Positions 1 through 64,000 of a DNA stretch of 64,000 nucleotides are shown in pieces (the stretch's first letter is position 1; each line of letters begins with the position of its first letter). The stretch is from Actinomycetota bacterium. Its GTDB lineage: Bacteria > Actinomycetota > Acidimicrobiia > Acidimicrobiales > JAJPHD01. The translations under genes and the position numbers were made by a program. The notes beneath the pieces are model-generated. The model was not told where the DNA came from. It was given only the letters and a program-made list of their open reading frames with translations, and ran no database searches. The stretch is taken from positions 124,001 to 188,000 of the forward strand of contig JAJPHD010000010.1 of NCBI GenBank assembly GCA_021325455.1, read 5' to 3'.

Positions 1-402
1 CTGGCCGGCCTGGCGTCTGTCCTGCCCGCCGGGACGTCACCCACGTTGAACGCCGGTCCCCATGGGTTCTCCGAGATCCTCTACGCCTTCACGTCCCAGG
101 CCAACAACAACGGCTCGGCTTTCGCCGGGTTGTCCAGCAACACCGTCTTCTACAACGTCTTGGGCGGGTTGGCGATGCTCGTCGGACGGTTCGTGATCAT
201 CATCCCCGTGCTGGCCCTGGCCGGGGCTCTGGCCGCCAAGGAGATGGTGCCGGCCGGGGCGGGCACCTTCCGGACCGACACCGCCCTCTTTGCCGGGCTC
301 CTCGTGGCCGTCGTGCTCATCGTCGGCGGGCTCACCTTCTTCCCGGCCGTGTCCCTGGGCCCGGTGGTCGAGGCCCTGTCCCATGGGAGGTTCTTCGGTT
401 GA
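1..402 (+). CDS. kdpA: Potassium-transporting ATPase subunit A, C-terminal fragment (5' end outside window)
   Basis: This is the K+-selective membrane subunit of the high-affinity Kdp P-type ATPase. The frame is open from base 1, so only about the last 133 residues of a roughly 560-residue protein are present. The segment [12 protein letters not shown] followed by [10 protein letters not shown] is the conserved KdpA C-terminal signature. Three hydrophobic stretches follow, including [19 protein letters not shown] and the terminal [12 protein letters not shown]. The stop codon shares bases with the TTG start of kdpB (TTGA), so translation is probably coupled. The start and the KdpF region lie to the left of the window. 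Confidence 0.95.
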
Positions 403-2516
403 GCGCCCAGCCCCGTTCCTCCGATCAGCGGGCCCCCGAGTCACCTGCCGAGGCCGTCGACACCGACCGCTCCTCTCCTGCCCAGGCTGAGCGGGAGCCG
501 AGGAGGGCCGCCCAGCCCCGGGGGCTCTTCGACCCCAGCATCCTGGTCCCCGCCCTGGGGGAAGCCTTCAAAAAGCTCGATCCGAGGGTCCAGGCTCGCA
601 ACCCGGTGATGTTCGTCGTGCTGGTGGGGACCGTCGTCACCCTGGCCGAGGCGGTGGCCCGTCCGAGCGCCTTCTCCTGGTCGGTCACCGTCTTCCTCTT
701 CCTCACGGTGGTCTTCGCCAACTTCGCCGAGGCCATGGCGGAGGGCAGGGGAAAGGCCCAGGCGGCCACCCTCAGGCGCATGCGCACCACCACCGAGGCC
801 CGCCGCCTGCGAGAGGGGGAGGAAGAGAGGGTGGCGGCCACGGAGCTGTCCCGAGGGGACCTGGTCGTGTGCGAGCCGGGGGACCTGATCCCATCGGACG
901 GGGAGGTGGTCGAAGGGGTGGCCTCGGTGGACGAGTCCGCCATCACCGGCGAGTCCGCCCCTGTCATAAGGGAGGCCGGCGGGGACAGGTCGGCGGTGAC
1001 GGGAGGCACGAAGGTCCTGTCGGACCGCATAGTGGTGCGGATCAGCGCCGAGCCCGGGCAAACCTTCATGGACAGGATGATCAGCCTGGTGGAGGGGGCC
1101 AGCCGCCAGAAGACCCCCAACGAGGTGGCTCTCACCATCTTGCTGTCGGCCCTCACTCTCGTCTTCCTGCCCGTGGTGGTGGTCCTCGAGCCCTTCGCTC
1201 ACTACGCCCGGGGCTCCGTCCCCATCGTGTCGCTGGTGGCCCTGCTCGTCGCCCTCATCCCCACCACCATCGGCGCCCTCCTCTCTGCCATCGGGATCGC
1301 AGGCATGGACCGCCTCGTTCAGCGGAACGTGCTGGCCATGAGCGGCCGGGCCGTCGAGGCCGCTGGCGACGTGAGCACCCTGCTGTTGGACAAGACGGGG
1401 ACCATAACCCTCGGCAACCGGATGGCGTCCGCCTTTCTCCCCGTGGGCGGCCACCAGGAAGCGGAGCTGGCCGATGCCGCCCAGCTGGCCTCACTTGCCG
1501 ACGAGACCCCGGAGGGCCGCTCCATCGTCGTCCTGGCCAAGCAACGCTTCGACCTGCGGGGAAGGGAGATGGCCGCCGGCTACTCGTTCGTGCCCTTCTC
1601 GGCCCAGACCCGCATGTCGGGGTTGGACGTCGCCGGCCGGCACATACGCAAGGGGGCGGCGGAGGCCGTGCGCCACTGGGTGGTCGAGCAGGGGGGCCAG
1701 GTGCCCGACGAGCTGGACAGCATCGTCACCCGCACCGCCAAGGCGGGCTCGACGCCGCTGGTGGTGGCGGACGGCGGTGAGGTGCTGGGCGTGGTGGAGC
1801 TCAAGGACGTGGTGAAGACGGGGATCCAAGAGCGATTCGACCAATTGCGGGCCATGGGCATCCGCACCGTCATGATCACGGGGGACAACCCCCTCACGGC
1901 GGCGGCCATCGCCTCGGAAGCCGGTGTGGACGACTACCTGGCCGAGGCCACTCCCGAGGCCAAGATGGACCTGATCCGCTCGGAGCAGGAGGGGGGCCGG
2001 CTGGTGGCGATGACGGGGGACGGCACCAATGACGCCCCTGCCCTGGCCCAGGCGGACGTGGGAGTGGCCATGAACACAGGGACCATGGCGGCCAAGGAGG
2101 CCGGCAACATGGTGGACCTGGACTCCAACCCCACCAAGCTGATCGACATCGTGGAGATCGGCAAGCAGCTGCTGATAACCCGGGGGGCCCTCACCACCTT
2201 CTCCATTGCCAATGACGTGGCCAAGTACTTCGCCATCATCCCGGCCCTCTTCACCACCACCTACCCCCAGCTTCAGGCCCTCAACGTGATGCGCCTCCAC
2301 AGCCCCCATTCGGCCATCCTCTCGGCCGTCATCTTCAACGCCTTGGTGATCGTGGCTCTCATACCCCTCGCCCTGCGGGGGGTCCGCTACCGGCCAGCCG
2401 GCGCCGCCGCCCTCCTCCGGCGCAACCTCCTCATCTACGGCGTGGGAGGCCTGATCGCACCCTTCGCCGGGATCAAGATCATCGACCTCATCATCACCCT
2501 GGCGGGGTTCCACTGA
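399..2516 (+). CDS. kdpB: Potassium-transporting ATPase ATP-binding subunit KdpB
   Basis: Catalytic P-type ATPase subunit that hydrolyses ATP to drive K+ import with KdpA and KdpC. At 705 residues it is slightly longer than typical (about 680) because of a Pro/Arg-rich N-terminal extension. The phosphorylation motif DKTGT begins at about residue 331. The actuator segment [10 protein letters not shown] and the hinge [20 protein letters not shown] (about residue 538) are intact. Four hydrophobic regions fit the family. The TTG start overlaps the kdpA stop. No kdpDE sensor/regulator lies in the window. Confidence 0.96.
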
Positions 2517-3046
2517 TGCTCACCCTCCTGCGCCGCTCCCTCGTCCTCGCCCTCTTCTTCCTCGTGCTGCTCGGCCTCGCCTACCCCTTGGCCGAGACCG
2601 GCCTGGCCGGGACCCTCTTCCCCGGCCGGTCCGGGGGCTCCCTCACCGCCAACGGGTCCACCCTGATCGGGCAACGCTGGAAGGGGACCCGCTGGTTCCA
2701 CGGGCGGCCCGACCCCGACAACCCCATGGCCAGCGGCCCCACCAACCTGGGGCCCCGGTCCGAGAAGCTCCGAGACCAGGTGGAAGCCAGGATCGACCGC
2801 TGGCACCGCCTGGGCGTCAAGCCGACCCCCGAGCTCGTCACGGGATCAGGCAGTGGCCTCGACCCCGACATCAGCCCTCGGGCGGCCTACGCCCAGGTCC
2901 CCATGGTGGCCAAGGCTCGCCACCTACCCCCATCCGTGGTCAGGCACCTGGTGAGCGCCAGCATCCGAGGACCCCAGCTGGGCTTCCTCGGTGCCCCCTA
3001 TGTCAACGTGCTCGAGCTCAACGAGAGCCTCGCTCGCCTGCGGTGA
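2516..3046 (+). CDS. kdpC: Potassium-transporting ATPase subunit KdpC
   Basis: Small accessory subunit that stabilises the KdpAB complex. It has one N-terminal membrane helix (about residues 5-25, rich in Leu/Val/Phe), then a periplasm-side domain with the family motifs LIGQRW, FHGRPD and SGSGLDPDISPRAAYAQ. The 176-residue length is close to the usual 190. The ATG overlaps the kdpB stop (TGATG). It ends four bases into the next gene, so the OB-fold protein downstream may be co-transcribed. Confidence 0.94.
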   Translation: MLTLLRRSLVLALFFLVLLGLAYPLAETGLAGTLFPGRSGGSLTANGSTLIGQRWKGTRWFHGRPDPDNPMASGPTNLGPRSEKLRDQVEARIDRWHRLGVKPTPELVTGSGSGLDPDISPRAAYAQVPMVAKARHLPPSVVRHLVSASIRGPQLGFLGAPYVNVLELNESLARLR

Positions 3047-3420
3047 CCGGTTCGAGGGGCGGCCCCCCCAAGGGCAGGGGGCGGGACAGTGGCTGCTCTC
3101 CTGCCCGCAAGGGCCTGGACCAACCGGTCGGTCACATCGCCGAGGCCGCTCCCCGGCTCCTGCTGCGCACCACGGGGCGGCTGGTGGCCACGGCCATGCG
3201 CCACCGGGCCGCCGAGCTGGTCTTCACCTGCACCCTGGACGACGGCAGCGGCCGCATCACCCTCCTCTTCCTCAGGCCCACCCCGGTGGCGGGGATGGAG
3301 CCGGGGTCGGTCCTCACCGTCGAGGGCCGGATCCTGGAGGAGGGGGGGCGGTGGCTGATCCTGAACCCTCTGTACGAGCTGCAGGGCCGGGACGAGGACC
3401 ACCCCGAGGGGCCGCCGTAG
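3043..3420 (+). CDS. OB-fold nucleic-acid-binding protein
   Basis: A 125-residue protein whose residues about 35-115 form a probable OB-fold of the RecG-wedge/tRNA-anticodon type: AAELVFTCTLDDGSGRITLLFL followed by GSVLTVEGRILEEGG and WLILNPLYEL. Comparable small OB-fold proteins occur singly in actinobacterial genomes with no settled function. The GTG start overlaps the kdpC stop by four bases, which suggests coupling to kdp, although no functional link is evident. The N-terminal 30 residues are basic and low-complexity. It converges on the lyase homologue with a 28-base gap. Confidence 0.75.
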   Translation: MTGSRGGPPKGRGRDSGCSPARKGLDQPVGHIAEAAPRLLLRTTGRLVATAMRHRAAELVFTCTLDDGSGRITLLFLRPTPVAGMEPGSVLTVEGRILEEGGRWLILNPLYELQGRDEDHPEGPP

Positions 3421-3448
3421 CCGAGGGGCAAAGGCCTTGTGGCGCTCG

Positions 3449-4891
3449 CTACCGCTCAGCCGCCTGGCCCGCCAGCGCGCCCGAGCGGACCAGGGCCTTC
3501 AACGGCTCCAGGTCGTCGGGGGGTGGCGCACCCTCCCCGGTGAACGCCACCACCTCCCGCACCATCCGATGGACGGCAGCGGTGCCCCGGCCGAGCGCCG
3601 GCGGGAGGCGCAGGTCCAGGGCCTGGGAAGCGATCACCGCCTCGACGGCAGCCAGGCCCTCAGCCAGGTCGACCATCTCGGCCAGCCGGCGGGCTGCCAG
3701 GGGGGCCATGGTCACCCGGTCCTCGATCCCCTGGGCGATGCTCGTGCTGGTCACCTCGAAGGAGACGGGCGGGGCCAGCAGCCGAGCCTCGGCTGCCAGG
3801 GCCACGGCCGCCACCCCCAGCTCAGACAGGGCATCCTCGGCCACCGGATGAGCCACTGACAGGCCCTGAGGTAGTCCCGACTGAGGCGCCTGGAGGAGCT
3901 TGACGGCCCGCTCGGCCCCCGCCGTCAGGGCGGGAGCCAGGGCCAGGCGCACCAGGTCCAGGGCCGCCGCCAGTGGCAGGACATCAAAGTTTCCTGTCGG
4001 GACGGCTCGCCGGAGACCAAGGTCCACGATGGGGTTGCCTTGGGAGGAACGCAGCTCCACCTCCACCTGCTGGACGGCGTAGCCCAAGGCGTCCCGGGCG
4101 GCTCCATGGACCTGGGGCACGCAACGAAACGTGAGGGGGTCCTGGAGGTTGCGGGCTGCCCCGTCCCTCCACAGGTGGCTGCCCTCGAGCAGGTCCCTCA
4201 GGCGCCCGACGGTGGTGATGAGGCCCGGGTAGGGCCGCGACCGGGCCACCTCGGGCCCGAGGATGCTCAGGTTGGCGCCAAAGGCCTCCATTTCCAGGGC
4301 CGCGAGCCCGTCGGCCGTGTCCAGCCAGCGTCTGGCATCCACCAGGGCCAGGGCAGCCAGGGCGGTCGAGAAGGAGTTGTTGTCCACCAGGGCCAGCGCC
4401 TCCCCGGCAGCCAGCGAGAAGCCGGTCACAAGCCCATAGGCCAGGTCGGCGAGGGGAGCCAGGTCGCCTTGGCCCACCGAGCCGAGCATGCGCATGGGGG
4501 GCAGGGGGCCGGCGTTGAGGGCCTGCGCCAGGGTGATGGCCAGCTCGGGCCTGGCTCCCGCCCACCCCCCCGCCAGCTGGTTGACCAGCACGAGCAGGGT
4601 GGCCCGGGACACCTCGACAGGAGCCGGCGGGCCCTGGCCCACCCTGTGGCTGGCCAGCAGCAACCGGTTGAACTGGCCCTGGTCGGTGGTTACCGGAGAC
4701 TCCTTCTTGGCGTTCACCCCCCGGTTGAAGCCGTACACGGGGAGGTCCTTGCGGAGCGCCTCCTCAACCACCTCCCGCGTGGCCCGCATCCGCTCCAGGG
4801 CTTGGGGGGCGACGACCACCGCCTCCCCGTGGCGGGAGACCGCCACCAGCTGCTCCAGGGTGAGGTCTTGCCCGGTGAGGATGACGGTCAC
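3449..4891 (-). CDS. Aromatic-amino-acid-lyase (HAL/PAL) family protein lacking the MIO triad
   Basis: A 480-residue protein spanning the whole histidine/phenylalanine ammonia-lyase fold. Family landmarks include YGFNRG (Tyr53), the substrate-pocket segment RCVPQVHGA and the C-terminal SIAQGIEDRVTM. The stretch that normally reads G-S-V-G-A-S-G-D, whose Ala-Ser-Gly cyclises to the electrophilic MIO cofactor, reads GSVGQGD here (residues 137-143): one residue shorter, with Gln in place of Ala-Ser. A second catalytic Tyr (QDPYS in the family) is Leu253. Ordinary ammonia-lyase chemistry is therefore unlikely. The GTG start overlaps the stop of the upstream CDO-rhodanese gene (GTGA), which fixes the start and implies an operon. 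Codons around the altered site read cleanly, with no frameshift. Confidence 0.88.
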   Translation of the reverse strand: MTVILTGQDLTLEQLVAVSRHGEAVVVAPQALERMRATREVVEEALRKDLPVYGFNRGVNAKKESPVTTDQGQFNRLLLASHRVGQGPPAPVEVSRATLLVLVNQLAGGWAGARPELAITLAQALNAGPLPPMRMLGSVGQGDLAPLADLAYGLVTGFSLAAGEALALVDNNSFSTALAALALVDARRWLDTADGLAALEMEAFGANLSILGPEVARSRPYPGLITTVGRLRDLLEGSHLWRDGAARNLQDPLTFRCVPQVHGAARDALGYAVQQVEVELRSSQGNPIVDLGLRRAVPTGNFDVLPLAAALDLVRLALAPALTAGAERAVKLLQAPQSGLPQGLSVAHPVAEDALSELGVAAVALAAEARLLAPPVSFEVTSTSIAQGIEDRVTMAPLAARRLAEMVDLAEGLAAVEAVIASQALDLRLPPALGRGTAAVHRMVREVVAFTGEGAPPPDDLEPLKALVRSGALAGQAAER

Positions 4892-5916
4892 GAGGGACCT
4901 TCTCGCCCGAACGGGGCCAGGCCGCAGGGCAGGGTTCCGGCCTCCGCCTCCCCGAACCGGCGGACGGGGAGTCCGGCGGCCTTCCAGGCCAGGAAGCCAC
5001 CCTCGAGGTCGGTGGCCCTCACCACGCCCACCCGCCTCAGGGTCGTCGCCGCCAGGCTGGAGGCGTAGCCCTCGGTGCAGACCAGGATGATCTCCCGGTC
5101 GTAGCTGGCCACGCCCTCCAGGCGCGCCTCCGAGCGAGGGTCGAGCCTCCACTCCAGGACGTTGCGGGGGATGACCAGCGCCCCCGGGATCTCACCCTGC
5201 TGGCGGCGCTCCTCCATGGGGCGGATGTCGACCAGGACGGCCCCGCCCCGCACGGCTTGGGCCGCCTCCAGCGGCTTACGCCGGCGGAGGTGCCGGCGGG
5301 CCTCGGCCAGGAGCCCGTCGATGCCCTGGGGCCAGGCCATCCCGTTGGGGGCGATCCGGCCCGGCTGGGCCATCATGGGCTCGGGACGGTCCACGGGCAG
5401 GGTCTCCACCGGTGTCCGGGTCCCGTCGGTCCCTATCCGGTACACGGTCATGCGTGACAGGGGTGGCGAGTAGGCATGGATGCTGGTGGCCAGGGCCGGG
5501 CTCTGGTTGCCCACGATGTGCACATAGCGCCGTCCAAATGCCGATCCCGTCCCCGGGCCCAGCTGCCTCAGGTGCAGGGGCTGGCCGGTGCGGGGGCTGT
5601 AACCCTCGGTGAGGACCCCGTCTGCCACCCAAAACGCCCCGGACGAGCCCCCGTGGTCGTGAACGGTCGTATCCTGGCCCTCGGTCCAGCCGATGAGCCA
5701 GATGTCGACCCGCCGGTCGCGGTGGAGGCGCCGGTACCAGCGCTCGACCGGGTCGTGCTGCACCATGGGCCTCCAGACCCATTCCAGGCCTGCCAGCCCG
5801 GCCACCAACCGGGACAGGTCGCGGGCCGAAAGGCGGTCAGCCCCTCTGGCCAACCCGGACACGACGGCGCTGACGGCGTCGACGCAGGAGCCGCCCCCTT
5901 CGTGGATCGCGCTCAC
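4888..5916 (-). CDS. Cysteine-dioxygenase-like cupin fused to a rhodanese domain
   Basis: A 342-residue fusion. Residues about 45-170 match thiol (cysteine or 3-mercaptopropionate) dioxygenases: VHDHGGSSGAF provides the first two iron-ligand histidines (His86, His88) and SIHAYSPPL the third (His147). Residues about 215-325 are a rhodanese domain with the loop CTEGYASS (Cys280 as sulfur-carrying residue). The first domain should oxidise a thiol to a sulfinate. The rhodanese half suggests persulfide or sulfane-sulfur handling. It is the first gene of a two-gene unit with the MIO-less lyase homologue. GTG start. The 286 bases upstream (5917-6202) hold no convincing gene. Confidence 0.87.
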   Translation of the reverse strand: MSAIHEGGGSCVDAVSAVVSGLARGADRLSARDLSRLVAGLAGLEWVWRPMVQHDPVERWYRRLHRDRRVDIWLIGWTEGQDTTVHDHGGSSGAFWVADGVLTEGYSPRTGQPLHLRQLGPGTGSAFGRRYVHIVGNQSPALATSIHAYSPPLSRMTVYRIGTDGTRTPVETLPVDRPEPMMAQPGRIAPNGMAWPQGIDGLLAEARRHLRRRKPLEAAQAVRGGAVLVDIRPMEERRQQGEIPGALVIPRNVLEWRLDPRSEARLEGVASYDREIILVCTEGYASSLAATTLRRVGVVRATDLEGGFLAWKAAGLPVRRFGEAEAGTLPCGLAPFGREGPS

Positions 5917-6202
5917 CGCACCACCAACCTCCCGGACCCTCTCGTTCCTTGCCGGCCCCGCCAGGGGGGAGCAGGGGGAGAGCCAGCCCGGACCGGCCAG
6001 CCGGTCGTGCCGGTTCGCCTGGTGGCCGGGTGCCAGGGCCCGCTCGCTGCAGACGGACCCGGCAGCGGGCTTCGAGCCGAGGGGCGCCCGGGGGGCTCAG
6101 CCCGACGGCTCCACGTCCACCACTCCTCCTGCCCTGCCTGGCAGATCCAGTGTACTTCCCAGGCGTTGGGCGGCACGGGCCCCACCGCGGGGCTCCGGGA
6201 CG

Positions 6203-7000
6203 TCAGGTCGTGCTGGCGGCCGGCGTCCTGGCCCGGGGCCGCTTGACCGCACCCGAGCGTCGGCGACGGACCCGGCCCGCCGGCCGCACCCGGTCCGCCT
6301 CATCGCTGCCCCTTCCCTCCCCCCGCTCCTCGTAGGCAGCGAGGACCAGCTCCGCCACCAGCCCCACGTGACCTGTCATGGCCGCTCCGGCGCCCTCAGC
6401 ATCACCTCTGGTGATGGCCTCGGCCACCTTCACGTGCGACAAGGCACAGGCCACGGCGTCGGCCTGGCCCGTGGCGCCGCTCTCCCGCAGGGCGCTCAAC
6501 AGCACGAGGGAGCGCTCGATGAGCTCGACCAGGCGCGGGTTCCCGGTGGCCCGGGCCAGGGCCAGGTGGAAGGCCTCGTTGAGGCGGCCAAAGGCCTCAA
6601 TGTCCCCAGCCCTAGCCGCTCTGAGGGACTCCTTGGCCAGGCGCCCTATCTCCCGGCGGGCAGCCTGCGGCGCCCGGCCGGCCACGGCCCGGGCTGCCAC
6701 CGATTCCAGGCCCTCCCGCACCTCGTAGGCATCCCTGATGGCCTGCCAGGAGGCGCGCACGACCCGGCCCCCCCGGGGCGGGTCGGGCTCGATGAGGCCA
6801 ACGTCGCGCAGTTGGAGCAACGCCTCCCTCACCGGGGTCTTGCTCACGTTGAGCTGGCGGGCCAGGCCCGCCTCCGTCAGGCGGGACCCCGGGGGCAGCT
6901 CCTGGCTCACGATGGCGAGCCGAATGGCCTCGTAGACCCGCTGGGTGAGCGTGTCGGGCCGGTCCCCAGGAGCCAGCAAGGGCCGCAAGGCACCCGTCAT
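6203..7000 (-). CDS. GntR-family transcriptional regulator with FCD domain
   Basis: A 265-residue FadR-subfamily repressor. Residues about 17-85 form the winged helix (TLTQRVYEAIRLAIVSQELPPG, then LNVSKTPVREALLQLRDVGL). Residues about 95-225 form the all-helical FCD ligand/metal-binding domain with EVREGLESVAAR and repeated His-containing helices. The C-terminal 30 residues are an Arg-rich tail. It is transcribed divergently from the ABC importer, the usual arrangement for a local substrate-responsive repressor. A FadR-type half-palindrome lies between the two (7161-7170). Confidence 0.92.
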   Translation of the reverse strand: MTGALRPLLAPGDRPDTLTQRVYEAIRLAIVSQELPPGSRLTEAGLARQLNVSKTPVREALLQLRDVGLIEPDPPRGGRVVRASWQAIRDAYEVREGLESVAARAVAGRAPQAARREIGRLAKESLRAARAGDIEAFGRLNEAFHLALARATGNPRLVELIERSLVLLSALRESGATGQADAVACALSHVKVAEAITRGDAEGAGAAMTGHVGLVAELVLAAYEERGEGRGSDEADRVRPAGRVRRRRSGAVKRPRARTPAASTT

Positions 7001-7353
7001 GGCCCAGTTCGAGGGGGGCTGCCAACCGTCATTCCGTCACCTCCCAGCCGTAACCGGTCGAGCCGGCATGCTAGGGCGGCGTGGGGACGGCTGGCAAAGC
7101 TCGACCCCTTGAACGGTCTCGACTACCATCGGGCGCTCCTCGGCGACTAGCAATGACCCGTGGTCCGACCCGTGGCAGACCCCTCCCCTCCGCCTCCTGT
7201 CGCCTCCCCCCAGGCCGCCCACGCCACCGTCCGCGCCGGCGCTGGGCCCGATCGCCCGCCGCTTCCCACCGGTGACGGGGTGGTACCCTCGGAGGCGGGC
7301 AGGCAACCTGGCCCCGCTCCCCTGCCTCCTCACCGTGGCGGGAGTGGCCGTTG
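7001..7353. promoter_or_regulatory. Divergent intergenic region between gntR and the ABC importer
   Basis: These 353 bases separate two divergent genes and contain no ORF with a credible family match. They should hold both promoters and the regulator's binding site. The only recognisable element is the TGGTCCGACC core at 7161-7170. Pyrimidine-rich tracts fill 7181-7210 and 7311-7335. No transporter substrate-binding protein is encoded here. Confidence 0.6.
7161..7170. promoter_or_regulatory. Candidate FadR/GntR-type operator core TGGTCCGACC
   Basis: TGGTCCGACC is an imperfect inverted repeat (GGT-CCG-ACC) identical to the core of the E. coli FadR operator consensus as I recall it. It lies 161 bases upstream of the GntR/FCD regulator gene and about 184 bases upstream of the permease gene. 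The regulator belongs to the FadR subfamily, so autoregulation plus control of the importer is reasonable. A 10-base match alone is weak evidence. Confidence 0.4.
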
Positions 7354-8322
7354 ATGGGAGGGCGCCCGTTGGCACGCTACCTCTTGAAGCGGGTGGCCCT
7401 GGCGATCCTGACGCTCATCCTGTTGAGCATCATGATCTTCCTCGCCGGCCAGGTGCTGCCGGGCAACCCCGGACGGGCCGTACTGGGCCCCTTCGCCTCC
7501 CGCAGCGCCGTGCAGGCCCTGGATCACCAGCTGGGGGTGGACCGGCCTCTGCCCGTGCAGTACTGGAGCTGGGCCACGGGCCTCCTCCGGGGCAACATGG
7601 GCATCTCGTACCAGTACCGGGCCCCTGTCTCCAGCTTCCTCTACCCCGCCCTCCTCCACTCCCTCAAGCTGGCCGCCGTGGCCTTCGTCCTGGTCGTGCC
7701 CCTCGGGGTGATCGGGGGAGTGCTGGCGGCGCTGCGCCGGGGAGGGGCAGCGGACCGGGCCATCAGCGTGACGGGCCTCTCCCTTTCCACCGTGCCCGAG
7801 TTCGTGTCGGGGATAGTGCTCATAGTCCTCTTCGCCATAGAGCTGAAGGTCCTGCCCGTCACGGCCAACCCACCGTCGGGCTCGGGCCCCCTGACCCAGA
7901 TCCGTTACCTCATCCTGCCCGCCATTCCCCTGGTGCTCATCCTCTTCGGGTACATCGCCCGCATGGCGCGAGCCGGCACCATCGAGGCTCTGGACTCCGA
8001 CTATGTGCGCACCGCCACCCTCAAGGGGCTGCCGCGCTCGCTGGTCATCCGCAGGCACGTGCTACGCAATTCCCTCCTGCCCACCATCACCGTGATCGCC
8101 ACCCAGACCGGCTATCTGATCGGGGGGCTGGTGGTGATCGAGGACCTGTTCAACTACCCGGGGATCGGCCGCTTGATATTCACCGCCGCCACGGACAAGG
8201 ACTTCCCCATGCTGGAGGCCGGGGTGCTGGTGATAGGGGTGGTGTACCTGGTGGCCACCCTTCTCGCCGACATCCTCTACACGGTCCTCAACCCCCGGGT
8301 GCGCCTGGGAGGGTCAGAGTGA
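7354..8322 (+). CDS. Dipeptide/oligopeptide-type ABC transporter permease (DppB-like)
   Basis: First permease of a peptide/nickel-class ABC importer, 322 residues with six predicted membrane helices. The N-terminal motif RYLLKRVALAILTL and LPGNPGR are typical of DppB/OppB. The ATPase-coupling loop is DSDYVRTATLKGLPRSLVIRRHVLRNSLLP, and NYPGIGRLI lies near the end. The ATG at 7354 is chosen; an adjacent TTG at 7351 is an alternative. It overlaps the next permease (TGATG). No solute-binding protein lies in the window, so the substrate cannot be assigned. Confidence 0.92.
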   Translation: MGGRPLARYLLKRVALAILTLILLSIMIFLAGQVLPGNPGRAVLGPFASRSAVQALDHQLGVDRPLPVQYWSWATGLLRGNMGISYQYRAPVSSFLYPALLHSLKLAAVAFVLVVPLGVIGGVLAALRRGGAADRAISVTGLSLSTVPEFVSGIVLIVLFAIELKVLPVTANPPSGSGPLTQIRYLILPAIPLVLILFGYIARMARAGTIEALDSDYVRTATLKGLPRSLVIRRHVLRNSLLPTITVIATQTGYLIGGLVVIEDLFNYPGIGRLIFTAATDKDFPMLEAGVLVIGVVYLVATLLADILYTVLNPRVRLGGSE

Positions 8323-9293
8323 TGCCTCCCGACCACCGCCCCGACCTGCTGGCCCCTCCGGCCGGGCGCGCCTCCCTCGGGGAGGCAGCCACCCTGCACG
8401 GTCCCGGGGCCATACCCCCCCTGGGGACGGAGGCAGGAGCGGGACCCATCGACTATTCGCCTCGCCGCATCCGCCGGGAGCGGTTAGGTGAGCTTCTCTC
8501 GACCAAGCCCTTCGTCGTGGGAGGGATCATTTTGGTGGGCTGGATCGTCTGCGCCGTTTTCGCCGGCCAGCTGGCTCCCTATGACCCTCTGGCCCAGAGC
8601 CTCACTGCCACCAACGCCCCCCCCTCGGCCACCCACTGGCTCGGCACCGACTCCTTGGGTCGCGACGTCCTGTCGCGGGTCATAGCCGGGTCCAGGGACA
8701 TCCTGGTCATATCCCCCCTGGCCACCATGCTCGGCACCGTGGCCGGCACCGCCATCGGGCTGGTGCAGGGCTACTTCGGGGGGCTGGTGGACAACGTCGT
8801 CGGGCGAGTGGTGGAAGCCGTTCTGGCCCTGCCGGTGATCATCGTGGCCTTCCTGTTCGTGGTCGCCGCCGGACCCTCCGAGCTCACCCTGGTCCTGGTC
8901 ATCGGGTTCGCCTTCGCCTTGCTCATCGCCCGCACCGTCCGCACGGCCGTGCTGCAGGAGCGGGACCTCGACTACATCGCCGCCGCCCGCCTCCGGGGGG
9001 AGAGCGCCCTGCACATAATGTTCGCCGAGATCCTCCCCAATGTGGGGGGCCCGATCCTGGTCGAGTTCACGGTGCGCCTGGGGTACGCCATATTCACCGT
9101 GGCCACGCTCTCCTTCCTGGGGTTCGGCATCAGGCCCCCTACGCCTGACTGGGGGGCGGACATCGCCGCCAACGCCGGCTACCTCTCCGCCGGGTACTGG
9201 TGGGAGACGCTGTTCCCGGCCCTCGCCATAGCAAGCCTGGTGATAGCCATCAACCTGGTTGCCGACTCCATCGAGGCGGTCGTCATCCAATGA
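8322..9293 (+). CDS. Dipeptide/oligopeptide-type ABC transporter permease (DppC-like)
   Basis: Second permease subunit, 323 residues. An unusually long N-terminal hydrophilic segment of about 65 residues precedes the first membrane helix (VVGGIILVGWIVCAVFAG). Conserved DppC features are HWLGTDSLGRDVLSRVI and the ATPase-coupling loop YIAAARLRGESALHIMFAEI. The C-terminal TLSFLGFGIRPPTPDWG is diagnostic for the family. The ATG overlaps the upstream stop, and the gene ends inside the ATPase start (ATGA). All three importer genes are therefore probably translated as one coupled unit. Confidence 0.93.
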   Translation: MPPDHRPDLLAPPAGRASLGEAATLHGPGAIPPLGTEAGAGPIDYSPRRIRRERLGELLSTKPFVVGGIILVGWIVCAVFAGQLAPYDPLAQSLTATNAPPSATHWLGTDSLGRDVLSRVIAGSRDILVISPLATMLGTVAGTAIGLVQGYFGGLVDNVVGRVVEAVLALPVIIVAFLFVVAAGPSELTLVLVIGFAFALLIARTVRTAVLQERDLDYIAAARLRGESALHIMFAEILPNVGGPILVEFTVRLGYAIFTVATLSFLGFGIRPPTPDWGADIAANAGYLSAGYWWETLFPALAIASLVIAINLVADSIEAVVIQ

Positions 9294-11377
9294 GCGGGGC
9301 CGCCCCCGCCCCTGGGGCCGAGGCCCCGGCCCTCGAGGTCAGCCACCTCGACATCAGCTACAAGGTGAGGGGGGCCGACCGCCTGGCCGTCCGCGACGTC
9401 TCCTTCACCATCGGCAGGAGGGACTCCTTCGGCCTGGTGGGCGAATCGGGCTGCGGGAAGTCCACCACCGCCCTGGCCATACCGCGCTATCTGGCCCGCA
9501 ACGGGCGGGTCTCGGCCGGGACCATCCGGCTCGACGGCGAGGACGTGTCCCGGCTGGGCCCTGAGGCCCTGCGGCGCCTGCGGGCCCGCAAGGTGGCCAT
9601 GGTCTACCAGGAGCCGGGCCGGGCCCTGAACCCTTCCATCAAGGTGGGCAGGCAGGTTGCCGAGGTCTTCGAGCTGGCCGGGGTCCCCAGGCGGGAGGCC
9701 ATGGAGCGCTCCGGGGAGGCCCTGGGCCGGGTGCAGATCCCAGACCCCCGGCGGGTGATGCGCTCGTACCCTCACCAGCTGTCCGGCGGGATGCTCCAGA
9801 GGGTGGTCATCGCCATGGCCCTCGCCTCCCAGCCTTCCCTGCTCGTCCTGGACGAGCCCACCACCGCCCTCGACGCCACCGTCGAGGCGGAGGTGCTGGA
9901 CCTGATCGCCTCGCTGCGCCAGGAGCTCCACACCGCCATCTTGTTCATCAGCCACAACCTGGCCGTGATCGCCCGCATGTGCGACCAGGTGGGCGTGATG
10001 TATGCCGGCGAGATAGTGGAGCAGGGCCCGGCCGGGGAGCTGTTCGGCCAGCCCCGTCATCCCTACACGGTCGGGCTCCTGCGCTGCGTGCCGGCCCGCA
10101 GGCACCGCAAGGGCGTGTCCCGCCTCGACACCATCCCGGGGTTCCTGCCCGCACCGGGCGAGGTGGCGGCCGGTTGCATCTTCGCGCCCCGCTGCCGCCT
10201 GGCCGACCAGCGCTGCACAGTGGAGTCCCCCCCCATGTACCAGGTGAGCGAGACCCGAGGGTCTCGCTGCCACTACCACCAGCGGGCCCCCGACCTGCCC
10301 GAGGCCGACGCCGCAACGGTGAGCGCGGGGCAGGAGCCGGACGGCCCCTGGACGGGCTCCACCACTCCCCTCATCGCCATGCGGGGCGTCTCCAAGACCT
10401 TCGCCGTGCGCAACGAGAAGGTCCGGGCCCTGAGCGACATAGACCTCAGCCTGTACCCGGGGGAGACCCTGGGGCTGGTGGGCGAGTCCGGCAGCGGCAA
10501 GACCACCCTGGCCAAGGTGCTGGTCGGCCTGGTCGCCCCTGACGGGGGATCGGCCCTGGAGCTCGAGGGCCGATCCCTGGCGCCCACCGCCCTCCGGCGG
10601 GCACAGGAGCAGCGACGGGCCATGCAGATCGTGTTCCAGAACCCCGACTCGGCCCTCAACCGGCGCCACAGCGTGCGCCACATCATCGGCCGTGCCCTCA
10701 CCAAGCTGGCCGGCCTGTCCGGCCGGGCCCGCCAGGACCGGTTGCTCGAGATCGTGCGCTCGGTCCGCATGGAGGAGCGCCACCTACCGCTTCGCCCCGC
10801 CCAGCTCTCCGGCGGGCTCAAGCAGCGGGTGGCCATCGCCCGCGCCTTCGCCGGCTCACCGAGGGTCCTGGTGTGCGACGAGCCCACCTCGGCGCTCGAT
10901 GTCTCGGTCCAGGCCGCGATACTCAACCTCCTCGCCGACCTGCAGGGCCGCGAGGGCGTCACCTACCTGTTCATCTCCCACGACCTCGGCGTGGTCCGCT
11001 ACCTGTCCGACAGGATCGCCGTGCTCTACCTCGGGAGGCTGATGGAGCACGGGCCGGCCGAGACCGTGTTCGCCGGCCCCCACCACCCCTACACCGAGGC
11101 CCTCCTCTCCGCTGTGCCCAGCCTGGACGGCCAGGCAGGGGAGCGCATACGGCTCGGCGGCGAGATCCCGAGCCCGGCCAACCCGCCCTCGGGCTGTGTG
11201 TTCCACACCCGCTGCCCGAGGAGGCTGGCCAGCGGGCTGTGCGAGTCCACCGAGCCCCCGCTCACCGAGGTGGAGCCCGGCCACGCCGTTCGCTGCCACA
11301 TCCCCCTCCCGGAGCTGCGCCGCCTCCAGGGCAAGGACGGGAGAGCGGCTGAGCTGCAGGGCGCCGAGGGCAGGTGA
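9290..11377 (+). CDS. Fused DppD-DppF-type ABC transporter ATPase (two nucleotide-binding domains)
   Basis: A 695-residue protein carrying both ATPases of the importer in one chain. Domain 1 has Walker [10 protein letters not shown], signature LSGGMLQRV and Walker [13 protein letters not shown]. Domain 2 has [18 protein letters not shown] and [12 protein letters not shown]. Each is followed by an oligopeptide-transporter C-terminal extension with clustered cysteines ([14 protein letters not shown] and [16 protein letters not shown]). That spacing resembles the segment proposed to bind an iron-sulfur cluster in some DppD/DppF proteins. The start ATG overlaps the permease stop. Confidence 0.93.
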
Positions 11378-11395
11378 CCTGGTGGGCCCACCAGG
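11378..11395. terminator. Perfect 18-bp palindrome after the ABC operon
   Basis: CCTGGTGGGCCCACCAGG begins on the base after the ATPase stop codon and is perfectly self-complementary. A second, weaker hairpin (CCTGG-CGC-CCAGG) lies at 11437-11449 just before the end of the convergent MetE-like gene. Neither is followed by a T-run, so they may act as bidirectional or factor-assisted terminators, or as 3'-end stabilisers. Assignment rests on position and symmetry only. Confidence 0.5.
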
Positions 11396-11450
11396 GAAGG
11401 GCAGGTCCCCCACCACGCCGCCCGGGGGCCCCGCCTCCTGGCGCCCAGGC

Positions 11451-12578
11451 CTACCCTTCTCCCCACACCTCCCCGGCCACCTCCACCACCAGGGCCAGCT
11501 TGGCCAGCTGCTCGTCATAGGTGAGGCTGTTGCCCTCCATGGTCGAGGAAAAGCCGCACTGGGGCGACAGGCAGAGCTGCTCCAAGGGGACGAAGCGGCT
11601 GGCCTCCTCGATGCGCCGCTTGAGATGGTCCTTGTCCTCCAGCCGGCCCTGCTTCGTGGTGACCAGGCCCAGCACCACCCGCTTGCCGGGAGGCACGAAG
11701 CGCAGCGGCTCGAAACCCCCTGACCTGTCGTCGTCGTACTCGAGGAAGAAGCCGTCCACCTGGAGCTCTCCGAAGAGCGCCTCGGCCACGAAGTCGTAGC
11801 CGCCCTCGGCCACCCAGGCGGATCGGAAGTTCCCGCGGCACATGTGGGTCGTGACCCGCATGCCGGGCGGCCGGCCCGCCAGCGCAGCATTGATCTGGGC
11901 GATGTAGCGCAGGTGCTGGCGCTCGGGGTCACCACCCTTGGCGGCCAGCTCGGCCCGCTGGGCCGGGTCGTTCAGGTAGGCCAGGCTGGTGTCGTCGAGC
12001 TGCAGGTAGGTGCAGCCCAGCTCGGCCAGGGCGGCCACCTCGGCCGCGTAGGCAGCGGAGAGGTCCTCCCAGAACTGGTCCAGGTCGGGGTACACGGAGG
12101 GGTCGATGGCGGCCCTGCCCCCCCGGTAGTGGACCATGCTGGGGGACGGGATGGTGAGCTTGGGGGTGGACGAGGTCACGGTGGCCCTGAGGAAGGCGAA
12201 GTCCTCGGCGAAGATGGGCTTGTCCAGGTGCACCCGGTCGTGCACCCGGAGGGACGACGGCGTGAACTCCAGGTCACCGGACTGGCGGTGGAAGCGCACG
12301 ACGAGGGACTCCTCGGCCCGGCTGATGCCTCCCAGCTGGTAGATGAAGTCCATATGCCACGAGGCCCGGCGGAACTCCCCGTCGGTCGCCGAGCGCAGGC
12401 CCACGCCTTCCTGCATGGCCACCGCCTCCCGGATGGCGTCGTCCTCGACGGCCCGCAGCTCGTCGGCGCCCAGGCGCCCTGAGGCCGCCGCCTCCCGGGC
12501 CCGCAACAACCGCGCCGGGCGCAGCAGGCTGCCCACGTGGTCCGCCCTGAAGGGCGGGTCGTCCACCACCAGTGCCAT
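11451..12578 (-). CDS. MetE-like (cobalamin-independent methionine synthase family) protein, copy 2
   Basis: A 375-residue protein equivalent to the C-terminal catalytic barrel of MetE; the duplicated N-terminal domain is absent. The zinc-ligand pattern is complete: THMC (His245, Cys247), FLEYDDDRSG (Glu280) and SPQCGF (Cys341). It should activate a thiol or similar acceptor for methyl transfer. Being short and embedded in an aromatic-degradation operon, it is more likely a dedicated methyltransferase or demethylase than the housekeeping methionine synthase. ATG at 12578 is preceded by GGAAAGGCGGTGAG. It is the last gene of the operon. Confidence 0.85.
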   Translation of the reverse strand: MALVVDDPPFRADHVGSLLRPARLLRAREAAASGRLGADELRAVEDDAIREAVAMQEGVGLRSATDGEFRRASWHMDFIYQLGGISRAEESLVVRFHRQSGDLEFTPSSLRVHDRVHLDKPIFAEDFAFLRATVTSSTPKLTIPSPSMVHYRGGRAAIDPSVYPDLDQFWEDLSAAYAAEVAALAELGCTYLQLDDTSLAYLNDPAQRAELAAKGGDPERQHLRYIAQINAALAGRPPGMRVTTHMCRGNFRSAWVAEGGYDFVAEALFGELQVDGFFLEYDDDRSGGFEPLRFVPPGKRVVLGLVTTKQGRLEDKDHLKRRIEEASRFVPLEQLCLSPQCGFSSTMEGNSLTYDEQLAKLALVVEVAGEVWGEG

Positions 12579-12585
12579 CGCTAGC

Positions 12586-13899
12586 TCACCGCCTTTCCCC
12601 CCAGGCCTCGAGGGCCCGGTCGATCCAGGTGCCGGTCGCTCCCAGGTAGGAGCGGGGATCGAGCCACTGGGCCCTCTCGTCCTCACCCACCAGGCCCTCG
12701 GCACCCAACTCGTCCCCCAGGTCCCGGCCCGACGCTATCGCCCGTGCCACCGCCGCCGCGGCCTCCTCCCGGCCGAGACGGGGCGCCAGGGCCAAGCTCA
12801 CCCGCTCTGCCATCACCGCACCCCGGCTGCGCTCCAGGTTGCTCGCCATGACAGGGGCATGGACCTCGAGCCCGGCCACCGTCTCCCGGGTCCGGGCCAC
12901 GGCCCCGCCCGCCAGGGCCAACAGCTCCGAGAGGCTCCCCCACTCCGCCTGCCAGGCGCCCACGGCCCTCTCGTGCTCGGCCACCACGGCCTGGAGGAGG
13001 ACCGGCACCAGGGCCTGTGCCTGCCGGCAAGCCGCCCCCACCACCGCCGCCCCCACCGGGTTGCGCTTGTGGGGCATGGTGGAGGACCCTCCCCGTCCCG
13101 GCGCGGCCGGCTCGGTGGCCTCCCCCACCTCGGCCTGCATCAGCAGGGCCACGTCCCAGGCCACCTTGCTCGCCGTGCCGGCAGCCGTCCCGAGGGCACA
13201 AGCCAGGCGCGCCACCCGCTGGCGGGCTGTGTGCCAGGGCAGGACCGCCTCAGCCAGCCCGAGCTTGTGGGCGAAGAGGGCCGCCACCGCCGGCCCCTGG
13301 TCTCCCAGTGATGCCAGGGTGCCTGCCGCCCCTCCCAGCTGGGCGGCCAGTTCGCCTGCGGCGTGCACGAGGTCCCGCCGGGCGTCCAGGGTCGCCACCA
13401 GCCAGCCCGCGGCCTTGAGGCCGAAGGTGATCGGGACCGCCGGCTGCAGGAGGGTTCGGCCCACCATCAGCGTGTGGCGGTGGGCGTGGGCCAGGTTGGC
13501 GCACTCCCGGGCCAGCCCGGCCAGGTCAGCTTCTATGAGGGCCAGCGCCCGCTTGGAGACCAGCATGGCCGCCGTATCGAGGATGTCCTGGCTGGTGGCA
13601 CCCCAGTGCACCCAGGGCCGGGCTCCGTCGGGCACGGCTCGGCGCAGGGCGGCGGCCAAGGGTATGACCGGATTGCCTCCCGCCCGGGCGGCCCGCCCGA
13701 GCTGGCCCGCATCCAGGCTCACCTCACGGCAGGCGGCACCGATGGCCCGGGCCGCCTCGGGGGGCACCACCCCCACCTCCGCCTCGGCATCGGCCAGGGC
13801 CGCCTCGGCCTCGAGCAATGCCTGGAGCCAGGCCCTGTCCCCGGTGGCATCCAAGAGGGCGTCGGTAACGAGGATGGGGCCGAAGAGTTCACCAGGCAA
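12586..13899 (-). CDS. pcaB: 3-carboxy-cis,cis-muconate cycloisomerase
   Basis: Converts beta-carboxy-cis,cis-muconate, the product of protocatechuate 3,4-dioxygenase, to gamma-carboxymuconolactone. The 437-residue protein belongs to the fumarase/aspartase superfamily. It has VHWGATSQDILDTA near residue 95 and the signature GGSSTMPHKRNPVGA near residue 270. Those match bacterial PcaB better than adenylosuccinate lyase, and the position directly after pcaHG supports this. The TTG start overlaps the pcaG stop by 11 bases. Downstream steps (pcaC, D, I/J, F) are not in the window. Confidence 0.9.
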   Translation of the reverse strand: MPGELFGPILVTDALLDATGDRAWLQALLEAEAALADAEAEVGVVPPEAARAIGAACREVSLDAGQLGRAARAGGNPVIPLAAALRRAVPDGARPWVHWGATSQDILDTAAMLVSKRALALIEADLAGLARECANLAHAHRHTLMVGRTLLQPAVPITFGLKAAGWLVATLDARRDLVHAAGELAAQLGGAAGTLASLGDQGPAVAALFAHKLGLAEAVLPWHTARQRVARLACALGTAAGTASKVAWDVALLMQAEVGEATEPAAPGRGGSSTMPHKRNPVGAAVVGAACRQAQALVPVLLQAVVAEHERAVGAWQAEWGSLSELLALAGGAVARTRETVAGLEVHAPVMASNLERSRGAVMAERVSLALAPRLGREEAAAAVARAIASGRDLGDELGAEGLVGEDERAQWLDPRSYLGATGTWIDRALEAWGERR

Positions 13900-14416
13900 A
13901 GAACACCGTCTCCCCGGGGCCCTGGAGGCACATGTCGAAGCGCAGCCCCAGCCCGTCGGGCACCCCCACCAGGGTCTCGGCCCGGGAGGGGTCGGGCAGG
14001 GAGGTGAGGACAGGGTCCGAGGAGTTGGCGGGGCCCTCGTCAGGGAAGTAGACCCTGGTGACCAGGCGCTGCAGGAGCCCCCGGGCGAAGAGCGAGATGT
14101 CTATGTGGGGAGCCTGCATCCCGTCCACTCTCCCCGGCTTGGCCGTGGCGAAGGAGTAGCCGCCATCGGGACCCGTGAGGCAGCGACCGAAGCCGCGCCA
14201 ACCGCTCGGGGAGCGGGGCGGGAACTTGCCGGCGGGGTCGGCCTGCCAGATCTCCACCACCGCATCGGTCACCGGGTCACCCTCCCCGTCGCGGACCACC
14301 CCGTGCAGCCTGAGGAGGCCGGGATGGCCCTCGGCCACCAGGTCCCGCCCTGCCAGCCACGCCAGGCCGAACCGGAAGAAGGGGCCCACCGTCTGGGACG
14401 GCGTGGGCCCTCTCAC
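13889..14416 (-). CDS. pcaG: Protocatechuate 3,4-dioxygenase alpha subunit
   Basis: Non-iron-binding alpha subunit of the intradiol dioxygenase that opens protocatechuate between C3 and C4. The 175-residue protein begins TPSQTVGPFFRFGL, a hallmark of the alpha chain. It has the beta-sandwich motifs VVEIWQADPAGKF, GRCLTGPDGGYSF and APHIDISLFARGLL, where the iron tyrosines and second histidine of the beta chain are replaced as expected. The GTG start overlaps the pcaH stop (GTGA), consistent with equimolar synthesis. Confidence 0.93.
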   Translation of the reverse strand: MRGPTPSQTVGPFFRFGLAWLAGRDLVAEGHPGLLRLHGVVRDGEGDPVTDAVVEIWQADPAGKFPPRSPSGWRGFGRCLTGPDGGYSFATAKPGRVDGMQAPHIDISLFARGLLQRLVTRVYFPDEGPANSSDPVLTSLPDPSRAETLVGVPDGLGLRFDMCLQGPGETVFFAW

Positions 14417-15093
14417 CGGAGCCCCTCCACGGGTGTGGCCAGGTGGCCACCGAGCACCACGTCGAAGCGGTAGCCGAGGGCCCACTCCTCCTCCGTGGTC
14501 TGCCAGTCGAAGCTGGACACCAGCCTCTCCCGGGCCTGCTCGTCCCGCACCGAGAGGTAGATGGGGTCATGGGCCAGCAACGGATCGCCGGGGAAGTACA
14601 TCTGGGTCACCAAACGCTCCGTGAAGGCTCGCCCGAAGACCGAGAAGTGGATGTGGGCCGGGCGCCAGGCGTTGGGGTGGTTCCTCCACGGGTAGGCGCC
14701 GGGTTTGATGGTGACGAACCGGTAGCTGCCGTCAGGGCCGGTGAGGCAGCGGCCGGCCCCGGTGAAGTTGGGGTCCAGGGGGGCGGGGTGCTGGTCCACC
14801 TCGTGGGCGTAGCGGCCGGCCGCGTTGGCCTGCCAGATCTCGACCAGCTGGCCGGCCACGGCCCTCCCGTCCCCGTCTAGGAGGCGGCCGGACACGTTGA
14901 TGCGCTGTCCCAGGGGTTCTCCCTCGTGGTGGCAGGTCAGGTCGGCGTCCCCGGGCTCCACCTCGTCCTCTCCGAACACCGGCCCGCTCGCCTCGGTAGG
15001 GCCGCCGGGCAGGGGCACCAGCGGTCTCCGGGGGGCCCGCAGGGCCGAGGAGCGGTATGCAGGCTCGTCGTAGGGAGGGTCCGGGGATGCCAT
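14413..15093 (-). CDS. pcaH: Protocatechuate 3,4-dioxygenase beta subunit
   Basis: Iron-carrying catalytic subunit of protocatechuate 3,4-dioxygenase. The 226-residue protein shows AYRSSALRAP and GPVFGEDEVEPGDADLT at the N-terminus, then VEIWQANAAGRYAH. The segments PGAYPW, WRPAHIHFSVFG and LVTQMYFPGDPL carry the tyrosine and histidine ligands of the ferric iron. The ATG at 15093 fits the family length. An in-frame TTG at 15144 overlapping the upstream stop is the alternative. It is followed directly by pcaG. Confidence 0.93.
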   Translation of the reverse strand: MASPDPPYDEPAYRSSALRAPRRPLVPLPGGPTEASGPVFGEDEVEPGDADLTCHHEGEPLGQRINVSGRLLDGDGRAVAGQLVEIWQANAAGRYAHEVDQHPAPLDPNFTGAGRCLTGPDGSYRFVTIKPGAYPWRNHPNAWRPAHIHFSVFGRAFTERLVTQMYFPGDPLLAHDPIYLSVRDEQARERLVSSFDWQTTEEEWALGYRFDVVLGGHLATPVEGLR

Positions 15094-15140
15094 GCGATCG
15101 GGGGTGCGCCGGGCAGGGTAACCCCGCCCATCCGGGCAAG

Positions 15141-16190
15141 TCAACGGTCCGGGATGGCCTGCTGACGCTGGCGAAGCAACTTCGCCGCCTCCACCAGGGA
15201 CCGCATCTTGCCCAGGGCCGAGTGACGGGGGAGGTACTTCATGCCGCAGTCGGGGGCCAGGACGAGGTCCCGGGCCTCCCGGTGCTCCAGCGCCCGCTCC
15301 ACCCGGTCCACCACCACCTGAGGGTCCTCCACCGCCGGGTCGGAGAGGTCGAGGACCCCGAGGATGATCTGCTTGCCAGGCAACTGGCGCAGGACCGAAC
15401 AGTCCAGGCCGGACTGGGCCGTCTCGATGGATACCTGGTCAACGGGCACACCGGCCAGCTCGGCCAGGAAGGAGTAGGCGGGGGGGCGGCCATGGACGAT
15501 GGCGGCATAGCCGAAGCAGACATGCACCGCTGTCCGGCCCGGAACCCCCTCCAGCGCCTGCTGCAGGGCCTCCAGGCCGTGCTCCCGGGCCGCCTCGGGG
15601 CGGGCCTGCATGTAGGGCTCGTCCAGCTGGACGATGTCCATGCCGCAGGCGAACAGGTCCCGGACCTCGGCGTTGACCACCTCGGCGAAGGCCAGGGCCA
15701 GCGCACGGGCGTCGCCGTAGAAGTCGTCCTGGGCCTGCTGGGACATGGTGAAGGGCCCCGGAACGGTCATCTTGGCCAGGCGGTCGGTGCGCTGGCGCAG
15801 GAAGAGGGCGTCCCTCACCAGCACCGGGTGGCGCCGGCGGATGGGGCCCACGACCCTCGGGACCGGGTTGGGGCGTCCACTGCGGTCCATGGCGACGCCA
15901 GGGTTGTCTACGTCCACCCCTTCGAGAGCGGTGGCGAAGCGGTTGGAGTAGCTCTCCCGGCGGATCTCGCCGTCCGTGATGATGTCCAGCCCCGCCTCGA
16001 CCTGGGCGGCGATGGCCAGTTCGGTGGCATCGTCCTGGGCTTGCTCCAGCCACTCGGGCGCCACCCGCCACAGCTCCCTGGCCCGGGCCCGGGGCGGGAG
16101 CCGGGAGGCCAGCCTGGTCCTGTCGACGAGCCAGTCCGGCTGGGGCAGGCTGCCCACCAGGCTGGTTGGGAACAGGGGGAGGTCCGTCAC
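15141..16190 (-). CDS. MetE-like (cobalamin-independent methionine synthase family) protein, copy 1
   Basis: A 349-residue single-barrel MetE-type protein. It keeps the zinc site: VHVC (His223, Cys225), SIETAQSG (Glu256) and APDCGMKYL (Cys315), and the N-terminal LVGSLPQP loop. DIVQLDEPYM matches the family substrate strand. It is clearly diverged from copy 2 in the same operon, so the two are unlikely to be redundant. Candidate roles are transfer of a methyl group from a methoxylated aromatic or to a thiol acceptor; sequence alone cannot decide. GTG start overlaps the preceding MDR gene stop (GTGA). Confidence 0.85.
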   Translation of the reverse strand: MTDLPLFPTSLVGSLPQPDWLVDRTRLASRLPPRARARELWRVAPEWLEQAQDDATELAIAAQVEAGLDIITDGEIRRESYSNRFATALEGVDVDNPGVAMDRSGRPNPVPRVVGPIRRRHPVLVRDALFLRQRTDRLAKMTVPGPFTMSQQAQDDFYGDARALALAFAEVVNAEVRDLFACGMDIVQLDEPYMQARPEAAREHGLEALQQALEGVPGRTAVHVCFGYAAIVHGRPPAYSFLAELAGVPVDQVSIETAQSGLDCSVLRQLPGKQIILGVLDLSDPAVEDPQVVVDRVERALEHREARDLVLAPDCGMKYLPRHSALGKMRSLVEAAKLLRQRQQAIPDR

Positions 16191-17158
16191 GGCACCAGGA
16201 CCACCCTGCTGGTCGCCTTGCCCTCCTGTTGTCGGCGCCAGGCCTGCTCGACCTCCGCCAGCGGGGCGGTGTCAAAGGCCAGGCCGATGCGGCCGGCAGC
16301 GGCGTGGCCCAGCACGGTGCCGAGGGCGGCAGAGGTCTCGGCCGCCCCGAGGGATGCATTGGTGTAGCCGAGGATGGAGAGGCTGCGGCCGCGGATGGTG
16401 GCCGAGTCGAAGGTGGCTGTCTCCGCCGCTGCGCTCCCGAGCTGCACCAGGCGGCCCCCCGGCCCGAGGGCCCGCAGGGCGGCGCTGGCCGCCAGGCCGA
16501 AGATGGGGTCGATCACCACATCGACCGGCCCGCCGCAGGCGGCCTCGAACCGCCCGGCCAACTCGCCCACGTCCTCGCCGGTGGGGTCGACCGCGGCGTC
16601 GGCGCCCCTGGACATGACCGCCTCCCGTCCCTCGGGGGACCGGGCCGTCCCGGCCACGTAGCCGGCCCCCAGAATGCGCGCCGCCTGGAGGGCCACCTGC
16701 CCCACCGCGCCGCTGGCGCCCAGCACGAGGACGCGCTCACCAGGCTGGAGGCGGGCCCGGCCGGACAGGGCCTCCCAGGCAGCCACGGCCGAGAGCCCCA
16801 GGGCCGCTGCCGCCGCGCTGCCCACGGCTTCGGGGACCTCGACCAGGCCCTCGGGCGGGACCGCCACCAGCTCGGCCATGGCCCCGTTCTCGCCGGGCCG
16901 GATCCCCGCCCCGGTCTGGAACCACACCCTCCGGCCGAGGCCCGATCCCCCCCGGACCAGGCCCACGCCCTGCACGCCAGGCACGTAGGGCAAGGGCGGG
17001 GCCCCGAAGTAGGAGCTGCCGCTGGCGAGGAAGACGTCCAGGGGCGAGATGGGGGCGGCCTCCACTTCGACCAGCACCTGGCCCTCGGCCACCTCGGGGT
17101 CGGGAGCGTCGCTCCGGCGGGGCGGCTGGCCGTAGTGGGTGAGGAGGGCGGCCTTCAC
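16187..17158 (-). CDS. Zinc-independent MDR / quinone-oxidoreductase-type dehydrogenase
   Basis: A 323-residue medium-chain dehydrogenase/reductase. The N-terminal GroES-like domain (APISPLDVFLASG, then PYVPGVQGVGLV) lacks the catalytic zinc cysteine/histidine set. The Rossmann domain holds VLVLGASGAVGQVALQAARI near residue 150, as in NADPH quinone oxidoreductases. In an aromatic-catabolism operon it could reduce an enone or quinoid intermediate. GTG start; seven bases separate it from the LigA-like gene and four overlap the next gene. Confidence 0.86.
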   Translation of the reverse strand: MKAALLTHYGQPPRRSDAPDPEVAEGQVLVEVEAAPISPLDVFLASGSSYFGAPPLPYVPGVQGVGLVRGGSGLGRRVWFQTGAGIRPGENGAMAELVAVPPEGLVEVPEAVGSAAAAALGLSAVAAWEALSGRARLQPGERVLVLGASGAVGQVALQAARILGAGYVAGTARSPEGREAVMSRGADAAVDPTGEDVGELAGRFEAACGGPVDVVIDPIFGLAASAALRALGPGGRLVQLGSAAAETATFDSATIRGRSLSILGYTNASLGAAETSAALGTVLGHAAAGRIGLAFDTAPLAEVEQAWRRQQEGKATSRVVLVP

Positions 17159-17165
17159 CGGGGCA

Positions 17166-17531
17166 TCAGGTGGTGATGTCGGGCTGGGGCCTCCCCAGCC
17201 AGGGGGAGAGCCGGGAGGCGTACTCCCGCTGGAAGCCCAGGGGCTCGGGGTGGTCCCGCTCGAACATGGCGATGAACAGCGTGAGGGTGAGGAAGGGATG
17301 GGCCCCCAGCTCGTAGAGCTTGGGGTAGTCGTGGGCCCGCAGGGCGGCCCGCTCCTCCTCCTCGAAGGAGAGCCAGGTGGAGGACTCGCCGGCGTGGCAC
17401 CTGAGGAGCAGGTTGGCCTGGTTCCTCTCCCACCACTCCACCGTCCCGACAGGGTCGCAGCGGTACCTCTCGACCAGCTCAGGGTCCCGGTCGACCGTGT
17501 AGAGGAACTTGTCCACGAGGTACCGGCTCAC
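17166..17531 (-). CDS. Extradiol ring-cleavage dioxygenase alpha subunit (LigA-like)
   Basis: A 121-residue helical subunit related to LigA of protocatechuate 4,5-dioxygenase. The conserved run YELGAHPFLTLTLFIAMFERD forms the lid over the active site in the LigAB structure. The GTG start overlaps the LigB-like stop by GTGA. LigA proteins occur only with LigB-type catalytic subunits, so the pair defines a second ring-cleavage activity beside PcaHG. The exact substrate (protocatechuate, gallate, 3-O-methylgallate or other) is not resolvable. Confidence 0.85.
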   Translation of the reverse strand: MSRYLVDKFLYTVDRDPELVERYRCDPVGTVEWWERNQANLLLRCHAGESSTWLSFEEEERAALRAHDYPKLYELGAHPFLTLTLFIAMFERDHPEPLGFQREYASRLSPWLGRPQPDITT

Positions 17532-18388
17532 CGGGCCGCCTCGGGGTACCACGTGAAGTAGGCCTCCATGGTGTGGAACAGGTCGAGGGTGTCGACGTAG
17601 TCGGCCTTCACCCCGTCGCCGGCCACCCCCATCATGAGCAGGAAGTCCATGAAGCCGTGAGTGGCGTTGCCCGGGGCCCACAGGCTCTCCAGGGTCACCT
17701 CGGCCAAGGCCCCCTCCACGTCGGCGGTGGCTATCCACTGGACAGCCTTGGCGTCGAACTCGGGATCGGGACCATGGGGGCCGAACTGCCGGGGCCCGCC
17801 CAGCTCCAGCGAGAGGTGCCCGGTGCCGATGATGGCCACCCGCAGGTCGCTCTCCCAGGACTCCACGAGCCGGCGCAGGGTCCTGCCCAGCTCGACGAAG
17901 CGAGCGGGCTGAGGCAGGGGCGGGGCGAAGATGTTGGTGTACACCGGTACCACGGGCAGGTCGTTCTGAGGCCGCAGGGTGATGATGGGGCAGGTGACGC
18001 TGTGGTCAAGCCGCAGCTCGTTGGAGAAGGCCAGGTCGAACCCGGCGTCGAGGCCTCCCCGGAGGAGATGGCGGGAGAGGCCGAGGTGGCCGGTCAGGAG
18101 CATCCTCGGCAGGCCGAACTCGCGCTCTTCGTTGTACCAGTTGGCGTCGTAGAAGGGGGCGCTCCCGACAAGGAACTGGGGCATGCTGTCCAGCCACAGC
18201 TGGTGGAAGTGGTCCGAGCCGACCAGCACCAGGACGTCGGGCCGGGCCCGGGTCAGCGTCTGGCGGAAGGCCTCCACCTTGCCGACCCATTCCTGGGCGA
18301 ACGGAGGACGCTCGGGCGCAGGGGCCGTGCTGGCCCGGTAGTAGAAGGGGTGGTGGGTGGAGGCGATCACCGCCGCAATGGTGGCCAT
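17528..18388 (-). CDS. Class III extradiol dioxygenase catalytic subunit (LigB-like)
   Basis: A 286-residue Fe(II) dioxygenase subunit. Ligand and catalytic positions typical of LigB are present: STHHPFYY near residue 10, VGSDHFHQLWL near residue 58, and IIGTGHLSLELGGP near residue 190 with the catalytic His. APGNATHGFMDFLLMMG and YVDTLDLFHTMEAYFTWY close the protein as in gallate/protocatechuate 4,5-dioxygenases. It is followed by its LigA-like partner. ATG start, six bases after the citryl-CoA-lyase-like gene. Confidence 0.88.
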   Translation of the reverse strand: MATIAAVIASTHHPFYYRASTAPAPERPPFAQEWVGKVEAFRQTLTRARPDVLVLVGSDHFHQLWLDSMPQFLVGSAPFYDANWYNEEREFGLPRMLLTGHLGLSRHLLRGGLDAGFDLAFSNELRLDHSVTCPIITLRPQNDLPVVPVYTNIFAPPLPQPARFVELGRTLRRLVESWESDLRVAIIGTGHLSLELGGPRQFGPHGPDPEFDAKAVQWIATADVEGALAEVTLESLWAPGNATHGFMDFLLMMGVAGDGVKADYVDTLDLFHTMEAYFTWYPEAAR

Positions 18389-18394
18389 GGGCTC

Positions 18395-19186
18395 CTACTC
18401 GTCCCAGGGAACGTAGCGGGCAGCGCGGTCGATGTGCAGGTACATGTCCATGGCCACCGGGCGCCGCAGCTCCTCGGCCAGCTGGCCGAGAAGGCCGGCC
18501 GTGCGGGCCAGGAGGGCAAAGCCCCGCAGCATGGGGATGGGCAGGCCCAGGTCGGCCAGCGCCGCGCCGCACACCCCGGCCCCGTTCAGGGGCAGCTGAC
18601 GGCCGATAACCCGGGGGTGGACACGGCCCACGGCCTCGTAGAGGGCGAGGTGGGGGCCCTTGGTCCCTTCCTCCTCCGCCAGCCGGATGAGGACGGGAGT
18701 GCGGGGATCGACGTCCTTGTGCACGGGGTGCCCCAGGCCGGGGACGAGCCTCCCGGCGGCCCTGGCCCCGGTGAGCACCTCGAGGGCCATGGCGTCCCAT
18801 CCCCGCTCATCGGTGGGCAGCGGCCCTTGGTGGGAGGCGAGAGCCGAGGAGAGGAAGAGGCCGGTGTCCTCGGTGACCCCGAGGAAGCGGGACCCTCCAC
18901 CCAGCAGGCCCGCCGCCAGAGCCCCCTGCAAGGAGTCGGGGGCGCTCAGGTAGGTGAGCCGGCTGGCGATGGCGGTGGGCGTGAAGCCATGGTCGGCCAG
19001 GGCCACCAGCACCGCCTCGAACACCCTGAGCTGCCCCGGGCTGGGCCGGTGCCCTGCCACCAGCCAGAAGGCGAGCTCCCCGAAGCCGACCCTTCCCATG
19101 AGGTCCCGGGCCAGGTCCTGGCCCAGCAGGCGGATACTCGCCGGGTCGGAGGTGCCAAGCGACGTGGGGTACCCGTCGGCGCTCAC
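18395..19186 (-). CDS. Citryl-CoA lyase-like (citrate synthase family, single-domain) protein
   Basis: A 263-residue member of the citrate synthase fold, much shorter than citrate synthase (about 430) and close to the CitE-independent citryl-CoA lyase domain. The motifs PGLGHPVHKDVDPRTP (catalytic His) and AMDMYLHIDRAARYVPWDE match such lyases. It should cleave a citryl-CoA-like thioester to oxaloacetate plus an acyl-CoA. Between a CaiB-type CoA transferase and LigAB it could act on the CoA ester of a citrate-like ring-cleavage product. GTG start overlaps the CaiB stop. Confidence 0.8.
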   Translation of the reverse strand: MSADGYPTSLGTSDPASIRLLGQDLARDLMGRVGFGELAFWLVAGHRPSPGQLRVFEAVLVALADHGFTPTAIASRLTYLSAPDSLQGALAAGLLGGGSRFLGVTEDTGLFLSSALASHQGPLPTDERGWDAMALEVLTGARAAGRLVPGLGHPVHKDVDPRTPVLIRLAEEEGTKGPHLALYEAVGRVHPRVIGRQLPLNGAGVCGAALADLGLPIPMLRGFALLARTAGLLGQLAEELRRPVAMDMYLHIDRAARYVPWDE

Positions 19187-20382
19187 CGTTCCGCGTCCCC
19201 TTCAGGGGACAGGAGCCAGCGGCGGATCTCCTCACCCTGCTCGTCGGGCCGGGGAGGTGGCAGGCGGTAGGCGGGAGCGGTCCGGGAGAACGTGATGGGA
19301 TTGCGGACCATCGGAAGGGCGGCCTCCCCCTCGCCCACCTTCACCACCGGCTCGAGGCCCACCTCCTCGGCGAAGGCCACGCCGGCGTCCAGGGTGTTGA
19401 TGGGGGCGCAGGGGACGCCCGCTGCGATCAGGTCGTCGAACCACTCCCTCGAGGTCCTGGTGGCCAGCCGCCGGACCAGGAGGGGGCGCAGCTCGTCCCG
19501 GTGAGCCGTCCGGTCCTGGTTGTGGGCGAACCTGGGGTCGGCTGCCAGGTCCTCCAGGCCGAGCACCTTCACCAGGGCCTGGAACTGGAGGTCGTTGCCG
19601 GCGATGACCACCAGCTCGCCGTCGGCGGTGGGCAGGGGCTCGTAGGGGAAGAGGCTCGGGTGGGCGTTGCCCATCCGGTAGGGGACCACCCCGCCCGAGA
19701 CGTAGGCAGACGCGTGGTTGACCAGACCGGAGAGGGCCGAGGCCAGGAGGCTCACCTCCACGTGCTGGCCCTGGCCGGTCTGCCGGCGGTGGGACAGGGC
19801 GGCCAGGATGCCGATGGTGGCGTGCATGCCCGCCATGACGTCGAAGACCGAGATGCCGGCCCGGAAGGCGGGGCCCTCGGGGTCGCCGGTGAGGCTCATC
19901 AGGCCCGATATGGCCTGCACCATGAGGTCGTAGCCGGGAAGGGACTTGGCCCTCGGGGAGGAGCCGAACCCGGTGATGGAGGCATAGACGATGCCCGGGT
20001 TGGCAGCGCTCACCGTGGCGTAGTCCAGGCCGAAGCGGGAGAGGCCACCCGGCTTGAAGTTCTCCACCATGACGTCCGCCCGCCTGGCCAGCTGACGGGC
20101 GGCCTCCAGGTCCCGGGGGACCGAGAGGTCGAGCACCACCGAGCGCTTGTTGCGGTTGATCGCCAGGTAGTAGGTGGACACCCCGTTGCGCTCGGGAGGT
20201 ACCCAGGTGCGGGAGTCGTCCCCTCTCGGAGCCTCCACCTTCACCACGTCCGCCCCCAGGTCGGCCAGCATCATGGTGCAGTAGGGGCCGGCCAGGATGC
20301 GGGAGAAGTCGGCGACCAGCAGGCCACCGAGGGGCCCGGAGCCCGGCCCTGACCCGGCCGGGGGCCTGCCGTCACCGGCCAC
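19183..20382 (-). CDS. CaiB/BaiF family (class III) CoA transferase
   Basis: A class III CoA transferase of about 399 residues. VADFSRILAGPYCTMMLADLGADVVKVE and FKPGGLSRFGLDY are the family N-terminal signature, with the catalytic Asp expected in the GYDLMVQAISGLM region. It should move CoA from a donor thioester onto a carboxylate. The GTG at 20382 is preferred because it overlaps the upstream stop only slightly; an ATG at 20427 would add 15 residues. Position before the citryl-CoA-lyase-like gene suggests paired activation and cleavage. Confidence 0.88.
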   Translation of the reverse strand: MAGDGRPPAGSGPGSGPLGGLLVADFSRILAGPYCTMMLADLGADVVKVEAPRGDDSRTWVPPERNGVSTYYLAINRNKRSVVLDLSVPRDLEAARQLARRADVMVENFKPGGLSRFGLDYATVSAANPGIVYASITGFGSSPRAKSLPGYDLMVQAISGLMSLTGDPEGPAFRAGISVFDVMAGMHATIGILAALSHRRQTGQGQHVEVSLLASALSGLVNHASAYVSGGVVPYRMGNAHPSLFPYEPLPTADGELVVIAGNDLQFQALVKVLGLEDLAADPRFAHNQDRTAHRDELRPLLVRRLATRTSREWFDDLIAAGVPCAPINTLDAGVAFAEEVGLEPVVKVGEGEAALPMVRNPITFSRTAPAYRLPPPRPDEQGEEIRRWLLSPEGDAER

Positions 20383-21865
20383 GGCCGGCCTCCTCCCCCG
20401 CCGGGGGTCGCCGACCCGGGTCTGCATGGGTGGATGCGCTCCGGTACTCGGTATAGGTGTAGGGGTTGTCGAGGACCCTGGTCTCGGGGATGTCGGGGTT
20501 CATGCCCTTCACCCACGCCTCCTCCCCCAGGGAGGAGCGCAGGTGCTCCACCGTGGACTCAACCGCCCGGCGGGCCGAGGCCAGGTCGACACCGACCAGG
20601 CGGTGCTCGTGCTTCACCAGCCGGCCGTTGACGAGGACGGTGTGGACATCCCCTCGCTGGGCCTGGAAGGCGATGTGGCCGTAGGGGTTGAGGAGAGGGA
20701 ACATCGCCGGTGAGGAGCCGTTCTTGATCAGCACCACGTCCGCCTTCTTGCCGGGCTCCAGGCTACCCACCAGGCCGTCCAGGCCGAGGGCCCTGGAGCC
20801 GCCCCGGGTAGCCCATTCCACCACCTGTTCGGCGCGCAGGTGGCAGTGCGTGACCGTCTCCCCCTTGGCATGGGCCTCGAGGTGCTCACGGGCCCGGTCG
20901 GCGCCGAGCGTGGCGCGCATGGCCGAGAACAGGTCGGCGCTCCACCACACGCTGGTGTCCATGGAGAGGCTCACCGGTATGCCGTGGGACCGCAGGGCCC
21001 AGGTGGGTGGGTAGCCCTGCCCGCAACTCTGCTCGCTCTCGGTGGCCACCGACACCACCCCCCCGGTGGCGGCGATCCGGTGGTAGGAGTCGTGGCTCAA
21101 GGTGGCGGCGTGCACGTAGATGGTGCCAGGGGTGGCGAAGCCATGGTCGTGCATGAGCCGGATCCCGTCATCACCAGTGGCCCCCCAGACCCCGGCATGG
21201 GTCGTCACCCGCACCCCCAGCTCGCGAGCCACCTCGAAGGCGGCCCGCTCGGGGAAGGACGGGTCGCCGGTGACGTCGAAGGCCAGCTGGAAGCCCAGCA
21301 TGTCGTCGCCCACCGGGATCCTCCGCTTCACGAAGTCGGCGAACTCCGGCCTTGTCGACCACTCCCAGGGCCCGGCCTGGATGTTCCCGTAGGCGAGGAC
21401 GAAGCGGCCGGGGACCGCCTCCAGGGCATCGAGGGCAGCCTCGGCATGGTCCACGGTCTGCAGGCCGTGGGACCAGTCGACGGTGGTGGTGACCCCGGCC
21501 TCCAGGGACTCGAGAGCCGAGAGCAGGTTGCCGGCGTAGACGTCCTCGGGGCGGAACAGCCTGCCGTGCTCCAGGTAGTACCAGACGAAGTACTGGGTGA
21601 GGGTCCAGTCGGCGCCGTAGCCCCTCATGGCCGTCTGCCACATGTGCCGGTGGGTGTCGATCATCCCCGGCATGAGGATCCCCCCGGCCGCATCGACCTC
21701 CAGGGTCCCCTCGGGCACGGCCAGCGAGGGGCCCACGGCCTCGATCCTCTGCCCCACGACCAGCAGGTCCGCCTCGGGCAGGACCTGCCTGGCGTCGTCC
21801 ATGGTCACGATCGTCCCCCGCCGGAAGACCAGCGGCCGGCCCGGCTCCTCTCCCTGTGCGCCCAT
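20372..21865 (-). CDS. Amidohydrolase (cytosine deaminase / chlorohydrolase-like)
   Basis: A 497-residue metal-dependent hydrolase. MIDTHRHMWQTAMRGYGADW gives the metal-binding H-x-H, VTTHAGVWG the third His, and SMDTSVWW the catalytic Asp; LEPGKKADVVLI is the typical C-terminal strand. Relatives deaminate or dechlorinate heterocycles or hydrolyse S-adenosylhomocysteine analogues. The ATG is preceded by AAGGAGG at ideal spacing, the best ribosome site of the operon, so this is the first gene. The 88 bases before it, after aconitase, may hold an operon promoter. Confidence 0.85.
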   Translation of the reverse strand: MGAQGEEPGRPLVFRRGTIVTMDDARQVLPEADLLVVGQRIEAVGPSLAVPEGTLEVDAAGGILMPGMIDTHRHMWQTAMRGYGADWTLTQYFVWYYLEHGRLFRPEDVYAGNLLSALESLEAGVTTTVDWSHGLQTVDHAEAALDALEAVPGRFVLAYGNIQAGPWEWSTRPEFADFVKRRIPVGDDMLGFQLAFDVTGDPSFPERAAFEVARELGVRVTTHAGVWGATGDDGIRLMHDHGFATPGTIYVHAATLSHDSYHRIAATGGVVSVATESEQSCGQGYPPTWALRSHGIPVSLSMDTSVWWSADLFSAMRATLGADRAREHLEAHAKGETVTHCHLRAEQVVEWATRGGSRALGLDGLVGSLEPGKKADVVLIKNGSSPAMFPLLNPYGHIAFQAQRGDVHTVLVNGRLVKHEHRLVGVDLASARRAVESTVEHLRSSLGEEAWVKGMNPDIPETRVLDNPYTYTEYRSASTHADPGRRPPAGEEAGRGR

Positions 21866-21953
21866 CCCTTGCCCTCCTTGGTCCCGGGGCGAGCCTAACG
21901 CCGGGTGGCGTGGCACACCGGGTCCGGTCCCCCCCTCCCGGCCGGCCTGGCCC

Positions 21954-24593
<2,640 letters not shown>

Positions 24594-24634
24594 CGGTCGG
24601 CATGCTACTTACCCCGCGTCGTAGCCTGGCGCTG

Positions 24635-25009
24635 ATGCCGGCGTGCGCGGTGCGGATATACGACGACCAGGGCCCTGGTGACGCCAGGCGCATACTCGTG
24701 GACCGGCTTTGGCCGAGAGGGGTGAAGAAGGAGAAGGCACGGCTCGACGAGTGGATGAGGGAGGTGGCCCCGAGCGCCGAGCTGCGCACCTGGTACGGCC
24801 ATGATCCCTCCCGCTTCTCCGAGTTCTCCCGCCGTTACCGGGCCGAGCTGCGCCATCCTCCTGCCTCGGAGGCCCTCGACCGCCTGGTCGAGATGGCCCG
24901 GGAGGGACCCGTCAGCCTGCTGACCGCCACCCGCGACCTGGAGCGGTCGGGGGCCGCCGTCCTTGCCGACGTGGTGAACGGGCGCATCAGGCGGCGGGCG
25001 GGAGGGTGA
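24635..25009 (+). CDS. DUF488 family protein
   Basis: A 124-residue cytoplasmic protein of the YeaO-like DUF488 branch. Typical motifs are RIYDDQGPGDARRILVDRLWPRG near the N-terminus, DEWMREVAPSAELRTWYGHDP in the middle and VSLLTATRD near the C-terminus. No biochemical function is established for this branch. The ATG at 24635 is chosen over an upstream ATG that would add 11 residues in the acnA promoter region. It overlaps the lipoprotein gene. Confidence 0.88.
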   Translation: MPACAVRIYDDQGPGDARRILVDRLWPRGVKKEKARLDEWMREVAPSAELRTWYGHDPSRFSEFSRRYRAELRHPPASEALDRLVEMAREGPVSLLTATRDLERSGAAVLADVVNGRIRRRAGG

Positions 25010-25776
25010 TGGGCCGGCCCCGGTCCCGGGGACGGGGGGCGGGAGCCGCCACCGCTCTCCTTTCGCTTCTCTGCCTCCTCCTGGCCGCCTGCGGCGCCCC
25101 GGCCAAGCCCAAGGCCCCCCGGCACGCCCTGGCGGCCAATCCCCACCAGGGGTCGCTCCTCACCCGGCCCCGCCGGCCCGCCCACCACCAGCGCCGGCCG
25201 GGCCCGCCGCCCCCACCCCCCAGCACGACCACCAGCACCACGGTGAACCCCGGCCGGCTGCCGCAGACCCCAGCCCGCCCCACCACCGACGCCGCCTTCA
25301 ACGACAGGATGGAGGCCTTGTGGCGAGGCGTGGTCAAGGGATCGGTCGGCCCCGCCATGGCCGCCTTCTTCCCGCTCGATGCCTATCTCCAGGTGAAGGC
25401 CATCGCCGACCCCGGCGCCGATTGGCACCAGCGCCTGGTGGCCGAGTACGCCGCTGACATCCAGGCTGCCCACCGCCTCCTCGGCCCCCATCCTGCTCAG
25501 GCCCACCTCCTCCGGGTGGAGGTGCCCACCTGGCAGGAGGCCTGGATCCCACCGGGCGACTGCTACAACCGGATCGGCTACTGGCATGTGCCCGGCTCCC
25601 GCCTGCTGTACCGGGAGGGTGGCCAGCTGAGGTCGTTCGGCATCGCCTCGCTCATCTCCTGGCGCGGCGCCTGGTACGTGGTGCACCTCGGAGCCGTGCT
25701 CCGCCCCGGGCCCGGCGGGGTGGTGGACAGCCCTGCGGTGGGGGCAGGTGCCTTCGGCCCTCCCGGCGGCTGCTGA
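25006..25776 (+). CDS. Predicted lipoprotein of unknown function
   Basis: A 256-residue secreted protein. A hydrophobic segment (about residues 12-27) ends in LLAAC, a clear lipobox, so the mature N-terminus is lipidated Cys29. A Pro/Thr-rich linker (residues about 60-85) precedes a globular domain of about 170 residues with LWRGVVKGSVGPAMAAFFPLDAYLQVKAI and CYNRIGYWHVPGSRLLY. No enzyme motif is visible. Related actinobacterial lipoproteins are uncharacterised. It is followed without a gap by a second secreted protein. Confidence 0.75.
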   Translation: MMGRPRSRGRGAGAATALLSLLCLLLAACGAPAKPKAPRHALAANPHQGSLLTRPRRPAHHQRRPGPPPPPPSTTTSTTVNPGRLPQTPARPTTDAAFNDRMEALWRGVVKGSVGPAMAAFFPLDAYLQVKAIADPGADWHQRLVAEYAADIQAAHRLLGPHPAQAHLLRVEVPTWQEAWIPPGDCYNRIGYWHVPGSRLLYREGGQLRSFGIASLISWRGAWYVVHLGAVLRPGPGGVVDSPAVGAGAFGPPGGC

Positions 25777-26742
25777 GTGGGCCCCCGGGAGCCTTCAGGG
25801 AGCCGACGGTGGACGAGCGGGGCCGTGGGCATGCTCGTCACGATGACCGTCCTCGCCGCCTGTGGCAACGTGGCGGGAGGCCCCCTTCCCGCTCCGGCCC
25901 GGGAACGGTTGGCTCGCTCCGCGGCCCGGCTCTCCCCCTGCGGGCGCTCCCGGCCCCACCCCTACCACCACGTGATCTGGATCTGGATGGAGAACCGTTC
26001 CTACGCATCGGTCATCGGGTCGCCATCCGGCCCGTTCCAGACGTCGCTCGCCAAGGAGTGCGGCCTGGCCACCAACTACCACGGGGTAGCCCACCCCTCC
26101 CTGCCCAACTACCTGGCCGCCACGGGTGGGTCCACCTTCGGGGTCACCGACGACGGCAGCCCGGGCGAACATGCCATCTCGGCTCCCTCGCTCTTCGCTG
26201 ACCTGGAGGCCCACGGGCGCACATGGGCCTCCTACGAGGAGTCCATGCCGGGACGGTGCTGGCTCACCAACCAGGGCCTGTACGCCGCCAAGCACGATCC
26301 GGCCGCCTACTACGTCGGCATCCGCCCCGCCTGCCGGCGCCACGACGTCCCCATGGGCAGCCCGGCGAGGGGCGCCTTCCACTGGGCCCTGGCCAGCGGG
26401 GACCTGGCGTCGTTCTCGTTCGTCACTCCCAACCTGTGCGACGACGCCCACGACTGCTCCACGGCCACGGGGGACCGGTGGCTGGCAGCGTGGGTAGCCG
26501 CCATCGTGAGGAGCCCGGCCTACCGGGCGGGCAGCACGGTCCTGTTCATCGTCTACGACGAAGGGGAGCCGGGCAACCACGTTCCCGCCATAGTCGTCTC
26601 CCCCTCTACCCGCCCCGGCACCCGCTCGGCCACCTACTTCGACCACTACTCGCTGCTGCGCACCACCGAGGACCTGCTGGGCGTGCCCCCCCTGGGACGC
26701 AGCCGGCGGTCGGTGTCCATGGCCGCGGCCTTCGGCCTGTAG
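25777..26742 (+). CDS. Secreted phosphoesterase (acid phosphatase/phospholipase C superfamily)
   Basis: A 321-residue exported protein. A short hydrophobic stretch ending VLAACG (about residues 26-31) resembles a lipobox. The mature domain matches PF04185-type phosphoesterases: HHVIWIWMENRSYASVIG (metal-binding Glu/Asn), YHGVAHPSLPNYLAATGG (catalytic Ser/Thr region), IVYDEGEPGNHVPAIVVSP and a late YFDHYSLLRTTEDLLG. Likely removes phosphate from extracellular esters. GTG start immediately after the lipoprotein stop. Confidence 0.87.
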   Translation: MGPREPSGSRRWTSGAVGMLVTMTVLAACGNVAGGPLPAPARERLARSAARLSPCGRSRPHPYHHVIWIWMENRSYASVIGSPSGPFQTSLAKECGLATNYHGVAHPSLPNYLAATGGSTFGVTDDGSPGEHAISAPSLFADLEAHGRTWASYEESMPGRCWLTNQGLYAAKHDPAAYYVGIRPACRRHDVPMGSPARGAFHWALASGDLASFSFVTPNLCDDAHDCSTATGDRWLAAWVAAIVRSPAYRAGSTVLFIVYDEGEPGNHVPAIVVSPSTRPGTRSATYFDHYSLLRTTEDLLGVPPLGRSRRSVSMAAAFGL

Positions 26743-27224
26743 AGGCCTCTCCTCCTCGGCCGGCGGTAGCGGTGCCAGCAGGCTGCCACGCCCACCAGGA
26801 CACCCACGGTGACCCACCCGAGGGCGGCCAGCACCAGGGCCAGCGCCCCGGCTCCGAGCCATCCGAGCGCCCTCCCGCCCGGCGGTTCCCCCCGCCAGGC
26901 GCCTCTCACCAGGGGCACCAGCCACCAGACCACCACCGCTCCGATCAGGGCCGCAAAGGCCAGCCGGTGGGCGTCGAACCAGTTCGACACGGCCCCCACC
27001 ACCGCACCAGCCAGGAACGCCACCACTGCCGCTCCCACCAGGGCGGGCCAGCCGGCCCGGCCCCGCCGCCCACGCCGTGGGGGGGCGGGACCGGCCACCT
27101 CGGCCAGCACGGCGATCCCCACCGGCCGCCCCGGTGCCGGTGGCTCCCTCAAGCCCTCGGGGGCGCTCTGGCCCATCGGGGAGCAACGGTAGCGCCGGCC
27201 CGGGGACGCCTCAGGGATGGTCAC
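26646..27224 (-). CDS. Hypothetical membrane protein
   Basis: A 192-residue reading frame with three to four hydrophobic segments: WPALVGAAVVAFLAGAVVGA, LAFAALIGAVVVWWLVPLV, WLGAGALALVLAALGW and VTVGVLVGVAAC. The N-terminal 50 residues are Pro/Arg-rich. It is not recognised as any family. Its 3' end overlaps the convergent phosphoesterase gene by 97 bases, and an internal ATG at 27176 could be the true start. The membrane pattern favours a real gene over a shadow. Confidence 0.5.
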   Translation of the reverse strand: MTIPEASPGRRYRCSPMGQSAPEGLREPPAPGRPVGIAVLAEVAGPAPPRRGRRGRAGWPALVGAAVVAFLAGAVVGAVSNWFDAHRLAFAALIGAVVVWWLVPLVRGAWRGEPPGGRALGWLGAGALALVLAALGWVTVGVLVGVAACWHRYRRPRRRGLYRPKAAAMDTDRRLRPRGGTPSRSSVVRSSE

Positions 27225-27263
27225 CGGCCCGTGCCCCCACCAGGGAGCCGTGGACGGCTACGG

Positions 27264-28553
27264 CTACCTCCTGGCCACCCCGTGGAGTGGGCGGGCGAAC
27301 ATGGCGATGAAGTCCCTGGCATAGGGCTGGAAGTAGCGCTCCCCGCCGTGGTCCATGTCGGGCAGGAGCTTCTGGGCGTTGGCGGGGCCAGCCGGCTGGC
27401 CAGGTGCCGGGTCGAAGGTGGAGAACGTCGTCCACTCGTAGTTGATGTCCATCTCCATGGCCCTCACCGCCCCGGCGTGGAGGAGGACGTTGGCCAGGGA
27501 TGACACCGAGAGGCCGTTCCCCGCCGCGTAGAGGAGGGCCCCGTTGGCCGTGACCCCCACCCCGGAGCGCCACACCAGGACCTGGTTGTCAACGGTGGCC
27601 CCCCACTGGTCGAAGTTGGAGGTGGCCAGGCCGGGGACCATGTGGCCGTGGTCGATGATCAAGGTGAGGTTCTGGCGCACCGCCGCCACCTCGGGGGTCA
27701 TGCGGACCTCGGTTCCCCAGGAGCCGACGTTCACGGTCCCGTTCTTGTAGATGACGAGGGACGCCGCTCCCCTCACCAGGGGCTGGGCCAGCTTGCCGTA
27801 GGCGTAGTACCCGCCATGGGCGTCCTGCATCTTGAACCCGGAGTTGAAGGTGGCCACCAGGGTCCTGCGCATGCTGGGTGGGATGGGCGAGGCATAGGGC
27901 CAGGGCCCGTCGCCCGGCTCCTCCGAGCCAGCGAACATCTTGGCCGTGAGCAGCTTGGGGTCCATCCACGCCACCCCGGTGACCAGGCTGGTATGGACGG
28001 TGTCGGGGCGGATGTCGGCCACATAGACGGCGGGCAGCCCATCCACCTTCCGCCCGGCGGGGTGCCACACGCCCTCACCGGCAAGAGCCGGCTTGGCAAT
28101 GGTGGGGATGGGCTTGGGGGCCGGCAGGTGCGGCGGCCCGGTCGCATGGCGAGCGGTGGCGGGCGGCGACGCCGTGCGAGCGGTGCCGGGCGGCGACGCC
28201 GTGCGAGCCCTGGGGGCCCGCGGGGAGGGACGGATGTACCCGGGCGGCGGCTTGCCTCCCTTGGGAGGAGCATGGAGGCGGTACCAGAAGTTCTCGATCC
28301 CGGCCACCAGCCAGCCGCCGCCGTGGGAGCGGATCCACTCCACCGTCGACACTGCCACCCCGCCATTGCCGGGGACCGTCACGGCGTGCCCCCACGACCA
28401 ACCAATGGGGACGAGGGCCAAGATGACAACCACTGCCAGGCGGCGCCGCCACACCCGCCAGCGCGACCGGCGGTGGTGGCGGCCCCGGTCCGAGGGCGGC
28501 CCTGCGGGGGGGCCACCGGGGGGGGCGCGGCGCTCGGTCTCAGTGCGCAGCAT
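27264..28553 (-). CDS. Membrane-anchored phosphodiester glycosidase (NAGPA-like) domain protein
   Basis: A 429-residue protein: basic cytoplasmic N-terminus, one membrane helix (about residues 37-56, LAVVVILALVPIGWSWG), a Pro/Thr/Ala linker (about 95-150) containing a 9-residue tandem repeat, then a NAGPA/DUF2233-type domain. That domain shows VATFNSGFKMQDAHGGYYA, LTLIIDHGHMVPG and AMEMDINYEWTTFSTF. Relatives hydrolyse phosphodiester-linked sugars on glycans or wall polymers. Outside-facing orientation is inferred. The ATG overlaps the end of the upstream cytochrome-like gene by 14 bases. Confidence 0.8.
   Translation of the reverse strand: MLRTETERRAPPGGPPAGPPSDRGRHHRRSRWRVWRRRLAVVVILALVPIGWSWGHAVTVPGNGGVAVSTVEWIRSHGGGWLVAGIENFWYRLHAPPKGGKPPPGYIRPSPRAPRARTASPPGTARTASPPATARHATGPPHLPAPKPIPTIAKPALAGEGVWHPAGRKVDGLPAVYVADIRPDTVHTSLVTGVAWMDPKLLTAKMFAGSEEPGDGPWPYASPIPPSMRRTLVATFNSGFKMQDAHGGYYAYGKLAQPLVRGAASLVIYKNGTVNVGSWGTEVRMTPEVAAVRQNLTLIIDHGHMVPGLATSNFDQWGATVDNQVLVWRSGVGVTANGALLYAAGNGLSVSSLANVLLHAGAVRAMEMDINYEWTTFSTFDPAPGQPAGPANAQKLLPDMDHGGERYFQPYARDFIAMFARPLHGVARR
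28149..28202. repeat. 27-bp tandem repeat, two copies, inside the NAGPA-like gene
   Basis: Two adjacent 27-base units (28149-28175 and 28176-28202) differ at one base. A partial third copy of about seven bases follows. Because 27 is a multiple of three, the repeat encodes a 9-residue unit (T-A-R-T-A-S-P-P-G/A) in the linker between membrane anchor and enzyme domain. It is likely to vary in copy number among strains. Confidence 0.85.
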
Positions 28554-29244
28554 GGACCCAGTTGACCCAGCCGCTGGCCATCCCCCGGGTCAGTACCCCA
28601 AGTCCCACCCCGGCAACCAGGCTGGCCACGACGGCCGCCTGGCGCAGCCGGGCATGGGGGGCGGGCCGGCGCCGGCCCAGGGCGGCTGACCGGTCGGCCC
28701 AGGCCAGCCGGGCTGCCCTCAGGGCATGGGCCAGGACGTGGACGGTCATGACCCCGAACCACAGCACGAAGCTGGCCTTGTGCAGCGTGAGAAGGATCCC
28801 GTCAGCCGGGCCGGCGAGCCAGGACGCGACCCCCGTACCCAGCACCGCCACGGTGGTGACCACCACCACCGGCCCCAGGGCCCGGAGAAGGGGATGGGGT
28901 GGCCCGGCCCGCCGGTAGCGAGGGTCACGCAGGTAATAGCGGGCAAAGCGCCACAGGGTGGACCCCAGCTTCAGGACCACAGGAGGGATCAGGGCCAGGC
29001 CGATACCTATGTGCCACGAGATTAGGGGACCTATGAAGGGGATCGTCACACCCTCGGCGAAGAGCATGGCCACGAGCAGGGCGCCGGTCATCCCCGTCAG
29101 GCGGGCATTGGCCTCCACGCCGGGGTCTGCCCGGTCCCGGTGGCCGCGTAGACCGGCACGAGGGCGAGCCGTGGTCACCGGTCCAGTGTGCCGGATGGCC
29201 GCTGAGAGCTGCCTGAAGGCCCGGGCCGGGGGGGAACCGGTCAC
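28540..29244 (-). CDS. Four-helix membrane protein, possible b-type cytochrome
   Basis: A 234-residue membrane protein with four hydrophobic helices. Histidines lie in or next to helices (ISWHIGIGL, LTLHKASFVLWFGVMTVHVLAHALR), a pattern compatible with haem-b ligation as in cytochrome b561-like domains. No closer family is recognised. The GTG start overlaps the DoxX stop (GTGA); an in-frame GTG at 29178 is an alternative. It is part of a four-gene minus-strand unit (30235 to 27264). Confidence 0.6.
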   Translation of the reverse strand: MTGSPPARAFRQLSAAIRHTGPVTTARPRAGLRGHRDRADPGVEANARLTGMTGALLVAMLFAEGVTIPFIGPLISWHIGIGLALIPPVVLKLGSTLWRFARYYLRDPRYRRAGPPHPLLRALGPVVVVTTVAVLGTGVASWLAGPADGILLTLHKASFVLWFGVMTVHVLAHALRAARLAWADRSAALGRRRPAPHARLRQAAVVASLVAGVGLGVLTRGMASGWVNWVHAAH

Positions 29245-29639
29245 CTGGTGAGCACCAGGCGCTGGTGGCGGTGGGACATCACCGCCACTGCCAGCCCCAG
29301 GACGCCGAGATCCCTGGCCACGATGTCATTGAGACCGGGGATGGCCAGGGACACCACTATCTCCACCATCAAGACGGCGGCGATGCCTGCCGCCAGCCGG
29401 GGGGCGACGCCGAAGACCAGGGAGACCGACAGGACCATCAGCACGGCCCCGTGGGCCAGGACCGCCACGGTGGCCAGGCCGGAGGAGGGGCGGAGGAAGG
29501 GGACGTAGCCGGTCCACAGGTGGGGCTGGAGCAGCTCGTGGGCGCCGAACCAGGCGAAGACCAGCCCCAGGGCCACCCGGGAGCCGGCCGCGGCCCAGGG
29601 CTCCCAGCGCCCGTCGGCCTCCCTGCCTTCTGTCTTCAT
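29241..29639 (-). CDS. DoxX-like membrane protein
   Basis: A 132-residue protein with four membrane helices: ALGLVFAWFGAHEL, TVAVLAHGAVLMVLSVSLVFG, AAGIAAVLMVEIVVSLAI and DLGVLGLAVAVM. Helix number and the FAWFGAHELL start resemble the DoxX/SURF4 group, often linked to redox or quinone functions. A second DoxX-like gene lies at 37646-38257. ATG 14 bases after the preceding gene. Confidence 0.65.
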   Translation of the reverse strand: MKTEGREADGRWEPWAAAGSRVALGLVFAWFGAHELLQPHLWTGYVPFLRPSSGLATVAVLAHGAVLMVLSVSLVFGVAPRLAAGIAAVLMVEIVVSLAIPGLNDIVARDLGVLGLAVAVMSHRHQRLVLTR

Positions 29640-29653
29640 GGGACGTCCTCCCG

Positions 29654-30235
29654 CTACTGGACGATCCGGCCCTGGGAGTTGGTGACGAGGATCCCGTCGT
29701 CCCCCAGGTTGAGCTCGCTGCTGCCCGCGTCGTCTCCCAGGCTGGCCTCGATGAAGTAGACCCTGTCGCCAGCCGGGTAGGTCTTGGCCACTGCGGGCTG
29801 GCCGCTCCCGTTCACCGTCACCGTCAGCTTGAACCGGCCCCCTTCGGGAGTCACCCTCACCTGGAACCCGGCAAGCGCCTGCCTGGTGGCTGCGGAGCGC
29901 GGGCCGGGATAGACCCGGAACGCATACTGGGCGTAGGGCGTGGACGAGAGGGGAGGGCCGAGCTTCTGGGGGAGGTGGCCCCGCCGAGCGGCGTGCCTCG
30001 TGGCCGGGGCGGTGGACCCGTGGGCGTGGTGGGCGGCGCCCCTGGCAGGAGCGGACCTGGCGGCGTGGGTAGCGAGGGACGACCCCGCGACCGGGACCCC
30101 CGGGCGGCTGGCGCCCAGGACGGCCAGAGAGGCGGCCAGAGCCGCACCGAGGCCCAGCAGCACCAGGCCCCGGGGCCCGACGACCTCGGAGCCCACCCTG
30201 AGCGACCACCGACGGGCCAGGCGCGCACTCACCAC
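29654..30235 (-). CDS. Hypothetical exported or membrane-anchored protein
   Basis: A 193-residue protein with one N-terminal hydrophobic segment (about residues 22-44, GLVLLGLGAALAASLAVLGA) after an Arg-rich start. A His/Ala/Arg-rich spacer of about 50 residues follows. A compact C-terminal domain (residues about 95-193) shows FRVYPGPRSAATRQALAGFQV and RVYFIEASLGDDAGSSELNLGDDG. The pattern is of a single-pass anchored extracytoplasmic protein. No family recognised. It diverges from the OmpR-type regulator gene. Confidence 0.65.
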   Translation of the reverse strand: MVSARLARRWSLRVGSEVVGPRGLVLLGLGAALAASLAVLGASRPGVPVAGSSLATHAARSAPARGAAHHAHGSTAPATRHAARRGHLPQKLGPPLSSTPYAQYAFRVYPGPRSAATRQALAGFQVRVTPEGGRFKLTVTVNGSGQPAVAKTYPAGDRVYFIEASLGDDAGSSELNLGDDGILVTNSQGRIVQ

Positions 30236-30363
30236 GAGGGCCAGTGTGGCCTCCCGGCGCTGAGAGGAGGCTGAGAGCCAGCCCGAGGGCGAGGCGGCCG
30301 CGGGGGCCCTGTCAGCTGGCAGGATGGGCGAGGCAGCAGAGTCCAGGGAGACGAGGTCAGCCT

Positions 30364-31041
30364 GTGCGGGTCTTGGTGGTGGAGGACCATAGGCGGCTCG
30401 CCACTGCCCTGAAGCGGGGCCTGGAAGCCGAGGGCTACTCCGTCGATGTGGCCCTGGACGGGGAGGAGGGGCTTTGGCTGGCCCGGGACCGGGACTACGA
30501 CGCCATCGTGCTCGACATCCTGCTGCCCAAGGTGAATGGCTACCGGCTGTGCGCCGCCCTCCGGGACGAGGGAGACTGGACCCCCATCCTCATGCTGAGC
30601 GCCAAGGCTGGCGAGTGGGACGAAGCAGAGGCGCTGGACACCGGGGCCGATGACTTCCTCGCCAAGCCCTTCTCCTACGTGGTCCTGGTCGCCCGTCTCC
30701 GGGCCCTGCTGAGGCGGGGAGCAAGGGAGCGTCCGGCCGTCCTCACCGCTGGGGACCTCTGCCTCGACCCCGCCACCCACACCTGCCGGCGAGGGGACAC
30801 CGAGATCCGCCTCAGCCCCAGGGAGTTCTCCCTCCTCGAGTTCTTGATGCGCCGGGCCGGCCAGCTCAGCTCCAAGGCGGAGATCCTGGACCACGTCTGG
30901 GACTTCGACTTCGACGGTGACGACAACGTGGTGGAGGTCTACGTGCGCTACCTGAGGCGCAAGGTCGACCTGCCCTTCGGTCGGCAGGCGATCCAGACCG
31001 TGAGGGGCGTTGGCTACCGCTTGGCGGCCGACGGTGGCTGA
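30364..31041 (+). CDS. OmpR/PhoB-family response regulator
   Basis: A 225-residue two-domain regulator. The receiver domain has [15 protein letters not shown], phospho-acceptor Asp in [14 protein letters not shown] (about residue 51) and the lysine in [10 protein letters not shown]. The C-terminal winged helix includes [46 protein letters not shown] and [14 protein letters not shown] at 30364 lies behind GGGAGACGAGG. It overlaps the histidine kinase gene by eight bases, so the two form a cognate pair. Confidence 0.94.
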
Positions 31042-32587
31042 GCACCGGGTCCAGGCCCTGCGGCTCCTGCTGGGCTCGGTGAGGGCCAGGGCCACCCTGG
31101 CCGCGGTGATGGTGGTGGGAGCGGCCCTGGCGGTCGGCTCCCTCGGGCTCCTGGCCCTGCTCGGCCGTTCCCTGGAGCAGGGGGTGGACGTCTCCGCCCG
31201 GACCCAGCTGGAGGACGTGGTGGCCCTGGTCCGCCTGGGAGGGCACCTCCCTGCCAGCCTGCCGGCTTCCCGTGCCGACACCTTCTCCCAGGTGGTGGGC
31301 CCCAAGGGGAAGGTGCTGTCGACCACCGCCAGCCTTCTCGGGGCCCGGCCCATGAGCCGCCTCCGGCCCTCCCCCGGGCCGACGGTGGAACGGACGGTGC
31401 CGGACCTCGGCATACCGGAGGCAGAGGGGTTCTCCGACCCCGAGGGCCCTTACCTCCTCCTGGCCCGGACCGTCCCTCCTCCCCGGACTGGCCCTCCGGT
31501 CACCGTCTACGTGGCCGCCTCCCTGCGCTCGGTGGTCGAAGCGACCACCACCGTGGGCCTGGCCCTGTCGGCCGGCCTCCCGGTGCTGGTGGCCCTGGTC
31601 GGGGGGTTGGTGTGGGTGCTGTCGGGCCGGGCCCTACGTCCCGTGGAGGCCATAAGAGCGGAGGTGGCCGACATCTCGGGCCACGACCTCCACCGCCGGG
31701 TCCCCCTCCCCGCCACCCGCGACGAGGTCGCCCGGCTGGCCGGGACCATGAACGAGATGCTCGACCGGCTCGAGGCGGCGGCGGCCAGCCAGCGTCGCTT
31801 CGTGGCGGACGCCTCCCACGAGCTCCGCAGCCCTCTGGCTGCCCTGCAGGCCAGCCTGGAGGTGTCCCTCGCCCATCCCGGCGAGACGGACTGGCCGTCC
31901 GTGGCCACTGAGGCGCTGGACGAGGCCTCCCGGTTGCAACGCCTGGTGGATGACCTCCTGGTCCTGGCCCGGGCCGACGAGCCCGGTGGCCAGGGCCGCC
32001 TGGAGGAGGTGGACCTGGACGACGTGGTGCTGGCCGAGGCGCGCCGGCTACGGCCGAGAAGCCGGGTCCCCCTGGACCTCCGCCGGGTCTCAGCGGGGCG
32101 GGTCCTCGGCAATGCCGACCAACTGGGCCGGGCCGTGCGGAACCTCCTGGTCAACGCAGAGCGTCACGCCTCCGCCCGGGTCACCCTCGAGCTGGAGCTG
32201 TCGGGGGACCAGGTGGTGCTGGTCGTGTCCGATGACGGTCCCGGCATCCCCGAGCCCGACCGGGAGCGGGTGTTCGAGCGCTTCGCCCGCCTGGACGAGT
32301 CCCGGAGCGAGGACGGTGGGGGGACCGGCCTCGGCCTGGCGATCGTGCGCGAGATCGTCAGCAGGCACGGGGGCACGGTCAACGTGGCCGACGCCAGCGG
32401 CGGGGCCCGCTTCGTGGTCAGGATCCCAGCCGCCGAGGGCCTCGGCGAGCCGCCAGCAGGGATCAGCTCCCCCTCCGGCCCTCCTCGCCACCCCCCGGCA
32501 GGACCAGCAGCACCAGCCCAAGGGCCACTGCCACCCCCAGGCCCACGCCCACCTGGATTATGCCCTGGCGGAAGGCCCCCGGGCTGA
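31034..32587 (+). CDS. Sensor histidine kinase (HAMP-HisKA-HATPase)
   Basis: A 517-residue membrane kinase. Helix 1 is about residues 22-45; a sensor loop of about 120 residues is followed by helix 2 ([19 protein letters not shown]). Then come HAMP, the H-box [21 protein letters not shown]-box [14 protein letters not shown]1 [20 protein letters not shown] and G2 [12 protein letters not shown]. The last 50 residues are Pro/Gly-rich and overlap the convergent PsiE-like gene by 125 bases, which suggests loss of an original stop codon. GTG start inside the regulator gene. Confidence 0.92.
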
Positions 32588-33017
32588 TGGGGGAGGTGAG
32601 GGTCAGGTGGGCCGAGGCCGACAGGATCTCCCTGATGCCGGCGAGTATGCCCACCACGAGGAACGGGCGGACGGGGAAGGCATCCCCTTCCAGGTGGCTC
32701 ATGACGGTGCGCAGGATGTCCAGCACGATTATGACCACCAGGACGCCGTCGAGGGTCGTCACGACGGTCTCGGGGTAGGCCCGGGGCTCGGCGAACAGGG
32801 CCAGGAAGCTGCGCACCAGGACCACCCCGGCCACCATCACCAGGCCGGCCATGACCCCGTAGCGGACCACCTCCTCGGCCAGGTAGGCGGCCCGGGTGGC
32901 CAGGGGTCGCTCAGCCCTGTGGCGGCGGGCTGTGGCCAGCCCATCGGAGGGGCGCCCCCGTCCAGGGGGGGCAGCCTCGGCTGCCGGGAGACTCGGTCCC
33001 GGGCGGGGGTCGTTCAT
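32463..33017 (-). CDS. PsiE-like membrane protein
   Basis: A 184-residue protein with four hydrophobic helices: [55 protein letters not shown] and [18 protein letters not shown]. The helix-two pattern [13 protein letters not shown] and the following [17 protein letters not shown] resemble PsiE (phosphate-starvation-inducible) and related YbjQ-free membrane proteins. Function is not established. ATG start, upstream of it 55 bases to the acetate kinase stop; the 3' end overlaps the histidine kinase gene. Confidence 0.75.
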
Positions 33018-33072
33018 GCCCCTAGGAGTCTGCCCTCTCCCGGAGGCCTCTGCTCTCGACCGGCCGAGGTGG

Positions 33073-34185
33073 TCACCATCCGAGGAGCCGGCGCGCCAGC
33101 CGGGCCATCTCGAGGTCCTCTCGGGCCTCGACCACCACCACCGCCACCGGTGAGGCGTCGCTGGACACGAGGCGGTCGGGGGGGCCAGCGCCGTTCCGCT
33201 CCCCGTCGAGGTGGATGCCGAGGAAACCCAGGCCGCCGCAGGCCTCCTGGCGCAACAGGGGCGATGCCTGGCCCGCACCCCCCGTGAAGGCCAGCACGTC
33301 CAGGCCGCCGGCCGCCGCCGCCATGGCCCCGACCCCAGCCCGCAACCGGTGGAGGTAGGTGGCCCAGGCCAGTTGGCATCCCGCGTCCCCTCGGCCCGCC
33401 CCCGCCACCACCTGGCGCAGGTCCCCCGTGCCGGCCAGGGCCAGCAGCCCTGACCGCCGCTCCAGGGCCCAGTCGAGCTCATCGGCCTCGACCCCGCCGT
33501 GACGCAGTAGATAGGTGAGGGCTCCCGGGTCCACCGAGCCCGAACGCGTGGACATCACCAGTCCCTCCAGGGGGGTGAAACCCATGGTGGTGTCCACAGG
33601 GCGGCCGCCGGCCACGGCGGCCAGGGAGGCCCCCGACCCCAGGTGGGCCGACACCAGGCGCAGGGCGGCCAAGGGCCGGCCGACCACCTCGGCCGCCCTC
33701 CGGGCCGTCCAGGCGTGGGACAGTCCGTGGAAGCCGTAGCGGCGGATGCCCAGCCTCCCCCGCCAGTCCTCGGGCAGGGCGTAGGTGGCCGCCTCCGCTG
33801 GAAGGTGGGCAAAGAAGGCAGTGTCGAAGCAAGCCACGGCGGGCAGGCCCGGTAGGGCATCTCGCACCTCATCCACCAGGCGAAGAGCGGGGCCGTTGTG
33901 GAGCGGGGCCAGGTCCGCCAGCGCCCCGAGGTCGGCCTCCACCTCTGGGCCTATCACCACCGGCCCGAGAAACCTCCTTCCTCCGTGCACGACCCGGTGC
34001 GCCACGGCGCCCAGCGGAGGGGCGCCGGCCAGGAACGACGCCAGGTGGTCCTCCCCGCCCAGGCCCGGGGCCGGGAGCTCGGTCCGGGACAGCACGGAGG
34101 ATCCCTCCCCCACCACCGACAGCTTGACGCTGGAGGATCCGGCGTTGACGGTGAGCACGGGGCCGGCGGGGAGCGGGGCGCTCAT
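33073..34185 (-). CDS. ackA: Acetate kinase
   Basis: Converts acetyl phosphate and ADP to acetate and ATP. The 370-residue protein carries [12 protein letters not shown] at the N-terminus, [41 protein letters not shown] and [18 protein letters not shown]. It is slightly shorter than the usual 400. The ATG overlaps the phosphoketolase stop (ATGA), so the pair forms the phosphoketolase-acetate kinase shunt for substrate-level ATP formation. It closes the operon that begins with the box-controlled DoxX gene. Confidence 0.95.
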
Positions 34186-36533
34186 CCCGGCCAGGACCAG
34201 TTCGCGACGTCGGGATGGTCGTCGCCGTGGGCCCTGGTCCAGGCCCGGGCGGCCAGGCGGGCGTCCGCCATGGCTTGGCGGAGGTGGGCGGCACCCGGAG
34301 CCAGCCCCGGCACCCGGTCGATGACGTCCATGACGAGGTGGTAGCGGTCCAGGTCGTTGAGCATGACCATGTCGAAGGGGGTGGTGGTGGTGCCCTCCTC
34401 CTTGTAGCCACGGACGTGGAGGTCGTCGTGGTGGGCACGCCGGTAGGTGAGGCGGTGGATAAGCCAGGGGTAGCCGTGGTAGGCGAAGATCGCCGGGACC
34501 CCGGGAGGAAAGAGGGCGTCGTACTGGGGGTCGGGGAGGCCGTGGGGGTGCTCGGCCTCGGGCTGGAGGCGCATCAGGTCGACCACGTTCACCACGCGGA
34601 CCCGCAGGTCAGGCAGGTGCTGGCGAAGCAAGGAGGTGGCAGCCATGACCTCCAGGGTGGGCACGTCGCCGGCGCAGCCCAGGACCACGTCGGGCAGGCG
34701 GCCCTCGTCGCTGGAGGCGAAGCCCCAAATGCCGATGCCCCGGGCGCAGTGCAGGGCCGCCTCTTCAGCGGTGAGCCACACCGGCTCCTCGTTCTTGCCC
34801 GCCACCACCACGTTCACGTAGTGGCTGCTCCTCAGGCAGTGGCCCATGACCGAGAGCAGGCAGTTGGCGTCGGGGGGCAGGTAGACCCGCACCACCTCGG
34901 CCTTCTTGTTGACCACGTGGTCGATGAAACCGGGGTCCTGGTGGGAGAACCCATTGTGGTCCTGGCGCCAGACGTGGGAGGAAAGAAGGTAGTTGAGAGA
35001 CGCGAGCGGGCGGCGCCAAGGCAGGCCCCGGGTCACCTTCAGCCATTTGGCGTGCTGGTTGAACATGGAGTCCACGATGTGGATGAAGGCCTCGTAGCAG
35101 TTGAAGAGCCCATGGCGCCCGGTGAGCAGGTAGCCCTCCAGCCATCCCTGGCAGCAGTGCTCGGACAGGACCTCCATGACCCGACCGTCGGGAGCCAAAT
35201 GGTCGTCGGTGGGAAGCGTTTGGGCGTCCCACGCCCGTCCCGTGACCTCGAAGAGGGCCTGCAGACGGTTGGAGGCCGTCTCGTCCGGGCCGAAGACTCG
35301 GAACGTCCCGGGGTTCCTGGCCACTACCTGGGCCAGCCATTCGCCGGTCACGCGGGTGGCCTCGGCGCTGGTGCCCCCGGGGCGGTCGATGGCGACGGCG
35401 AAGGGCGCCGTGTCGGGCAGGTCGAGCTCCTTGCGCAGGAGGCCTCCGTTGGCGTAGGGGATGGCACCCATGCGCTTGGGACCCGTGGGAGCCACGGTGT
35501 CCAGGTCCGCGCGCGGCCTGCCCTCTTCGTCAAAGAGCTCCTCGGGCCGGTAGCTGCGCATCCACTCCTCCAGCTGGCGGAGGTGCTCGGGGTTGGTCCG
35601 CACCTCGGGCAGGGGCACCTGGTGGGAGCGCCAGGTGCCCTCGACGGGCAGCCCGTCCACCACGGCCGGGCCCGTCCAGCCCTTGGGCGTGCGCAGCACG
35701 ATCATGGGCCACCGAGGCCGCTGGGTGGTGGTCCCGGCCCTGGCCGCATGCTGGATGCTCTCGATGGAGTCCAACGCCTGGTCCAGGGCGGAGGCAAAGG
35801 CCTGGTGGACGGCCTCGGGCTGGTTCCCCTCCACGAACAGCGGATCGTGGCCATAGCCCCGGAGGAGGTCGGCCAGCTCCTCCTCGGGTATGCGGGCCAG
35901 CACCGTGGGGTTGGCGATCTTGTACCCGTTCAGGTGGAGCACGGGGAGCACCGCTCCATCCGTCGCCGGGTTGAGGAACTTGTTGGAGTGCCACGAGGTG
36001 GCAAGGGCACCCGTCTCCGCCTCTCCATCGCCGATGACGCAGCACACGACGAGGTCCGGGTGGTCAAAGGCCGCACCGTAGGCGTGCAGGAGCGAATAGC
36101 CCAGCTCGCCTCCCTCGTTGATGGACCCCGGGGTCTCCGGGGAGGCGTGGGAAGGGATGCCTCCGGGGAACGAGAACTGGCGGAACAGCCTTTGCATGCC
36201 CGCCTCGTCCCTGCTCACATGGGGGTAGGTCTCGGTGTAGGAGCCCTCCAGCCAGGTCTGGGCCACCATGGCCGGGCCACCGTGGCCCGGGCCGCAGACG
36301 AACAGCACCTGCAGGTCCCGGTTCCTTATGGCCCGGTTGAGGTGGGTCCAGACCAGGTTGAGGCCGGGCGCCGTACCGAAGTGCCCCAGCAATCGGGGCT
36401 TGATGTGCTCGGGGCGCAGGGGCTCCCTCAGCAGCGGGTTGGCCAGGAGGTAGATCTGGCCCACGGACAGGTAGTTGGCAGCCCGCCACCAGGCGTCGAG
36501 TCTTGCCAGCTCCTCGGGGGGCAGAGGGCTCAT
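34182..36533 (-). CDS. xfp: Xylulose-5-phosphate/fructose-6-phosphate phosphoketolase
   Basis: Thiamine-diphosphate enzyme cleaving xylulose-5-P (and often fructose-6-P) to acetyl phosphate plus an aldose phosphate. The 783-residue protein has [72 protein letters not shown] and [17 protein letters not shown], all phosphoketolase signatures. ATG at 36533 is preferred because AAGGTGGAGG precedes it; a GTG at 36599 adds 22 residues. Acetyl phosphate passes to AckA encoded next. Confidence 0.96.
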
Positions 36534-36631
36534 GGCCTCCACCTTGACCCAGACTGCCAGGCCATCTCCACTCCTCCCGGGAGCAAGAAGGTGGTCCACC
36601 GCCTGCTGAGGAGCGAGGCCTGCCCCACTGC

Positions 36632-37141
36632 CTAGGCCCCCTCCCGGTCTCCCGGGCCGGGGACGGGCCCGGCCGCTCCCCCGCCCCGGGGCCGGAAGCG
36701 CCGGCCCGAGACCAACTGGATAGGGATGGCGATGAAGCGCCCGCCCCGGTGGGGAACGAGGGGGTCAGGACCCTGGGCCCGCAGACGGGCCACTCGGTCG
36801 GGATGGGTGACCTCGTAGGCGATGCCCTGGATCAGGACGCTCCAGACGCACCCGTCCTCCCCCAGCCCCTCGGCCTGGACGGCCACCACCGAGTGCAGGG
36901 CGGCAGCCAACAGCTTCGAACCGGGCTGAGTGCGCACGATGACCTCCTCGTCCCGCACCGCCAGGTTGACGGGGAGGATGACGGGCAGGGCCCCCTCCGA
37001 GAGTCCGAGGTGCCCGAAGTCAGCCCCAGCCAGGTAGCCCAGGCACTCCTCCCGGGACAGGCTCTCCGAGCCCGAGGGGTCCACATAGCGCCCACCACCC
37101 CGCGACCCGAGGTCGGCCCGGACGGGCTCCAGGCGGTTCAT
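36632..37141 (-). CDS. PNPOx-like (pyridoxamine 5'-phosphate oxidase family) flavin-binding protein 1
   Basis: A 169-residue split-barrel protein. [30 protein letters not shown] and [12 protein letters not shown] match the FMN-binding face of PNPOx-like proteins of the Rv0080/Rv2074 type. VSGRRFRPR is the recurring C-terminal motif. ATG overlaps the stop of the second PNPOx gene. Within the box-controlled operon doxX-pnpox-pnpox-xfp-ackA, a redox or F420/FMN-linked role in hypoxia is inferred. Substrate unknown. Confidence 0.82.
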
Positions 37142-37656
37142 GAGCCGGAGCCGGCACCGGCCGGGGCGGGGGGACGGGGCAAGAGGCGCCTGCCCGTCAC
37201 CACCTCCGGGGTGATGGCGAGCAGCCGGGCCCGGGGCCCGGGGGCCCAGGAGTCCACGGACAGACGCTGCAAGCGTCGGGAGCGTGGATCGAGGGTCCTG
37301 GTCACGTCGAAGGCCAAGCCCTTCACCACCACGCTCCAGCCGCTCCTGTCCGCCTCCTCGGTCTCGTCCACCTCGAAGGCGACCCACCACTGGCTGCCCT
37401 CGCTCAGCTTGGTCCCCGGATCGGTTCGCACCAGCACCGAGCCGTCGTCGGCCACCGAGTAGTTCACCGGGAAGATGTCGGGGCGGCCCCCGGCCACCAC
37501 GGCCAGGCGCCCCACCCGCCTGGTCCCGAGCAGCCGCAGGGACTGCCGCCTGCTCAGCTCGACCAGTGACGGTGCCGCAGGCAGATCGGACGCCTCAGCC
37601 CGGCCTGGCCGGAGCCAGGCCGGGGAAGGGTCCCGCCCGGGCCGCTCAGGCCGCAC
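37138..37656 (-). CDS. PNPOx-like flavin-binding protein 2
   Basis: A 172-residue split-barrel protein with RRVGRLAVVAGGRPDIFPVNYSV, VRTDPGTKLSEG, WWVAFEVDE and ITPEVVTGRRLLP, the standard set of this paralogue group. The GTG at 37656 is the start that overlaps the DoxX stop least; frames further upstream lie inside DoxX. An N-terminal 45-residue Pro/Arg-rich region precedes the barrel. It closely resembles the C-terminal half of the CBS-PNPOx fusion at 38367. Confidence 0.82.
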   Translation of the reverse strand: MRPERPGRDPSPAWLRPGRAEASDLPAAPSLVELSRRQSLRLLGTRRVGRLAVVAGGRPDIFPVNYSVADDGSVLVRTDPGTKLSEGSQWWVAFEVDETEEADRSGWSVVVKGLAFDVTRTLDPRSRRLQRLSVDSWAPGPRARLLAITPEVVTGRRLLPRPPAPAGAGSGS

Positions 37657-38257
37657 GACCGAGGCTTCCGTCCACAGCCCGCCGGTGGGGCAGGATCCGG
37701 GCCAAGCTCCCCTGCTGCCATGGGGTCCCCAGGCGGGGGAGCAGGAGCCCGTCCAGCCCCAGGTAGCCGGCATTCCGCCAGGCCAGGACGAGGAGGACTC
37801 CCACGATGATGAGCACGGGGTTGGTGGCCACCGTGCCCGACATCACGTAGGTGAAGTTGAGCAGCAGACCGCCGAAGGCGGCTATGCCAGTGAAGAGGCC
37901 GGCTATGAGAGCCACCCCCACGGTCACCTCGCTCACCGCCACCAACTTGGCTATCCAGGCGTGGTTGGGGAGCACGAACCCCTGGAGGAACTGGACCCAC
38001 CACCCGTAGGCCACCTGGGGGTGGGCGCCATGGGATTGGGCGATGGCCCCGGCGGCGAAGCCCTTGACCGCCGCCCCTCCGTTCCAGAACCCGGCTGCCT
38101 CCCCCCCCCAGATCTTGGAGGTTCCGGCCTTGACCCACTCGTAGCCGAGCCAGACCCGGGCCACCAGCCAGATCCCCGACGCCCACCGCGATCCGTACAG
38201 CCACCTGGCCACCGGCCATTCCTTCAGCTTGATCGGCTCGATCGCTCTTGCCGCCAT
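37646..38257 (-). CDS. DoxX family membrane protein
   Basis: A 203-residue DoxX-type protein with four membrane segments: ASGIWLVARVWLGYEWVKAG, VSEVTVGVALIAGLFTGIAA, FGGLLLNFTYVMSGTVA and PVLIIVGVLLVLAWRNAGY. ATG at 38257 is preceded by AAAAGGAGGT, an excellent ribosome site. It is the first gene of a five-gene operon ending in acetate kinase, and two box elements plus a TAGCTT hexamer lie upstream. DoxX proteins are associated with thiol/quinone redox functions. Confidence 0.85.
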   Translation of the reverse strand: MAARAIEPIKLKEWPVARWLYGSRWASGIWLVARVWLGYEWVKAGTSKIWGGEAAGFWNGGAAVKGFAAGAIAQSHGAHPQVAYGWWVQFLQGFVLPNHAWIAKLVAVSEVTVGVALIAGLFTGIAAFGGLLLNFTYVMSGTVATNPVLIIVGVLLVLAWRNAGYLGLDGLLLPRLGTPWQQGSLARILPHRRAVDGSLGRAA

Positions 38258-38325
38258 GGCCAACCTCCTTTTGTCTACCGACGCTTCTCACCTTGCAAGC
38301 TACGGAACCCGCCCACCCCCTCCCA

Positions 38326-38339
38326 GGGCCCATGGTCCT
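38326..38339. promoter_or_regulatory. DosR-like box 1a (doxX-xfp-ackA operon)
   Basis: On the minus strand the site reads GGACCATGGGCCC, matching the window's GGGACC-N3-GGCCC pattern. After 23 bases a TAGCTT hexamer (38297-38302, minus strand) could serve as -10, placing the transcript start about 33 bases before the doxX ATG. A second, perfectly palindromic box lies just upstream. Confidence 0.6.
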
Positions 38340-38347
38340 TCCATGCA

Positions 38348-38361
38348 GGGACCTAGGTCCC
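38348..38361. promoter_or_regulatory. DosR-like box 1b, perfect palindrome GGGACCTAGGTCCC
   Basis: GGGACCTAGGTCCC is a perfect 14-base palindrome and differs from the mycobacterial DosR core (GGGACT-NN-AGTCCC) at one base pair per arm. It lies nine bases upstream of box 1a, 91 bases from the doxX start. Paired sites of this kind fit cooperative binding by two regulator dimers. Confidence 0.65.
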
Positions 38362-38366
38362 GGGGA

Positions 38367-39221
38367 TCAACGGGGCAGCGGCGCTATGCGCCGGCCCGAG
38401 ACGGCCTCGGGGGTGATGCGCAACCACCGGTCCCGCGGCCCCGGGGCCCAGGGGACCAGCGGGAGCTGGCGGAGGCGCTCCGCCTCTGGTCCCAGGGAGT
38501 CGGTGATCTCCTCGGCGGGCCCCCTCACCACCACGCTCCATGCCCTCCGCTCCAGCCGCTCGACGGCATCGACCTCGAATGCCACCCACCAAAGCCGGGC
38601 ACTGGAGAGCTTGGCGCCCTCGGCGGTGCGGACCACGATGCTGGCATCGGGGGCCAGCGCGTAGTTGACCGGGAAGATGTCCGGTCGGGCGCTCTCGAAG
38701 CTGGTGCCCGCCACCACGGCCAGGCGACCCAGGTGCTCGGTGCCCAGGAGAGCCAGGCTCTCCTGGCGCCCCAGCTCCTCGAGCTGTGGCCCATGGGCAT
38801 CCTCACCCTCCTGCCGGTGATACGGCGAGGGGAGGCTGTGGAGCAACATCCTGGCCGCCTCCCGGGCGGAGAGCACGCCAACCTCCCTGCCTTCCCTGTC
38901 GGTCACCAGGAGATGGCGGATCCCGTGGTCCAGCATGGTCATCACGGCCTCCCCCAGGCTGGTCTCGGCTGAGGCCGCCACGGGGGCTTGGCTGGCGAAG
39001 GACCGGGCCGGTGTCTCTGGCGGCGCGCCTGCGGCCATGGCGATCACGAGGTCGCGCTCGGTGAGGACCCCGCCCCGGTCACCCACCAGGACCAGCGAAG
39101 CCTCGTCGCCGCGCATCAGGGCAGCAGCCTCGGCCAGGGACGCCTGGGCTGGAAGCCGCCGCGGAGCCCGCAGGTGCAGGACGCCAACAGGGCTACCGGG
39201 GTCCACGAGGCTGGAGACCAT
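38367..39221 (-). CDS. CBS-domain pair fused to a PNPOx-like flavin-binding domain
   Basis: A 284-residue fusion. Residues about 10-125 are two CBS motifs (ALMRGDEASLVLVGDRGGVLTERDLV and MTMLDHGIRHLLVTDREGREVGVLSAREA), which usually bind adenine nucleotides. Residues about 150-284 are a PNPOx barrel with LGRLAVVAGTSFESARPDIFPVNYAL, VRTAEGAKLSSA, WWVAFEVDA and ITPEAVSGRRIAP. Nucleotide sensing could thus gate a flavin domain. ATG follows a CATGGT hexamer by exactly six bases, with a box 23 bases further upstream, predicting a leaderless mRNA. Confidence 0.86.
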   Translation of the reverse strand: MVSSLVDPGSPVGVLHLRAPRRLPAQASLAEAAALMRGDEASLVLVGDRGGVLTERDLVIAMAAGAPPETPARSFASQAPVAASAETSLGEAVMTMLDHGIRHLLVTDREGREVGVLSAREAARMLLHSLPSPYHRQEGEDAHGPQLEELGRQESLALLGTEHLGRLAVVAGTSFESARPDIFPVNYALAPDASIVVRTAEGAKLSSARLWWVAFEVDAVERLERRAWSVVVRGPAEEITDSLGPEAERLRQLPLVPWAPGPRDRWLRITPEAVSGRRIAPLPR

Positions 39222-39256
39222 GGCCTCACCATGGTGGGCCGGCGCGCCGGTGCCTA

Positions 39257-39270
39257 GGGCCGGAAGTCCC
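39257..39270. promoter_or_regulatory. DosR-like box 2 (CBS-PNPOx fusion gene)
   Basis: Minus-strand sequence GGGACTTCCGGCCC, a near match to the mycobacterial DosR half-site followed by the GGCCC arm typical of this window. Twenty-three bases separate it from CATGGT (39228-39233), and six more from the ATG at 39221. The arrangement repeats at four other genes. Confidence 0.65.
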
Positions 39271-39285
39271 GACCCAGCAGCCGGC

Positions 39286-39945
39286 CTACAAGTCCCGGGA
39301 GGGGTGGGCCTGCCGCTCGGCCAGCCGGGCCGCGAAGGCGGCGGCCTCGGAGCGTCTTGTCATGCCCAGCTTGGCCAGCACGTTGGACATGTAGTTCTTC
39401 ACCGTCTTCTCGGCCAGGTACATTCTCTCGCCGATCTGGCGGTTCGTGAGACCCTCGGCCACGAGGTCCAGGATGCGGCGCTCCTGCTCGGAGAGCCGGG
39501 CCAGGCGGGGGTCCTCAGCCCGCCCCGAGCGCAGCCGGTCCAGCACCCTGGCCGTGAGCTTGGGGTCCAGGAGGGAGCCACCGGCGGCCACCTTGCGGAT
39601 GTCCTGCACCAGGTCCTGGCCCCGGATCTGCTTGAGCACGTAGCCCGAGGCCCCCGCCACGACCGAAGCCAGGAGGGCTTCGTCGTCGGCATACGAGGTG
39701 AGCATCAGGCAGGCCACCTCCGGGTAGGCCGAGCGGATGTCGCGGCACACCTCGATCCCGTCCCCGTCCGGGAGGCGCACGTCCAGCACCGCCACGTCGG
39801 GACGCAAGTGGGGGATGCGGTCCAGGGCCTCGGCCGCCGTGGCCGCCTCCCCCACCACCTGTATGTCCTCGGCCGCCCACAGCAGGTCCCGAATCCCCCG
39901 GCGCACCAGCTCGTGATCGTCCAGCAGGAAGACCCGCACCGTCAC
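39286..39945 (-). CDS. NarL/LuxR-family response regulator, DosR/DevR-like
   Basis: Receiver plus LuxR-type HTH regulator of 219 residues from the GTG at 39945 (225 from an ATG at 39963). It is strikingly similar to mycobacterial DosR: VFLLDDHELVRRGIRDLL, phospho-Asp in VAVLDVRLPDGDGIEVCRDI, ASGYVLKQIRG, and the recognition region EGLTNRQIGERMYLAEKTVKNYMSNVLAKLG. The Lys and Asn of TVKNY that contact DNA in DosR are kept. A CATGAT hexamer six bases before GTG 39945 favours that start and a leaderless mRNA. It is divergent from the DosS-like kinase and is the obvious candidate to bind the boxes. Confidence 0.92.
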   Translation of the reverse strand: MTVRVFLLDDHELVRRGIRDLLWAAEDIQVVGEAATAAEALDRIPHLRPDVAVLDVRLPDGDGIEVCRDIRSAYPEVACLMLTSYADDEALLASVVAGASGYVLKQIRGQDLVQDIRKVAAGGSLLDPKLTARVLDRLRSGRAEDPRLARLSEQERRILDLVAEGLTNRQIGERMYLAEKTVKNYMSNVLAKLGMTRRSEAAAFAARLAERQAHPSRDL

Positions 39946-39977
39946 ACCCCCATCATGGCTCATCTACCATCGCTGCC

Positions 39978-41117
39978 GTGCCGTACCACGCCATAGAGGA
40001 TCCCAAGCAACTGCAGGCCCTCCTGGACGCGGCACTTCTCGTGGAGTCGGACCTCGACCTTCCTGCCATCCTGCAGCACGTGCTGGGAGCGGCCACGTCC
40101 CTCACCGGCGCCCGCTACGGCGCCCTGGGCGTGCTCGACCGGTCCGGCCAGGGACTGGCGGACTTCCACACGATAGGAGCGGACCCCGGGTTCTGCCAGG
40201 GGCGCCTTCCCGAGGGAAAGGGGGTCCTCGGCCTCCTCATCACTGATCCCCGCCCGCTGCGGCTCGAGGAGCTCACCACCCACCCCCGTTCCGTCGGCTT
40301 CCCCCCGGGCCACCCGCCCATGCACAGCTTCCTCGGCGTACCCATCCGCGTCCGGGGCGAGGTGTTCGGCAACCTCTACCTGGCCGACAAGGAGGCAGGC
40401 GACCAGTTCACCCTGGCTGACGAGCAGCTGGTGATGAGCGTGGCCGTGGCCGCCGGCATGGCCATCCACAATGCTCGCCTGGTGGACCGCCTGGCCGAGC
40501 TGTCCCGCCTGGAGGACAGGGAACGGATAGCCAGGGACCTGCACGACACCGTGATCCAGCGCCTCTTCGCCACGGGGCTGCGCCTCCAAGGGCTCGCCGG
40601 CATGTTCCAGGTGCCCGAGGTGGCAAGAAGGGTGCAAATGGCCATAGACGACCTGGACGAGACCATCCGGGAGATACGCACCACCATCTTCGCTCTGTCC
40701 ACCTCGGGGGACAGCCTCCGGGGCCGGATCACGAGCGTGGTGGAGGAGGCGGCTGGTTCCCTCGGTTTCCGCCCTGAGGTCCATCTGGACGGGCCCCTCG
40801 ACTCCACGGTCCCTGGCCACGTCGGTGACCACCTGACGGCGGCATTGCGAGAGGCGCTGGCCAATGTGGGCCGCCACGCCAGGGCCCGCTCGGTCAAGGT
40901 CCTGGTGGCGGTGCGCGATGCCTCTGAGCTCGTACTGGAGGTGACAGACGATGGGCTGGGCATCTCCGACCAGGGAGAGAGGAAGGGCCTGGGCCTGGCC
41001 AACATGGCCAGCCGGGCCCGCTCCCTCGGCGGCACCATGGCGGTGGCCCCGGGAGATGGAGGCGGCACCGTGCTCACCTGGAGCGTCCCCTTGAACCGGG
41101 ACCGGGCAGAGGCCTAA
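39978..41117 (+). CDS. GAF-domain histidine kinase, DosS/DevS-like with a single GAF domain
   Basis: A 379-residue soluble kinase. One GAF domain (about residues 25-165) contains VGFPPGHPPMHSFLGVPIRV and FGNLYLADKEAG, the stretch that in DevS/DosT holds the haem-ligating histidine (recalled as H149/H147). The HisKA_3 segment is RERIARDLHDTVIQRLFATGL (His189), followed by an HATPase domain with TDDGLGI and GLGLANMASRA. Mycobacterial DevS/DosT have two GAF domains and about 575 residues; this one lacks the second. GTG start lies seven bases after TACCAT, again leaderless-like. Confidence 0.9.
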   Translation: MPYHAIEDPKQLQALLDAALLVESDLDLPAILQHVLGAATSLTGARYGALGVLDRSGQGLADFHTIGADPGFCQGRLPEGKGVLGLLITDPRPLRLEELTTHPRSVGFPPGHPPMHSFLGVPIRVRGEVFGNLYLADKEAGDQFTLADEQLVMSVAVAAGMAIHNARLVDRLAELSRLEDRERIARDLHDTVIQRLFATGLRLQGLAGMFQVPEVARRVQMAIDDLDETIREIRTTIFALSTSGDSLRGRITSVVEEAAGSLGFRPEVHLDGPLDSTVPGHVGDHLTAALREALANVGRHARARSVKVLVAVRDASELVLEVTDDGLGISDQGERKGLGLANMASRARSLGGTMAVAPGDGGGTVLTWSVPLNRDRAEA

Positions 41118-41181
41118 GCGACCACCAGCACCGGTCGGCGGGACGGGGGCATCGCCTCGCGACCCGGCCTGGGACCGGGGC

Positions 41182-41598
41182 TCACCGCGTGACCAGTACC
41201 GGGCAGTGCGACAGGTGGAGGACCTTGTGGCTCACGCTGCCCAGGACCAGGCCGGCCAGGTCAGAGTGGCCCCGGGTGCCCATGATGATCAAGGAAGAGC
41301 CTGACTCGTCGGCCTCGGCCACGATCTCCAGGGCGGCCCGCCCCACGAGCGCCCTGCGGCACGAGGCTGTGGCCTTGGCCCCGGCTGTCCGCAGCGCGCC
41401 TGCCACACCCTCCACCAGGCTCTGGGCGTCGTTCCAGTCCTCGGTGTCGTAGGGCCCCAGCCTGCCTCCGTAGGCCTCCTCCACGACGTGGACCACGCGC
41501 ACCTCGGACCCGGCCAGGAGAGCCAGCTCCCTGGCCACCTCCTGGGCCCGCTTGGCGTGCTCCGACCAATCCACGGCCAGCACGAGCTTCTCGTACAT
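41182..41598 (-). CDS. Universal stress protein (UspA family), single domain
   Basis: A 138-residue Usp protein: KLVLAVDWSEHAKRAQEVAREL at the start and the ATP-binding signature IIMGTRGHSDLAGLVLGSVSHKVL (G-2x-G-9x-G(S/T)) at the end, so nucleotide binding is expected. ATG at 41598 is preceded by a GAGGAGGAGGG tract. A box at 41668-41681 sits 70 bases upstream. Usp proteins are a hallmark of the mycobacterial DosR regulon. Confidence 0.92.
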   Translation of the reverse strand: MYEKLVLAVDWSEHAKRAQEVARELALLAGSEVRVVHVVEEAYGGRLGPYDTEDWNDAQSLVEGVAGALRTAGAKATASCRRALVGRAALEIVAEADESGSSLIIMGTRGHSDLAGLVLGSVSHKVLHLSHCPVLVTR

Positions 41599-41667
41599 CT
41601 CCCTCCTCCTCTCCAAGAGCCCGCAAGCAACTGCCGCCAGCTTCACCCCCGGGAGGGGGAGGCCCCA

Positions 41668-41681
41668 GGGCCTTTGGTCCC
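41668..41681. promoter_or_regulatory. DosR-like box 3 (usp 41182-41598)
   Basis: Minus-strand GGGACCAAAGGCCC, identical over 14 bases to the box before the cytochrome b6-like gene 17 kb away. A GAAGCT hexamer follows after 23 bases (41639-41644, minus strand), placing the start of transcription about 33 bases before the usp ATG. Confidence 0.65.
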
Positions 41682-41697
41682 TCGGAGGCATCGGGTC

Positions 41698-42144
41698 TCA
41701 CAGGGGGTGGGTCGAGACCCGGCGGCCCGTGACGGAATCCAGCTCGATGGCAACCAGGTACGGCCTCGTCCCTGCAGCCCAGGCCTGCAGCCCGGCCATC
41801 ACGGCAGGCATGCGGTCATAGACGACCGCTGACCGGCCCACGACAAGAACGCTCCAGCCGGTCCTTGTGGCCGGATCGACCTCGTCCACCTCGAAGCCCA
41901 GGACCTCCCCACGGAAGGCCGCTCCCAGCTTGGACCCCACTCCCGTGAAGAAGAGGATCCTTCCCTCGGCGACACGGTAGGCGACGGGAAGGGCAACAGG
42001 TCGGCCGCCCGTCGCCATCACCACCCGCCCTATCCGGGATTCGGCCAGGAGCCGGAGGCATGTCTCCCGCCCCAACGTCTCCAGCCCGTCCGGGCCGACC
42101 AGGTACCCGGTGCTTCCTCCCGGCGACGGCTCCCCTGGCTCCAC
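41698..42144 (-). CDS. PNPOx-like flavin-binding protein 3
   Basis: A 148-residue split-barrel protein with RIGRVVMATGGRPVALPVAYRV, FFTGVGSKLGAAF, LGFEVDEVDPATRTGWSVLVVG and LDSVTGRRV. It is a minimal single-domain member of the group. GTG start lies six bases after CATGAT (42151-42156, minus strand), with a box 24 bases further upstream; no Shine-Dalgarno sequence is evident, so a leaderless transcript is predicted. It shares its regulatory region with the divergent CBS gene. Confidence 0.83.
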   Translation of the reverse strand: MEPGEPSPGGSTGYLVGPDGLETLGRETCLRLLAESRIGRVVMATGGRPVALPVAYRVAEGRILFFTGVGSKLGAAFRGEVLGFEVDEVDPATRTGWSVLVVGRSAVVYDRMPAVMAGLQAWAAGTRPYLVAIELDSVTGRRVSTHPL

Positions 42145-42180
42145 ACGGCCATCATGGAACTGCCTCTGCCAAAGCGGCTA

Positions 42181-42195
42181 GGGCCCTTCGGCCCT
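42181..42195. promoter_or_regulatory. DosR-like box 4, shared by divergent PNPOx and CBS genes
   Basis: GGGCCCTTCGGCCCT is centred between two divergent genes. It is 24 bases from the CATGAT of the minus-strand gene and 22 bases from the CAAGGT of the plus-strand gene. Each hexamer is six bases from its start codon. One palindromic site could therefore drive two leaderless promoters symmetrically. Confidence 0.6.
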
Positions 42196-42229
42196 GGTCC
42201 CCCCTCGGGCCCGGAGGCAAGGTGGGCTC

Positions 42230-42724
42230 GTGACGGTGGACAAGGATGTGCTGGCTCAGGTAAGGACTCCCTTGGAGGAGGTCACCATGCGGGCCCTGGT
42301 CTCGGTGCCGCCAACCTGCGACCTTCAAGAGGCAGCTACCCGCATGAGGACCGCCTCGACATCCACTCTGGTGGTGGAGGGCACCCCCCCTGGCCTGGTC
42401 ACCGAGCGGGACCTGGCCCACGGGCTGGCCGAGGGCCTGGGCCCGAAGGCCCCCGTGGCCGCTGTGACCAGCCCCCACCCCATATGGGTCACCCCCACCA
42501 CGACCCTGGGAGAGGCAGCCGGCATCATGGTCCGCCACGGGGTCCGCCACATCGTGGTCATCAACCCGCTGGGCGAGCCCATCGGCGTCGTGTCCATGCG
42601 CGATATCCTCCCCGTCCTGCTGAGGCCCCTGGGGGTGACCGCTTCGGGGGGCTTGGGGAGCAGCCCTACCCCCCGGGATGACCCCTGCCTGGCCGGCCAG
42701 GCCCCGTTGCCCGAGCCTGACTGA
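42230..42724 (+). CDS. CBS-domain pair protein (Hrp1-like)
   Basis: A 164-residue protein with tandem CBS motifs: MRTASTSTLVVEGTPPGLVTERDLA and IMVRHGVRHIVVINPLGEPIGVVSMRDIL. The domain layout matches Hrp1 (Rv2626c), the hypoxic response protein of the mycobacterial DosR regulon. GTG start follows CAAGGT by six bases. A Gly/Pro-rich tail of about 30 residues ends the protein. It converges on the two-domain Usp gene. Confidence 0.87.
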   Translation: MTVDKDVLAQVRTPLEEVTMRALVSVPPTCDLQEAATRMRTASTSTLVVEGTPPGLVTERDLAHGLAEGLGPKAPVAAVTSPHPIWVTPTTTLGEAAGIMVRHGVRHIVVINPLGEPIGVVSMRDILPVLLRPLGVTASGGLGSSPTPRDDPCLAGQAPLPEPD

Positions 42725-42779
42725 GCGCGCAGGAACCCGGACGGCCCGGGCAGCCCTGCTGCACCCCGGTCTCACGGCA

Positions 42780-43640
42780 CTAGCTCCCGGTCGCCTGCGG
42801 CACGGCCAGGACGGGCACGCCGGCCAGGTGGAGGACCCTGTGCAGGGTGCTGCCGAGCACGAGGGAGCCGAGGTCGGAGCGACCCCTCGTGCCCATTGCT
42901 ATGAGGGCCGCCCCCCGAGCCGTCGCCTGGCCCACTATCTCCCGAGCGACCGTCCCCCTCTGGCAACGGTGAACGTCGCCCGTGGCCTTGGCTCCCCTCC
43001 TGTGCAGGTCGGCCACTGCACGTTTCACGATCCCCATGGCGTCCTCGAACAGCTCGAGGTCGTAGCCACCTCCCCTCACCACCTCGTACTCGGCGCAGTG
43101 AAGGACATGGACCTCCCCGTCCACGCTGCGAGCCAGCTGCCCGGCGGCATCCAGCGCACCTTCCGCCCCCTGGGAGCCGTCAGTGGCAAGCAGGATGCTG
43201 TGGAAGGAGATGGGGGCATCGTCCCGGTGGACCAGCAGCACCGGTAGGAAGCCGAGGTGGAGAACCTGGTGGCTGACGCTACCAAGGGTGGCCCCGGCCA
43301 GGTCCGAGAGCCCCCTGGTGCCCATGATGATCACAGAAGCCCGGAACCGCGCCGCCTCGTCCCGGATCTCGTTGGCCGTGTGCCCCCTCAGCGCGCACCG
43401 GCAGGAACCGGAAGCCTCGATGCCCGCCTCCCTGAGCTCGGCCACCGTCCTGTCCACGGCCTCCTTGGCCCAGGTGCGATCGCTCAGGTCGACGGGGCTG
43501 AGCTTCCTCCCGTAGCCCCGCTCCACCACCTGCAGCAGGCGAAGCTCGCTTCCCGCCGTGAGGGCCAGGGCCCGACCTGCTTCGAGGGCTCGCTGCGAAT
43601 GGGCTGACCCGTCCACAGCCATGAGGACCCTTTCGAACAC
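42780..43640 (-). CDS. Universal stress protein, tandem two-domain
   Basis: A 286-residue protein with two Usp domains. Domain 1 (VLMAVDGSAHSQRALEAG ... IIMGTRGLSDLAGATLGSVSHQVL) and domain 2 (ILLATDGSQGAEGALDAAGQ ... IAMGTRGRSDLGSLVLGSTLHRVL) each retain the ATP-binding signature. The tandem architecture is the same as mycobacterial Rv2005c/Rv2623. GTG start 18 bases after the preceding usp stop, implying a two-gene transcript from the box at 44157. Confidence 0.92.
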   Translation of the reverse strand: MFERVLMAVDGSAHSQRALEAGRALALTAGSELRLLQVVERGYGRKLSPVDLSDRTWAKEAVDRTVAELREAGIEASGSCRCALRGHTANEIRDEAARFRASVIIMGTRGLSDLAGATLGSVSHQVLHLGFLPVLLVHRDDAPISFHSILLATDGSQGAEGALDAAGQLARSVDGEVHVLHCAEYEVVRGGGYDLELFEDAMGIVKRAVADLHRRGAKATGDVHRCQRGTVAREIVGQATARGAALIAMGTRGRSDLGSLVLGSTLHRVLHLAGVPVLAVPQATGS

Positions 43641-43658
43641 GCCACCCCTCCGGCCCAG

Positions 43659-44078
43659 CTAGTGCACCACGAGCACTGGACAGGGAGCCAGCTGCACCAC
43701 CTTGTGGCTCACACTGCCCAGGAGCAAGCCCGCCAGGTTTCCGTGGCCTCGGCTGCCCATCACCACGAGGTCGGCGTTCATGTCAGCCACCTGCTCCAGC
43801 AGCGCCGCCGCCACGTATCCCGCGGCCGCCCGAGCGAGCACCGCCTCGGTACTGACGCCTTCGGCCTCGAGCCGCTGGGCCGCCTCGCCTACGAGAGCGT
43901 GGGGGCCGGGCAGATCCTCGTCCGGTACCAGCCCGGCCGCCCCACCGATCATCCCCACCTCCACCACATGGACGGCCCGGACCGACCCGCCGGACAACCG
44001 AGCCAGTCCGCCAGCTGCCTCGACGGCCCGTTTGGAGTAGTCCGACCCGTCTACCGCCACGAGGATCCTGTCGAACAT
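43659..44078 (-). CDS. Universal stress protein (UspA family), single domain
   Basis: A 139-residue Usp protein: RILVAVDGSDYSKRAVEAAGG and VVMGSRGHGNLAGLLLGSVSHKVVQ with a complete ATP-binding signature. ATG at 44078 follows AGGGCAGG. It is the first gene of a two-usp unit, with a box 79 bases upstream of the start. Confidence 0.92.
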   Translation of the reverse strand: MFDRILVAVDGSDYSKRAVEAAGGLARLSGGSVRAVHVVEVGMIGGAAGLVPDEDLPGPHALVGEAAQRLEAEGVSTEAVLARAAAGYVAAALLEQVADMNADLVVMGSRGHGNLAGLLLGSVSHKVVQLAPCPVLVVH

Positions 44079-44156
44079 GTTGCCCTGCCCTTTCTCCCGC
44101 TCGACCCGGCGAGCGGCGACAAGGGGAGCAAAACCCCACCACAGGTGGCCCAACAG

Positions 44157-44169
44157 GGGCAAAGGTCCC
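44157..44169. promoter_or_regulatory. DosR-like box 5 (usp-usp unit)
   Basis: Minus-strand GGGACCTTTGCCC, a slightly degenerate form (the second arm has GCCC instead of GGCCC). No good NANNNT hexamer lies at the expected 22-24 base spacing; TTTGCT is the nearest. It is therefore a weaker candidate than the others. Confidence 0.45.
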
Positions 44170-44189
44170 GAACCTGGCAGGCCCGGATC

Positions 44190-44204
44190 AGGACCTTCGG
44201 CCCT
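44190..44204. promoter_or_regulatory. DosR-like box 6 (PNPOx 44265-44702)
   Basis: AGGACCTTCGGCCCT on the plus strand. Exactly 22 bases downstream is CAAGGT (44227-44232), the same hexamer as at the CBS gene. The predicted transcript start is about 26 bases before the PNPOx ATG, leaving room for its CGGAGG ribosome site. Confidence 0.6.
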
Positions 44205-44264
44205 GCGTCCGGACCGTGCGCCTAGCCAAGGTCAAGGAGGAGCGTTGAAAGGATCGGAGGACCC

Positions 44265-44702
44265 ATGGTCGTCGTGGATGGCATGGGCGAGCGGGAATGC
44301 CGGGACTTGCTCGCCAGCCAGAGGTTTGGCCGGCTCGCCGTGGTGAGAGAAGGGCGTCCCCAGGTCTTCCTGGTGAGCTACACCCTCGACCTCAGTGGGG
44401 CCGTCGTGTTCGAGGCCGACCGTCCCCAGGGGCTGGCCGGGGTGAGCAACCACCACGTGACCTTCGAGGTGGACCATGTCGAGCCGGACGGTGCCGGCTG
44501 GTGCGTCGTCGTCCAGGGGGTGGTCCACCAGACGAGTGCCACCTCGCTTCGTTTCGCCCCCGGGGCCAAGCGACCCCTGCGGGACGCTTACCTGATGCGC
44601 ATACATACGACCAAGCTGGCGGGCCGGCGGCTGACGGCCGAGGGGGCCTCTCCCGCGAAAGGATCGGCAGCATCAGCCAGCAGCCTTCTCTCGCCAGCCT
44701 GA
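44265..44702 (+). CDS. PNPOx-like protein 4, divergent cofactor site
   Basis: A 145-residue split-barrel protein with RFGRLAVVREGRPQVFLVSYTL, HHVTFEVDHVEPDGAGWCVVVQGVV and TKLAGRRLTA. The G-(S/T)-K-L segment present in the other four paralogues is replaced by DRPQGLAGV, so flavin binding may differ or be lost. ATG is preceded by CGGAGG. Downstream lies the sigma-factor gene in the same orientation with its own box. Confidence 0.8.
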   Translation: MVVVDGMGERECRDLLASQRFGRLAVVREGRPQVFLVSYTLDLSGAVVFEADRPQGLAGVSNHHVTFEVDHVEPDGAGWCVVVQGVVHQTSATSLRFAPGAKRPLRDAYLMRIHTTKLAGRRLTAEGASPAKGSAASASSLLSPA

Positions 44703-44756
44703 GGAGCCCGAGGCGCCGCCAGGCTCCGGACCGGATCCGCTGAGGATACCGCCCTA

Positions 44757-44771
44757 GGGACTTTCGGCCCT
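44757..44771. promoter_or_regulatory. DosR-like box 7 (sigma-factor gene)
   Basis: GGGACTTTCGGCCCT has the GGGACT arm of the mycobacterial box. A TAGCAT hexamer begins 22 bases downstream (44794-44799) and is followed after six bases by ATG 44806. It suggests that the regulator controls an alternative sigma factor directly. Confidence 0.65.
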
Positions 44772-44835
44772 GCCCGCCGATGTGGACCTCCTTTAGCATC
44801 CCGAGATGGAGTTCTCGCCGAGGAGGGGAGATCCG

Positions 44836-45783
44836 ATGAGCGGGACCGTTCCTGACGGCTGGGACGAGGAGCCAGAGCCCATGCCGGCCCCTCCGGCACC
44901 GGACTCACTGGGCCGCTACCTGGGCGAGATCGGTGGCCACCAGCTCCTGCGCCGTGACGAGGAGGCCAGGCTGAGCAGGGAGATCCAGCAGGGCTTGGCG
45001 GCCAGCGCTCAGCTGGCGGGCCGACGCCACCTGGGACGGTCCGCCCAGGCCCATCTCCGTCGGGAGATGCTGCGGGGAGAGGAGGCTCAGAGAAGGCTCG
45101 TCGTGGCCAACCTGAGGCTGGTCGTGTCGATCGCCAAGCGTTACCAGCACCACGGCTTGGATCTGGCCGACCTCATCCAGGAAGGGAACCTGGGGCTCAT
45201 GAGCGCTGCCAAGCGCTTCCACGGGGAGCTGGGGTTCAAGTTCTCCACCTACGCCACCTGGTGGATCCGGCGAGCCATCATCGGCGCCATCGCCGAGAGC
45301 GGCTCGACGATCCGCTTCCCCCGGCGCGCCCATGAGCAGGTGGCCACCCTGGGGAGAGCAGAGGAGCTCCTGAGGCACCGCCTGGGGCGCACTCCCTCTG
45401 TGGCGGAGCTGGCAGGAGAAGTGGGTATGGACCCCAGCCAGGTGACCACCACCTTGCGGTCCGACCGGCAGCTCACGTCCCTTTCCTCACCAGTGGGCGA
45501 CAATGGGGGGGAGCTGCAGGACTGGGTGGCCGATCCATCGGCCGGTCCCGACCTCGTCGCCGTCAGCCGGTCCGTCGCCAGCGAGGTACGCCGACTCCTG
45601 GCCTCCCTGCCCCCGCTCGAAGCGACCGTCATCACCCAGCGGTTCGGGCTCGACGGCGAGGAGCCCCGCACCCTGGCCGAGACGGCCAGCACCATCGGGG
45701 TCTCTACCGAGCGGGTCCGCCAGATCGAGGGCCGCGCCCTCAGCCGCCTCCGGCGGATCCCGGAGTGGAGGGGGGTGGCCTGA
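44836..45783 (+). CDS. RNA polymerase sigma-70 family factor (group 2, SigB/RpoS-like)
   Basis: A 315-residue factor with regions 1.2 (DSLGRYLGEIGGHQLLRRDEEARL), 2 (NLRLVVSIAKRY, DLIQEGNLGLMSAAKRF, KFSTYATWWIRRAI), 3 (GRTPSVAELAGEVGM) and 4 (RFGLDGEEPRTLAETASTIGVSTERVRQIE). All core motifs of primary-type sigmas are present; the long N-terminal region of the housekeeping sigma is absent. ATG 44836 follows AGGAGGGGAG. An upstream in-frame ATG (44806) fits a leaderless promoter, so two N-termini are possible. Box 7 precedes it. Confidence 0.92.
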   Translation: MSGTVPDGWDEEPEPMPAPPAPDSLGRYLGEIGGHQLLRRDEEARLSREIQQGLAASAQLAGRRHLGRSAQAHLRREMLRGEEAQRRLVVANLRLVVSIAKRYQHHGLDLADLIQEGNLGLMSAAKRFHGELGFKFSTYATWWIRRAIIGAIAESGSTIRFPRRAHEQVATLGRAEELLRHRLGRTPSVAELAGEVGMDPSQVTTTLRSDRQLTSLSSPVGDNGGELQDWVADPSAGPDLVAVSRSVASEVRRLLASLPPLEATVITQRFGLDGEEPRTLAETASTIGVSTERVRQIEGRALSRLRRIPEWRGVA

Positions 45784-45816
45784 GCCGCTGAGCCGGTGGC
45801 CGCCGGGAGGCGAGGC

Positions 45817-46328
45817 TCACCTCGGGGTCGGTCGCCTTCCTTCCGCCTGGCCGGGGGGCACGATCAGCACCGGGCAGGGGGAGTGATGAGCACAGGCCTG
45901 GCTCACGGACCCCAGCAGGAGGCCCGAGAAGCCACCCCGGCCGCGACTCCCACCACCAGCAGGTCCGCCCCCTCGGCCGCCTGGACGAGCGCCTTGGCGG
46001 GGTGGTCCTCGATCACCTGGGCCACTACCTGGGTATCGCCCGGCACCCTCTTCAGGATCCGGGCCAGCCGCTCCTTGGCCTCGAGGGCAGCGTCCTCGGC
46101 GAGGGTGGGTGGCGGTGGGGGGACCATGCCCGTGGGAGTGCCGTAGTAGTACTCGGGCACGTGCCAGGCCAGGACCGCATGGAGGGTCGCTCCCCGGTAC
46201 CTGGCCTCCTCGACCGCCATTTGGAGGGCTTGCAGCGAACCGGCCGAGCCGTCCACGCCCACCACTACACGTCCACGGCTCCCTCCCGGGGGCGCCTCAG
46301 CAGGTGGCTCATCTCGACCGGCGCTCAT
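45817..46328 (-). pseudogene. Universal stress protein gene interrupted by a one-base frameshift
   Basis: The reading frame from the ATG at 46328 encodes a Usp protein (VVVGVDGSAGSLQALQMAVEEA) but leaves the family frame at DLLVVG, ending early at 45903. Moving one base at about 45948-45951, in a GGG/CCC run, restores SRGRGGFSGLLLGSVSQACA and CPVLIVPP to a stop at 45817, the complete ATP-binding signature. A single base is therefore missing relative to an intact gene of about 170 codons. It is either a recent lesion or a homopolymer sequencing error. It has its own box and TAGGAT hexamer. Confidence 0.85.
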
Positions 46329-47307
46329 GACGGCATCCTAGGTCTCGAACCGGTCCCCCGATCAGGGCCGAAAGCCCCTTCTCCCCCATGGCGCCGGTGC
46401 CCCTGCCGACCGATGGGGCGGGCGCGGGAGTGGCCGGCGGTGCCCCCGGAGCAAACACTGCTTCCAGGGCGCAGTCCACCTTCCGGCGGTGCGCCAGCAC
46501 CCACGGCGCGGAACCAAGAGCGTCAGCCACACCCCACCAGGCCGCCCCCCCACGGCCGGGGTCCTTGAGCAGGCTGGTGGCCCGGTGGCAGAGGGTCCGG
46601 GGAGAGTACCGCAGGCCGGCAGTGAGCAGATGGTTGCAGGCCAGGCGCCGGTGGCGTCCCCATATGTCACGGCGCGGCGAAGGGTGGTGGCGCACCACGG
46701 CATCGGGTTCGTAGACCAGCTTCCAGCCCGCCCCGGCCAGGTCCAAGGCCACCAGCTCCTCCTCTCCTCCTATGCCGAGGCAGGGCTCGAAGCCGCCCAC
46801 AGCCAGGAAGGCCGATCGGCGCACCACCGCCCCACAGGCCAGGAACCCGGTCACCCCGCGTGGCCCGGCCGGGTTCGGGCGAAACCGCTCGTCGAGGACG
46901 CCTGTCCCCATCAGCTGCGAGACTGGGTCCAGGGTCTCCGCCCCACCGACCAGCACCTTGGCGGCGACCAGACCCAGCTCATCATCGCTGTCGAGGCGAT
47001 CGGCGGCAACGGTGAGAGCCCCTGGATCCCACCAGGAGTCATCGTCACAGAACGCCACATAGGGAGTGGCCGCGGCCCGGGCCCCGATGGTGCGGGCCCC
47101 GGCCCCCTCGTTGGAAGGAAGGGCCAGCACCCGGACAGCAGGGAACAGGCGGCCGACCTGCTCGGGTGAGCCGTCGGCGGAACGGTTGTCCACCACCACG
47201 ACCGGAGGTGACTCGGGCAACCGGAGCAGCCGCTCGAGGGTCTCACAGAGCTGGGAGACACGGTTGGCAGTGGCGATCACCACGGTCACCCGGTCGTTCG
47301 TCGGCAT
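46309..47307 (-). CDS. Glycosyltransferase family 2
   Basis: A 332-residue GT-A enzyme: VTVVIATANRVSQLCETLERLL, VVVVDNRSADGS, YVAFCDDDSWWDPGAL (DxD metal site) and GGFEPCLGIGGEEELVALDLAGAGW. These match rhamnosyl/galactosyl-transferase-like GT2 proteins. ATG at 47307 is preceded by AGGAGGT. It diverges from the carbamoyltransferase, sharing an AT-richer intergenic region, and probably belongs to the same glycan pathway. No membrane helices. Confidence 0.88.
   Translation of the reverse strand: MPTNDRVTVVIATANRVSQLCETLERLLRLPESPPVVVVDNRSADGSPEQVGRLFPAVRVLALPSNEGAGARTIGARAAATPYVAFCDDDSWWDPGALTVAADRLDSDDELGLVAAKVLVGGAETLDPVSQLMGTGVLDERFRPNPAGPRGVTGFLACGAVVRRSAFLAVGGFEPCLGIGGEEELVALDLAGAGWKLVYEPDAVVRHHPSPRRDIWGRHRRLACNHLLTAGLRYSPRTLCHRATSLLKDPGRGGAAWWGVADALGSAPWVLAHRRKVDCALEAVFAPGAPPATPAPAPSVGRGTGAMGEKGLSALIGGPVRDLGCRHERRSR
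46365..46378. promoter_or_regulatory. DosR-like box 8 (frameshifted usp)
   Basis: Minus-strand GGGGCTTTCGGCCC, followed after 24 bases by TAGGAT (46335-46340) and, six bases on, the ATG at 46328. It lies within the 3' end of the glycosyltransferase gene, which is read in the same direction. An intact promoter before a frameshifted gene argues that the lesion is recent or artefactual. Confidence 0.55.
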
Positions 47308-47491
47308 TGCCACCTCCTACCCACTGCCTCGGCCCGGTGAAAAACAGCCTGCAGGTAGTTATCTGCAGGTGATTTCCTCCTGGGGAGCGGGTAAAGGTGG
47401 CGCCACGGTCGCCGTCGGGGATGAGCGGCCGTGGGACCGGAAGTGAGACCACCGCCTCTCTGAGGCTCACGACAGGCGCAAGGAGGACCGC
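47308..47491. promoter_or_regulatory. Divergent promoter region with tandem CTGCAGGT repeats
   Basis: The 184 bases between the GT2 and carbamoyltransferase genes contain an unusually AT-rich stretch at 47338-47376. Inside it CTGCAGGT occurs twice (47349-47356 and 47363-47370) with a 14-base period, and each contains the CTGCAG palindrome. This looks like an operator for the divergent glycan genes. AAGGAGG precedes the carbamoyltransferase GTG. No box of the DosR-like type occurs here. Confidence 0.5.
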
Positions 47492-49276
47492 GTGGCAGCG
47501 GTGCTTGGCATCAACGCGATCTTTCACGACCCCGCCGCCGCACTGGTCATCGACGGGGAGACGGTGGCCGCGGCCGAGGAGGAGCGCTTCAGCCGGATCA
47601 AGCACGGGAAGCGGGCCGTCCCCTTCTCGACGTGGGAGCTGCCGGAGCGGTCCATCAGCTGGTGCCTGGCCAGGGCCGGCATCGGCCCAGCCGACCTGGA
47701 CGTGGTCACCTATTCGTACGACCCCTGCCTGCTCGATCCGGCCCGTCCCTCCCGCTCGGACGACCGCCCCGGGCCGGCGCCGAGCGGGGGACGAGCCAGG
47801 GGAGGAGGTGCGGACCTCGTCACCGCCAACGACTGGGAGGCTCTGCGCACCTTGTATGTGGAACGGGCGCCGTCCTTCTTGGAATCGGCCTTCCCGGGCC
47901 TGGACGGATCCCGGATGCGCTACATCCAGCACCATGTCGCCCATGCCGCCTCGGCCTACCTGGCCGCCCCCTACAGGGACTCGGCCGTCCTCGTGCTCGA
48001 CGGGCGGGGCGAGGTCGGGTCCCACCTGGCCGGCCGGTCCCGCAACGGTCGGCTCGAGGTCCTCTTCTCCCAGGAGCTTCCCCACTCCCTGGGGCTGATG
48101 TACGAGGAGCTGACCATGCACCTGGGTTTCCAGCGCTCCTCCGACGAGTACAAGGTGATGGCCATGGCCTCCTACGGCCAGCCTGTCCACCTGCCATTGC
48201 TACGCCGGATGATCACCACCACCGGCGATGGCGGATTCCGTGTCGAGCCCATCCCCTGGGAAGACCTGGCCCCCTTCCGGAGGGCGGGCACTCCTTGGGC
48301 ATCGTCTCATGCCGATCTGGCCGCCAGCGTCCAGCGCCGCTTGGAGGAGGTCCTCCTCGATCTGGCCCGCTGGCTGCACGGGGCGACCGGGGAGGCCAGC
48401 CTGACCATGGCGGGCGGGGTGGCGCTCAACTGTGTGGCGAACTCCCGGCTGGTGGCCGAAGGCCCCTTCGAGCGCATCTGGGTGCAACCCGCCGCCGGCG
48501 ACGCTGGCACCGCTCTCGGTGGGGCACTCTACGCCTCCCACGAGGTAGGGGACCGGCCCGGCGCCTTCACCACGGCTGCCCTGGGCCGGGAGTGGTCCGA
48601 CGATGACCTCGAGGCCTGGCTGCTCGCGGCGGACGTCGCCTACGAAAGGCCGGCCGACCTCGCCGGCACGGTCGCCGACGTGCTGGCCGCCAATGGGGTG
48701 GTGGCCTGGTTCCAGGGCCGTAGCGAGTACGGGCCCCGGGCGCTCGGGCACCGCAGCCTGCTGGCCAATCCCGCCCATTCCGACAACCTCAACCGGATGA
48801 ACGCCATCAAGGGACGAGAGCAGTTCCGGCCCGTTGCCCCCATGGTCCTGGCCGAACGGGCGGCAGAGATCTTCGAGGGGCCCTTGCCCAGCCCCTACAT
48901 GCTCTTCACCCACCGGGTCCGGCCCGAGTGGCGCCAGAGGATCGCCGCCGCCGTGCACGTCGACGGCTCAGCACGGGCCCAGACCGTGGACGCCGCCTCT
49001 GAGCCGCTCGTGCACCGGCTTCTGCAGGCCGTCGAGGCGCGCACCGGGGTCCCGGTCCTCATCAACACCAGCCTCAACACCGCCGGCCGGCCGATGGTGG
49101 ACGACCCTCGCGACGCCCTCGAGCTCTTCGGATCCGCACCCGTCGACCTGCTCGCCATGGGGCCTTTCGTGGTCCGGCGCCGGCGCGCCCGGACGGGGTT
49201 CTCCTGGCAGCTCTCGGCGACTTCGCCGAGCGAGGTGGCCACCTCAGCGGCGTTGGCCCGCGGGCCACGGCCATGA
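47492..49276 (+). CDS. Carbamoyltransferase (NodU/CmcH family)
   Basis: A 594-residue enzyme. The N-terminal ASKHA/Kae1-like domain has VLGINAIFHDPAAALVIDG, EEERFSRIKHGKRAVPF, and HHVAHAASAYLAAPY (metal-binding histidines). The C-terminal YrdC-like part shows GRSEYGPRALGHRSLLANP and PVLINTSLNTAGRPMVDDP, diagnostic for O-carbamoyltransferases. It transfers carbamoyl phosphate-derived carbamoyl to a sugar or antibiotic hydroxyl. Here it probably modifies a heptose or related residue of the glycan made downstream. Ends overlapping the next gene (ATGA). Confidence 0.93.
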   Translation: MAAVLGINAIFHDPAAALVIDGETVAAAEEERFSRIKHGKRAVPFSTWELPERSISWCLARAGIGPADLDVVTYSYDPCLLDPARPSRSDDRPGPAPSGGRARGGGADLVTANDWEALRTLYVERAPSFLESAFPGLDGSRMRYIQHHVAHAASAYLAAPYRDSAVLVLDGRGEVGSHLAGRSRNGRLEVLFSQELPHSLGLMYEELTMHLGFQRSSDEYKVMAMASYGQPVHLPLLRRMITTTGDGGFRVEPIPWEDLAPFRRAGTPWASSHADLAASVQRRLEEVLLDLARWLHGATGEASLTMAGGVALNCVANSRLVAEGPFERIWVQPAAGDAGTALGGALYASHEVGDRPGAFTTAALGREWSDDDLEAWLLAADVAYERPADLAGTVADVLAANGVVAWFQGRSEYGPRALGHRSLLANPAHSDNLNRMNAIKGREQFRPVAPMVLAERAAEIFEGPLPSPYMLFTHRVRPEWRQRIAAAVHVDGSARAQTVDAASEPLVHRLLQAVEARTGVPVLINTSLNTAGRPMVDDPRDALELFGSAPVDLLAMGPFVVRRRRARTGFSWQLSATSPSEVATSAALARGPRP

Positions 49277-50880
49277 GCGGCACGGCGGACTACAGCGTGG
49301 TCGTGCCGACCGTCGGCCGCCCCTCTCTCGTGCGCCTACTCGAGGCACTGGCCTCCGGCTGCGGGCCCGCTCCCGTCGAGGTGGTCCTGGTCGACGACCG
49401 CTCCTCCCCCGAGGGGCCTCTCCCTGCTTCCCACCAGGACGGGCCGCTCCCGGTGCGAGCCATCCCTTTGGGCGGGCGGGGGCCAGCCGCGGCCCGCAAC
49501 CGGGGCTGGAAGGCGACCTCGTCGCCGTGGGTGGTGTTCCTCGACGACGACGTGGTCCCCACCCCCGAGTGGAAGGCCGACCTCGCCGCCGACCTGGCCG
49601 GCCTGCCCTGGGAGGTGGGCGGCAGCCAGGGTCGCATCCGGGTCCCGCTCCCGGAGGGCCGCCGCCCGACCGACTGGGAGCGCAACACGGCGGGGCTGAT
49701 GACGGCCCGGTGGGCAACCGCCGACCTGGCCTACCGGCGGGAGGTGCTCGAGGAGGTGGGCGGCTTCGACGAGCGCTTCCCGCGGGCCTTCCGTGAAGAT
49801 GCCGACCTCGGGCTGCGGGTCGGTGAGGCTGGCTACCTCATAGTGCAGGGCTCACGCCGGACCGTCCACCCTGTCCGCCCTGCGGGCCGCTGGGTCAGCA
49901 TCAGGGCCCAGGCCGGCAACGCCGACGACGTGCTGATGGCGGCCCGTCACGGCCCTTGGTGGCGGCAGGCAGCCGGTGCCGAGCCGGGCCGCAACGGCCG
50001 GCACCTGCTGACCACCTACGCTGCCGGCCTCACAGTGGCCGCCCTGGCGGGCAGGCACCGGCGAACCGCCTCCGGGGCGGCCCTCGGCTGGCTGGCCCTG
50101 ACCGCCGCCTTCACGCTCTCCAGAACCGCCCCGGGACCACGGACCGCTGACGAGATCCTCATCATGGCGGTCAGCTCCGCGGTCATCCCCCCCGCCGCCG
50201 TCGCCCACCGCCTCCGCGGCCGGTGGCTCCTCCCCGCCCATCTCCGGGACACCGAGCGGGCCCCGCTGGGCCGGCCCCGCAGCCCTCTCGCCCTCCAGCC
50301 ACCCCCTGTCCTGTCCCGCCCGGGGATGCGACCCCGGGGGGCGAAGGTCGACCCGCGCTGGGCGCCGGCCGCCGTGCTGTTCGACCGGGATGGGACCCTG
50401 ATCGAGGACCTCCCCGGCAACACCGACCCTGACCGGGTCACCCTGATGCCTGGCGCCCGGGCTGCGGTCCGCCGGGCCCGGTCGGCAGGCCTGGCCGTGG
50501 GGGTGGTCACCAACCAGAGCGCCGTCGGGCGCGGCAGGGCGACCCTGAAGCAGGTGCAGGCCGTGAACCGGCGCCTCGACGAGCTGCTCGGCCCCTTCGA
50601 CACCTGGCAGGTCTGCCCGCATGCCCCGGCCGACGGATGCGGATGCCGCAAGCCGGCCCCGGGGCTGGTCAAGGCCGCCGCGGCCGCCCTCGGCCTCGAC
50701 CCGGGCCTCTGCGTGGTGATCGGTGACATCGGCTCTGACGTCGAGGCGGCCACCGCCGCTGGAGCCCGCGGCGTCCTCGTCCCTACGCGCGCCACCCGCC
50801 CGAGGGAGGTGGTCGCCGCCCCCGTCGTCGCCGCCAACGTCGGCCGAGCGGTTGATCTGGTCCTGGCGAGGATGTGTTGA
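49273..50880 (+). CDS. Fusion of GT2 glycosyltransferase and HAD heptose-bisphosphate phosphatase (GmhB-like)
   Basis: A 535-residue two-domain protein. Residues about 1-230 are a GT2 domain (VVVPTVGRPSLVRLLEAL, VLVDDRSS, WVVFLDDDVVPTPEW, FPRAFREDADLGLRV). Residues about 365-535 are a HAD-IIIA phosphatase with VLFDRDGTLIEDLP (nucleophile Asp about 369) and VTNQSAVGRG. The zinc-type loop CPHAPADGCGCRKPAPGLVKAAA and VIGDIGSDVEAA follow, like GmhB, which removes the 7-phosphate of heptose-1,7-bisphosphate. The fusion couples precursor synthesis with transfer. Confidence 0.9.
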   Translation: MSGTADYSVVVPTVGRPSLVRLLEALASGCGPAPVEVVLVDDRSSPEGPLPASHQDGPLPVRAIPLGGRGPAAARNRGWKATSSPWVVFLDDDVVPTPEWKADLAADLAGLPWEVGGSQGRIRVPLPEGRRPTDWERNTAGLMTARWATADLAYRREVLEEVGGFDERFPRAFREDADLGLRVGEAGYLIVQGSRRTVHPVRPAGRWVSIRAQAGNADDVLMAARHGPWWRQAAGAEPGRNGRHLLTTYAAGLTVAALAGRHRRTASGAALGWLALTAAFTLSRTAPGPRTADEILIMAVSSAVIPPAAVAHRLRGRWLLPAHLRDTERAPLGRPRSPLALQPPPVLSRPGMRPRGAKVDPRWAPAAVLFDRDGTLIEDLPGNTDPDRVTLMPGARAAVRRARSAGLAVGVVTNQSAVGRGRATLKQVQAVNRRLDELLGPFDTWQVCPHAPADGCGCRKPAPGLVKAAAAALGLDPGLCVVIGDIGSDVEAATAAGARGVLVPTRATRPREVVAAPVVAANVGRAVDLVLARMC

Positions 50881-51971
50881 CCCATACCCTGGTCGCCCGG
50901 CTGGACCGCCTCGGCGATGTCCTCCTCTCCGGCCCCCTCGTGCGAGCCGTCGCCTACAGCAGCGACGAGGTCACCTACCTGGCGTCTCCCTCGGGAGCGG
51001 CGGCCGCCCGGTTGCTGCCGGGGGTCGACCGGGTCGTGGTCCACGACGCCGGCTGGATCGCCAACCCCCCCTCCCCGGTCACCCGAGCCTCGGTGGACGC
51101 CCTCGTGGGCCTGCTCGCACAGCTGCGGGTCGACACCGCCGTGGTGCTGACCTCCTTCCATCAAAGCCCGCTCCCCCTGGCAATGGTGGGGCGCATGGCC
51201 GGCATCAGCCGGATCGGTGCTGTCAGCGTGGACTACCCGGGATCCCTCCTCGACGTGCGCCATCTCGTCGACGACGACGTGCACGAGGTGGTCCGGGCCC
51301 TTTCCCTCGGTGAGGCCATGGGCTACCACTTGCCGCCCGGCGACAACGGCGCCCTCCGGGTGGCGGTGGGTCCCCCAGGGCTCGAGGACCGTCCGGTTGT
51401 GCCCGGTCTTGCCGGCGGCCAGTACGTGGTGGTCCACCCGGGAGTGTCGGTTGCCGCCCGGTCCTGGCCCGCCGAGCGCTACGCGGAGACCGTGGGGCTA
51501 CTTGCAGCGAGAGGCTGGCCCGTGGTGGTCACGGGCGGCCCCGGCGAGCAGGCGCTCACCGCCAGGGTCGCCGGCCGTCGGGGACTGGACATGGGGGGCC
51601 AGTTCGATCTCGCCGGTCTGGCCCGCACCCTCGCCGGAGCGGCAGCGGTGGTCGTAGGCAACACCGGACCGGCCCATCTGGCCGCAGCAGTAAGGACCCC
51701 GGTGGTCAGCCTCTACGCCCCTACAGTCCCTGCCGTCCGGTGGCGGCCCTGGATGGTGCCCCACGTGCTGCTCGGCGACCAGGACATCGCGTGCGCCGGC
51801 TGCCGGGCCCGGCAGTGCCCAGTCGCTGGACACCCGTGTCTGGACGGGGTCGAGCCCGACGAGGTCGCAGACGCCCTCAGCCTGCTCGCCTCCCCTGCCC
51901 CCCCGGCGGCCCCAGGGGGGCTCCCGGTGGGCGCGCCGCCACACGCCACCTCCGTCGAGGTCGGGTCCTGA
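50874..51971 (+). CDS. Glycosyltransferase family 9 (heptosyltransferase-like) A
   Basis: A 365-residue GT9 protein related to ADP-heptose:LPS heptosyltransferases. It has ARLDRLGDVLLSGPLVRAV at the N-terminus, VVVHPGVSVAARSWPAERYAE, and GNTGPAHLAAAVRTPVVSLYAP, the nucleotide-sugar-binding signature. Cysteine-rich end: CAGCRARQCPVAGHPCLDGV. The GTG start overlaps the fusion gene. The acceptor is unknown. Confidence 0.88.
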   Translation: MLTHTLVARLDRLGDVLLSGPLVRAVAYSSDEVTYLASPSGAAAARLLPGVDRVVVHDAGWIANPPSPVTRASVDALVGLLAQLRVDTAVVLTSFHQSPLPLAMVGRMAGISRIGAVSVDYPGSLLDVRHLVDDDVHEVVRALSLGEAMGYHLPPGDNGALRVAVGPPGLEDRPVVPGLAGGQYVVVHPGVSVAARSWPAERYAETVGLLAARGWPVVVTGGPGEQALTARVAGRRGLDMGGQFDLAGLARTLAGAAAVVVGNTGPAHLAAAVRTPVVSLYAPTVPAVRWRPWMVPHVLLGDQDIACAGCRARQCPVAGHPCLDGVEPDEVADALSLLASPAPPAAPGGLPVGAPPHATSVEVGS

Positions 51972-52903
51972 TGAGGATCCTGCTCTGGCACGTGCACGGC
52001 TCGTGGACCACCAGCCTCGTGCAGGGAGCGCACACCTTCCTGGTCCCGGTGCTCCCGGGGAGGGGCCCGGACGGGCTCGGCCGGGCTGCCACCTGGGACT
52101 GGCCCGCCAGCGTGGAGGAGGTGACCCCGGACCAGGCGGCCGGCACCGACATCGACATTGTCATCCTGCAGCGCCCGACAGAGCTCGCCAGCCTGGCCGA
52201 GAGGTGGACCCGCCGACGGCCGGGGCGGGACGTTCCCGCCGTGTACGTGGAGCACAACACGCCCGAGGGACCGGTAGCCGGCGCCGTCCATCCGGCCGCC
52301 GGCCGCCCCGACATCACCGTGGTCCACGTCACCCACTTCAACCAGCTGTTCTGGGACACCGGGCGGGCCCCCAGCACCGTGATCGAGCACGGGGTCGTCG
52401 ATCCCGGGCACCGCTACCGGGGGACCCTCCCCCACGCCGCCGTCGTGATCAACGACCCGGTGTCCCGGGGCAGGGTGACGGGGACCGATCTGCTGGCCGC
52501 CTTCCGGACCGTCGGCCGCTGTGACCTGTTCGGGATGCGCTCCGAGCCGCTGGGCGGCCAGGACCTGCCCCAGAGCCAGCTGCACGGTGCCATGGCCGAG
52601 CGGCGCCTATACCTGCACCTGAACCGCTGGACGTCCCTCGGCCTCAGCCTCATCGAGGCCATGCACCTCGGGATGCCGGTGGTGGCCGTCGAGGCCACCG
52701 CCATCAGGGAAGCCGTCCCCGACGACGCCGGGATCGTCTCCACCCGGGTCTCCGCCCTCCGCTCGGGCATGCGGCGCCTGCTCAGCGACCCAGACGAGGC
52801 AGCCGCCCTTGGCCGCCGGGCCCGGCAGGTCGCCCTGGAGCGGTTCGGGCTCGAGAGGTTCCTCGAAGACTGGGACCGGCTCCTCGAACGAGTAGCGGCA
52901 TGA
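51971..52903 (+). CDS. Glycosyltransferase family 4-like protein
   Basis: A 310-residue GT-B protein. MRILLWHVHGSWTTSLVQGAH and YVEHNTPEGP lie in the N-terminal domain. In the C-terminal domain LHLNRWTSLGLSLIEAMHLGMPVVAVEAT is the donor-binding E-x7-E region. It is shorter than most GT4 enzymes. ATG overlaps the GT9 stop (TGATG). A homologous second GT4 follows. Confidence 0.83.
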   Translation: MRILLWHVHGSWTTSLVQGAHTFLVPVLPGRGPDGLGRAATWDWPASVEEVTPDQAAGTDIDIVILQRPTELASLAERWTRRRPGRDVPAVYVEHNTPEGPVAGAVHPAAGRPDITVVHVTHFNQLFWDTGRAPSTVIEHGVVDPGHRYRGTLPHAAVVINDPVSRGRVTGTDLLAAFRTVGRCDLFGMRSEPLGGQDLPQSQLHGAMAERRLYLHLNRWTSLGLSLIEAMHLGMPVVAVEATAIREAVPDDAGIVSTRVSALRSGMRRLLSDPDEAAALGRRARQVALERFGLERFLEDWDRLLERVAA

Positions 52904-52919
52904 GGAAAGGCGAGCGCCG

Positions 52920-54143
52920 ATGAAAGTGGCAATGGTCTCCGAGCACGCCAGCCCCTTGGCCGTTGTCGGCGGGGCGGACGCTGGAGGGCAGAACGTGCAC
53001 GTGGCCGCCCTGGCCGCCGAGCTGGTCCGCCAGGGTCACCGGGTCGTGGTGCACACCCGCCGCGACGACCCGGGGCTGCCTCCCCGGGTACTGGGCGGCG
53101 GGGGGGCGTTGGTCGACCACGTCGACGCCGGGCCCCCCGTGCCCGTCCCCAAGGACGAGCTGCGACCCTACATGGACGACTTCGCCGCCGTCCTGGCCCA
53201 GCGATGGCGGCGAGACCCGCCTGACATAGTCCACGCCCACTTCTGGATGTCGGCCCTGGCGTCGGTCCGAGCCGCACAGCCTCTCGGCATCCCGGTCGTG
53301 GTCACCTTCCACGCCCTGGGAACGGTGAAGCAGCGCCACCAAGGGGAGGCGGACACCAGCCCCCCCGACCGGCTCGACGTGGAGCGGTGGCTGCTCGGGA
53401 AGGTCGACCGGGTCATAGCCACCTGCTGGGACGAGGTTGCCGAGCTGGACCGGTTCGGACCGCCCGCCAAGGGGGCCACGGTAATCCCCTGCGGGGTGGA
53501 CCTGGCCCTGTTCCGTCCCGACGGCCCCGCCGATGCCCGCCGGGCAGGGCACCGGGTCGTGGTGGTCGGCCGGCTCGTCGAACGCAAGGGCGTGGCCGAC
53601 GTCATCAAGGCCCTGACCTGGCTACCAGACACCGAGCTGCTGATCGCCGGCGGCCCCGGACGTGACGAGTTGCACGGCGACCCTGACGTGCTCCGCCTGA
53701 TGGCCGCGGCCGAGGGCTGCGGGGTCAGCCAGCGCGTCCGGTTCCTCGGGCGGGTCTGCAGGTCCGAGCTTCCCCAGCTGCTGCGTTCGGCCGATGCGGT
53801 GGTCAACGTGCCCTACTACGAGCCCTTCGGGATGGTTCCCCTGGAGGCGATGGCATGCGGGGTGCCCCCCGTCGTGTCGGCGGTCGGTGGCCTGCGGGAG
53901 TCGGTCGTCGACGGCGAGACCGGCTTGCACGTGCCACCAGGCGAACCACGCCGCCTCGCCGACACCTTGGGAGCCCTGTTCGCCGATCCCGCCCTGGCCC
54001 GCCGATTGGGAGAGGCCGGAGCTCGCCGGGCGGGGGCGGTGTACGGATGGCCGCGGGTGGCGGCCCGGACGGCCGCCGTCTACCAGCAGGTGGTGGACGA
54101 GCCCGACCGGGCCCGTTCGCTGACCGGAGCCGGTGGGCGATGA
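52920..54143 (+). CDS. Glycosyltransferase family 4
   Basis: A 407-residue GT-B enzyme: MVSEHASPLAVVGGADAGGQNVHVAALA (nucleotide-sugar G-G-x-G loop), PDIVHAHFWMSALAS, VIPCGVDLALFRP, VVVVGRLVERKGVADVIKAL and YYEPFGMVPLEAMACGVPPVVSAVGG (E-x7-E). Resembles sucrose-phosphate/mannosyltransferase-like GT4 proteins. ATG is preceded by AGGAAAGGCGAG. It overlaps hldE by four bases. Confidence 0.91.
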   Translation: MKVAMVSEHASPLAVVGGADAGGQNVHVAALAAELVRQGHRVVVHTRRDDPGLPPRVLGGGGALVDHVDAGPPVPVPKDELRPYMDDFAAVLAQRWRRDPPDIVHAHFWMSALASVRAAQPLGIPVVVTFHALGTVKQRHQGEADTSPPDRLDVERWLLGKVDRVIATCWDEVAELDRFGPPAKGATVIPCGVDLALFRPDGPADARRAGHRVVVVGRLVERKGVADVIKALTWLPDTELLIAGGPGRDELHGDPDVLRLMAAAEGCGVSQRVRFLGRVCRSELPQLLRSADAVVNVPYYEPFGMVPLEAMACGVPPVVSAVGGLRESVVDGETGLHVPPGEPRRLADTLGALFADPALARRLGEAGARRAGAVYGWPRVAARTAAVYQQVVDEPDRARSLTGAGGR

Positions 54144-55552
54144 CTCCGCCGCCCGAGGGGATCCTGGTGCTCGGCGACTCCCTCCTCGACCGCGACGTCG
54201 AGGGCCACGCCGGGCGCTTGAGCCCCGACGCCCCGGTACCGGTCCTCGACGAGCAGGCCTGCTGGGCCCGGCCCGGGGGGGCGGCACTGACGGCCGCCCT
54301 CGCCGCCCTGGAGGGCGACCCGGTCACCTTGGTGACCTCCATCGGGGATGATGAGGCTGGAGAGGAGCTGCGTGCCCTTCTCGACGGGTTCGGGATCGAG
54401 CTGATCAGCGTGACGGGGGGGCCGACACCAGAGAAGATCCGCTTCCTGGCGGACGGCCGACCGCTGCTCCGGGTGGACCGGGGATCTCCGCCCACCCCGG
54501 TCGGGGCCCTCCCCCCGGACGCCGTCAGCGCCGTCCATGGCGCCGGCGTGGTCGTCGTCTCCGACTACGGCCGCGGCCTCACCGGCAACGCCACCGTGCG
54601 CTCGGCGCTGCAGCATCGCCTTCGGCCCACGGTCTGGGACCCACATCCCCGCGGCTGCGAGCCGGTCCCCGGGGCGACGCTGGTGACGCCGAACCTGGCC
54701 GAGCTCCGGACGGCTTTCCTGAGCCCGGCCCCCTCACCGCCCGGGGCCGGGAGCGGTCGACCTCACGTAGCCCTGCGGGCCGTAGCCGAGGCCACGGCTG
54801 CCGCCCGGCAGGCCTGGAGGGTCCAAGCCGTGGCCACGACTCTGGGCCCAGGCGGTGCCCTGCTCGTGGCCGGGGACGGGCCGCCGCTCGCAGTGCCGGC
54901 CGAGGCAGTCACTGGTGGCGACCCATGCGGGGCCGGAGACCGCTTCGTGGCTGCCGTTGCCTCCTTCCTGCTGCGTGGGGGCCTCCTCAGCGAGGCGGTC
55001 ACCAGCGCCGTGGCGTCCGCCAGCCGGTTCGTTGCCGCTGGGGGGGCCGGCGCCCTGGGAGCGCACAACCGATCCCGGGAGGCCTCCGGGCCCGACCGGG
55101 TCGGGGCCGAGGATCTCGCCCGGCGGGTCCGGCACCGAGGAGGGACCGTCGTGGTGGCTGGCGGCTGCTTCGACCTGCTCCATGCCGGCCACGTCTCGCT
55201 CCTGGAGTCGGCCCGCAGGCTCGGGGACTGCCTCATCGTTGCCATCAACTCCGACGATTCCGTTCGCCGGCTCAAGGGCGAGGGGCGCCCGGTCGTGACC
55301 CAGTCCGACCGGTCCGCCCTGCTCGCCGCCCTGGCCTGCGTCGACGCCGTCGTGGTGTTCGACGACGACTCTCCCATCGAGCTGCTCAAGCGGATCCGGC
55401 CCGACGTCTTCGTCAAGGGGGGGGACTACTCCTCAGGGCCGCTGCCCGAGGCGGCGGTGCTCGCTGCCTGGGGCGGCCAAGCCGTCACCGTCCCCTACCT
55501 GTCCGGGCGATCGACCTCGGGGTTGCTGCGACTGGCCTCGGGGGTCCCGTGA
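54140..55552 (+). CDS. hldE: Bifunctional heptose 7-phosphate kinase / heptose 1-phosphate adenylyltransferase
   Basis: A 470-residue fusion in the standard HldE order. The N-terminal PfkB-type kinase has VLGDSLLDRDVEGHAGRLSPDAPVPV and GGDPCGAGDRFVAAVASFLL (catalytic Asp about 268). The C-terminal nucleotidyltransferase has VVAGGCFDLLHAGHVSLLESARRLGD (HxGH) and GRPVVTQSDRSALLAAL. Together they make ADP-D-glycero-beta-D-manno-heptose from heptose 7-phosphate with GmhB. No HldD epimerase is present in the window, so the D,D-heptose form may be used. Confidence 0.93.
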   Translation: MTPPPEGILVLGDSLLDRDVEGHAGRLSPDAPVPVLDEQACWARPGGAALTAALAALEGDPVTLVTSIGDDEAGEELRALLDGFGIELISVTGGPTPEKIRFLADGRPLLRVDRGSPPTPVGALPPDAVSAVHGAGVVVVSDYGRGLTGNATVRSALQHRLRPTVWDPHPRGCEPVPGATLVTPNLAELRTAFLSPAPSPPGAGSGRPHVALRAVAEATAAARQAWRVQAVATTLGPGGALLVAGDGPPLAVPAEAVTGGDPCGAGDRFVAAVASFLLRGGLLSEAVTSAVASASRFVAAGGAGALGAHNRSREASGPDRVGAEDLARRVRHRGGTVVVAGGCFDLLHAGHVSLLESARRLGDCLIVAINSDDSVRRLKGEGRPVVTQSDRSALLAALACVDAVVVFDDDSPIELLKRIRPDVFVKGGDYSSGPLPEAAVLAAWGGQAVTVPYLSGRSTSGLLRLASGVP

Positions 55553-56523
55553 ACCAGCCCGGCCGTCCAACCCTGGTCATGCTGCGGGCCCTCGGCCTGG
55601 GTGACACCCTCACCGGGCTCCCGGCCATGAGAGCCCTCGCCGACGCCTTCCCCGACCATCACCGGATCGTCGCCGCCCCGTCGGCCTTCGCAGGGCTGCT
55701 CACCCGGGAAGGAGGGGCCGACGAGGTCGTGGACCACCATGGCCTGGCTCCGCTCGACCCGGCCCTCGGCGGCCCCGACGTCGCCGTCGACCTCCACGGG
55801 CGGGGGCCAGGCAGCCAGCCGCTGCTGCTCGCCCTCCGGCCTCGCCGGCTGATCGCCTTCTCCCATCCCGACCTGCCCGACACGGCAGGTGGCCCACAGT
55901 GGCTGCCCGGGGAGCACGAGGTCAAGCGCTGGTGCCGCCTGCTGGATGAGAGCGGCATCCCGGCCGACCCGCAGCGACTTGCCATCAAGGCCCCCCCAGG
56001 CCCCCCAGCCCGGGGGGCAGCCGGGGCCACGGTCATCCACCCCGGGGCAGGCAGCGCCGCCCGCCGATGGCCGCCGGAGCGCTTCGCCGCCATCGCCTCC
56101 AGCGAGGCAGGCCGCGGCCGGCCGGTGGTGATCACGGGATCCAGCCGGGAGCGCCCGCTGGCCGAGATCGTAGCCATGGCCGCGGGCCTCGGCGACGGGT
56201 GCGTCCTCGCCGGCACGGACCTCGATGAGCTGGCCCGGATCGTGGCCGCCGCCGGGCGCGTGGTGTGCGGGGACACGGGTGTCGCCCATTTGGCCACGGC
56301 GCTCGGTACGCCGTCGGTGGTCCTCTTCGGGCCGATCCCGCCCGCCGAGTGGGGCCCGCCACCGGACCGGAGGCAGCACATCGCCCTTTGGGCAGGCCGA
56401 CGTGGTGACCCGCACGGCGAGTCGGTCGACCCCGGCCTTCTCGCCATCACCGTCGCCGAGGTGAAGGACGCGATCGACCGTCTGCCCACGCCCACCCCCG
56501 TGCTGGAAGGAGAGCCACGATGA
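55549..56523 (+). CDS. Glycosyltransferase family 9 (heptosyltransferase-like) B
   Basis: A 324-residue GT9 protein: VMLRALGLGDTLTGLPAMRALADAF, VAVDLHGRGP, VIHPGAGSAARRWPPERFAAIA and VCGDTGVAHLATALGTPSVVLFGPIPPAEWG. These are the classical heptosyltransferase motifs. GTG start overlaps the hldE stop (GTGA). A second GT9 suggests at least two heptose (or related) residues in the glycan. Confidence 0.9.
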   Translation: MNQPGRPTLVMLRALGLGDTLTGLPAMRALADAFPDHHRIVAAPSAFAGLLTREGGADEVVDHHGLAPLDPALGGPDVAVDLHGRGPGSQPLLLALRPRRLIAFSHPDLPDTAGGPQWLPGEHEVKRWCRLLDESGIPADPQRLAIKAPPGPPARGAAGATVIHPGAGSAARRWPPERFAAIASSEAGRGRPVVITGSSRERPLAEIVAMAAGLGDGCVLAGTDLDELARIVAAAGRVVCGDTGVAHLATALGTPSVVLFGPIPPAEWGPPPDRRQHIALWAGRRGDPHGESVDPGLLAITVAEVKDAIDRLPTPTPVLEGEPR

Positions 56524-57164
56524 CCGTCGCCGCACCGAGGAGAGGGGCCCTTGCCCATCTCGACGACCTGCGGGCCGCCCTGGAGTCGTTCGAAGAGGAG
56601 GTCCCCACCATCGAACGCTGGGGTGCAGAGCTCGCCCGGCGCCTCAGTGCCGGGGGGCGGCTCCTGACCCTCGGCAACGGCGGCAGCGCCGCCCACGCCG
56701 GGCACTTGGCCAGCGAGCTCGTGGGCCGCTACTGTGCCGACCGCGAGCCGTTCAGCGCCATCGCCTTGCCCGTCGACGGGGCGGCCTTGACCGCTCTCAC
56801 CAATGACTTCGGGCCCGAGGACATGTTCGCCCGCCAGGTCCGGGCCCACGCCAGGCCAGGGGACGTGATCGTGGCCTTCTCCACCTCCGGGCGGAGCCCG
56901 AACGTGCTCGCCGCGGTCCGCGCCGCTCGGCACCTGGGGGCGGTGGTGTGGTCCCTCACCGGGAGCAGCCCCAATCCCCTGGCCGAGGCCAGCACCGATT
57001 CCCTGGCGGTGGAGGCCGCCGCCACCCCCACCGTGCAGGAGGTGCACCAGGTGGCGTTGCATCTCCTCTGCCAGGCCTTCGACGACTCCCTCACTCCTCA
57101 GCGAGACACGAAGCCATCAAGCCGGCGCCCCCTCGCCCGGCACCATGCCCTTCGAACCGGGTGA
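56520..57164 (+). CDS. gmhA: Sedoheptulose-7-phosphate isomerase
   Basis: A 214-residue SIS-domain enzyme: LLTLGNGGSAAHAGHLASELVGRY near residue 50, LTNDFGPEDMFARQVRAHARPGDVIVAFSTSGRSPNVLAAV near residue 100 and VQEVHQVALHLLCQAFDD. This matches GmhA, which makes D-glycero-D-manno-heptose 7-phosphate, the substrate of HldE. ATG overlaps the GT9 stop. It completes the ADP-heptose route in this operon. Confidence 0.92.
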   Translation: MTVAAPRRGALAHLDDLRAALESFEEEVPTIERWGAELARRLSAGGRLLTLGNGGSAAHAGHLASELVGRYCADREPFSAIALPVDGAALTALTNDFGPEDMFARQVRAHARPGDVIVAFSTSGRSPNVLAAVRAARHLGAVVWSLTGSSPNPLAEASTDSLAVEAAATPTVQEVHQVALHLLCQAFDDSLTPQRDTKPSSRRPLARHHALRTG

Positions 57165-57267
57165 TCATCGGCACGCTCCGGGCCGCGGAGGCGGCCGGCC
57201 TGGCCGGTTCAGCCGGCGGGACCCGGGGTATCACCAGTGGACGCCGATGACGCCCGGGAGGAGAACG

Positions 57268-57807
57268 ATGGCCCAAGATGTCCTGCAACTGCTGAAGGAA
57301 GACCACCAGGCCGCTGAGAAGCTGCTGGCCCGTTTCGAGGAGGTGGCCCCCGCCGACCGGGGTGACTACTTCTGCGAGGTGGTCCACACCCTGGTCGGCC
57401 ACGAGGTGGCGGAGGAGCTCGTCGTCTACCCCGATCTCCGCCAGTCCTCCGGCCAGGGTGACCAGGTGGCCGACGCCCGTCTCAGGGAGCAGGCGGAGGC
57501 CGAGGAGGTCCTGGCCCGCCTCGAGCACGTCGACCCCGTCAGTGCCGAGTTCGCCGAGACCTTCCGGCAGCTGCGCCAGGAGGTCCTAGCCCATGCTCAG
57601 GCCGAGGAGGCCACCGTCTTCCCCCTCCTGGAGGGAGCGACCGACGCTGAGCAACGCCAGGCCCTGGGCGAGCACTACCAGAAGGCCAAGGAGTCAGCAC
57701 CGACCCATCCTCATCCCCATTCACCCGACACACCGCCGGGCAACCGGGTCCTGGGACCGATCGCCGCCCTCTTCGACCGTACCCGGGACGCCGTGCAGGG
57801 GGCGTAG
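57268..57807 (+). CDS. Hemerythrin HHE-domain protein
   Basis: A 179-residue four-helix protein with LLKEDHQAAEKLLARFEEV, EVVHTLVGHEVAEELVVYPDL and EVLAHAQAEEATVFPLLEG, giving the H...HxxxE...HxxxE di-iron ligand pattern. The last helix contributes QALGEHYQKAKE. Such proteins bind O2, NO or help repair Fe-S clusters. ATG is preceded by GGGAGGAG. Pro/His-rich C-terminal segment. Next to DUF2249 and nar genes, a nitrosative or oxygen-sensing role is inferred. Confidence 0.9.
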   Translation: MAQDVLQLLKEDHQAAEKLLARFEEVAPADRGDYFCEVVHTLVGHEVAEELVVYPDLRQSSGQGDQVADARLREQAEAEEVLARLEHVDPVSAEFAETFRQLRQEVLAHAQAEEATVFPLLEGATDAEQRQALGEHYQKAKESAPTHPHPHSPDTPPGNRVLGPIAALFDRTRDAVQGA

Positions 57808-57913
57808 GAGAGGTCGCTCCCCGATGGCCTGGACCGCCTCTTCGGCGGGTGGCGACAGGGGCCTCTACCCGATGACCTGACCTGCACCCCGTCGGGTCCC
57901 TTACCATGGGAGC

Positions 57914-58189
57914 GTGGCACGGGATGCTGGGGAATGGCAGAACGAGGCTCACCACGACCACGGGGAGGAGGTCCTCGACGTGCGGGACCTCTCCCCCGCC
58001 CATCGCCACGAGGTCGTCCTGGCCCGGGTGGCGTCCCTCGGCTACGGCCGGTCCCTCGTGATCCTGAGCGACCACGAGCCCAAGCCGCTGCGGAGGTGGT
58101 TGGAGGACCTGCTCCCCGGCAGCTACGAGTGGACCTACCTGGCCAAGGGTCCCGATCTGTGGCAGGTGCGGGTCCGCCGTGGGCAGTGA
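57914..58189 (+). CDS. DUF2249 protein
   Basis: A 91-residue protein of the DUF2249 group: EEVLDVRDLSPAHRHEVVLARVASLGYGRSLVILSDHEPKPLRRWLEDLLPGSYEWTYLAKGPDLW-type layout. DUF2249 genes cluster with denitrification, hemerythrin and cupin genes; function is unestablished. GTG start lies six bases after TACCAT with no ribosome site, a leaderless arrangement, but no box is present. It overlaps the cupin by 11 bases. Confidence 0.85.
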   Translation: MARDAGEWQNEAHHDHGEEVLDVRDLSPAHRHEVVLARVASLGYGRSLVILSDHEPKPLRRWLEDLLPGSYEWTYLAKGPDLWQVRVRRGQ

Positions 58190-58571
58190 GCCTGACCATG
58201 GGAGCCAGGCCCGCCCCTTGACCGCGCCAACCCCCGCCGTCGTGGAGCTGGGCGCCAGGTGGCGCCTGGCATCAGGGAGCGGGGTGGTCTGGTCACTGGC
58301 CCAGGGGTCCGATCTGAACGTCAACCTCGTGCGCCTGGAGGCCGGCGCCGGGATCGGGGAGCACGTTAACCCCGAGGTGGAGGTGGTCCTCGCCGTGCTG
58401 GAGGGAGAGGGGGAGGTGGCCATAGACGGTGCCGTGCACCCCCTCGGCCCGGCCACCCTGGCCTTTATCCCCCGGGGGTGCAGGCGCAGCATCCGCGCCG
58501 GCCACCACCCCCTCGCCTACCTCAGCATCCACCGGCGCCGCCAGGGCCTGCGGGTAAGGCCCCCGGCCTGA
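58179..58571 (+). CDS. Cupin-domain protein
   Basis: A 130-residue single-domain cupin. Metal-site motif 1 is only partly conserved (EHVNPEVEVVLAVLEGEGEVAI: His and Glu present), and motif 2 is PATLAFIPRGCRRSIRAG with one expected His missing. It may therefore have no metal or an altered metal site. Overlap with DUF2249 (GTG start) implies joint expression. Such small cupins frequently accompany DUF2249 and hemerythrin genes. Confidence 0.8.
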   Translation: MGSEPDHGSQARPLTAPTPAVVELGARWRLASGSGVVWSLAQGSDLNVNLVRLEAGAGIGEHVNPEVEVVLAVLEGEGEVAIDGAVHPLGPATLAFIPRGCRRSIRAGHHPLAYLSIHRRRQGLRVRPPA

Positions 58572-58598
58572 CCCCCCCCCAAGCACCCCGCCCCTCTC

Positions 58599-58613
58599 GG
58601 GACCAAAGGCCCT
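58599..58613. promoter_or_regulatory. DosR-like box 9 (cytochrome b6-like gene)
   Basis: GGGACCAAAGGCCCT, matching box 3 over 14 bases. CAACCT (58637-58642) follows after 23 bases, so the transcript would begin about 24 bases before the small leader ORF at 58673. It lies 12-17 kb from the main island, which suggests the regulon extends to respiratory genes. Confidence 0.65.
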
Positions 58614-58672
58614 AGCTCGTGCCGGGCAGCCGCTGCCAACCTGTTTACGAACTGGTGGCGAAAGGAGGCTGC

Positions 58673-58717
58673 ATGGCGGGGTACCCGGTGAGCACGACCG
58701 AAGAGGTGGCAGGATGA
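58673..58717 (+). CDS. 14-codon leader ORF overlapping the cytochrome b6-like start
   Basis: ATG at 58673 follows AAAGGAGG at optimal spacing and encodes MAGYPVSTTEEVAG, ending in a TGA that overlaps the cytochrome ATG (ATGA). The downstream gene's own ribosome site (GAGGTGGCAGG) lies within this ORF. It is probably translated, providing translational coupling; the sequence does not suggest a functional peptide or attenuator. Confidence 0.6.
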   Translation: MAGYPVSTTEEVAG

Positions 58718-60630
58718 CAGCCCCCCTCTCCCTCCCAGGTCCGCTGGCCGCTCCGGTGAACCTCAACCACCCCGGGCACTACCTGCACTGGTCGGTGTTC
58801 ACCATCTCGGTCGCCAACCTGGCCGTGATCATCGTCATGCTGGTGATCTTCGCTGCTGCCCTGCTGGTGCGCCTACCGGTGGCCCCGGCCGAGGAGCCTG
58901 CCCGTCACGGCGACAAGCGTCCCCCGGGCCCGGAGCGGGACGGGCCGCCCCCCAGGACCTGGACGGGACGGCTCCGCGTCCTCGTGCTGCGCTGGCTGCC
59001 CCCCGAACGCCTCCTGCCGGAGACCCAGCCGTCCTATGTGGCGTCCTGGATATACGTCTTCGGCGTGGCCAGCCTGGCGGCACTGGGCGTCGCCATCGTC
59101 TCCGGCTTCCTCATCGCCCTGGGCGGCGTGGACTGGTGGCACACCAACCCGGCCGGAAGGTTCTTCAACAGCCTGCACCTGTGGAGCGTCGAGCTCTTCA
59201 TGGCCTTGCTGGTCATCCACCTGTGGGGAAAGTTCTGGATGGGCGCCTGGCGCGGCGGCAGGGCCCGCACCTGGATGACCGGGGTCCTCGCCTTCCTCGC
59301 CTCCATCGGTGAGGCCTTCACCGGGTACCTGTCGCAGCAGAACCTCGACTCCCAGTGGATAGCCACCAATGGCAAGGACGCCTTCAACGCCTTGGGGATA
59401 GGGGCCTTCTTCAACCTCATGGCCTTCGGCCAGATGCTGCTCTGGCACGTGGTGCTGCTGCCTCTGGTCCTCCTCGGCCTGGTGGGCATCCACGTTCTGC
59501 TGGTCCGCTACCGCGGTGTGGTCCACCCCTACCCTCCCCGGCGTGGGCGCGGGCCCCTGGGGGAGCCGCTCGTGGGCAACCCCCCCCGCCTCACGAGGAA
59601 GCAAGCCAGGGCGGCCGACCGGGCCGAGTGGCGAGGACCGGTGCGGCGCTACGACCTCATCCGGGAGGCCATCGCCGCCAGCGCGGTGGTGGTGGCGCTC
59701 ACCGTGGCGCTGGCCGCCATCCTGTCCTCCCCCGACGTGCGCTCGATCACCATCCAGCGCTGGGCCACCGCCGACCCGGCCGACTTCGTCGTCACCGCCG
59801 CCGGGGAGCTGGCCGGCACGACCGAGACGGCCACCTACGGCCCTCCCTACAACCATGCCAGCGGGTCGGTCCAGCGCCTCGGCCCCTCCTGGCAGGAGAT
59901 GGCCGGCGTGCACGAGCCCATCAACGCCGCCAACACCTTCGTCATCCACCCCCTCAGGGCCGTGGCCGGCCGGGATCCCGCCCTGCGGTCCGCCCTGGCC
60001 CGGTGGTCGACGGCCTCGACGAGGCAGCGGGATGCGTGGGCCAACAGCTACGCCAAGGCGGCAGCCAAGGTGCGCTTCACCTCGACCGGCTCCCCCGTCG
60101 TGGCCCCCGGGCGGTACGGACCGGTGCCGGTGCTCATGTCCGCCGAGCTGACCCTGGCCCGGGGAGGTGGCCTGGATGCCTCCCTCGTCGCCGGCAACGG
60201 CTTCTACGGGACCAACTTCACCAAGCCCCTGCTCTTCCTGGAGGACGGCAGCTACTACTCGAACCGGGCCCGGGCCGAGCACCTCCTCGGTGACCAGTGG
60301 GGGGTCATGAACGAGACCGGCAGCTACCCCGGCCAGCCGTGGCTGTGGCTCTACCAGCTCTGGTACCACATCCCGGGCTTCTCGACCTCCCCCAACGTGG
60401 ACCTCATAGCGGTCTACCTGACGGGCCTGGCCACCGTGCTGCTCCTGCTCATCCCGTTCATACCGGGACTGCGCTCCATCCCCCGGCTCGTCCCCCTGTA
60501 CCGCCTGGTCTGGCGACGCTACTACCACGAGGCGGAGGCGGCCGGCGGAGGGGACCACCCGGTGCCGTCGGGCGACGGCAAGGGCACGGCCCGGCCCGAG
60601 GGCGTTGCCCGCCAGTCCTCGCCCGGGTAG
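58714..60630 (+). CDS. Cytochrome b6-like diheme membrane protein with extracytoplasmic insert
   Basis: A 638-residue protein. An N-terminal helix is followed by a four-helix cytochrome b core. Helix B has His155-x13-His169 (SLHLWSVELFMALLVIHLW) and helix D His245-x14-His260, the cytochrome b6 spacing rather than bc1. A soluble domain of about 200 residues (from about 350) and a last helix (LIAVYLTGLATVLLLLIPFIPGL) follow. No Rieske or cytochrome c gene is adjacent. It could move quinol electrons toward the neighbouring nitrate reductase or another acceptor. Convergent with narI, 13 bases apart. Confidence 0.85.
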   Translation: MTAPLSLPGPLAAPVNLNHPGHYLHWSVFTISVANLAVIIVMLVIFAAALLVRLPVAPAEEPARHGDKRPPGPERDGPPPRTWTGRLRVLVLRWLPPERLLPETQPSYVASWIYVFGVASLAALGVAIVSGFLIALGGVDWWHTNPAGRFFNSLHLWSVELFMALLVIHLWGKFWMGAWRGGRARTWMTGVLAFLASIGEAFTGYLSQQNLDSQWIATNGKDAFNALGIGAFFNLMAFGQMLLWHVVLLPLVLLGLVGIHVLLVRYRGVVHPYPPRRGRGPLGEPLVGNPPRLTRKQARAADRAEWRGPVRRYDLIREAIAASAVVVALTVALAAILSSPDVRSITIQRWATADPADFVVTAAGELAGTTETATYGPPYNHASGSVQRLGPSWQEMAGVHEPINAANTFVIHPLRAVAGRDPALRSALARWSTASTRQRDAWANSYAKAAAKVRFTSTGSPVVAPGRYGPVPVLMSAELTLARGGGLDASLVAGNGFYGTNFTKPLLFLEDGSYYSNRARAEHLLGDQWGVMNETGSYPGQPWLWLYQLWYHIPGFSTSPNVDLIAVYLTGLATVLLLLIPFIPGLRSIPRLVPLYRLVWRRYYHEAEAAGGGDHPVPSGDGKGTARPEGVARQSSPG

Positions 60631-60643
60631 CAGCCGGGGGGCC

Positions 60644-61423
60644 CTAGTAGGGCGTACCGATCCGCCGCCACCGCCGGCCGCTGGTCCCCGGCTCGTTGGG
60701 CCTGGTGGCCACCCGGCGGCGGTAGACGATGAAGGGCCGCCACAGATAGAAGTACGGGTAGCTCCAGGCATGCACCAGGCGGCTGAAGGGCCACACACCG
60801 ATCAGGACCCAGGCCACGACGGCATGGACCTGGAACAGGAGGGGCGCCTTGATGGCGGCCCTCACGTCCGGGCTGCCCGTGAAGAGGCTGCGGAACCACG
60901 GCGAGATGCTCACCCGGTAGTTGTAGTGGTTGCCGAGGAGGCCCACCCCGATGGTCTCCGCGATCCCGAGGCCGATGATGATGGCCAGCAGAATCAGGGC
61001 CACCCAGTCCACCGGCGACGTGGTGGCCCGGACCCGGGGCACCAGCAGCCGCCGCCCTGCCAGGATCAGCACCCCGATGATGACGGCCACGGCGGCGATG
61101 GTCCCCGCGATGGCGGAGAAGGTCCGGTAGAAGGTCTCGGGGATGCCGACGGCCTGGGTCACCGACTCCGGGATCAGGATCCCGAGGATGTGGCCCCCGA
61201 TGGCCGCGAAGGCCCCGTAGTGGAAGAGCGGCGAACCCCACTTCAGGGCCCTGCGCTCCTGGAGCTCGGTGGAACGGCTGGTCCAGCCGAACTGGTCGTA
61301 CTGGTAGCGCCAGATATGGCCGATCACGAACGTGAGCAGGGCGGCGTAAGGGAGGATCACCCACCAGAACAGGTCTCCGCCGCTCACCCCGGAGAGACCG
61401 CCAGAAGCCAGGAGGCCGCTCAC
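60644..61423 (-). CDS. narI: Respiratory nitrate reductase gamma subunit
   Basis: Membrane cytochrome b of nitrate reductase A, 259 residues, with five helices. Haem histidines are in GHIWRYQYDQFGW, HYGAFAAIGGHILG and FQVHAVVAWVLIGVWPFSRLVH. It oxidises quinol and passes electrons to NarH. ATG overlaps the narJ stop by four bases. Short C-terminal basic tail. Confidence 0.95.
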   Translation of the reverse strand: MSGLLASGGLSGVSGGDLFWWVILPYAALLTFVIGHIWRYQYDQFGWTSRSTELQERRALKWGSPLFHYGAFAAIGGHILGILIPESVTQAVGIPETFYRTFSAIAGTIAAVAVIIGVLILAGRRLLVPRVRATTSPVDWVALILLAIIIGLGIAETIGVGLLGNHYNYRVSISPWFRSLFTGSPDVRAAIKAPLLFQVHAVVAWVLIGVWPFSRLVHAWSYPYFYLWRPFIVYRRRVATRPNEPGTSGRRWRRIGTPY

Positions 61424-62049
61424 CTGGTCGTGATCCCCTGGCCCAGGACCTCGGGCGGCGCAAAGGGCTCGAGGCCAACCCGCTCGGCGGGGGGGCCCTC
61501 GGACCGGTAATGACGCAGGAAGGCCCCGTCACCCCGGGTCAACCCGCCCGTGGCAGCCCGCACCGCCCCCACGGCCCCACCCCAGGGGCTGTCCGACCCC
61601 GACAGCGCCTCCTGCAGGGCGGCCAGGGCCCCCCGGTGCTCGGAGAGAACGGACTGTCCCACCGCAGACACGGCCGCCAGCTCCAGGAGGGCGGGCAGGA
61701 AGTCCGGCAGCTCACCAGGTGCCAGGGTCACACCCGCGCGCCGGTAGGCGGCACCCAGGGCAGCCAGGGCCAGTCCCCTCTCCCGGGTGTCCCCGTACCG
61801 GTAGTAGGTGAGGTGGAGGCTGCGCCTCCTCGAGAGATCGAAGGTCTCGACATAGCGACCCTGGGCCTCGAACAGCCCCATGGCGGCCAGGGCTCCCCGC
61901 GTGGCCGAGAGGCCATCCCTGACCTCGCCTCCGGGCAGCCGCTCGAGGGCGCCGGCGACGGCCTCGAGGTCCTGGGCGTAGTCACCGTCGGGATAGGAGA
62001 GCAGCACCGCTGCCACCCCGAACGCCAGCCGGGCATGGCACCTCCTCAC
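61420..62049 (-). CDS. narJ: Nitrate reductase molybdenum cofactor assembly chaperone
   Basis: A 209-residue helical chaperone of the NarJ/TorD family. VAAVLLSYPDGDYAQDLEAVAGAL and YVETFDLSRRRSLHLTYYRYGDTRERG are conserved, and ELPDFLPALLELAAV follows. It assists insertion of the molybdenum cofactor into NarG. Start overlaps narH by four bases and stop overlaps narI. Confidence 0.92.
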   Translation of the reverse strand: MRRCHARLAFGVAAVLLSYPDGDYAQDLEAVAGALERLPGGEVRDGLSATRGALAAMGLFEAQGRYVETFDLSRRRSLHLTYYRYGDTRERGLALAALGAAYRRAGVTLAPGELPDFLPALLELAAVSAVGQSVLSEHRGALAALQEALSGSDSPWGGAVGAVRAATGGLTRGDGAFLRHYRSEGPPAERVGLEPFAPPEVLGQGITTR

Positions 62050-63584
62050 CTCCGGCCCTCCAGCACGCGAAGGTGGGTACGACCGTCATCCCCCCGGGTG
62101 GCCACGGGAAGGCCCCATCCCCCCATGCCTGGGCCTCCCTCTGACTCGAGGGAGCAGCCCGAGAGAGAGTGCTGGGCGAGGAGGCGCCCGGCATCCTCGG
62201 CATGGGCGGGCGGCACCACGTAGCGATCCTCGTAGCGGGCTATGGCGATGAGGCGGAAGAGGTCCTCGACGTCGGCCGCCTCCATGCCGACCGTGCGCGG
62301 ATCGGCCGACGGGGTGAGCCCCAGCTGGCGAGACCGCATGAAGGCCCGGACCAGGGCCAGCCGGCGCAGGGCCTGACGCACCGGCTCCACCTTGCCGGCC
62401 GTGAACAGGTTGGCCAGGTACTCCACGGGTATGCGCAGGGCATCGATGGCCCCGAAGACGGCATCGGCATCCTCTCCCCCGCCGGGGCCTCCCACCATGT
62501 CGGCCATGGGTGAGAGGGGGGGCACGTACCACACCATGGGCATGGTCCGGTACTCCGGATGGAGGGGGAGGGCGACGCGGTGCCGGGCGATCAGGGCGTA
62601 GGCCGGCGAGCGGCGGGCGGCCTCCACCCAGTCATGGGGAATGCCGGCGGCAAGGGCCTCCGCCCTCACCGTCGGGTCCTCGGGGTCCAGGAAGACCGAG
62701 AGCTGGGCCTCGTAGAGGTCCTGAGGATCCTTCGTGGCCGCTGCCGCCAGCACGGCGTCGGCGTCATAGAGGACGAGCCCCAGGTACCTCAGGCGCCCCA
62801 CGCAGGTCTCCGAGCAGACCGTGGGGAGGCCGGCCTCTATGCGCGGGAAGCACAGCGTGCACTTCTCGGCCTTGCCTGTGCGGTGGTTGAAGTAGACCTT
62901 CTTGTACGGGCAACCCGACACGCAGAACCGCCAGCCCCGGCACCGGTTCTGGTCCACCAGCACGATCCCGTCCTCCTCCCGCTTGTACATGGCTCCCGAC
63001 GGGCAGGAGGCCACGCACGAGGGGTTGAGGCAGTGCTCGCATATGCGGGGCAGGTAGAACATGAACACCTGCTCGAAGCTCAGCTTCACGGCCTCCCCCA
63101 GCTTGACCAGGTTGGGGTCCTGGCCGGCCCGCTCGGGGGCCCCGGCCAGGTCGTCCTCCCAGTTGGTCCCCCATCTCGGAACCATGGCCCGCCCGGTCAG
63201 GGTGGAGTGGGCCTGCACCGAAGGAGCGGCCGTACCCGCCGGGGCGGTAATCAGCCTGGCGTAATCGTAGGTGAAGGGGTCGTGGTAGTCCTCGATGGTG
63301 GGCAGGTCAGGGTTGTAGAAGATGGTGAGGAGGCGGCGCAGGCGTGATCCCCCCCGCAGGGTGAGCCGGCCGCGCCGGTCCAGCTTCCAGCCCCCCTTCC
63401 ACAGGTCCTGGTCCTCGTAACGGCGCGGGTAGCCGAGGCCGGGCTTGGTCTCCACGTTGTTGAAGTAGACGTACTCGGTCCCCGGGCGGTTCGTCCAGGT
63501 TTGCTTGCAGGTCACCGAGCAGGTGTGGCATCCGATGCACTTGTCCAGGTTCATGACCATGCACACCTGGGCCATGATCCGCAC
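62046..63584 (-). CDS. narH: Respiratory nitrate reductase beta subunit
   Basis: Iron-sulfur subunit of 512 residues. Cluster motifs are CIGCHTCSVTCKQTW (residues 16-30), ICEHCLNPSCVASCPSGAM, CRGWRFCVSGCPYKK and CTLCFPRIEAGLPTVCSETC. The Trp in CRGW marks the 3Fe-4S site as in E. coli NarH. The GTG at 63584 gives MRIMAQVCMVMNLDKC, parallel to the known N-terminus; it overlaps the narG stop by one base. Confidence 0.96.
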   Translation of the reverse strand: MRIMAQVCMVMNLDKCIGCHTCSVTCKQTWTNRPGTEYVYFNNVETKPGLGYPRRYEDQDLWKGGWKLDRRGRLTLRGGSRLRRLLTIFYNPDLPTIEDYHDPFTYDYARLITAPAGTAAPSVQAHSTLTGRAMVPRWGTNWEDDLAGAPERAGQDPNLVKLGEAVKLSFEQVFMFYLPRICEHCLNPSCVASCPSGAMYKREEDGIVLVDQNRCRGWRFCVSGCPYKKVYFNHRTGKAEKCTLCFPRIEAGLPTVCSETCVGRLRYLGLVLYDADAVLAAAATKDPQDLYEAQLSVFLDPEDPTVRAEALAAGIPHDWVEAARRSPAYALIARHRVALPLHPEYRTMPMVWYVPPLSPMADMVGGPGGGEDADAVFGAIDALRIPVEYLANLFTAGKVEPVRQALRRLALVRAFMRSRQLGLTPSADPRTVGMEAADVEDLFRLIAIARYEDRYVVPPAHAEDAGRLLAQHSLSGCSLESEGGPGMGGWGLPVATRGDDGRTHLRVLEGRR

Positions 63585-64000
63585 TAGAACCTCACTTCCT
63601 GCGACCGCCTCCTGATGACGGCGAGCTCGTCCCGCTGGGACCCGGTGGGCCCGTAGTAGTTGAACCCGTAGGAGAGCTGGCCATAGCCGCCGATCATGTG
63701 GGTGGGCTTCATCACCAGCCGGGTCAGCGAGTTGTCGGTCCCTCCGTGCTGGCCCGAGCCCTCGGCCACCGGCATGTCCAGGTGACGGTCGACGGCGTGG
63801 TACATGAGCACGGTGCCGGGCGGCACTCGGTGGGTGACCGCCGCTCTGGCCACCGTGACCCCGTTGCGGTTATAGGCCTCGATCCAGTCGTTGTCCGAGA
63901 TGCCCACCCGGGACGCATCGGCGTCATTGACCCAGATGACGGGACCACCCCGGAACAGCGACAGCATGTGCAGGTTGTCCTGGTACTCCGAGTGGATGGA
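63584..64000 (-). CDS. narG: Respiratory nitrate reductase alpha subunit, C-terminal fragment (5' end outside window)
   Basis: The last about 138 residues of the catalytic molybdo-subunit. RGGPVIWVNDADASRVGISDNDWIEAYN, PPGTVLMYHAVDRH and TRLVMKPTHMIGGYGQLSYGFNYYGPTG are conserved in NarG C-termini. The frame is open to base 64000. The operon order narG-H-J-I and its promoter lie to the right of the window. Confidence 0.96.
   Translation of the reverse strand, partial: SIHSEYQDNLHMLSLFRGGPVIWVNDADASRVGISDNDWIEAYNRNGVTVARAAVTHRVPPGTVLMYHAVDRHLDMPVAEGSGQHGGTDNSLTRLVMKPTHMIGGYGQLSYGFNYYGPTGSQRDELAVIRRRSQEVRF

Follow-up and report, generated by a model that had tools for sequence, protein, structure and literature searches.

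The window, a stretch of 64,000 nucleotides from an Actinomycetota genome (contig JAJPHD010000010.1; the genome is G000 below), contains two overlapping genes, a thiol dioxygenase-rhodanese fusion and a MIO-less protein of the aromatic-lyase fold. Judging from their sequences, these probably constitute an ergothioneine/trimethylhistidine module that removes both sulfur and trimethylamine, oxidation of the sulfur coming first. The substrate would be ergothioneine (2-thio-trimethylhistidine betaine), a common soil and dietary antioxidant, and the route would probably run via hercynine to urocanate and trimethylamine. An ergothioneine-type thiol pathway is indicated because the nearest solved relatives of both partners act on ergothioneine and because the neighbours of their homologues are ergothioneine/hercynine, trimethylamine and hut genes. 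The initial annotation had suggested a sulfur amino acid or thiol pathway using a lyase without MIO; the thiol pathway stands and is here made specific, while cysteine sulfinate, or any sulfur amino acid, was rejected as the ligand, no neighbouring gene being in its favour. The full scheme, including a step catalysed by the rhodanese domain, is put forward more tentatively. The module comprises the following features.

3449..4891, minus strand: MIO-less aromatic-lyase-fold protein, a proposed trimethylamine-lyase (PF00221; best PDB match 6s7j; MIO-less clade support 100/100)
4463..4483, minus strand: residues 137-143, the loop GSVGQGD where histidine ammonia-lyase (HAL) has GSVGASGD, with no MIO-forming Ala-Ser-Gly (alignment of 62 lyases)
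4888..4891, minus strand: GTGA overlap of the TGA stop of the fusion and the GTG start of the lyase (sequence)
4888..5916, minus strand: thiol dioxygenase-rhodanese fusion, 342 residues, GTG start (CDO_I and Rhodanese in one frame; independent fusion in genome G473)
4942..5319, minus strand: rhodanese domain with a catalytic-type Cys280 in CTEGYASS (PF00581)
5377..5916, minus strand: cupin thiol dioxygenase domain with His86, His88, His133 and Ser145-His147-Tyr149 (model pLDDT 91; top PDB matches 8QFL-8QFR)

The lyase gene encodes 480 residues from its evident GTG start at 4891, the extension of the open frame back to 5152 being an over-extension. Its PF00221 (Lyase_aromatic) match scores 346.7 bits, whereas HAL models score only 281-292 bits against cut-offs of 524-539, and the curated NCBIfam hutH cut-off is not reached (280.8 vs 539.15 bits); HAL models are nonetheless the best match for proteins of this clade. 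An alignment of 62 lyases was divided into 46 rows without and 16 with an Ala-Ser-Gly-type triad. Against the 16 MIO-bearing HALs the loop of the window lyase, like that of the MIO-less rows in general, is one residue shorter and lacks the triad, and the position of HAL Tyr280, which is Tyr in 16 of 16 MIO rows and Leu in 42 of the 46 MIO-less rows, is occupied by Leu253. Both reading and alignment thus confirm what the initial annotation had claimed for the loop and for the loss of the catalytic Tyr, and Tyr53, RCVPQVHG (which follows Leu253) and the Glu-Asp near the C-terminus (Glu390-Asp391) are retained as it had described. The protein therefore shares with histidine ammonia-lyase (HutH) its fold, Tyr53, QD, RCxPQ and Glu-Asp, but differs in lacking Ala-Ser-Gly and Tyr280, in falling under the model cut-offs and in coexisting with a separate, ordinary HutH (585.8 bits) in G000.

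About 45 relatives of the lyase, close and more distant, were gathered by searches that included a scan of genome contigs with a four-sequence alignment; a scan of these contigs with a single sequence gave no match. The window lyase falls within a 28-row MIO-less clade (support 100/100), and Ala-Ser-Gly was found at orthologous positions in none of the 28 members, so that homologues bearing the triad, which the initial annotation had named as evidence against its reading, are absent from the clade. A further branch (100/99) separates the MIO-bearing HALs, together with one odd Pseudomonas protein (L108), from all other MIO-less rows; the ergothionase (ergothioneine trimethylamine-lyase) of Treponema denticola lies on the MIO-less side, outside the window clade and on a long branch (2.01). 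This ergothionase is the best phmmer match of the window lyase (173 bits, higher than any HAL), and its structure, 6S7J, is the top structural match of the AlphaFold model (Z 45.0), although a tyrosine aminomutase is practically level with it (44.5) and the fold alone is therefore not decisive.

The kinship with ergothionase extends to individual residues. Among columns that separate MIO-less from MIO-bearing lyases, the window protein agrees with ergothionase at Val59, Lys63, Leu253 and Lys331; Tyr53 is retained and Glu390 aligns with ergothionase Glu411, so that Lys63, Leu277 and Lys355, which distinguish ergothionase from HAL, are all matched in the window lyase, as are Tyr53 and Glu411 (ergothionase numbering). 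Both proteins have the HAL fold without MIO (loop SSIGEGD in ergothionase, GSVGQGD in the window) and Leu for HAL Tyr280. They differ in that identity is about 28%, in their separate branches of the lyase tree, in the coupling of the window lyase to a proposed oxidative sulfur-removing enzyme, and in the hydratase of the genome, a true HutU rather than a thiourocanate hydratase. Since ergothionase is already known to lack MIO (PMC13405746, citing Maurer 2019), the absence of MIO from a lyase is no novelty by itself.

The open reading frame at 4888-5916 matches CDO_I (PF05995) with 53.9 bits, against a cut-off of 23, and, in the same frame, Rhodanese (PF00581) with 48.4 bits. By homology with rat cysteine dioxygenase we take His86, His88 and His133 to be the iron ligands, all three of which the initial annotation had recognised, and Ser145-His147-Tyr149 to be the second-sphere triad. 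The five His and Tyr residues are invariant in 21 relatives and Ser145 is conserved in at least 90%. The seven best PDB entries for the dioxygenase model are all ergothioneine dioxygenase (ETDO) of Thermocatellispora tengchongensis (8QFL-8QFR; Z 20.2-21.9, 34% identity), the next family being represented by Bacillus subtilis cysteine dioxygenase (Z 18.9, 24% identity). Two deposited ETDO variants alter the residues corresponding to His147 and Tyr149, and the matching His and Tyr are kept in the window protein, as are the three His ligands and the Ser of the triad. However, a split in the dioxygenase tree (100/99) divides a rhodanese-followed group (12 rows, including the window) from an amidohydrolase-adjacent group (9 rows, including ETDO). 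Because it lies in this sister clade, outside the clade of the characterised enzyme, and is itself fused to a rhodanese, the window dioxygenase is best described, from its sequence, as ETDO-like and not as a strict ETDO orthologue.

Rhodaneses that follow this dioxygenase group typically have a CxEGY(T/A)SS loop, a pattern taken from a mixed dioxygenase/rhodanese alignment in which the domains were misaligned and which was used for the loop only; the CTEGYASS loop of the window rhodanese lacks the usual closing Arg. An assembly artefact, a possibility raised by tandem dioxygenase-rhodanese relatives that sit in different frames, is an unlikely cause of the fusion, since G473 has an independent in-frame fusion with 49% identity. 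Fusion of an oxygenase to a rhodanese is also seen in the persulfide dioxygenase-rhodanese fusion BpPRF (5VE3), although only the rhodanese part of that protein matches the window fusion, its oxygenase having a metallo-beta-lactamase fold and not a cupin. The junction of the fusion and lyase genes reads CCCTCGTGACCGTC, and the overlap of the lyase start with the fusion stop, which upholds the earlier observation, makes translational coupling plausible.

The neighbourhoods of relatives were compared, and the search for MIO-less homologues beside CDO genes that the initial annotation had advised did find dioxygenase and lyase adjacent in divergent genomes. A dioxygenase occurs within 8 kb of the lyase at 8 of 42 MIO-less loci and at 0 of 25 MIO loci, a descriptive count and not an independent test, because neighbour families were chosen from the MIO-less loci and the control loci with MIO lyases belong to other phyla; at 34 of the 42 there is no dioxygenase within 6 kb, many of these contigs being short. 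Since the whole clade has lost MIO and the adjacency recurs in divergent genomes, both the loss and the pairing go beyond chance. Dioxygenase plus rhodanese stands beside a MIO-less lyase in the window and at L035, L154 and L182, the last two having lyases of a different clade. L182 belongs to G473, which is of the same order as G000; here, 48 bp beyond the independent in-frame fusion, comes a gene for another kind of MIO-less lyase (GGLGTADLTALAE; about 32% identical to that of the window), and after it stand zinc dehydrogenase, formaldehyde-activating enzyme, glutamate-synthase-like, amidotransferase, glutamine-synthetase-like and trimethylamine N-oxide permease-like genes. At other loci (L034, L036, L057, L059, L068, L073, L078, L079 and L155) the MIO-less lyase has as its neighbours a dioxygenase of the ETDO type and an amidohydrolase (PF04909). 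Genes near the lyases of relatives include those for trimethylamine methyltransferase (MttB), Fae, methylamine-type genes, homocysteine methyltransferases and OpuAC betaine transporters, with an MttB family gene (582.9 bits) directly after the lyase of L055, which is sister to that of the window, and HutU and HutF adjoin the lyases of several loci.

Targeted searches of G000 recovered, besides the ordinary HutH, a true HutU (927 bits with the hutU model vs 662 with that for thiourocanate) and, adjoining it, HutF and an M20 hydrolase, as well as HutI (388 bits). EgtD was not detected by these searches, and ergothioneine would therefore come from outside the cell. The only S-Me-THD protein in G000 was rejected as a thiohydantoin desulfurase, scoring 85-98 bits against cut-offs of 440-450; it lies beside a hydantoinase-like gene. 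The amidohydrolase type linked to ETDO was detected in G175 and G111 but not in G000 or G205, and rhodanese and amidohydrolase may substitute for one another, although L034, a locus of G175, carries a rhodanese too. Nalivaiko, Vasseur and Seebeck reportedly described in 2024 ETDO and, alongside it, a metal-dependent desulfinase that acts on the sulfinate and yields trimethylhistidine. The ETDO-linked amidohydrolase would suit such a desulfinase role.

We envisage that the cupin domain, as its structure and residues suggest, would oxidise the sulfur of ergothioneine with Fe(II) and O2. The oxidised sulfur of the resulting sulfinate would be removed by the attached rhodanese domain or spontaneously, leaving hercynine (trimethylhistidine); this second step is the least certain. 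The MIO-less lyase would then eliminate trimethylamine from hercynine, and the resulting urocanate would enter the chromosomal HutU-HutI-HutF route, the genes for which are present. Methyltransferase or C1 enzymes probably recover the methyl groups of trimethylamine, to judge from the neighbours of relatives. HAL needs the MIO electrophile for its amine to leave; trimethylammonium leaves readily as it stands, so a trimethylamine-lyase would have no need of MIO, and this would account for Ala-Ser-Gly and Tyr280 having been lost together. Tyr53, Lys63, Lys331 and Glu390 are candidates for the acid and base. That the rhodanese-type Cys domain is an ergothioneine sulfinate desulfinase, passing hercynine to a MIO-less hercynine trimethylamine-lyase and replacing the ETDO-linked amidohydrolase, strikes us as possible rather than probable; if true, it would represent a compact aerobic pathway from ergothioneine to urocanate and a new rhodanese chemistry.

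The two activities might instead operate in reverse order, the lyase acting as an ergothionase that converts ergothioneine to thiourocanate and trimethylamine before the dioxygenase-rhodanese desulfurates thiourocanate. The nearest solved lyase is an ergothionase, with Lys63 common to both, and a neighbouring MIO-less clade (L088, L090, L092 and L110) occurs in operons with thiourocanate hydratase-like genes (733-752 bits, above their own hutU scores) and thiohydantoin desulfurase-like genes, joined in L090, where these were scored, by ErtD- and ErtE-like genes. These operons also count for the main reading, since they anchor the lyase family, by gene content, to ergothioneine use. However, the characterised relative of the dioxygenase acts on ergothioneine itself, according to the titles of 8QFL-8QFR, and we regard the reverse order as unlikely. 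With its true HutU, G000 must in either case dispose of the sulfur ahead of hydration, although this does not decide whether sulfur or trimethylamine is lost first. The Ert route of ergothioneine utilisation, whose operons hold a lyase of that neighbouring clade, in contrast desulfurates after hydration, at the thiohydantoin stage; sulfur would leave earlier in G000, because the Ert enzymes (thiourocanate hydratase, thiohydantoin desulfurase, ErtD and ErtE) were not found in that genome.

Relatives of the dioxygenase-rhodanese in other actinobacteria stand without a lyase, and such tandem pairs are widespread, including in large-genome actinobacteria, as would be expected of a general cysteine or thiol dioxygenase unit lying beside the lyase by chance. 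Set against this are the GTGA overlap, the occurrence of the pair beside MIO-less lyases of two clades, and its position beside hut and/or betaine-transport genes at L035, L154, L157, L158 and L164, which together make a chance association improbable. Still less probable is a module for some other thio-betaine, for instance S-methylergothioneine, ergothioneine sulfonate or a compound of the ovothiol type: NCBIfam contains S-methyl thiourocanate models that lie close to these hydratases and catabolism of ergothioneine sulfonate has been reported (Yan 2022, as cited in PMC13405746), but the sulfonate requires no dioxygenase and, for both partners, ergothioneine is what the closest solved enzymes act on. 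A degenerate, inactive HAL paralogue, as loss of the MIO triad and Tyr280 might imply, is very improbable indeed, given that Tyr53, Lys63, Lys331, Glu390 and the short loop are conserved throughout a clade of divergent members and that the predicted fold is well formed (pLDDT 92).

Ergothionase, ergothioneine dioxygenase and an Ert pathway are already known. What appears to be new, as far as our sequence comparisons reach, is the coupling of a dioxygenase-rhodanese fusion with a MIO-less lyase, a pairing that recurs with two kinds of such lyase, and the existence of a large clade without MIO whose members score as HAL, under the cut-off. If the clade does consist of trimethylamine-lyases, ergothioneine would be linked to trimethylamine and histidine breakdown by an actinobacterial family that is widespread and probably mis-annotated, and the current view of ergothionase as rare, which according to PMC13405746 is based on one BLAST search, would need revision. 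Furthermore, the fusion of the two domains allows the function of actinobacterial dioxygenase-rhodanese pairs to be tested directly.

The functional cluster may extend beyond the two coupled genes to their neighbours in the window.

6203..7000, minus strand: GntR/FadR-type regulator, directly upstream of the module on the same strand (PF07729 and PF00392)
7351..11377, plus strand: Opp/Dpp-type ABC transporter with permeases at 7351-8322 and 8319-9293 and fused ATPases at about 9287-11377 (Pfam)
11451..12704, minus strand: MetE-like (Meth_synt_2) methyltransferase (NF005085, 451 bits)

The GntR/FadR-type gene possibly regulates the module. No OpuAC binding protein or OpuAC-type betaine importer was found in G000, and the adjacent Opp/Dpp-type transporter is a candidate for, and likely to be, the importer of the module; a homologous Opp-type permease lies within 8 kb of the lyase at 10 of 42 MIO-less loci and 1 of 25 MIO lyases, a count as descriptive as that for the dioxygenase. 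The MetE-like gene is possibly part of the module too, its relatives occurring near the lyase at L056, L057, L069, L070, L074 and L087, several of them directly upstream. Because relatives of the transporter and of the MetE-like gene adjoin other MIO-less lyases, the cluster may reach to about 12.7 kb.

Operons of the Ert type (ergothioneine utilisation) surround the lyase in loci L090, L088, L092 and L110 of uncultured actinobacteria, combining a MIO-less lyase with thiourocanate hydratase-like, thiohydantoin desulfurase-like, hydantoinase and M20 genes, and their scores fall below NCBIfam cut-offs. In the genome of the window itself, an S-Me-THD family protein (L170:907-1998), adjoined by a hydantoinase-like gene, scores far below the thiohydantoin desulfurase cut-offs. 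The window also holds a further run of genes:

12586-24593, minus strand, aromatic-degradation-like run, including a Lyase_1 protein, ring-cleavage dioxygenase-like ORFs, a CoA-transferase and an aconitase-like member

MIO-less lyases occur in other gene settings too. That of a large-genome actinobacterium (L156:7625-10029; loop GSIGASDL) lies with an amidohydrolase and a betaine ABC transporter, and its neighbourhood contains no dioxygenase. Another (L033:11914-13479; GSMGQSD), followed by ABC permease-like genes, is carried on a plasmid of Pseudorhodobacter turbinis, a host outside Actinomycetota. The genes around a third (L037:7678-9144; GATGQGD) look like those of purine/allantoin catabolism rather than hut genes. 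Fae (formaldehyde-activating enzyme) family genes lie close to MIO-less lyases at L055, L061, L074, L082, L092, L155 and L182, in actinobacteria and Chloroflexi.

Some loci with MIO-less lyases also encode a HAL-like paralogue of a different kind (L057:19063, L154:10427, L092:11850), in which the loop reads, for example, GAAGE or GSGE, and QAPVS stands in place of QDPY. Finally, the lyase of Pseudomonas sp. NBRC 111124 (L108:10001-11482; loop GSVGYLTHMAH) was placed within the MIO-bearing HAL clade, and apparently lost the MIO triad independently.

Follow-up and report, generated by a model that had tools for sequence, protein, structure and literature searches.

A candidate DosR/OsdR-type regulon with recurrent promoter spacing in an Acidimicrobiia-like bacterium

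Ten short palindrome-like boxes in the 64,000-nucleotide stretch of DNA analysed here (the window) are very probably bound by the response regulator of DosR/OsdR type whose gene lies at 39286-39963, so that this Acidimicrobiia-like bacterium would have a DosR/OsdR-type regulon made up of the genes next to them. A box was taken as a 14-bp core, and the ten boxes make 11 box/gene pairs (the 42181 box is counted twice). All ten positions given in a preliminary description of this DNA carry the core, with that given as 44157 corresponding to 44156-44169. The scores below are those of a composite model that was trained on relatives and comprises the box, the spacer and the minus-10 element. The candidate DosR boxes are as follows.

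38326..38339, minus strand: promoter-proximal box upstream of the DoxX-like gene; -10 TAGCTT; score 22.4
38348..38361, minus strand: second box of a tandem pair, palindrome GGGACCTAGGTCCC, 22 bp upstream of the 38326 box; no -10 at the fixed distance, this being the upstream tandem member; score 15.0
39257..39270, minus strand: upstream of the CBS-PNPOx gene; -10 CATGGT; score 27.8
41668..41681, minus strand: upstream of a universal stress protein (USP) gene; exact GGGACBWWVGGCCCT; -10 GAAGCT; score 26.4
42181..42194, no single strand: palindromic box common to divergent PNPOx (minus) and CBS (plus) genes; a -10 on each side; scores 24.6 and 28.5
44156..44169, minus strand: upstream of the USP gene 43659-44162; no ANNNT at the fixed distance; score 19.2
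44190..44203, plus strand: upstream of the PNPOx gene 44265-44702; -10 CAAGGT; score 27.1
44757..44770, plus strand: upstream of the sigma-70 factor gene; exact match; -10 TAGCAT; score 33.1
46365..46378, minus strand: upstream of the USP gene 45903-46328; -10 TAGGAT; score 23.3; situated inside the glycosyltransferase gene upstream, at its 3' end
58599..58612, plus strand: upstream of the cytochrome b6-like gene; exact match; -10 CAACCT; score 28.9

The regulator, the kinase and the candidate target genes are as follows.

33073..34185, minus strand: acetate kinase ackA, probable operon member
34182..36599, minus strand: phosphoketolase xfp, probable operon member
36632..37141 and 37138..37515, minus strand: two PNPOx-family genes, probable operon members
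37646..38257, minus strand: DoxX-like membrane protein, candidate target
38367..39221, minus strand: CBS + PNPOx protein, candidate target
39286..39963, minus strand: DosR/OsdR-type response regulator, NarL family; best PDB match DevR 3c3w, E 2.9e-73
39978..41117, plus strand: DosS-like histidine kinase with one GAF domain, 379 aa; divergent from dosR, start codons 14 bp apart
41182..41598, minus strand: USP, candidate target
41698..42144, minus strand: PNPOx-family protein, candidate target
42230..42724, plus strand: CBS-pair protein, candidate target
43659..44162, minus strand: USP, possible target (box without -10)
44265..44702, plus strand: PNPOx-family protein, candidate target
44806..45783, plus strand: sigma-70 family factor (RpoD/SigB-like), candidate target
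45903..46328, minus strand: USP, candidate target
58714..60630, plus strand: cytochrome b6-like protein, candidate target

The position of the -10 element relative to the box was nearly constant. For nine of the 11 pairs in the window, the A of an ANNNT -10 lay 31 or 32 nt beyond the box centre, with the hexamers TAGCTT, CATGGT, GAAGCT, CATGAT, CAAGGT (twice), TAGCAT, TAGGAT and CAACCT; the hexamers named in the preliminary description were found again at all pairs except those of the 38348 and 44157 boxes. ANNNT occurred at +31 to +33 in 11 of 14 of the genome's own orientations, compared to a mean of 1.2 and a maximum of 4 in control windows (p = 4e-10), and in 52 of 99 cases in relatives, compared to a control mean of 7.9 and a maximum of 13 (p = 8e-31), where both p values assume independent rows, an assumption weakened by the boxes common to divergent rows and by the common ancestry of the relatives. 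These counts, in the genome itself and in its relatives, support the earlier proposal of a promoter geometry fixed beyond chance. A previous tally with a slightly different centre, summed over offsets +31 to +33, gave 12 of 15 own rows and 38 of 67 relatives' rows and is superseded by these numbers.

With transcript starts predicted from this spacing, the box would be centred at approximately -42.5 and overlap the -35 region, as in known DosR promoters, where the proximal site is reported to overlap -35 (PMC5360333, PMC3029386). The predicted start coincided with a possible start codon at 5 of the 11 pairs, and these five genes are predicted to give leaderless mRNAs. The codons are ATG 39221 for the 39257 box, GTG 42144 and GTG 42230 on the two sides of the 42181 box, ATG 44806 for the 44757 box (leaderless if used; the gene finder's start is 44836) and ATG 46328, which is position +43 of the 46365 box (leaderless if used; the gene finder's start is 46265).

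The regulator carries the residues expected of a DosR/OsdR-type protein and probably is one. Its D61 aligns with DosR D54, the receiver aspartate; K179 and N183 belong to the DosR recognition helix. When aligned with M. tuberculosis DevR, the recognition helix AEKTVKNY was identical, and across the window protein and 16 aligned relatives D61, A184-E-K-T and K189-N-Y were invariant and the V of the helix was kept in at least 90% of the sequences. K182 is a reported DosR recognition-helix residue (PMC5999986). For the kinase, the five best PDB matches were DevS/DosT GAF domains. Its H112 and Y134 correspond in the alignment to the heme-pocket His/Tyr pair of DevS, residues 149 and 171, and as judged from these residues the domain is a putative heme GAF with a proximal His and a distal Tyr. 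No second GAF domain was found in the kinase; DosS/DosT kinases have two before HisKA_3, and because this one has a single GAF domain we refer to it as DosS-like rather than DosS. Heme-GAF-like kinases in the stretches from 10 relatives were 367 to 404 aa long, and the best kinase match at named Actinomycetia loci was 502 to 721 aa long in 22 of 24, a comparison made by length.

The boxes were also recognised by a matrix built from 26 OsdR sites published for S. coelicolor (PMC5069765). Nine of the ten boxes were within the 16 best matrix sites in the window, the remaining 7 of the 16 being other sites, and the 44157 box was absent among the best 60 sites listed for the window. Of 1,390 intergenic positions in the island, 7 scored at least 9, compared to 11 of the 36,472 intergenic positions elsewhere (p = 2e-6). 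Matches to this matrix also fall in coding DNA. The composite model, at a score of at least 18, gave 18 matches (16 distinct) in 504 kb of the bacterium's own genome and 0 in the reversed control; random 20-kb background stretches (400 kb) contained three matches at this threshold, one of them in coding DNA. The looser motif first described, GGGACC-N3-GGCCC with up to 2 mismatches, had 7,893 matches genome-wide compared to 11,999 for the reversed pattern, which amounts to noise, and was rejected as a genome-wide detector since it was not enriched. GGGACBWWVGGCCCT with one mismatch was found at 28 places and its reversed control at 21, and the exact box had two matches on contig C22.

We compared 58 relatives, 27 with a dosR orthologue, each of another family, and 31 without one. 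The exact box was present in 21 of the 27 and in 3 of the 31 (p = 1.2e-7), and the reversed-pattern control gave 7 and 6 sites, respectively. Six dosR-carrying relatives were missing the exact box, and 6 of 20 dosR neighbourhoods had no intergenic OsdR-matrix match of at least 10. Only 4 box rows were found in 17 Chloroflexi dosR loci, with a -10 in one of the four.

It is conceivable, at a low probability, that the boxes are real but are bound by another NarL-family regulator of this genome and not by the neighbouring DosR. Counting the regulator itself, the genome has 26 matches to it at E <= 0.001, and three relatives that have no close dosR by profile search (G008, G033 and G053) keep exact boxes, five together. 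However, the nearest paralogues are only 40-41% identical, and among five of the 25 other matches that were examined, the four readable helices (SDNTVKNH, STKTVETH, GEETVKTH and SPQTVRTH) all differ, none of them containing KTVKNY. The window boxes surround dosR and box presence tracks dosR over the 58 relatives, both of which argue for the neighbouring DosR as the protein that would bind them.

Marginally less probable again is a DosR of altered specificity with a new recognition sequence, as the preliminary description had proposed. The commonest half-site in relatives' promoters is GGGACC and not GGGACT (C 56% and T 17% at the last base), and the consensus of their boxes is GGGACcTTCGGCCCT. 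The contact helix is nevertheless unchanged, the Streptomyces matrix works on the window, and the S. coelicolor OsdR site table contains AGGGACCTTCGGCCCC and CGGGACCTTCGGCCCT (PMC5069765), so that the proposal was not supported. Given the identical helix, these published sites and the stringent mycobacterial consensus GGGACTTNNGNCCCT (quoted in PMC6448022), GGGACC...GGCCCT appears to be an ordinary DosR/OsdR box. The idea that the boxes are palindromes arisen by chance in a genome of 72% GC would accommodate the unenriched loose motif, the one-mismatch counts and the matrix matches in coding DNA, but it has a negligible probability, since the composite model tells the sites apart from reversed controls, the same spacing turns up again in relatives and the exact box tracks dosR. 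The DosR-like box and dormancy-type regulon first suggested from the sequence are supported computationally by the OsdR matrix, the composite model, the conservation of the box, its co-occurrence with dosR and the relationship of the regulator and kinase to their DosR and DosS counterparts.

The likely targets are the USPs, the CBS and PNPOx proteins, DoxX (possibly in one operon with phosphoketolase and acetate kinase), the sigma factor, cytochrome b and Hsp20. The 38326 box probably drives DoxX-PNPOx-PNPOx-xfp-ackA; an internal promoter/terminator scan of 33000-38400 found no promoter-like site inside and one terminator-like site, on the opposite strand and at chance level. For cytochrome b, the footprint is no more than suggestive (4 of 7 compared to 0 of 5, one-sided p = 0.07). 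Outside the window, strong matches stand before an Hsp20 gene of the hspX class and before a further PNPOx gene, and the Hsp20 genes with composite matches include one strong (26.3) and one weaker (21.4). The core DosR/OsdR targets, USP and Hsp20/hspX, appear to be preceded by boxes here; other classical targets are nitroreductase, ferredoxin, tgs1 and nitrate genes. In relatives, 10 of 52 genes with a box and a minus-10 encoded PNPOx proteins, and others encoded USP, CydA, PPDK and POR. The 38 genes adjoining a box without a -10 also included 4 USP, 3 response regulator and 2 multicopper oxidase genes, and for this reason the class of a target, taken by itself, counts for less than the spacing; PNPOx was not among the 25 families listed for these genes. 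Most promoters showed one recognisable box; of 147, no more than 22 had a second one, in six cases at 22-23 bp. Two or more boxes are reported to be required for full induction of some mycobacterial DosR targets.

No box was found near dosR/dosS, the best box score between 39700 and 40300 being -2.7. Autoregulation of dosR through its own box, a feature that does not define the regulator family, was thus not found in the window. Among 25 stretches from relatives, three had a box with a -10 (score of at least 14) in the 400 nt preceding dosR, and loci L106 and L125 had a matrix match near dosR without a good -10.

Mycobacterial DosS/DosT-DosR (DevS-DevR) has the same regulator, recognition helix, heme-GAF residues and box overlapping -35, and a CBS protein is a mycobacterial DosR target. 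The system described here differs in its kinase, with one GAF domain instead of the two of DosS, and in having mostly single boxes, no dosR box and several PNPOx genes. USP and small heat-shock genes are common to both regulons (PMC5069765). OsdK/OsdR of S. coelicolor is described as having the same regulator type and a 16-bp palindrome, with USP, PNPOx, sigma-factor and PPDK genes as predicted targets, many clustered around the regulator as they are here, and OsdR is reported to bind mycobacterial DevR targets as well (PMC5069765). OsdR has its own box at -81, whereas the window dosR has none; the single-GAF kinase and the presence of phosphoketolase-acetate kinase and cytochrome b among the likely targets also set the present system apart, and leaderless starts are predicted for it.

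We propose that the single-GAF kinase, which probably carries heme, would be activated as oxygen falls or as NO or CO binds and would phosphorylate DosR at D61. DosR would then bind the palindrome, whose centre would lie at -42.5, where a -35 would otherwise stand, beside the ANNNT -10, and could act as a class-II-like activator by recruiting RNA polymerase. USPs, CBS and PNPOx-family proteins, the sigma factor, cytochrome b and, elsewhere in the genome, Hsp20 would be switched on, as would DoxX and, if they form one operon, phosphoketolase and acetate kinase, leading to fermentative ATP. An extended version, which we think rather unlikely, would combine an old actinobacterial switch, a compact one-GAF heme kinase and a spacing that yields leaderless mRNAs with a positive loop in which acetyl phosphate from phosphoketolase replaces dosR autoregulation; acetyl phosphate is reported as a phosphodonor for OsdR in vitro (PMC5069765).

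Within the limited literature covered, no paper was found that treats DosR together with Acidimicrobi*. The analysis places a tuberculosis-type dormancy switch and its promoter geometry in an Acidimicrobiia-like order, and the 27 related dosR-carrying genomes permit core and variable targets to be compared without pathogen work. Since the switch seems to be present in this order as it is in tuberculosis bacteria and Streptomyces, the comparison suggests that it may be an old actinobacterial low-oxygen programme that pathogens inherited.

The system in the window is very probably a DosR/OsdR regulon, as proposed from its sequence. All ten DosR-like boxes of the preliminary description were found at the coordinates it gave, forming eleven box/gene pairs because the box at 42181 lies before two genes. 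The fixed spacing it had proposed was borne out in 9 of these 11 pairs, which carry a -10 hexamer that it listed with the A 31 or 32 nt beyond the box centre. A loose form of its motif had no significance on its own, and significance was therefore tested on other material. When a matrix built from the 26 S. coelicolor OsdR sites published in Table 1 of PMC5069765 was run on the window, 9 of the 10 boxes fell within the 16 best sites, the remaining 7 being sites that the preliminary description had not listed. Matches of at least 9 numbered 7 per 1,390 intergenic positions in the island at 33-46 kb, compared to 11 per 36,472 intergenic positions beyond it and 76 per 425,823 coding positions, where intergenic covers all DNA in which a simple gene finder based on codon usage placed no gene. 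In the dosR neighbourhoods of 20 relatives, matches of at least 10 numbered 25 per 65,501 intergenic and 25 per 320,545 coding positions; six of the 20 had no such intergenic match.

The spacing was then counted in rows, each being one box/gene orientation. ANNNT at +31 to +33 was present in 11 of 14 rows of the window's own genome (same-width control windows: mean 1.2, maximum 4) and in 52 of 99 rows of relatives (mean 7.9, maximum 13). The A of TANNNT usually lies at -11; if so here, the transcript would start at +42 and the box would be centred at -42.5. The -10 was also counted at named dosR loci, 77 in all, which had been sorted manually into groups: it occurred in 8 of 27 rows for Streptomyces-type loci (control mean 1.6; the signal is weak because one control window reached 9), 15 of 35 for other Actinomycetota (2.6), 5 of 12 for Mycobacteriales (1.1), 1 of 4 for Pseudonocardiales-type loci (0.3), 1 of 2 for unclassified loci (0.1) and 1 of 4 for Chloroflexi (0.4), while the two named Acidimicrobiaceae dosR loci yielded no box rows. 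In the promoters described in PMC5360333, one of which is likened to class II, the proximal DosR site overlaps the -35, and PMC3029386 describes the same overlap; by these accounts, the geometry here is the known DosR geometry.

The 2.95-Mb genome has 5 exact occurrences of the pattern GGGACBWWVGGCCCT, and 3 of the 5 fall inside the window. If one mismatch is allowed, the pattern occurs at 28 places, compared to 21 for the reversed pattern, and 12 of the 28 lie in the window (2.2% of the genome); these 12 include one palindromic box counted twice and two coding places. A dosR orthologue (52-74% identity, over 200 bits) was found in 27 of 58 relatives. Exact boxes numbered 54, in 21 of 27 genomes, where dosR was present (reversed control, 7) and 5, in 3 of 31 genomes, where it was not (reversed control, 6). 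In those three genomes (G008, G033 and G053; stretches L199, L200, L216, L217 and L218), a profile search found no close dosR, and in G033 a -10 is well placed; either dosR is absent from these assemblies or the box is used by another regulator. The relative G003 has two dosR copies (C1 and C30, on L106 and L125), 69% and 67% identical to that of the window, with boxes near each. Five Chloroflexi stretches (L264, L270, L276, L280 and L285) encode regulators 48-54% identical to the window DosR, with HPPM-motif kinases nearby and few box-like sites.

A composite model of box, spacer and -10 was trained on 52 promoters of relatives and used to scan 504 kb of own DNA, comprising the window itself, background stretches picked solely by their place (400 kb in total) and two stretches of 20 kb each that were picked for their boxes. 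There were 18 matches of at least 18 versus none for the reversed control, 23 versus 1 at a threshold of 16, and 42 versus 18 at 12. Sixteen of the 18 are distinct, two being counted twice where stretches L101 and L184 overlap; the one on L103 is in coding DNA and that at 46371 lies within the 3' end of a gene. The background stretches alone gave three matches of at least 18, two on L101 and one on L103. In the window, 10 of the 11 box/gene pairs scored at least 18, and the 38348 partner scored 15.0. Outside the window, composite matches lie upstream of the following genes.

Hsp20 gene, match of 26.3
Second Hsp20 gene, match of 21.4 with a poorer -10
PNPOx gene
Gene for an uncharacterised membrane protein

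The second Hsp20 gene follows the strong site at C28:63955 at a distance of about 0.67 kb, and the intervening stretch holds no confident gene. An unknown membrane protein behind a strong box (L184:10743-11324) adjoins a fused HAD hydrolase-hemerythrin gene.

The best solved relative of the regulator (39286-39963, minus strand) is DevR, the mycobacterial DosR (E 2.9e-73). The altered specificity suggested for it in the preliminary description fails, since its recognition helix, AEKTVKNY, is identical to that of DevR; in an alignment with 16 relatives, all of these residues except the V are invariant. The kinase (39978-41117, plus strand) has one GAF, a HisKA_3 and a HATPase_c domain. Its GAF aligns best with DevS/DosT and keeps a His/Tyr pair, 22 residues apart, which we take to be the heme-binding residues. 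The two genes are divergent, with start codons 14 bp apart (39940-39990), and a TACCAT ending 7 nt ahead of the kinase GTG suggests a leaderless kinase mRNA. Ten dosR stretches of relatives have a heme-GAF-like kinase of 367-404 aa (motif HPVM in L120), seven have another kind of kinase match without the motif, and the remainder have no called kinase. The motif-less kinases near dosR (L114, L118, L121, L123, L210, L211 and L215) look PAS-like by eye, as would be expected after an exchange of the sensor alone, with the regulator retained. For named Actinomycetia, 22 of 24 loci have a best kinase match 502-721 aa long, a size that would accommodate two GAF domains.

Downstream of the tandem box pair, five co-directional genes run from DoxX to ackA with no terminator-like site found on their strand, so that an operon is likely. 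The family profile matched the acetate kinase (33073-34185) only from position 84 onward, which points to either a divergent N-terminal part or a misplaced start. xfp is present in 3 of the 20 dosR stretches of relatives (L113, L116 and L122). Among the 52 genes of relatives with a box and the right -10, the best 25 of 73 families included PNPOx (10), multicopper oxidase (3), USP (2) and one each of CydA, PPDK, POR and an ATP-grasp/succinyl-CoA-ligase type; among the 38 with a box and no -10, the best 25 of 79 included USP (4) and response regulators (3). Multicopper oxidase/cupredoxin genes, such as L106:10469-11836 and others in alignments A1 and A2, recur by boxes (3 of 52 with a -10 and 2 of 38 without) and may form a branch for electron transfer through copper. 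For 12 scanned cytochrome b orthologues, an upstream composite match of at least 20, a threshold chosen once the scores were known, was present in 4 of 7 genomes with dosR and 0 of 5 without (p = 0.07).

Of 113 rows, 19 have an in-frame ATG or GTG 10-12 nt past the -10 A. In relatives, in-frame ATG or GTG codons number 7 at 42 nt and 8 at 43 nt, compared to 0 to 5 at every remaining distance between 25 and 109 nt. Window genes with such starts encode CBS-PNPOx, PNPOx (42144), CBS, a sigma factor and USP (46328), the last added separately from the 19 of 113 because its box overlaps a gene; the sigma factor and USP assignments hinge on start choice, since the gene finder chose the later starts 44836 and 46265. 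The 42181 box would drive two divergent leaderless genes. PMC3898074 reports that leaderless mRNAs are frequent in M. tuberculosis, where they account for 26% of the genes that have a primary start, and that they increase in starvation. We predict leaderless transcripts for the DosR targets here.

RpoB was compared along 621 residues: identity to one Acidimicrobiaceae metagenome-assembled genome was 84% in a segment of 364 aa and 88% in one of 254 aa, identity to a second was 74% and to Streptomyces 66%, and two relatives of the same order gave 84% and 74%; these identities indicate an Acidimicrobiia-like host. The window GC is 72%. A limited literature search found no paper joining DosR and Acidimicrobi*, and the regulon is apparently new to this clade. 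Its distinguishing features, a kinase with one GAF, a dosR without a box, a possible phosphoketolase operon and several PNPOx targets, make it a distinct member and leave the kind of system unchanged.
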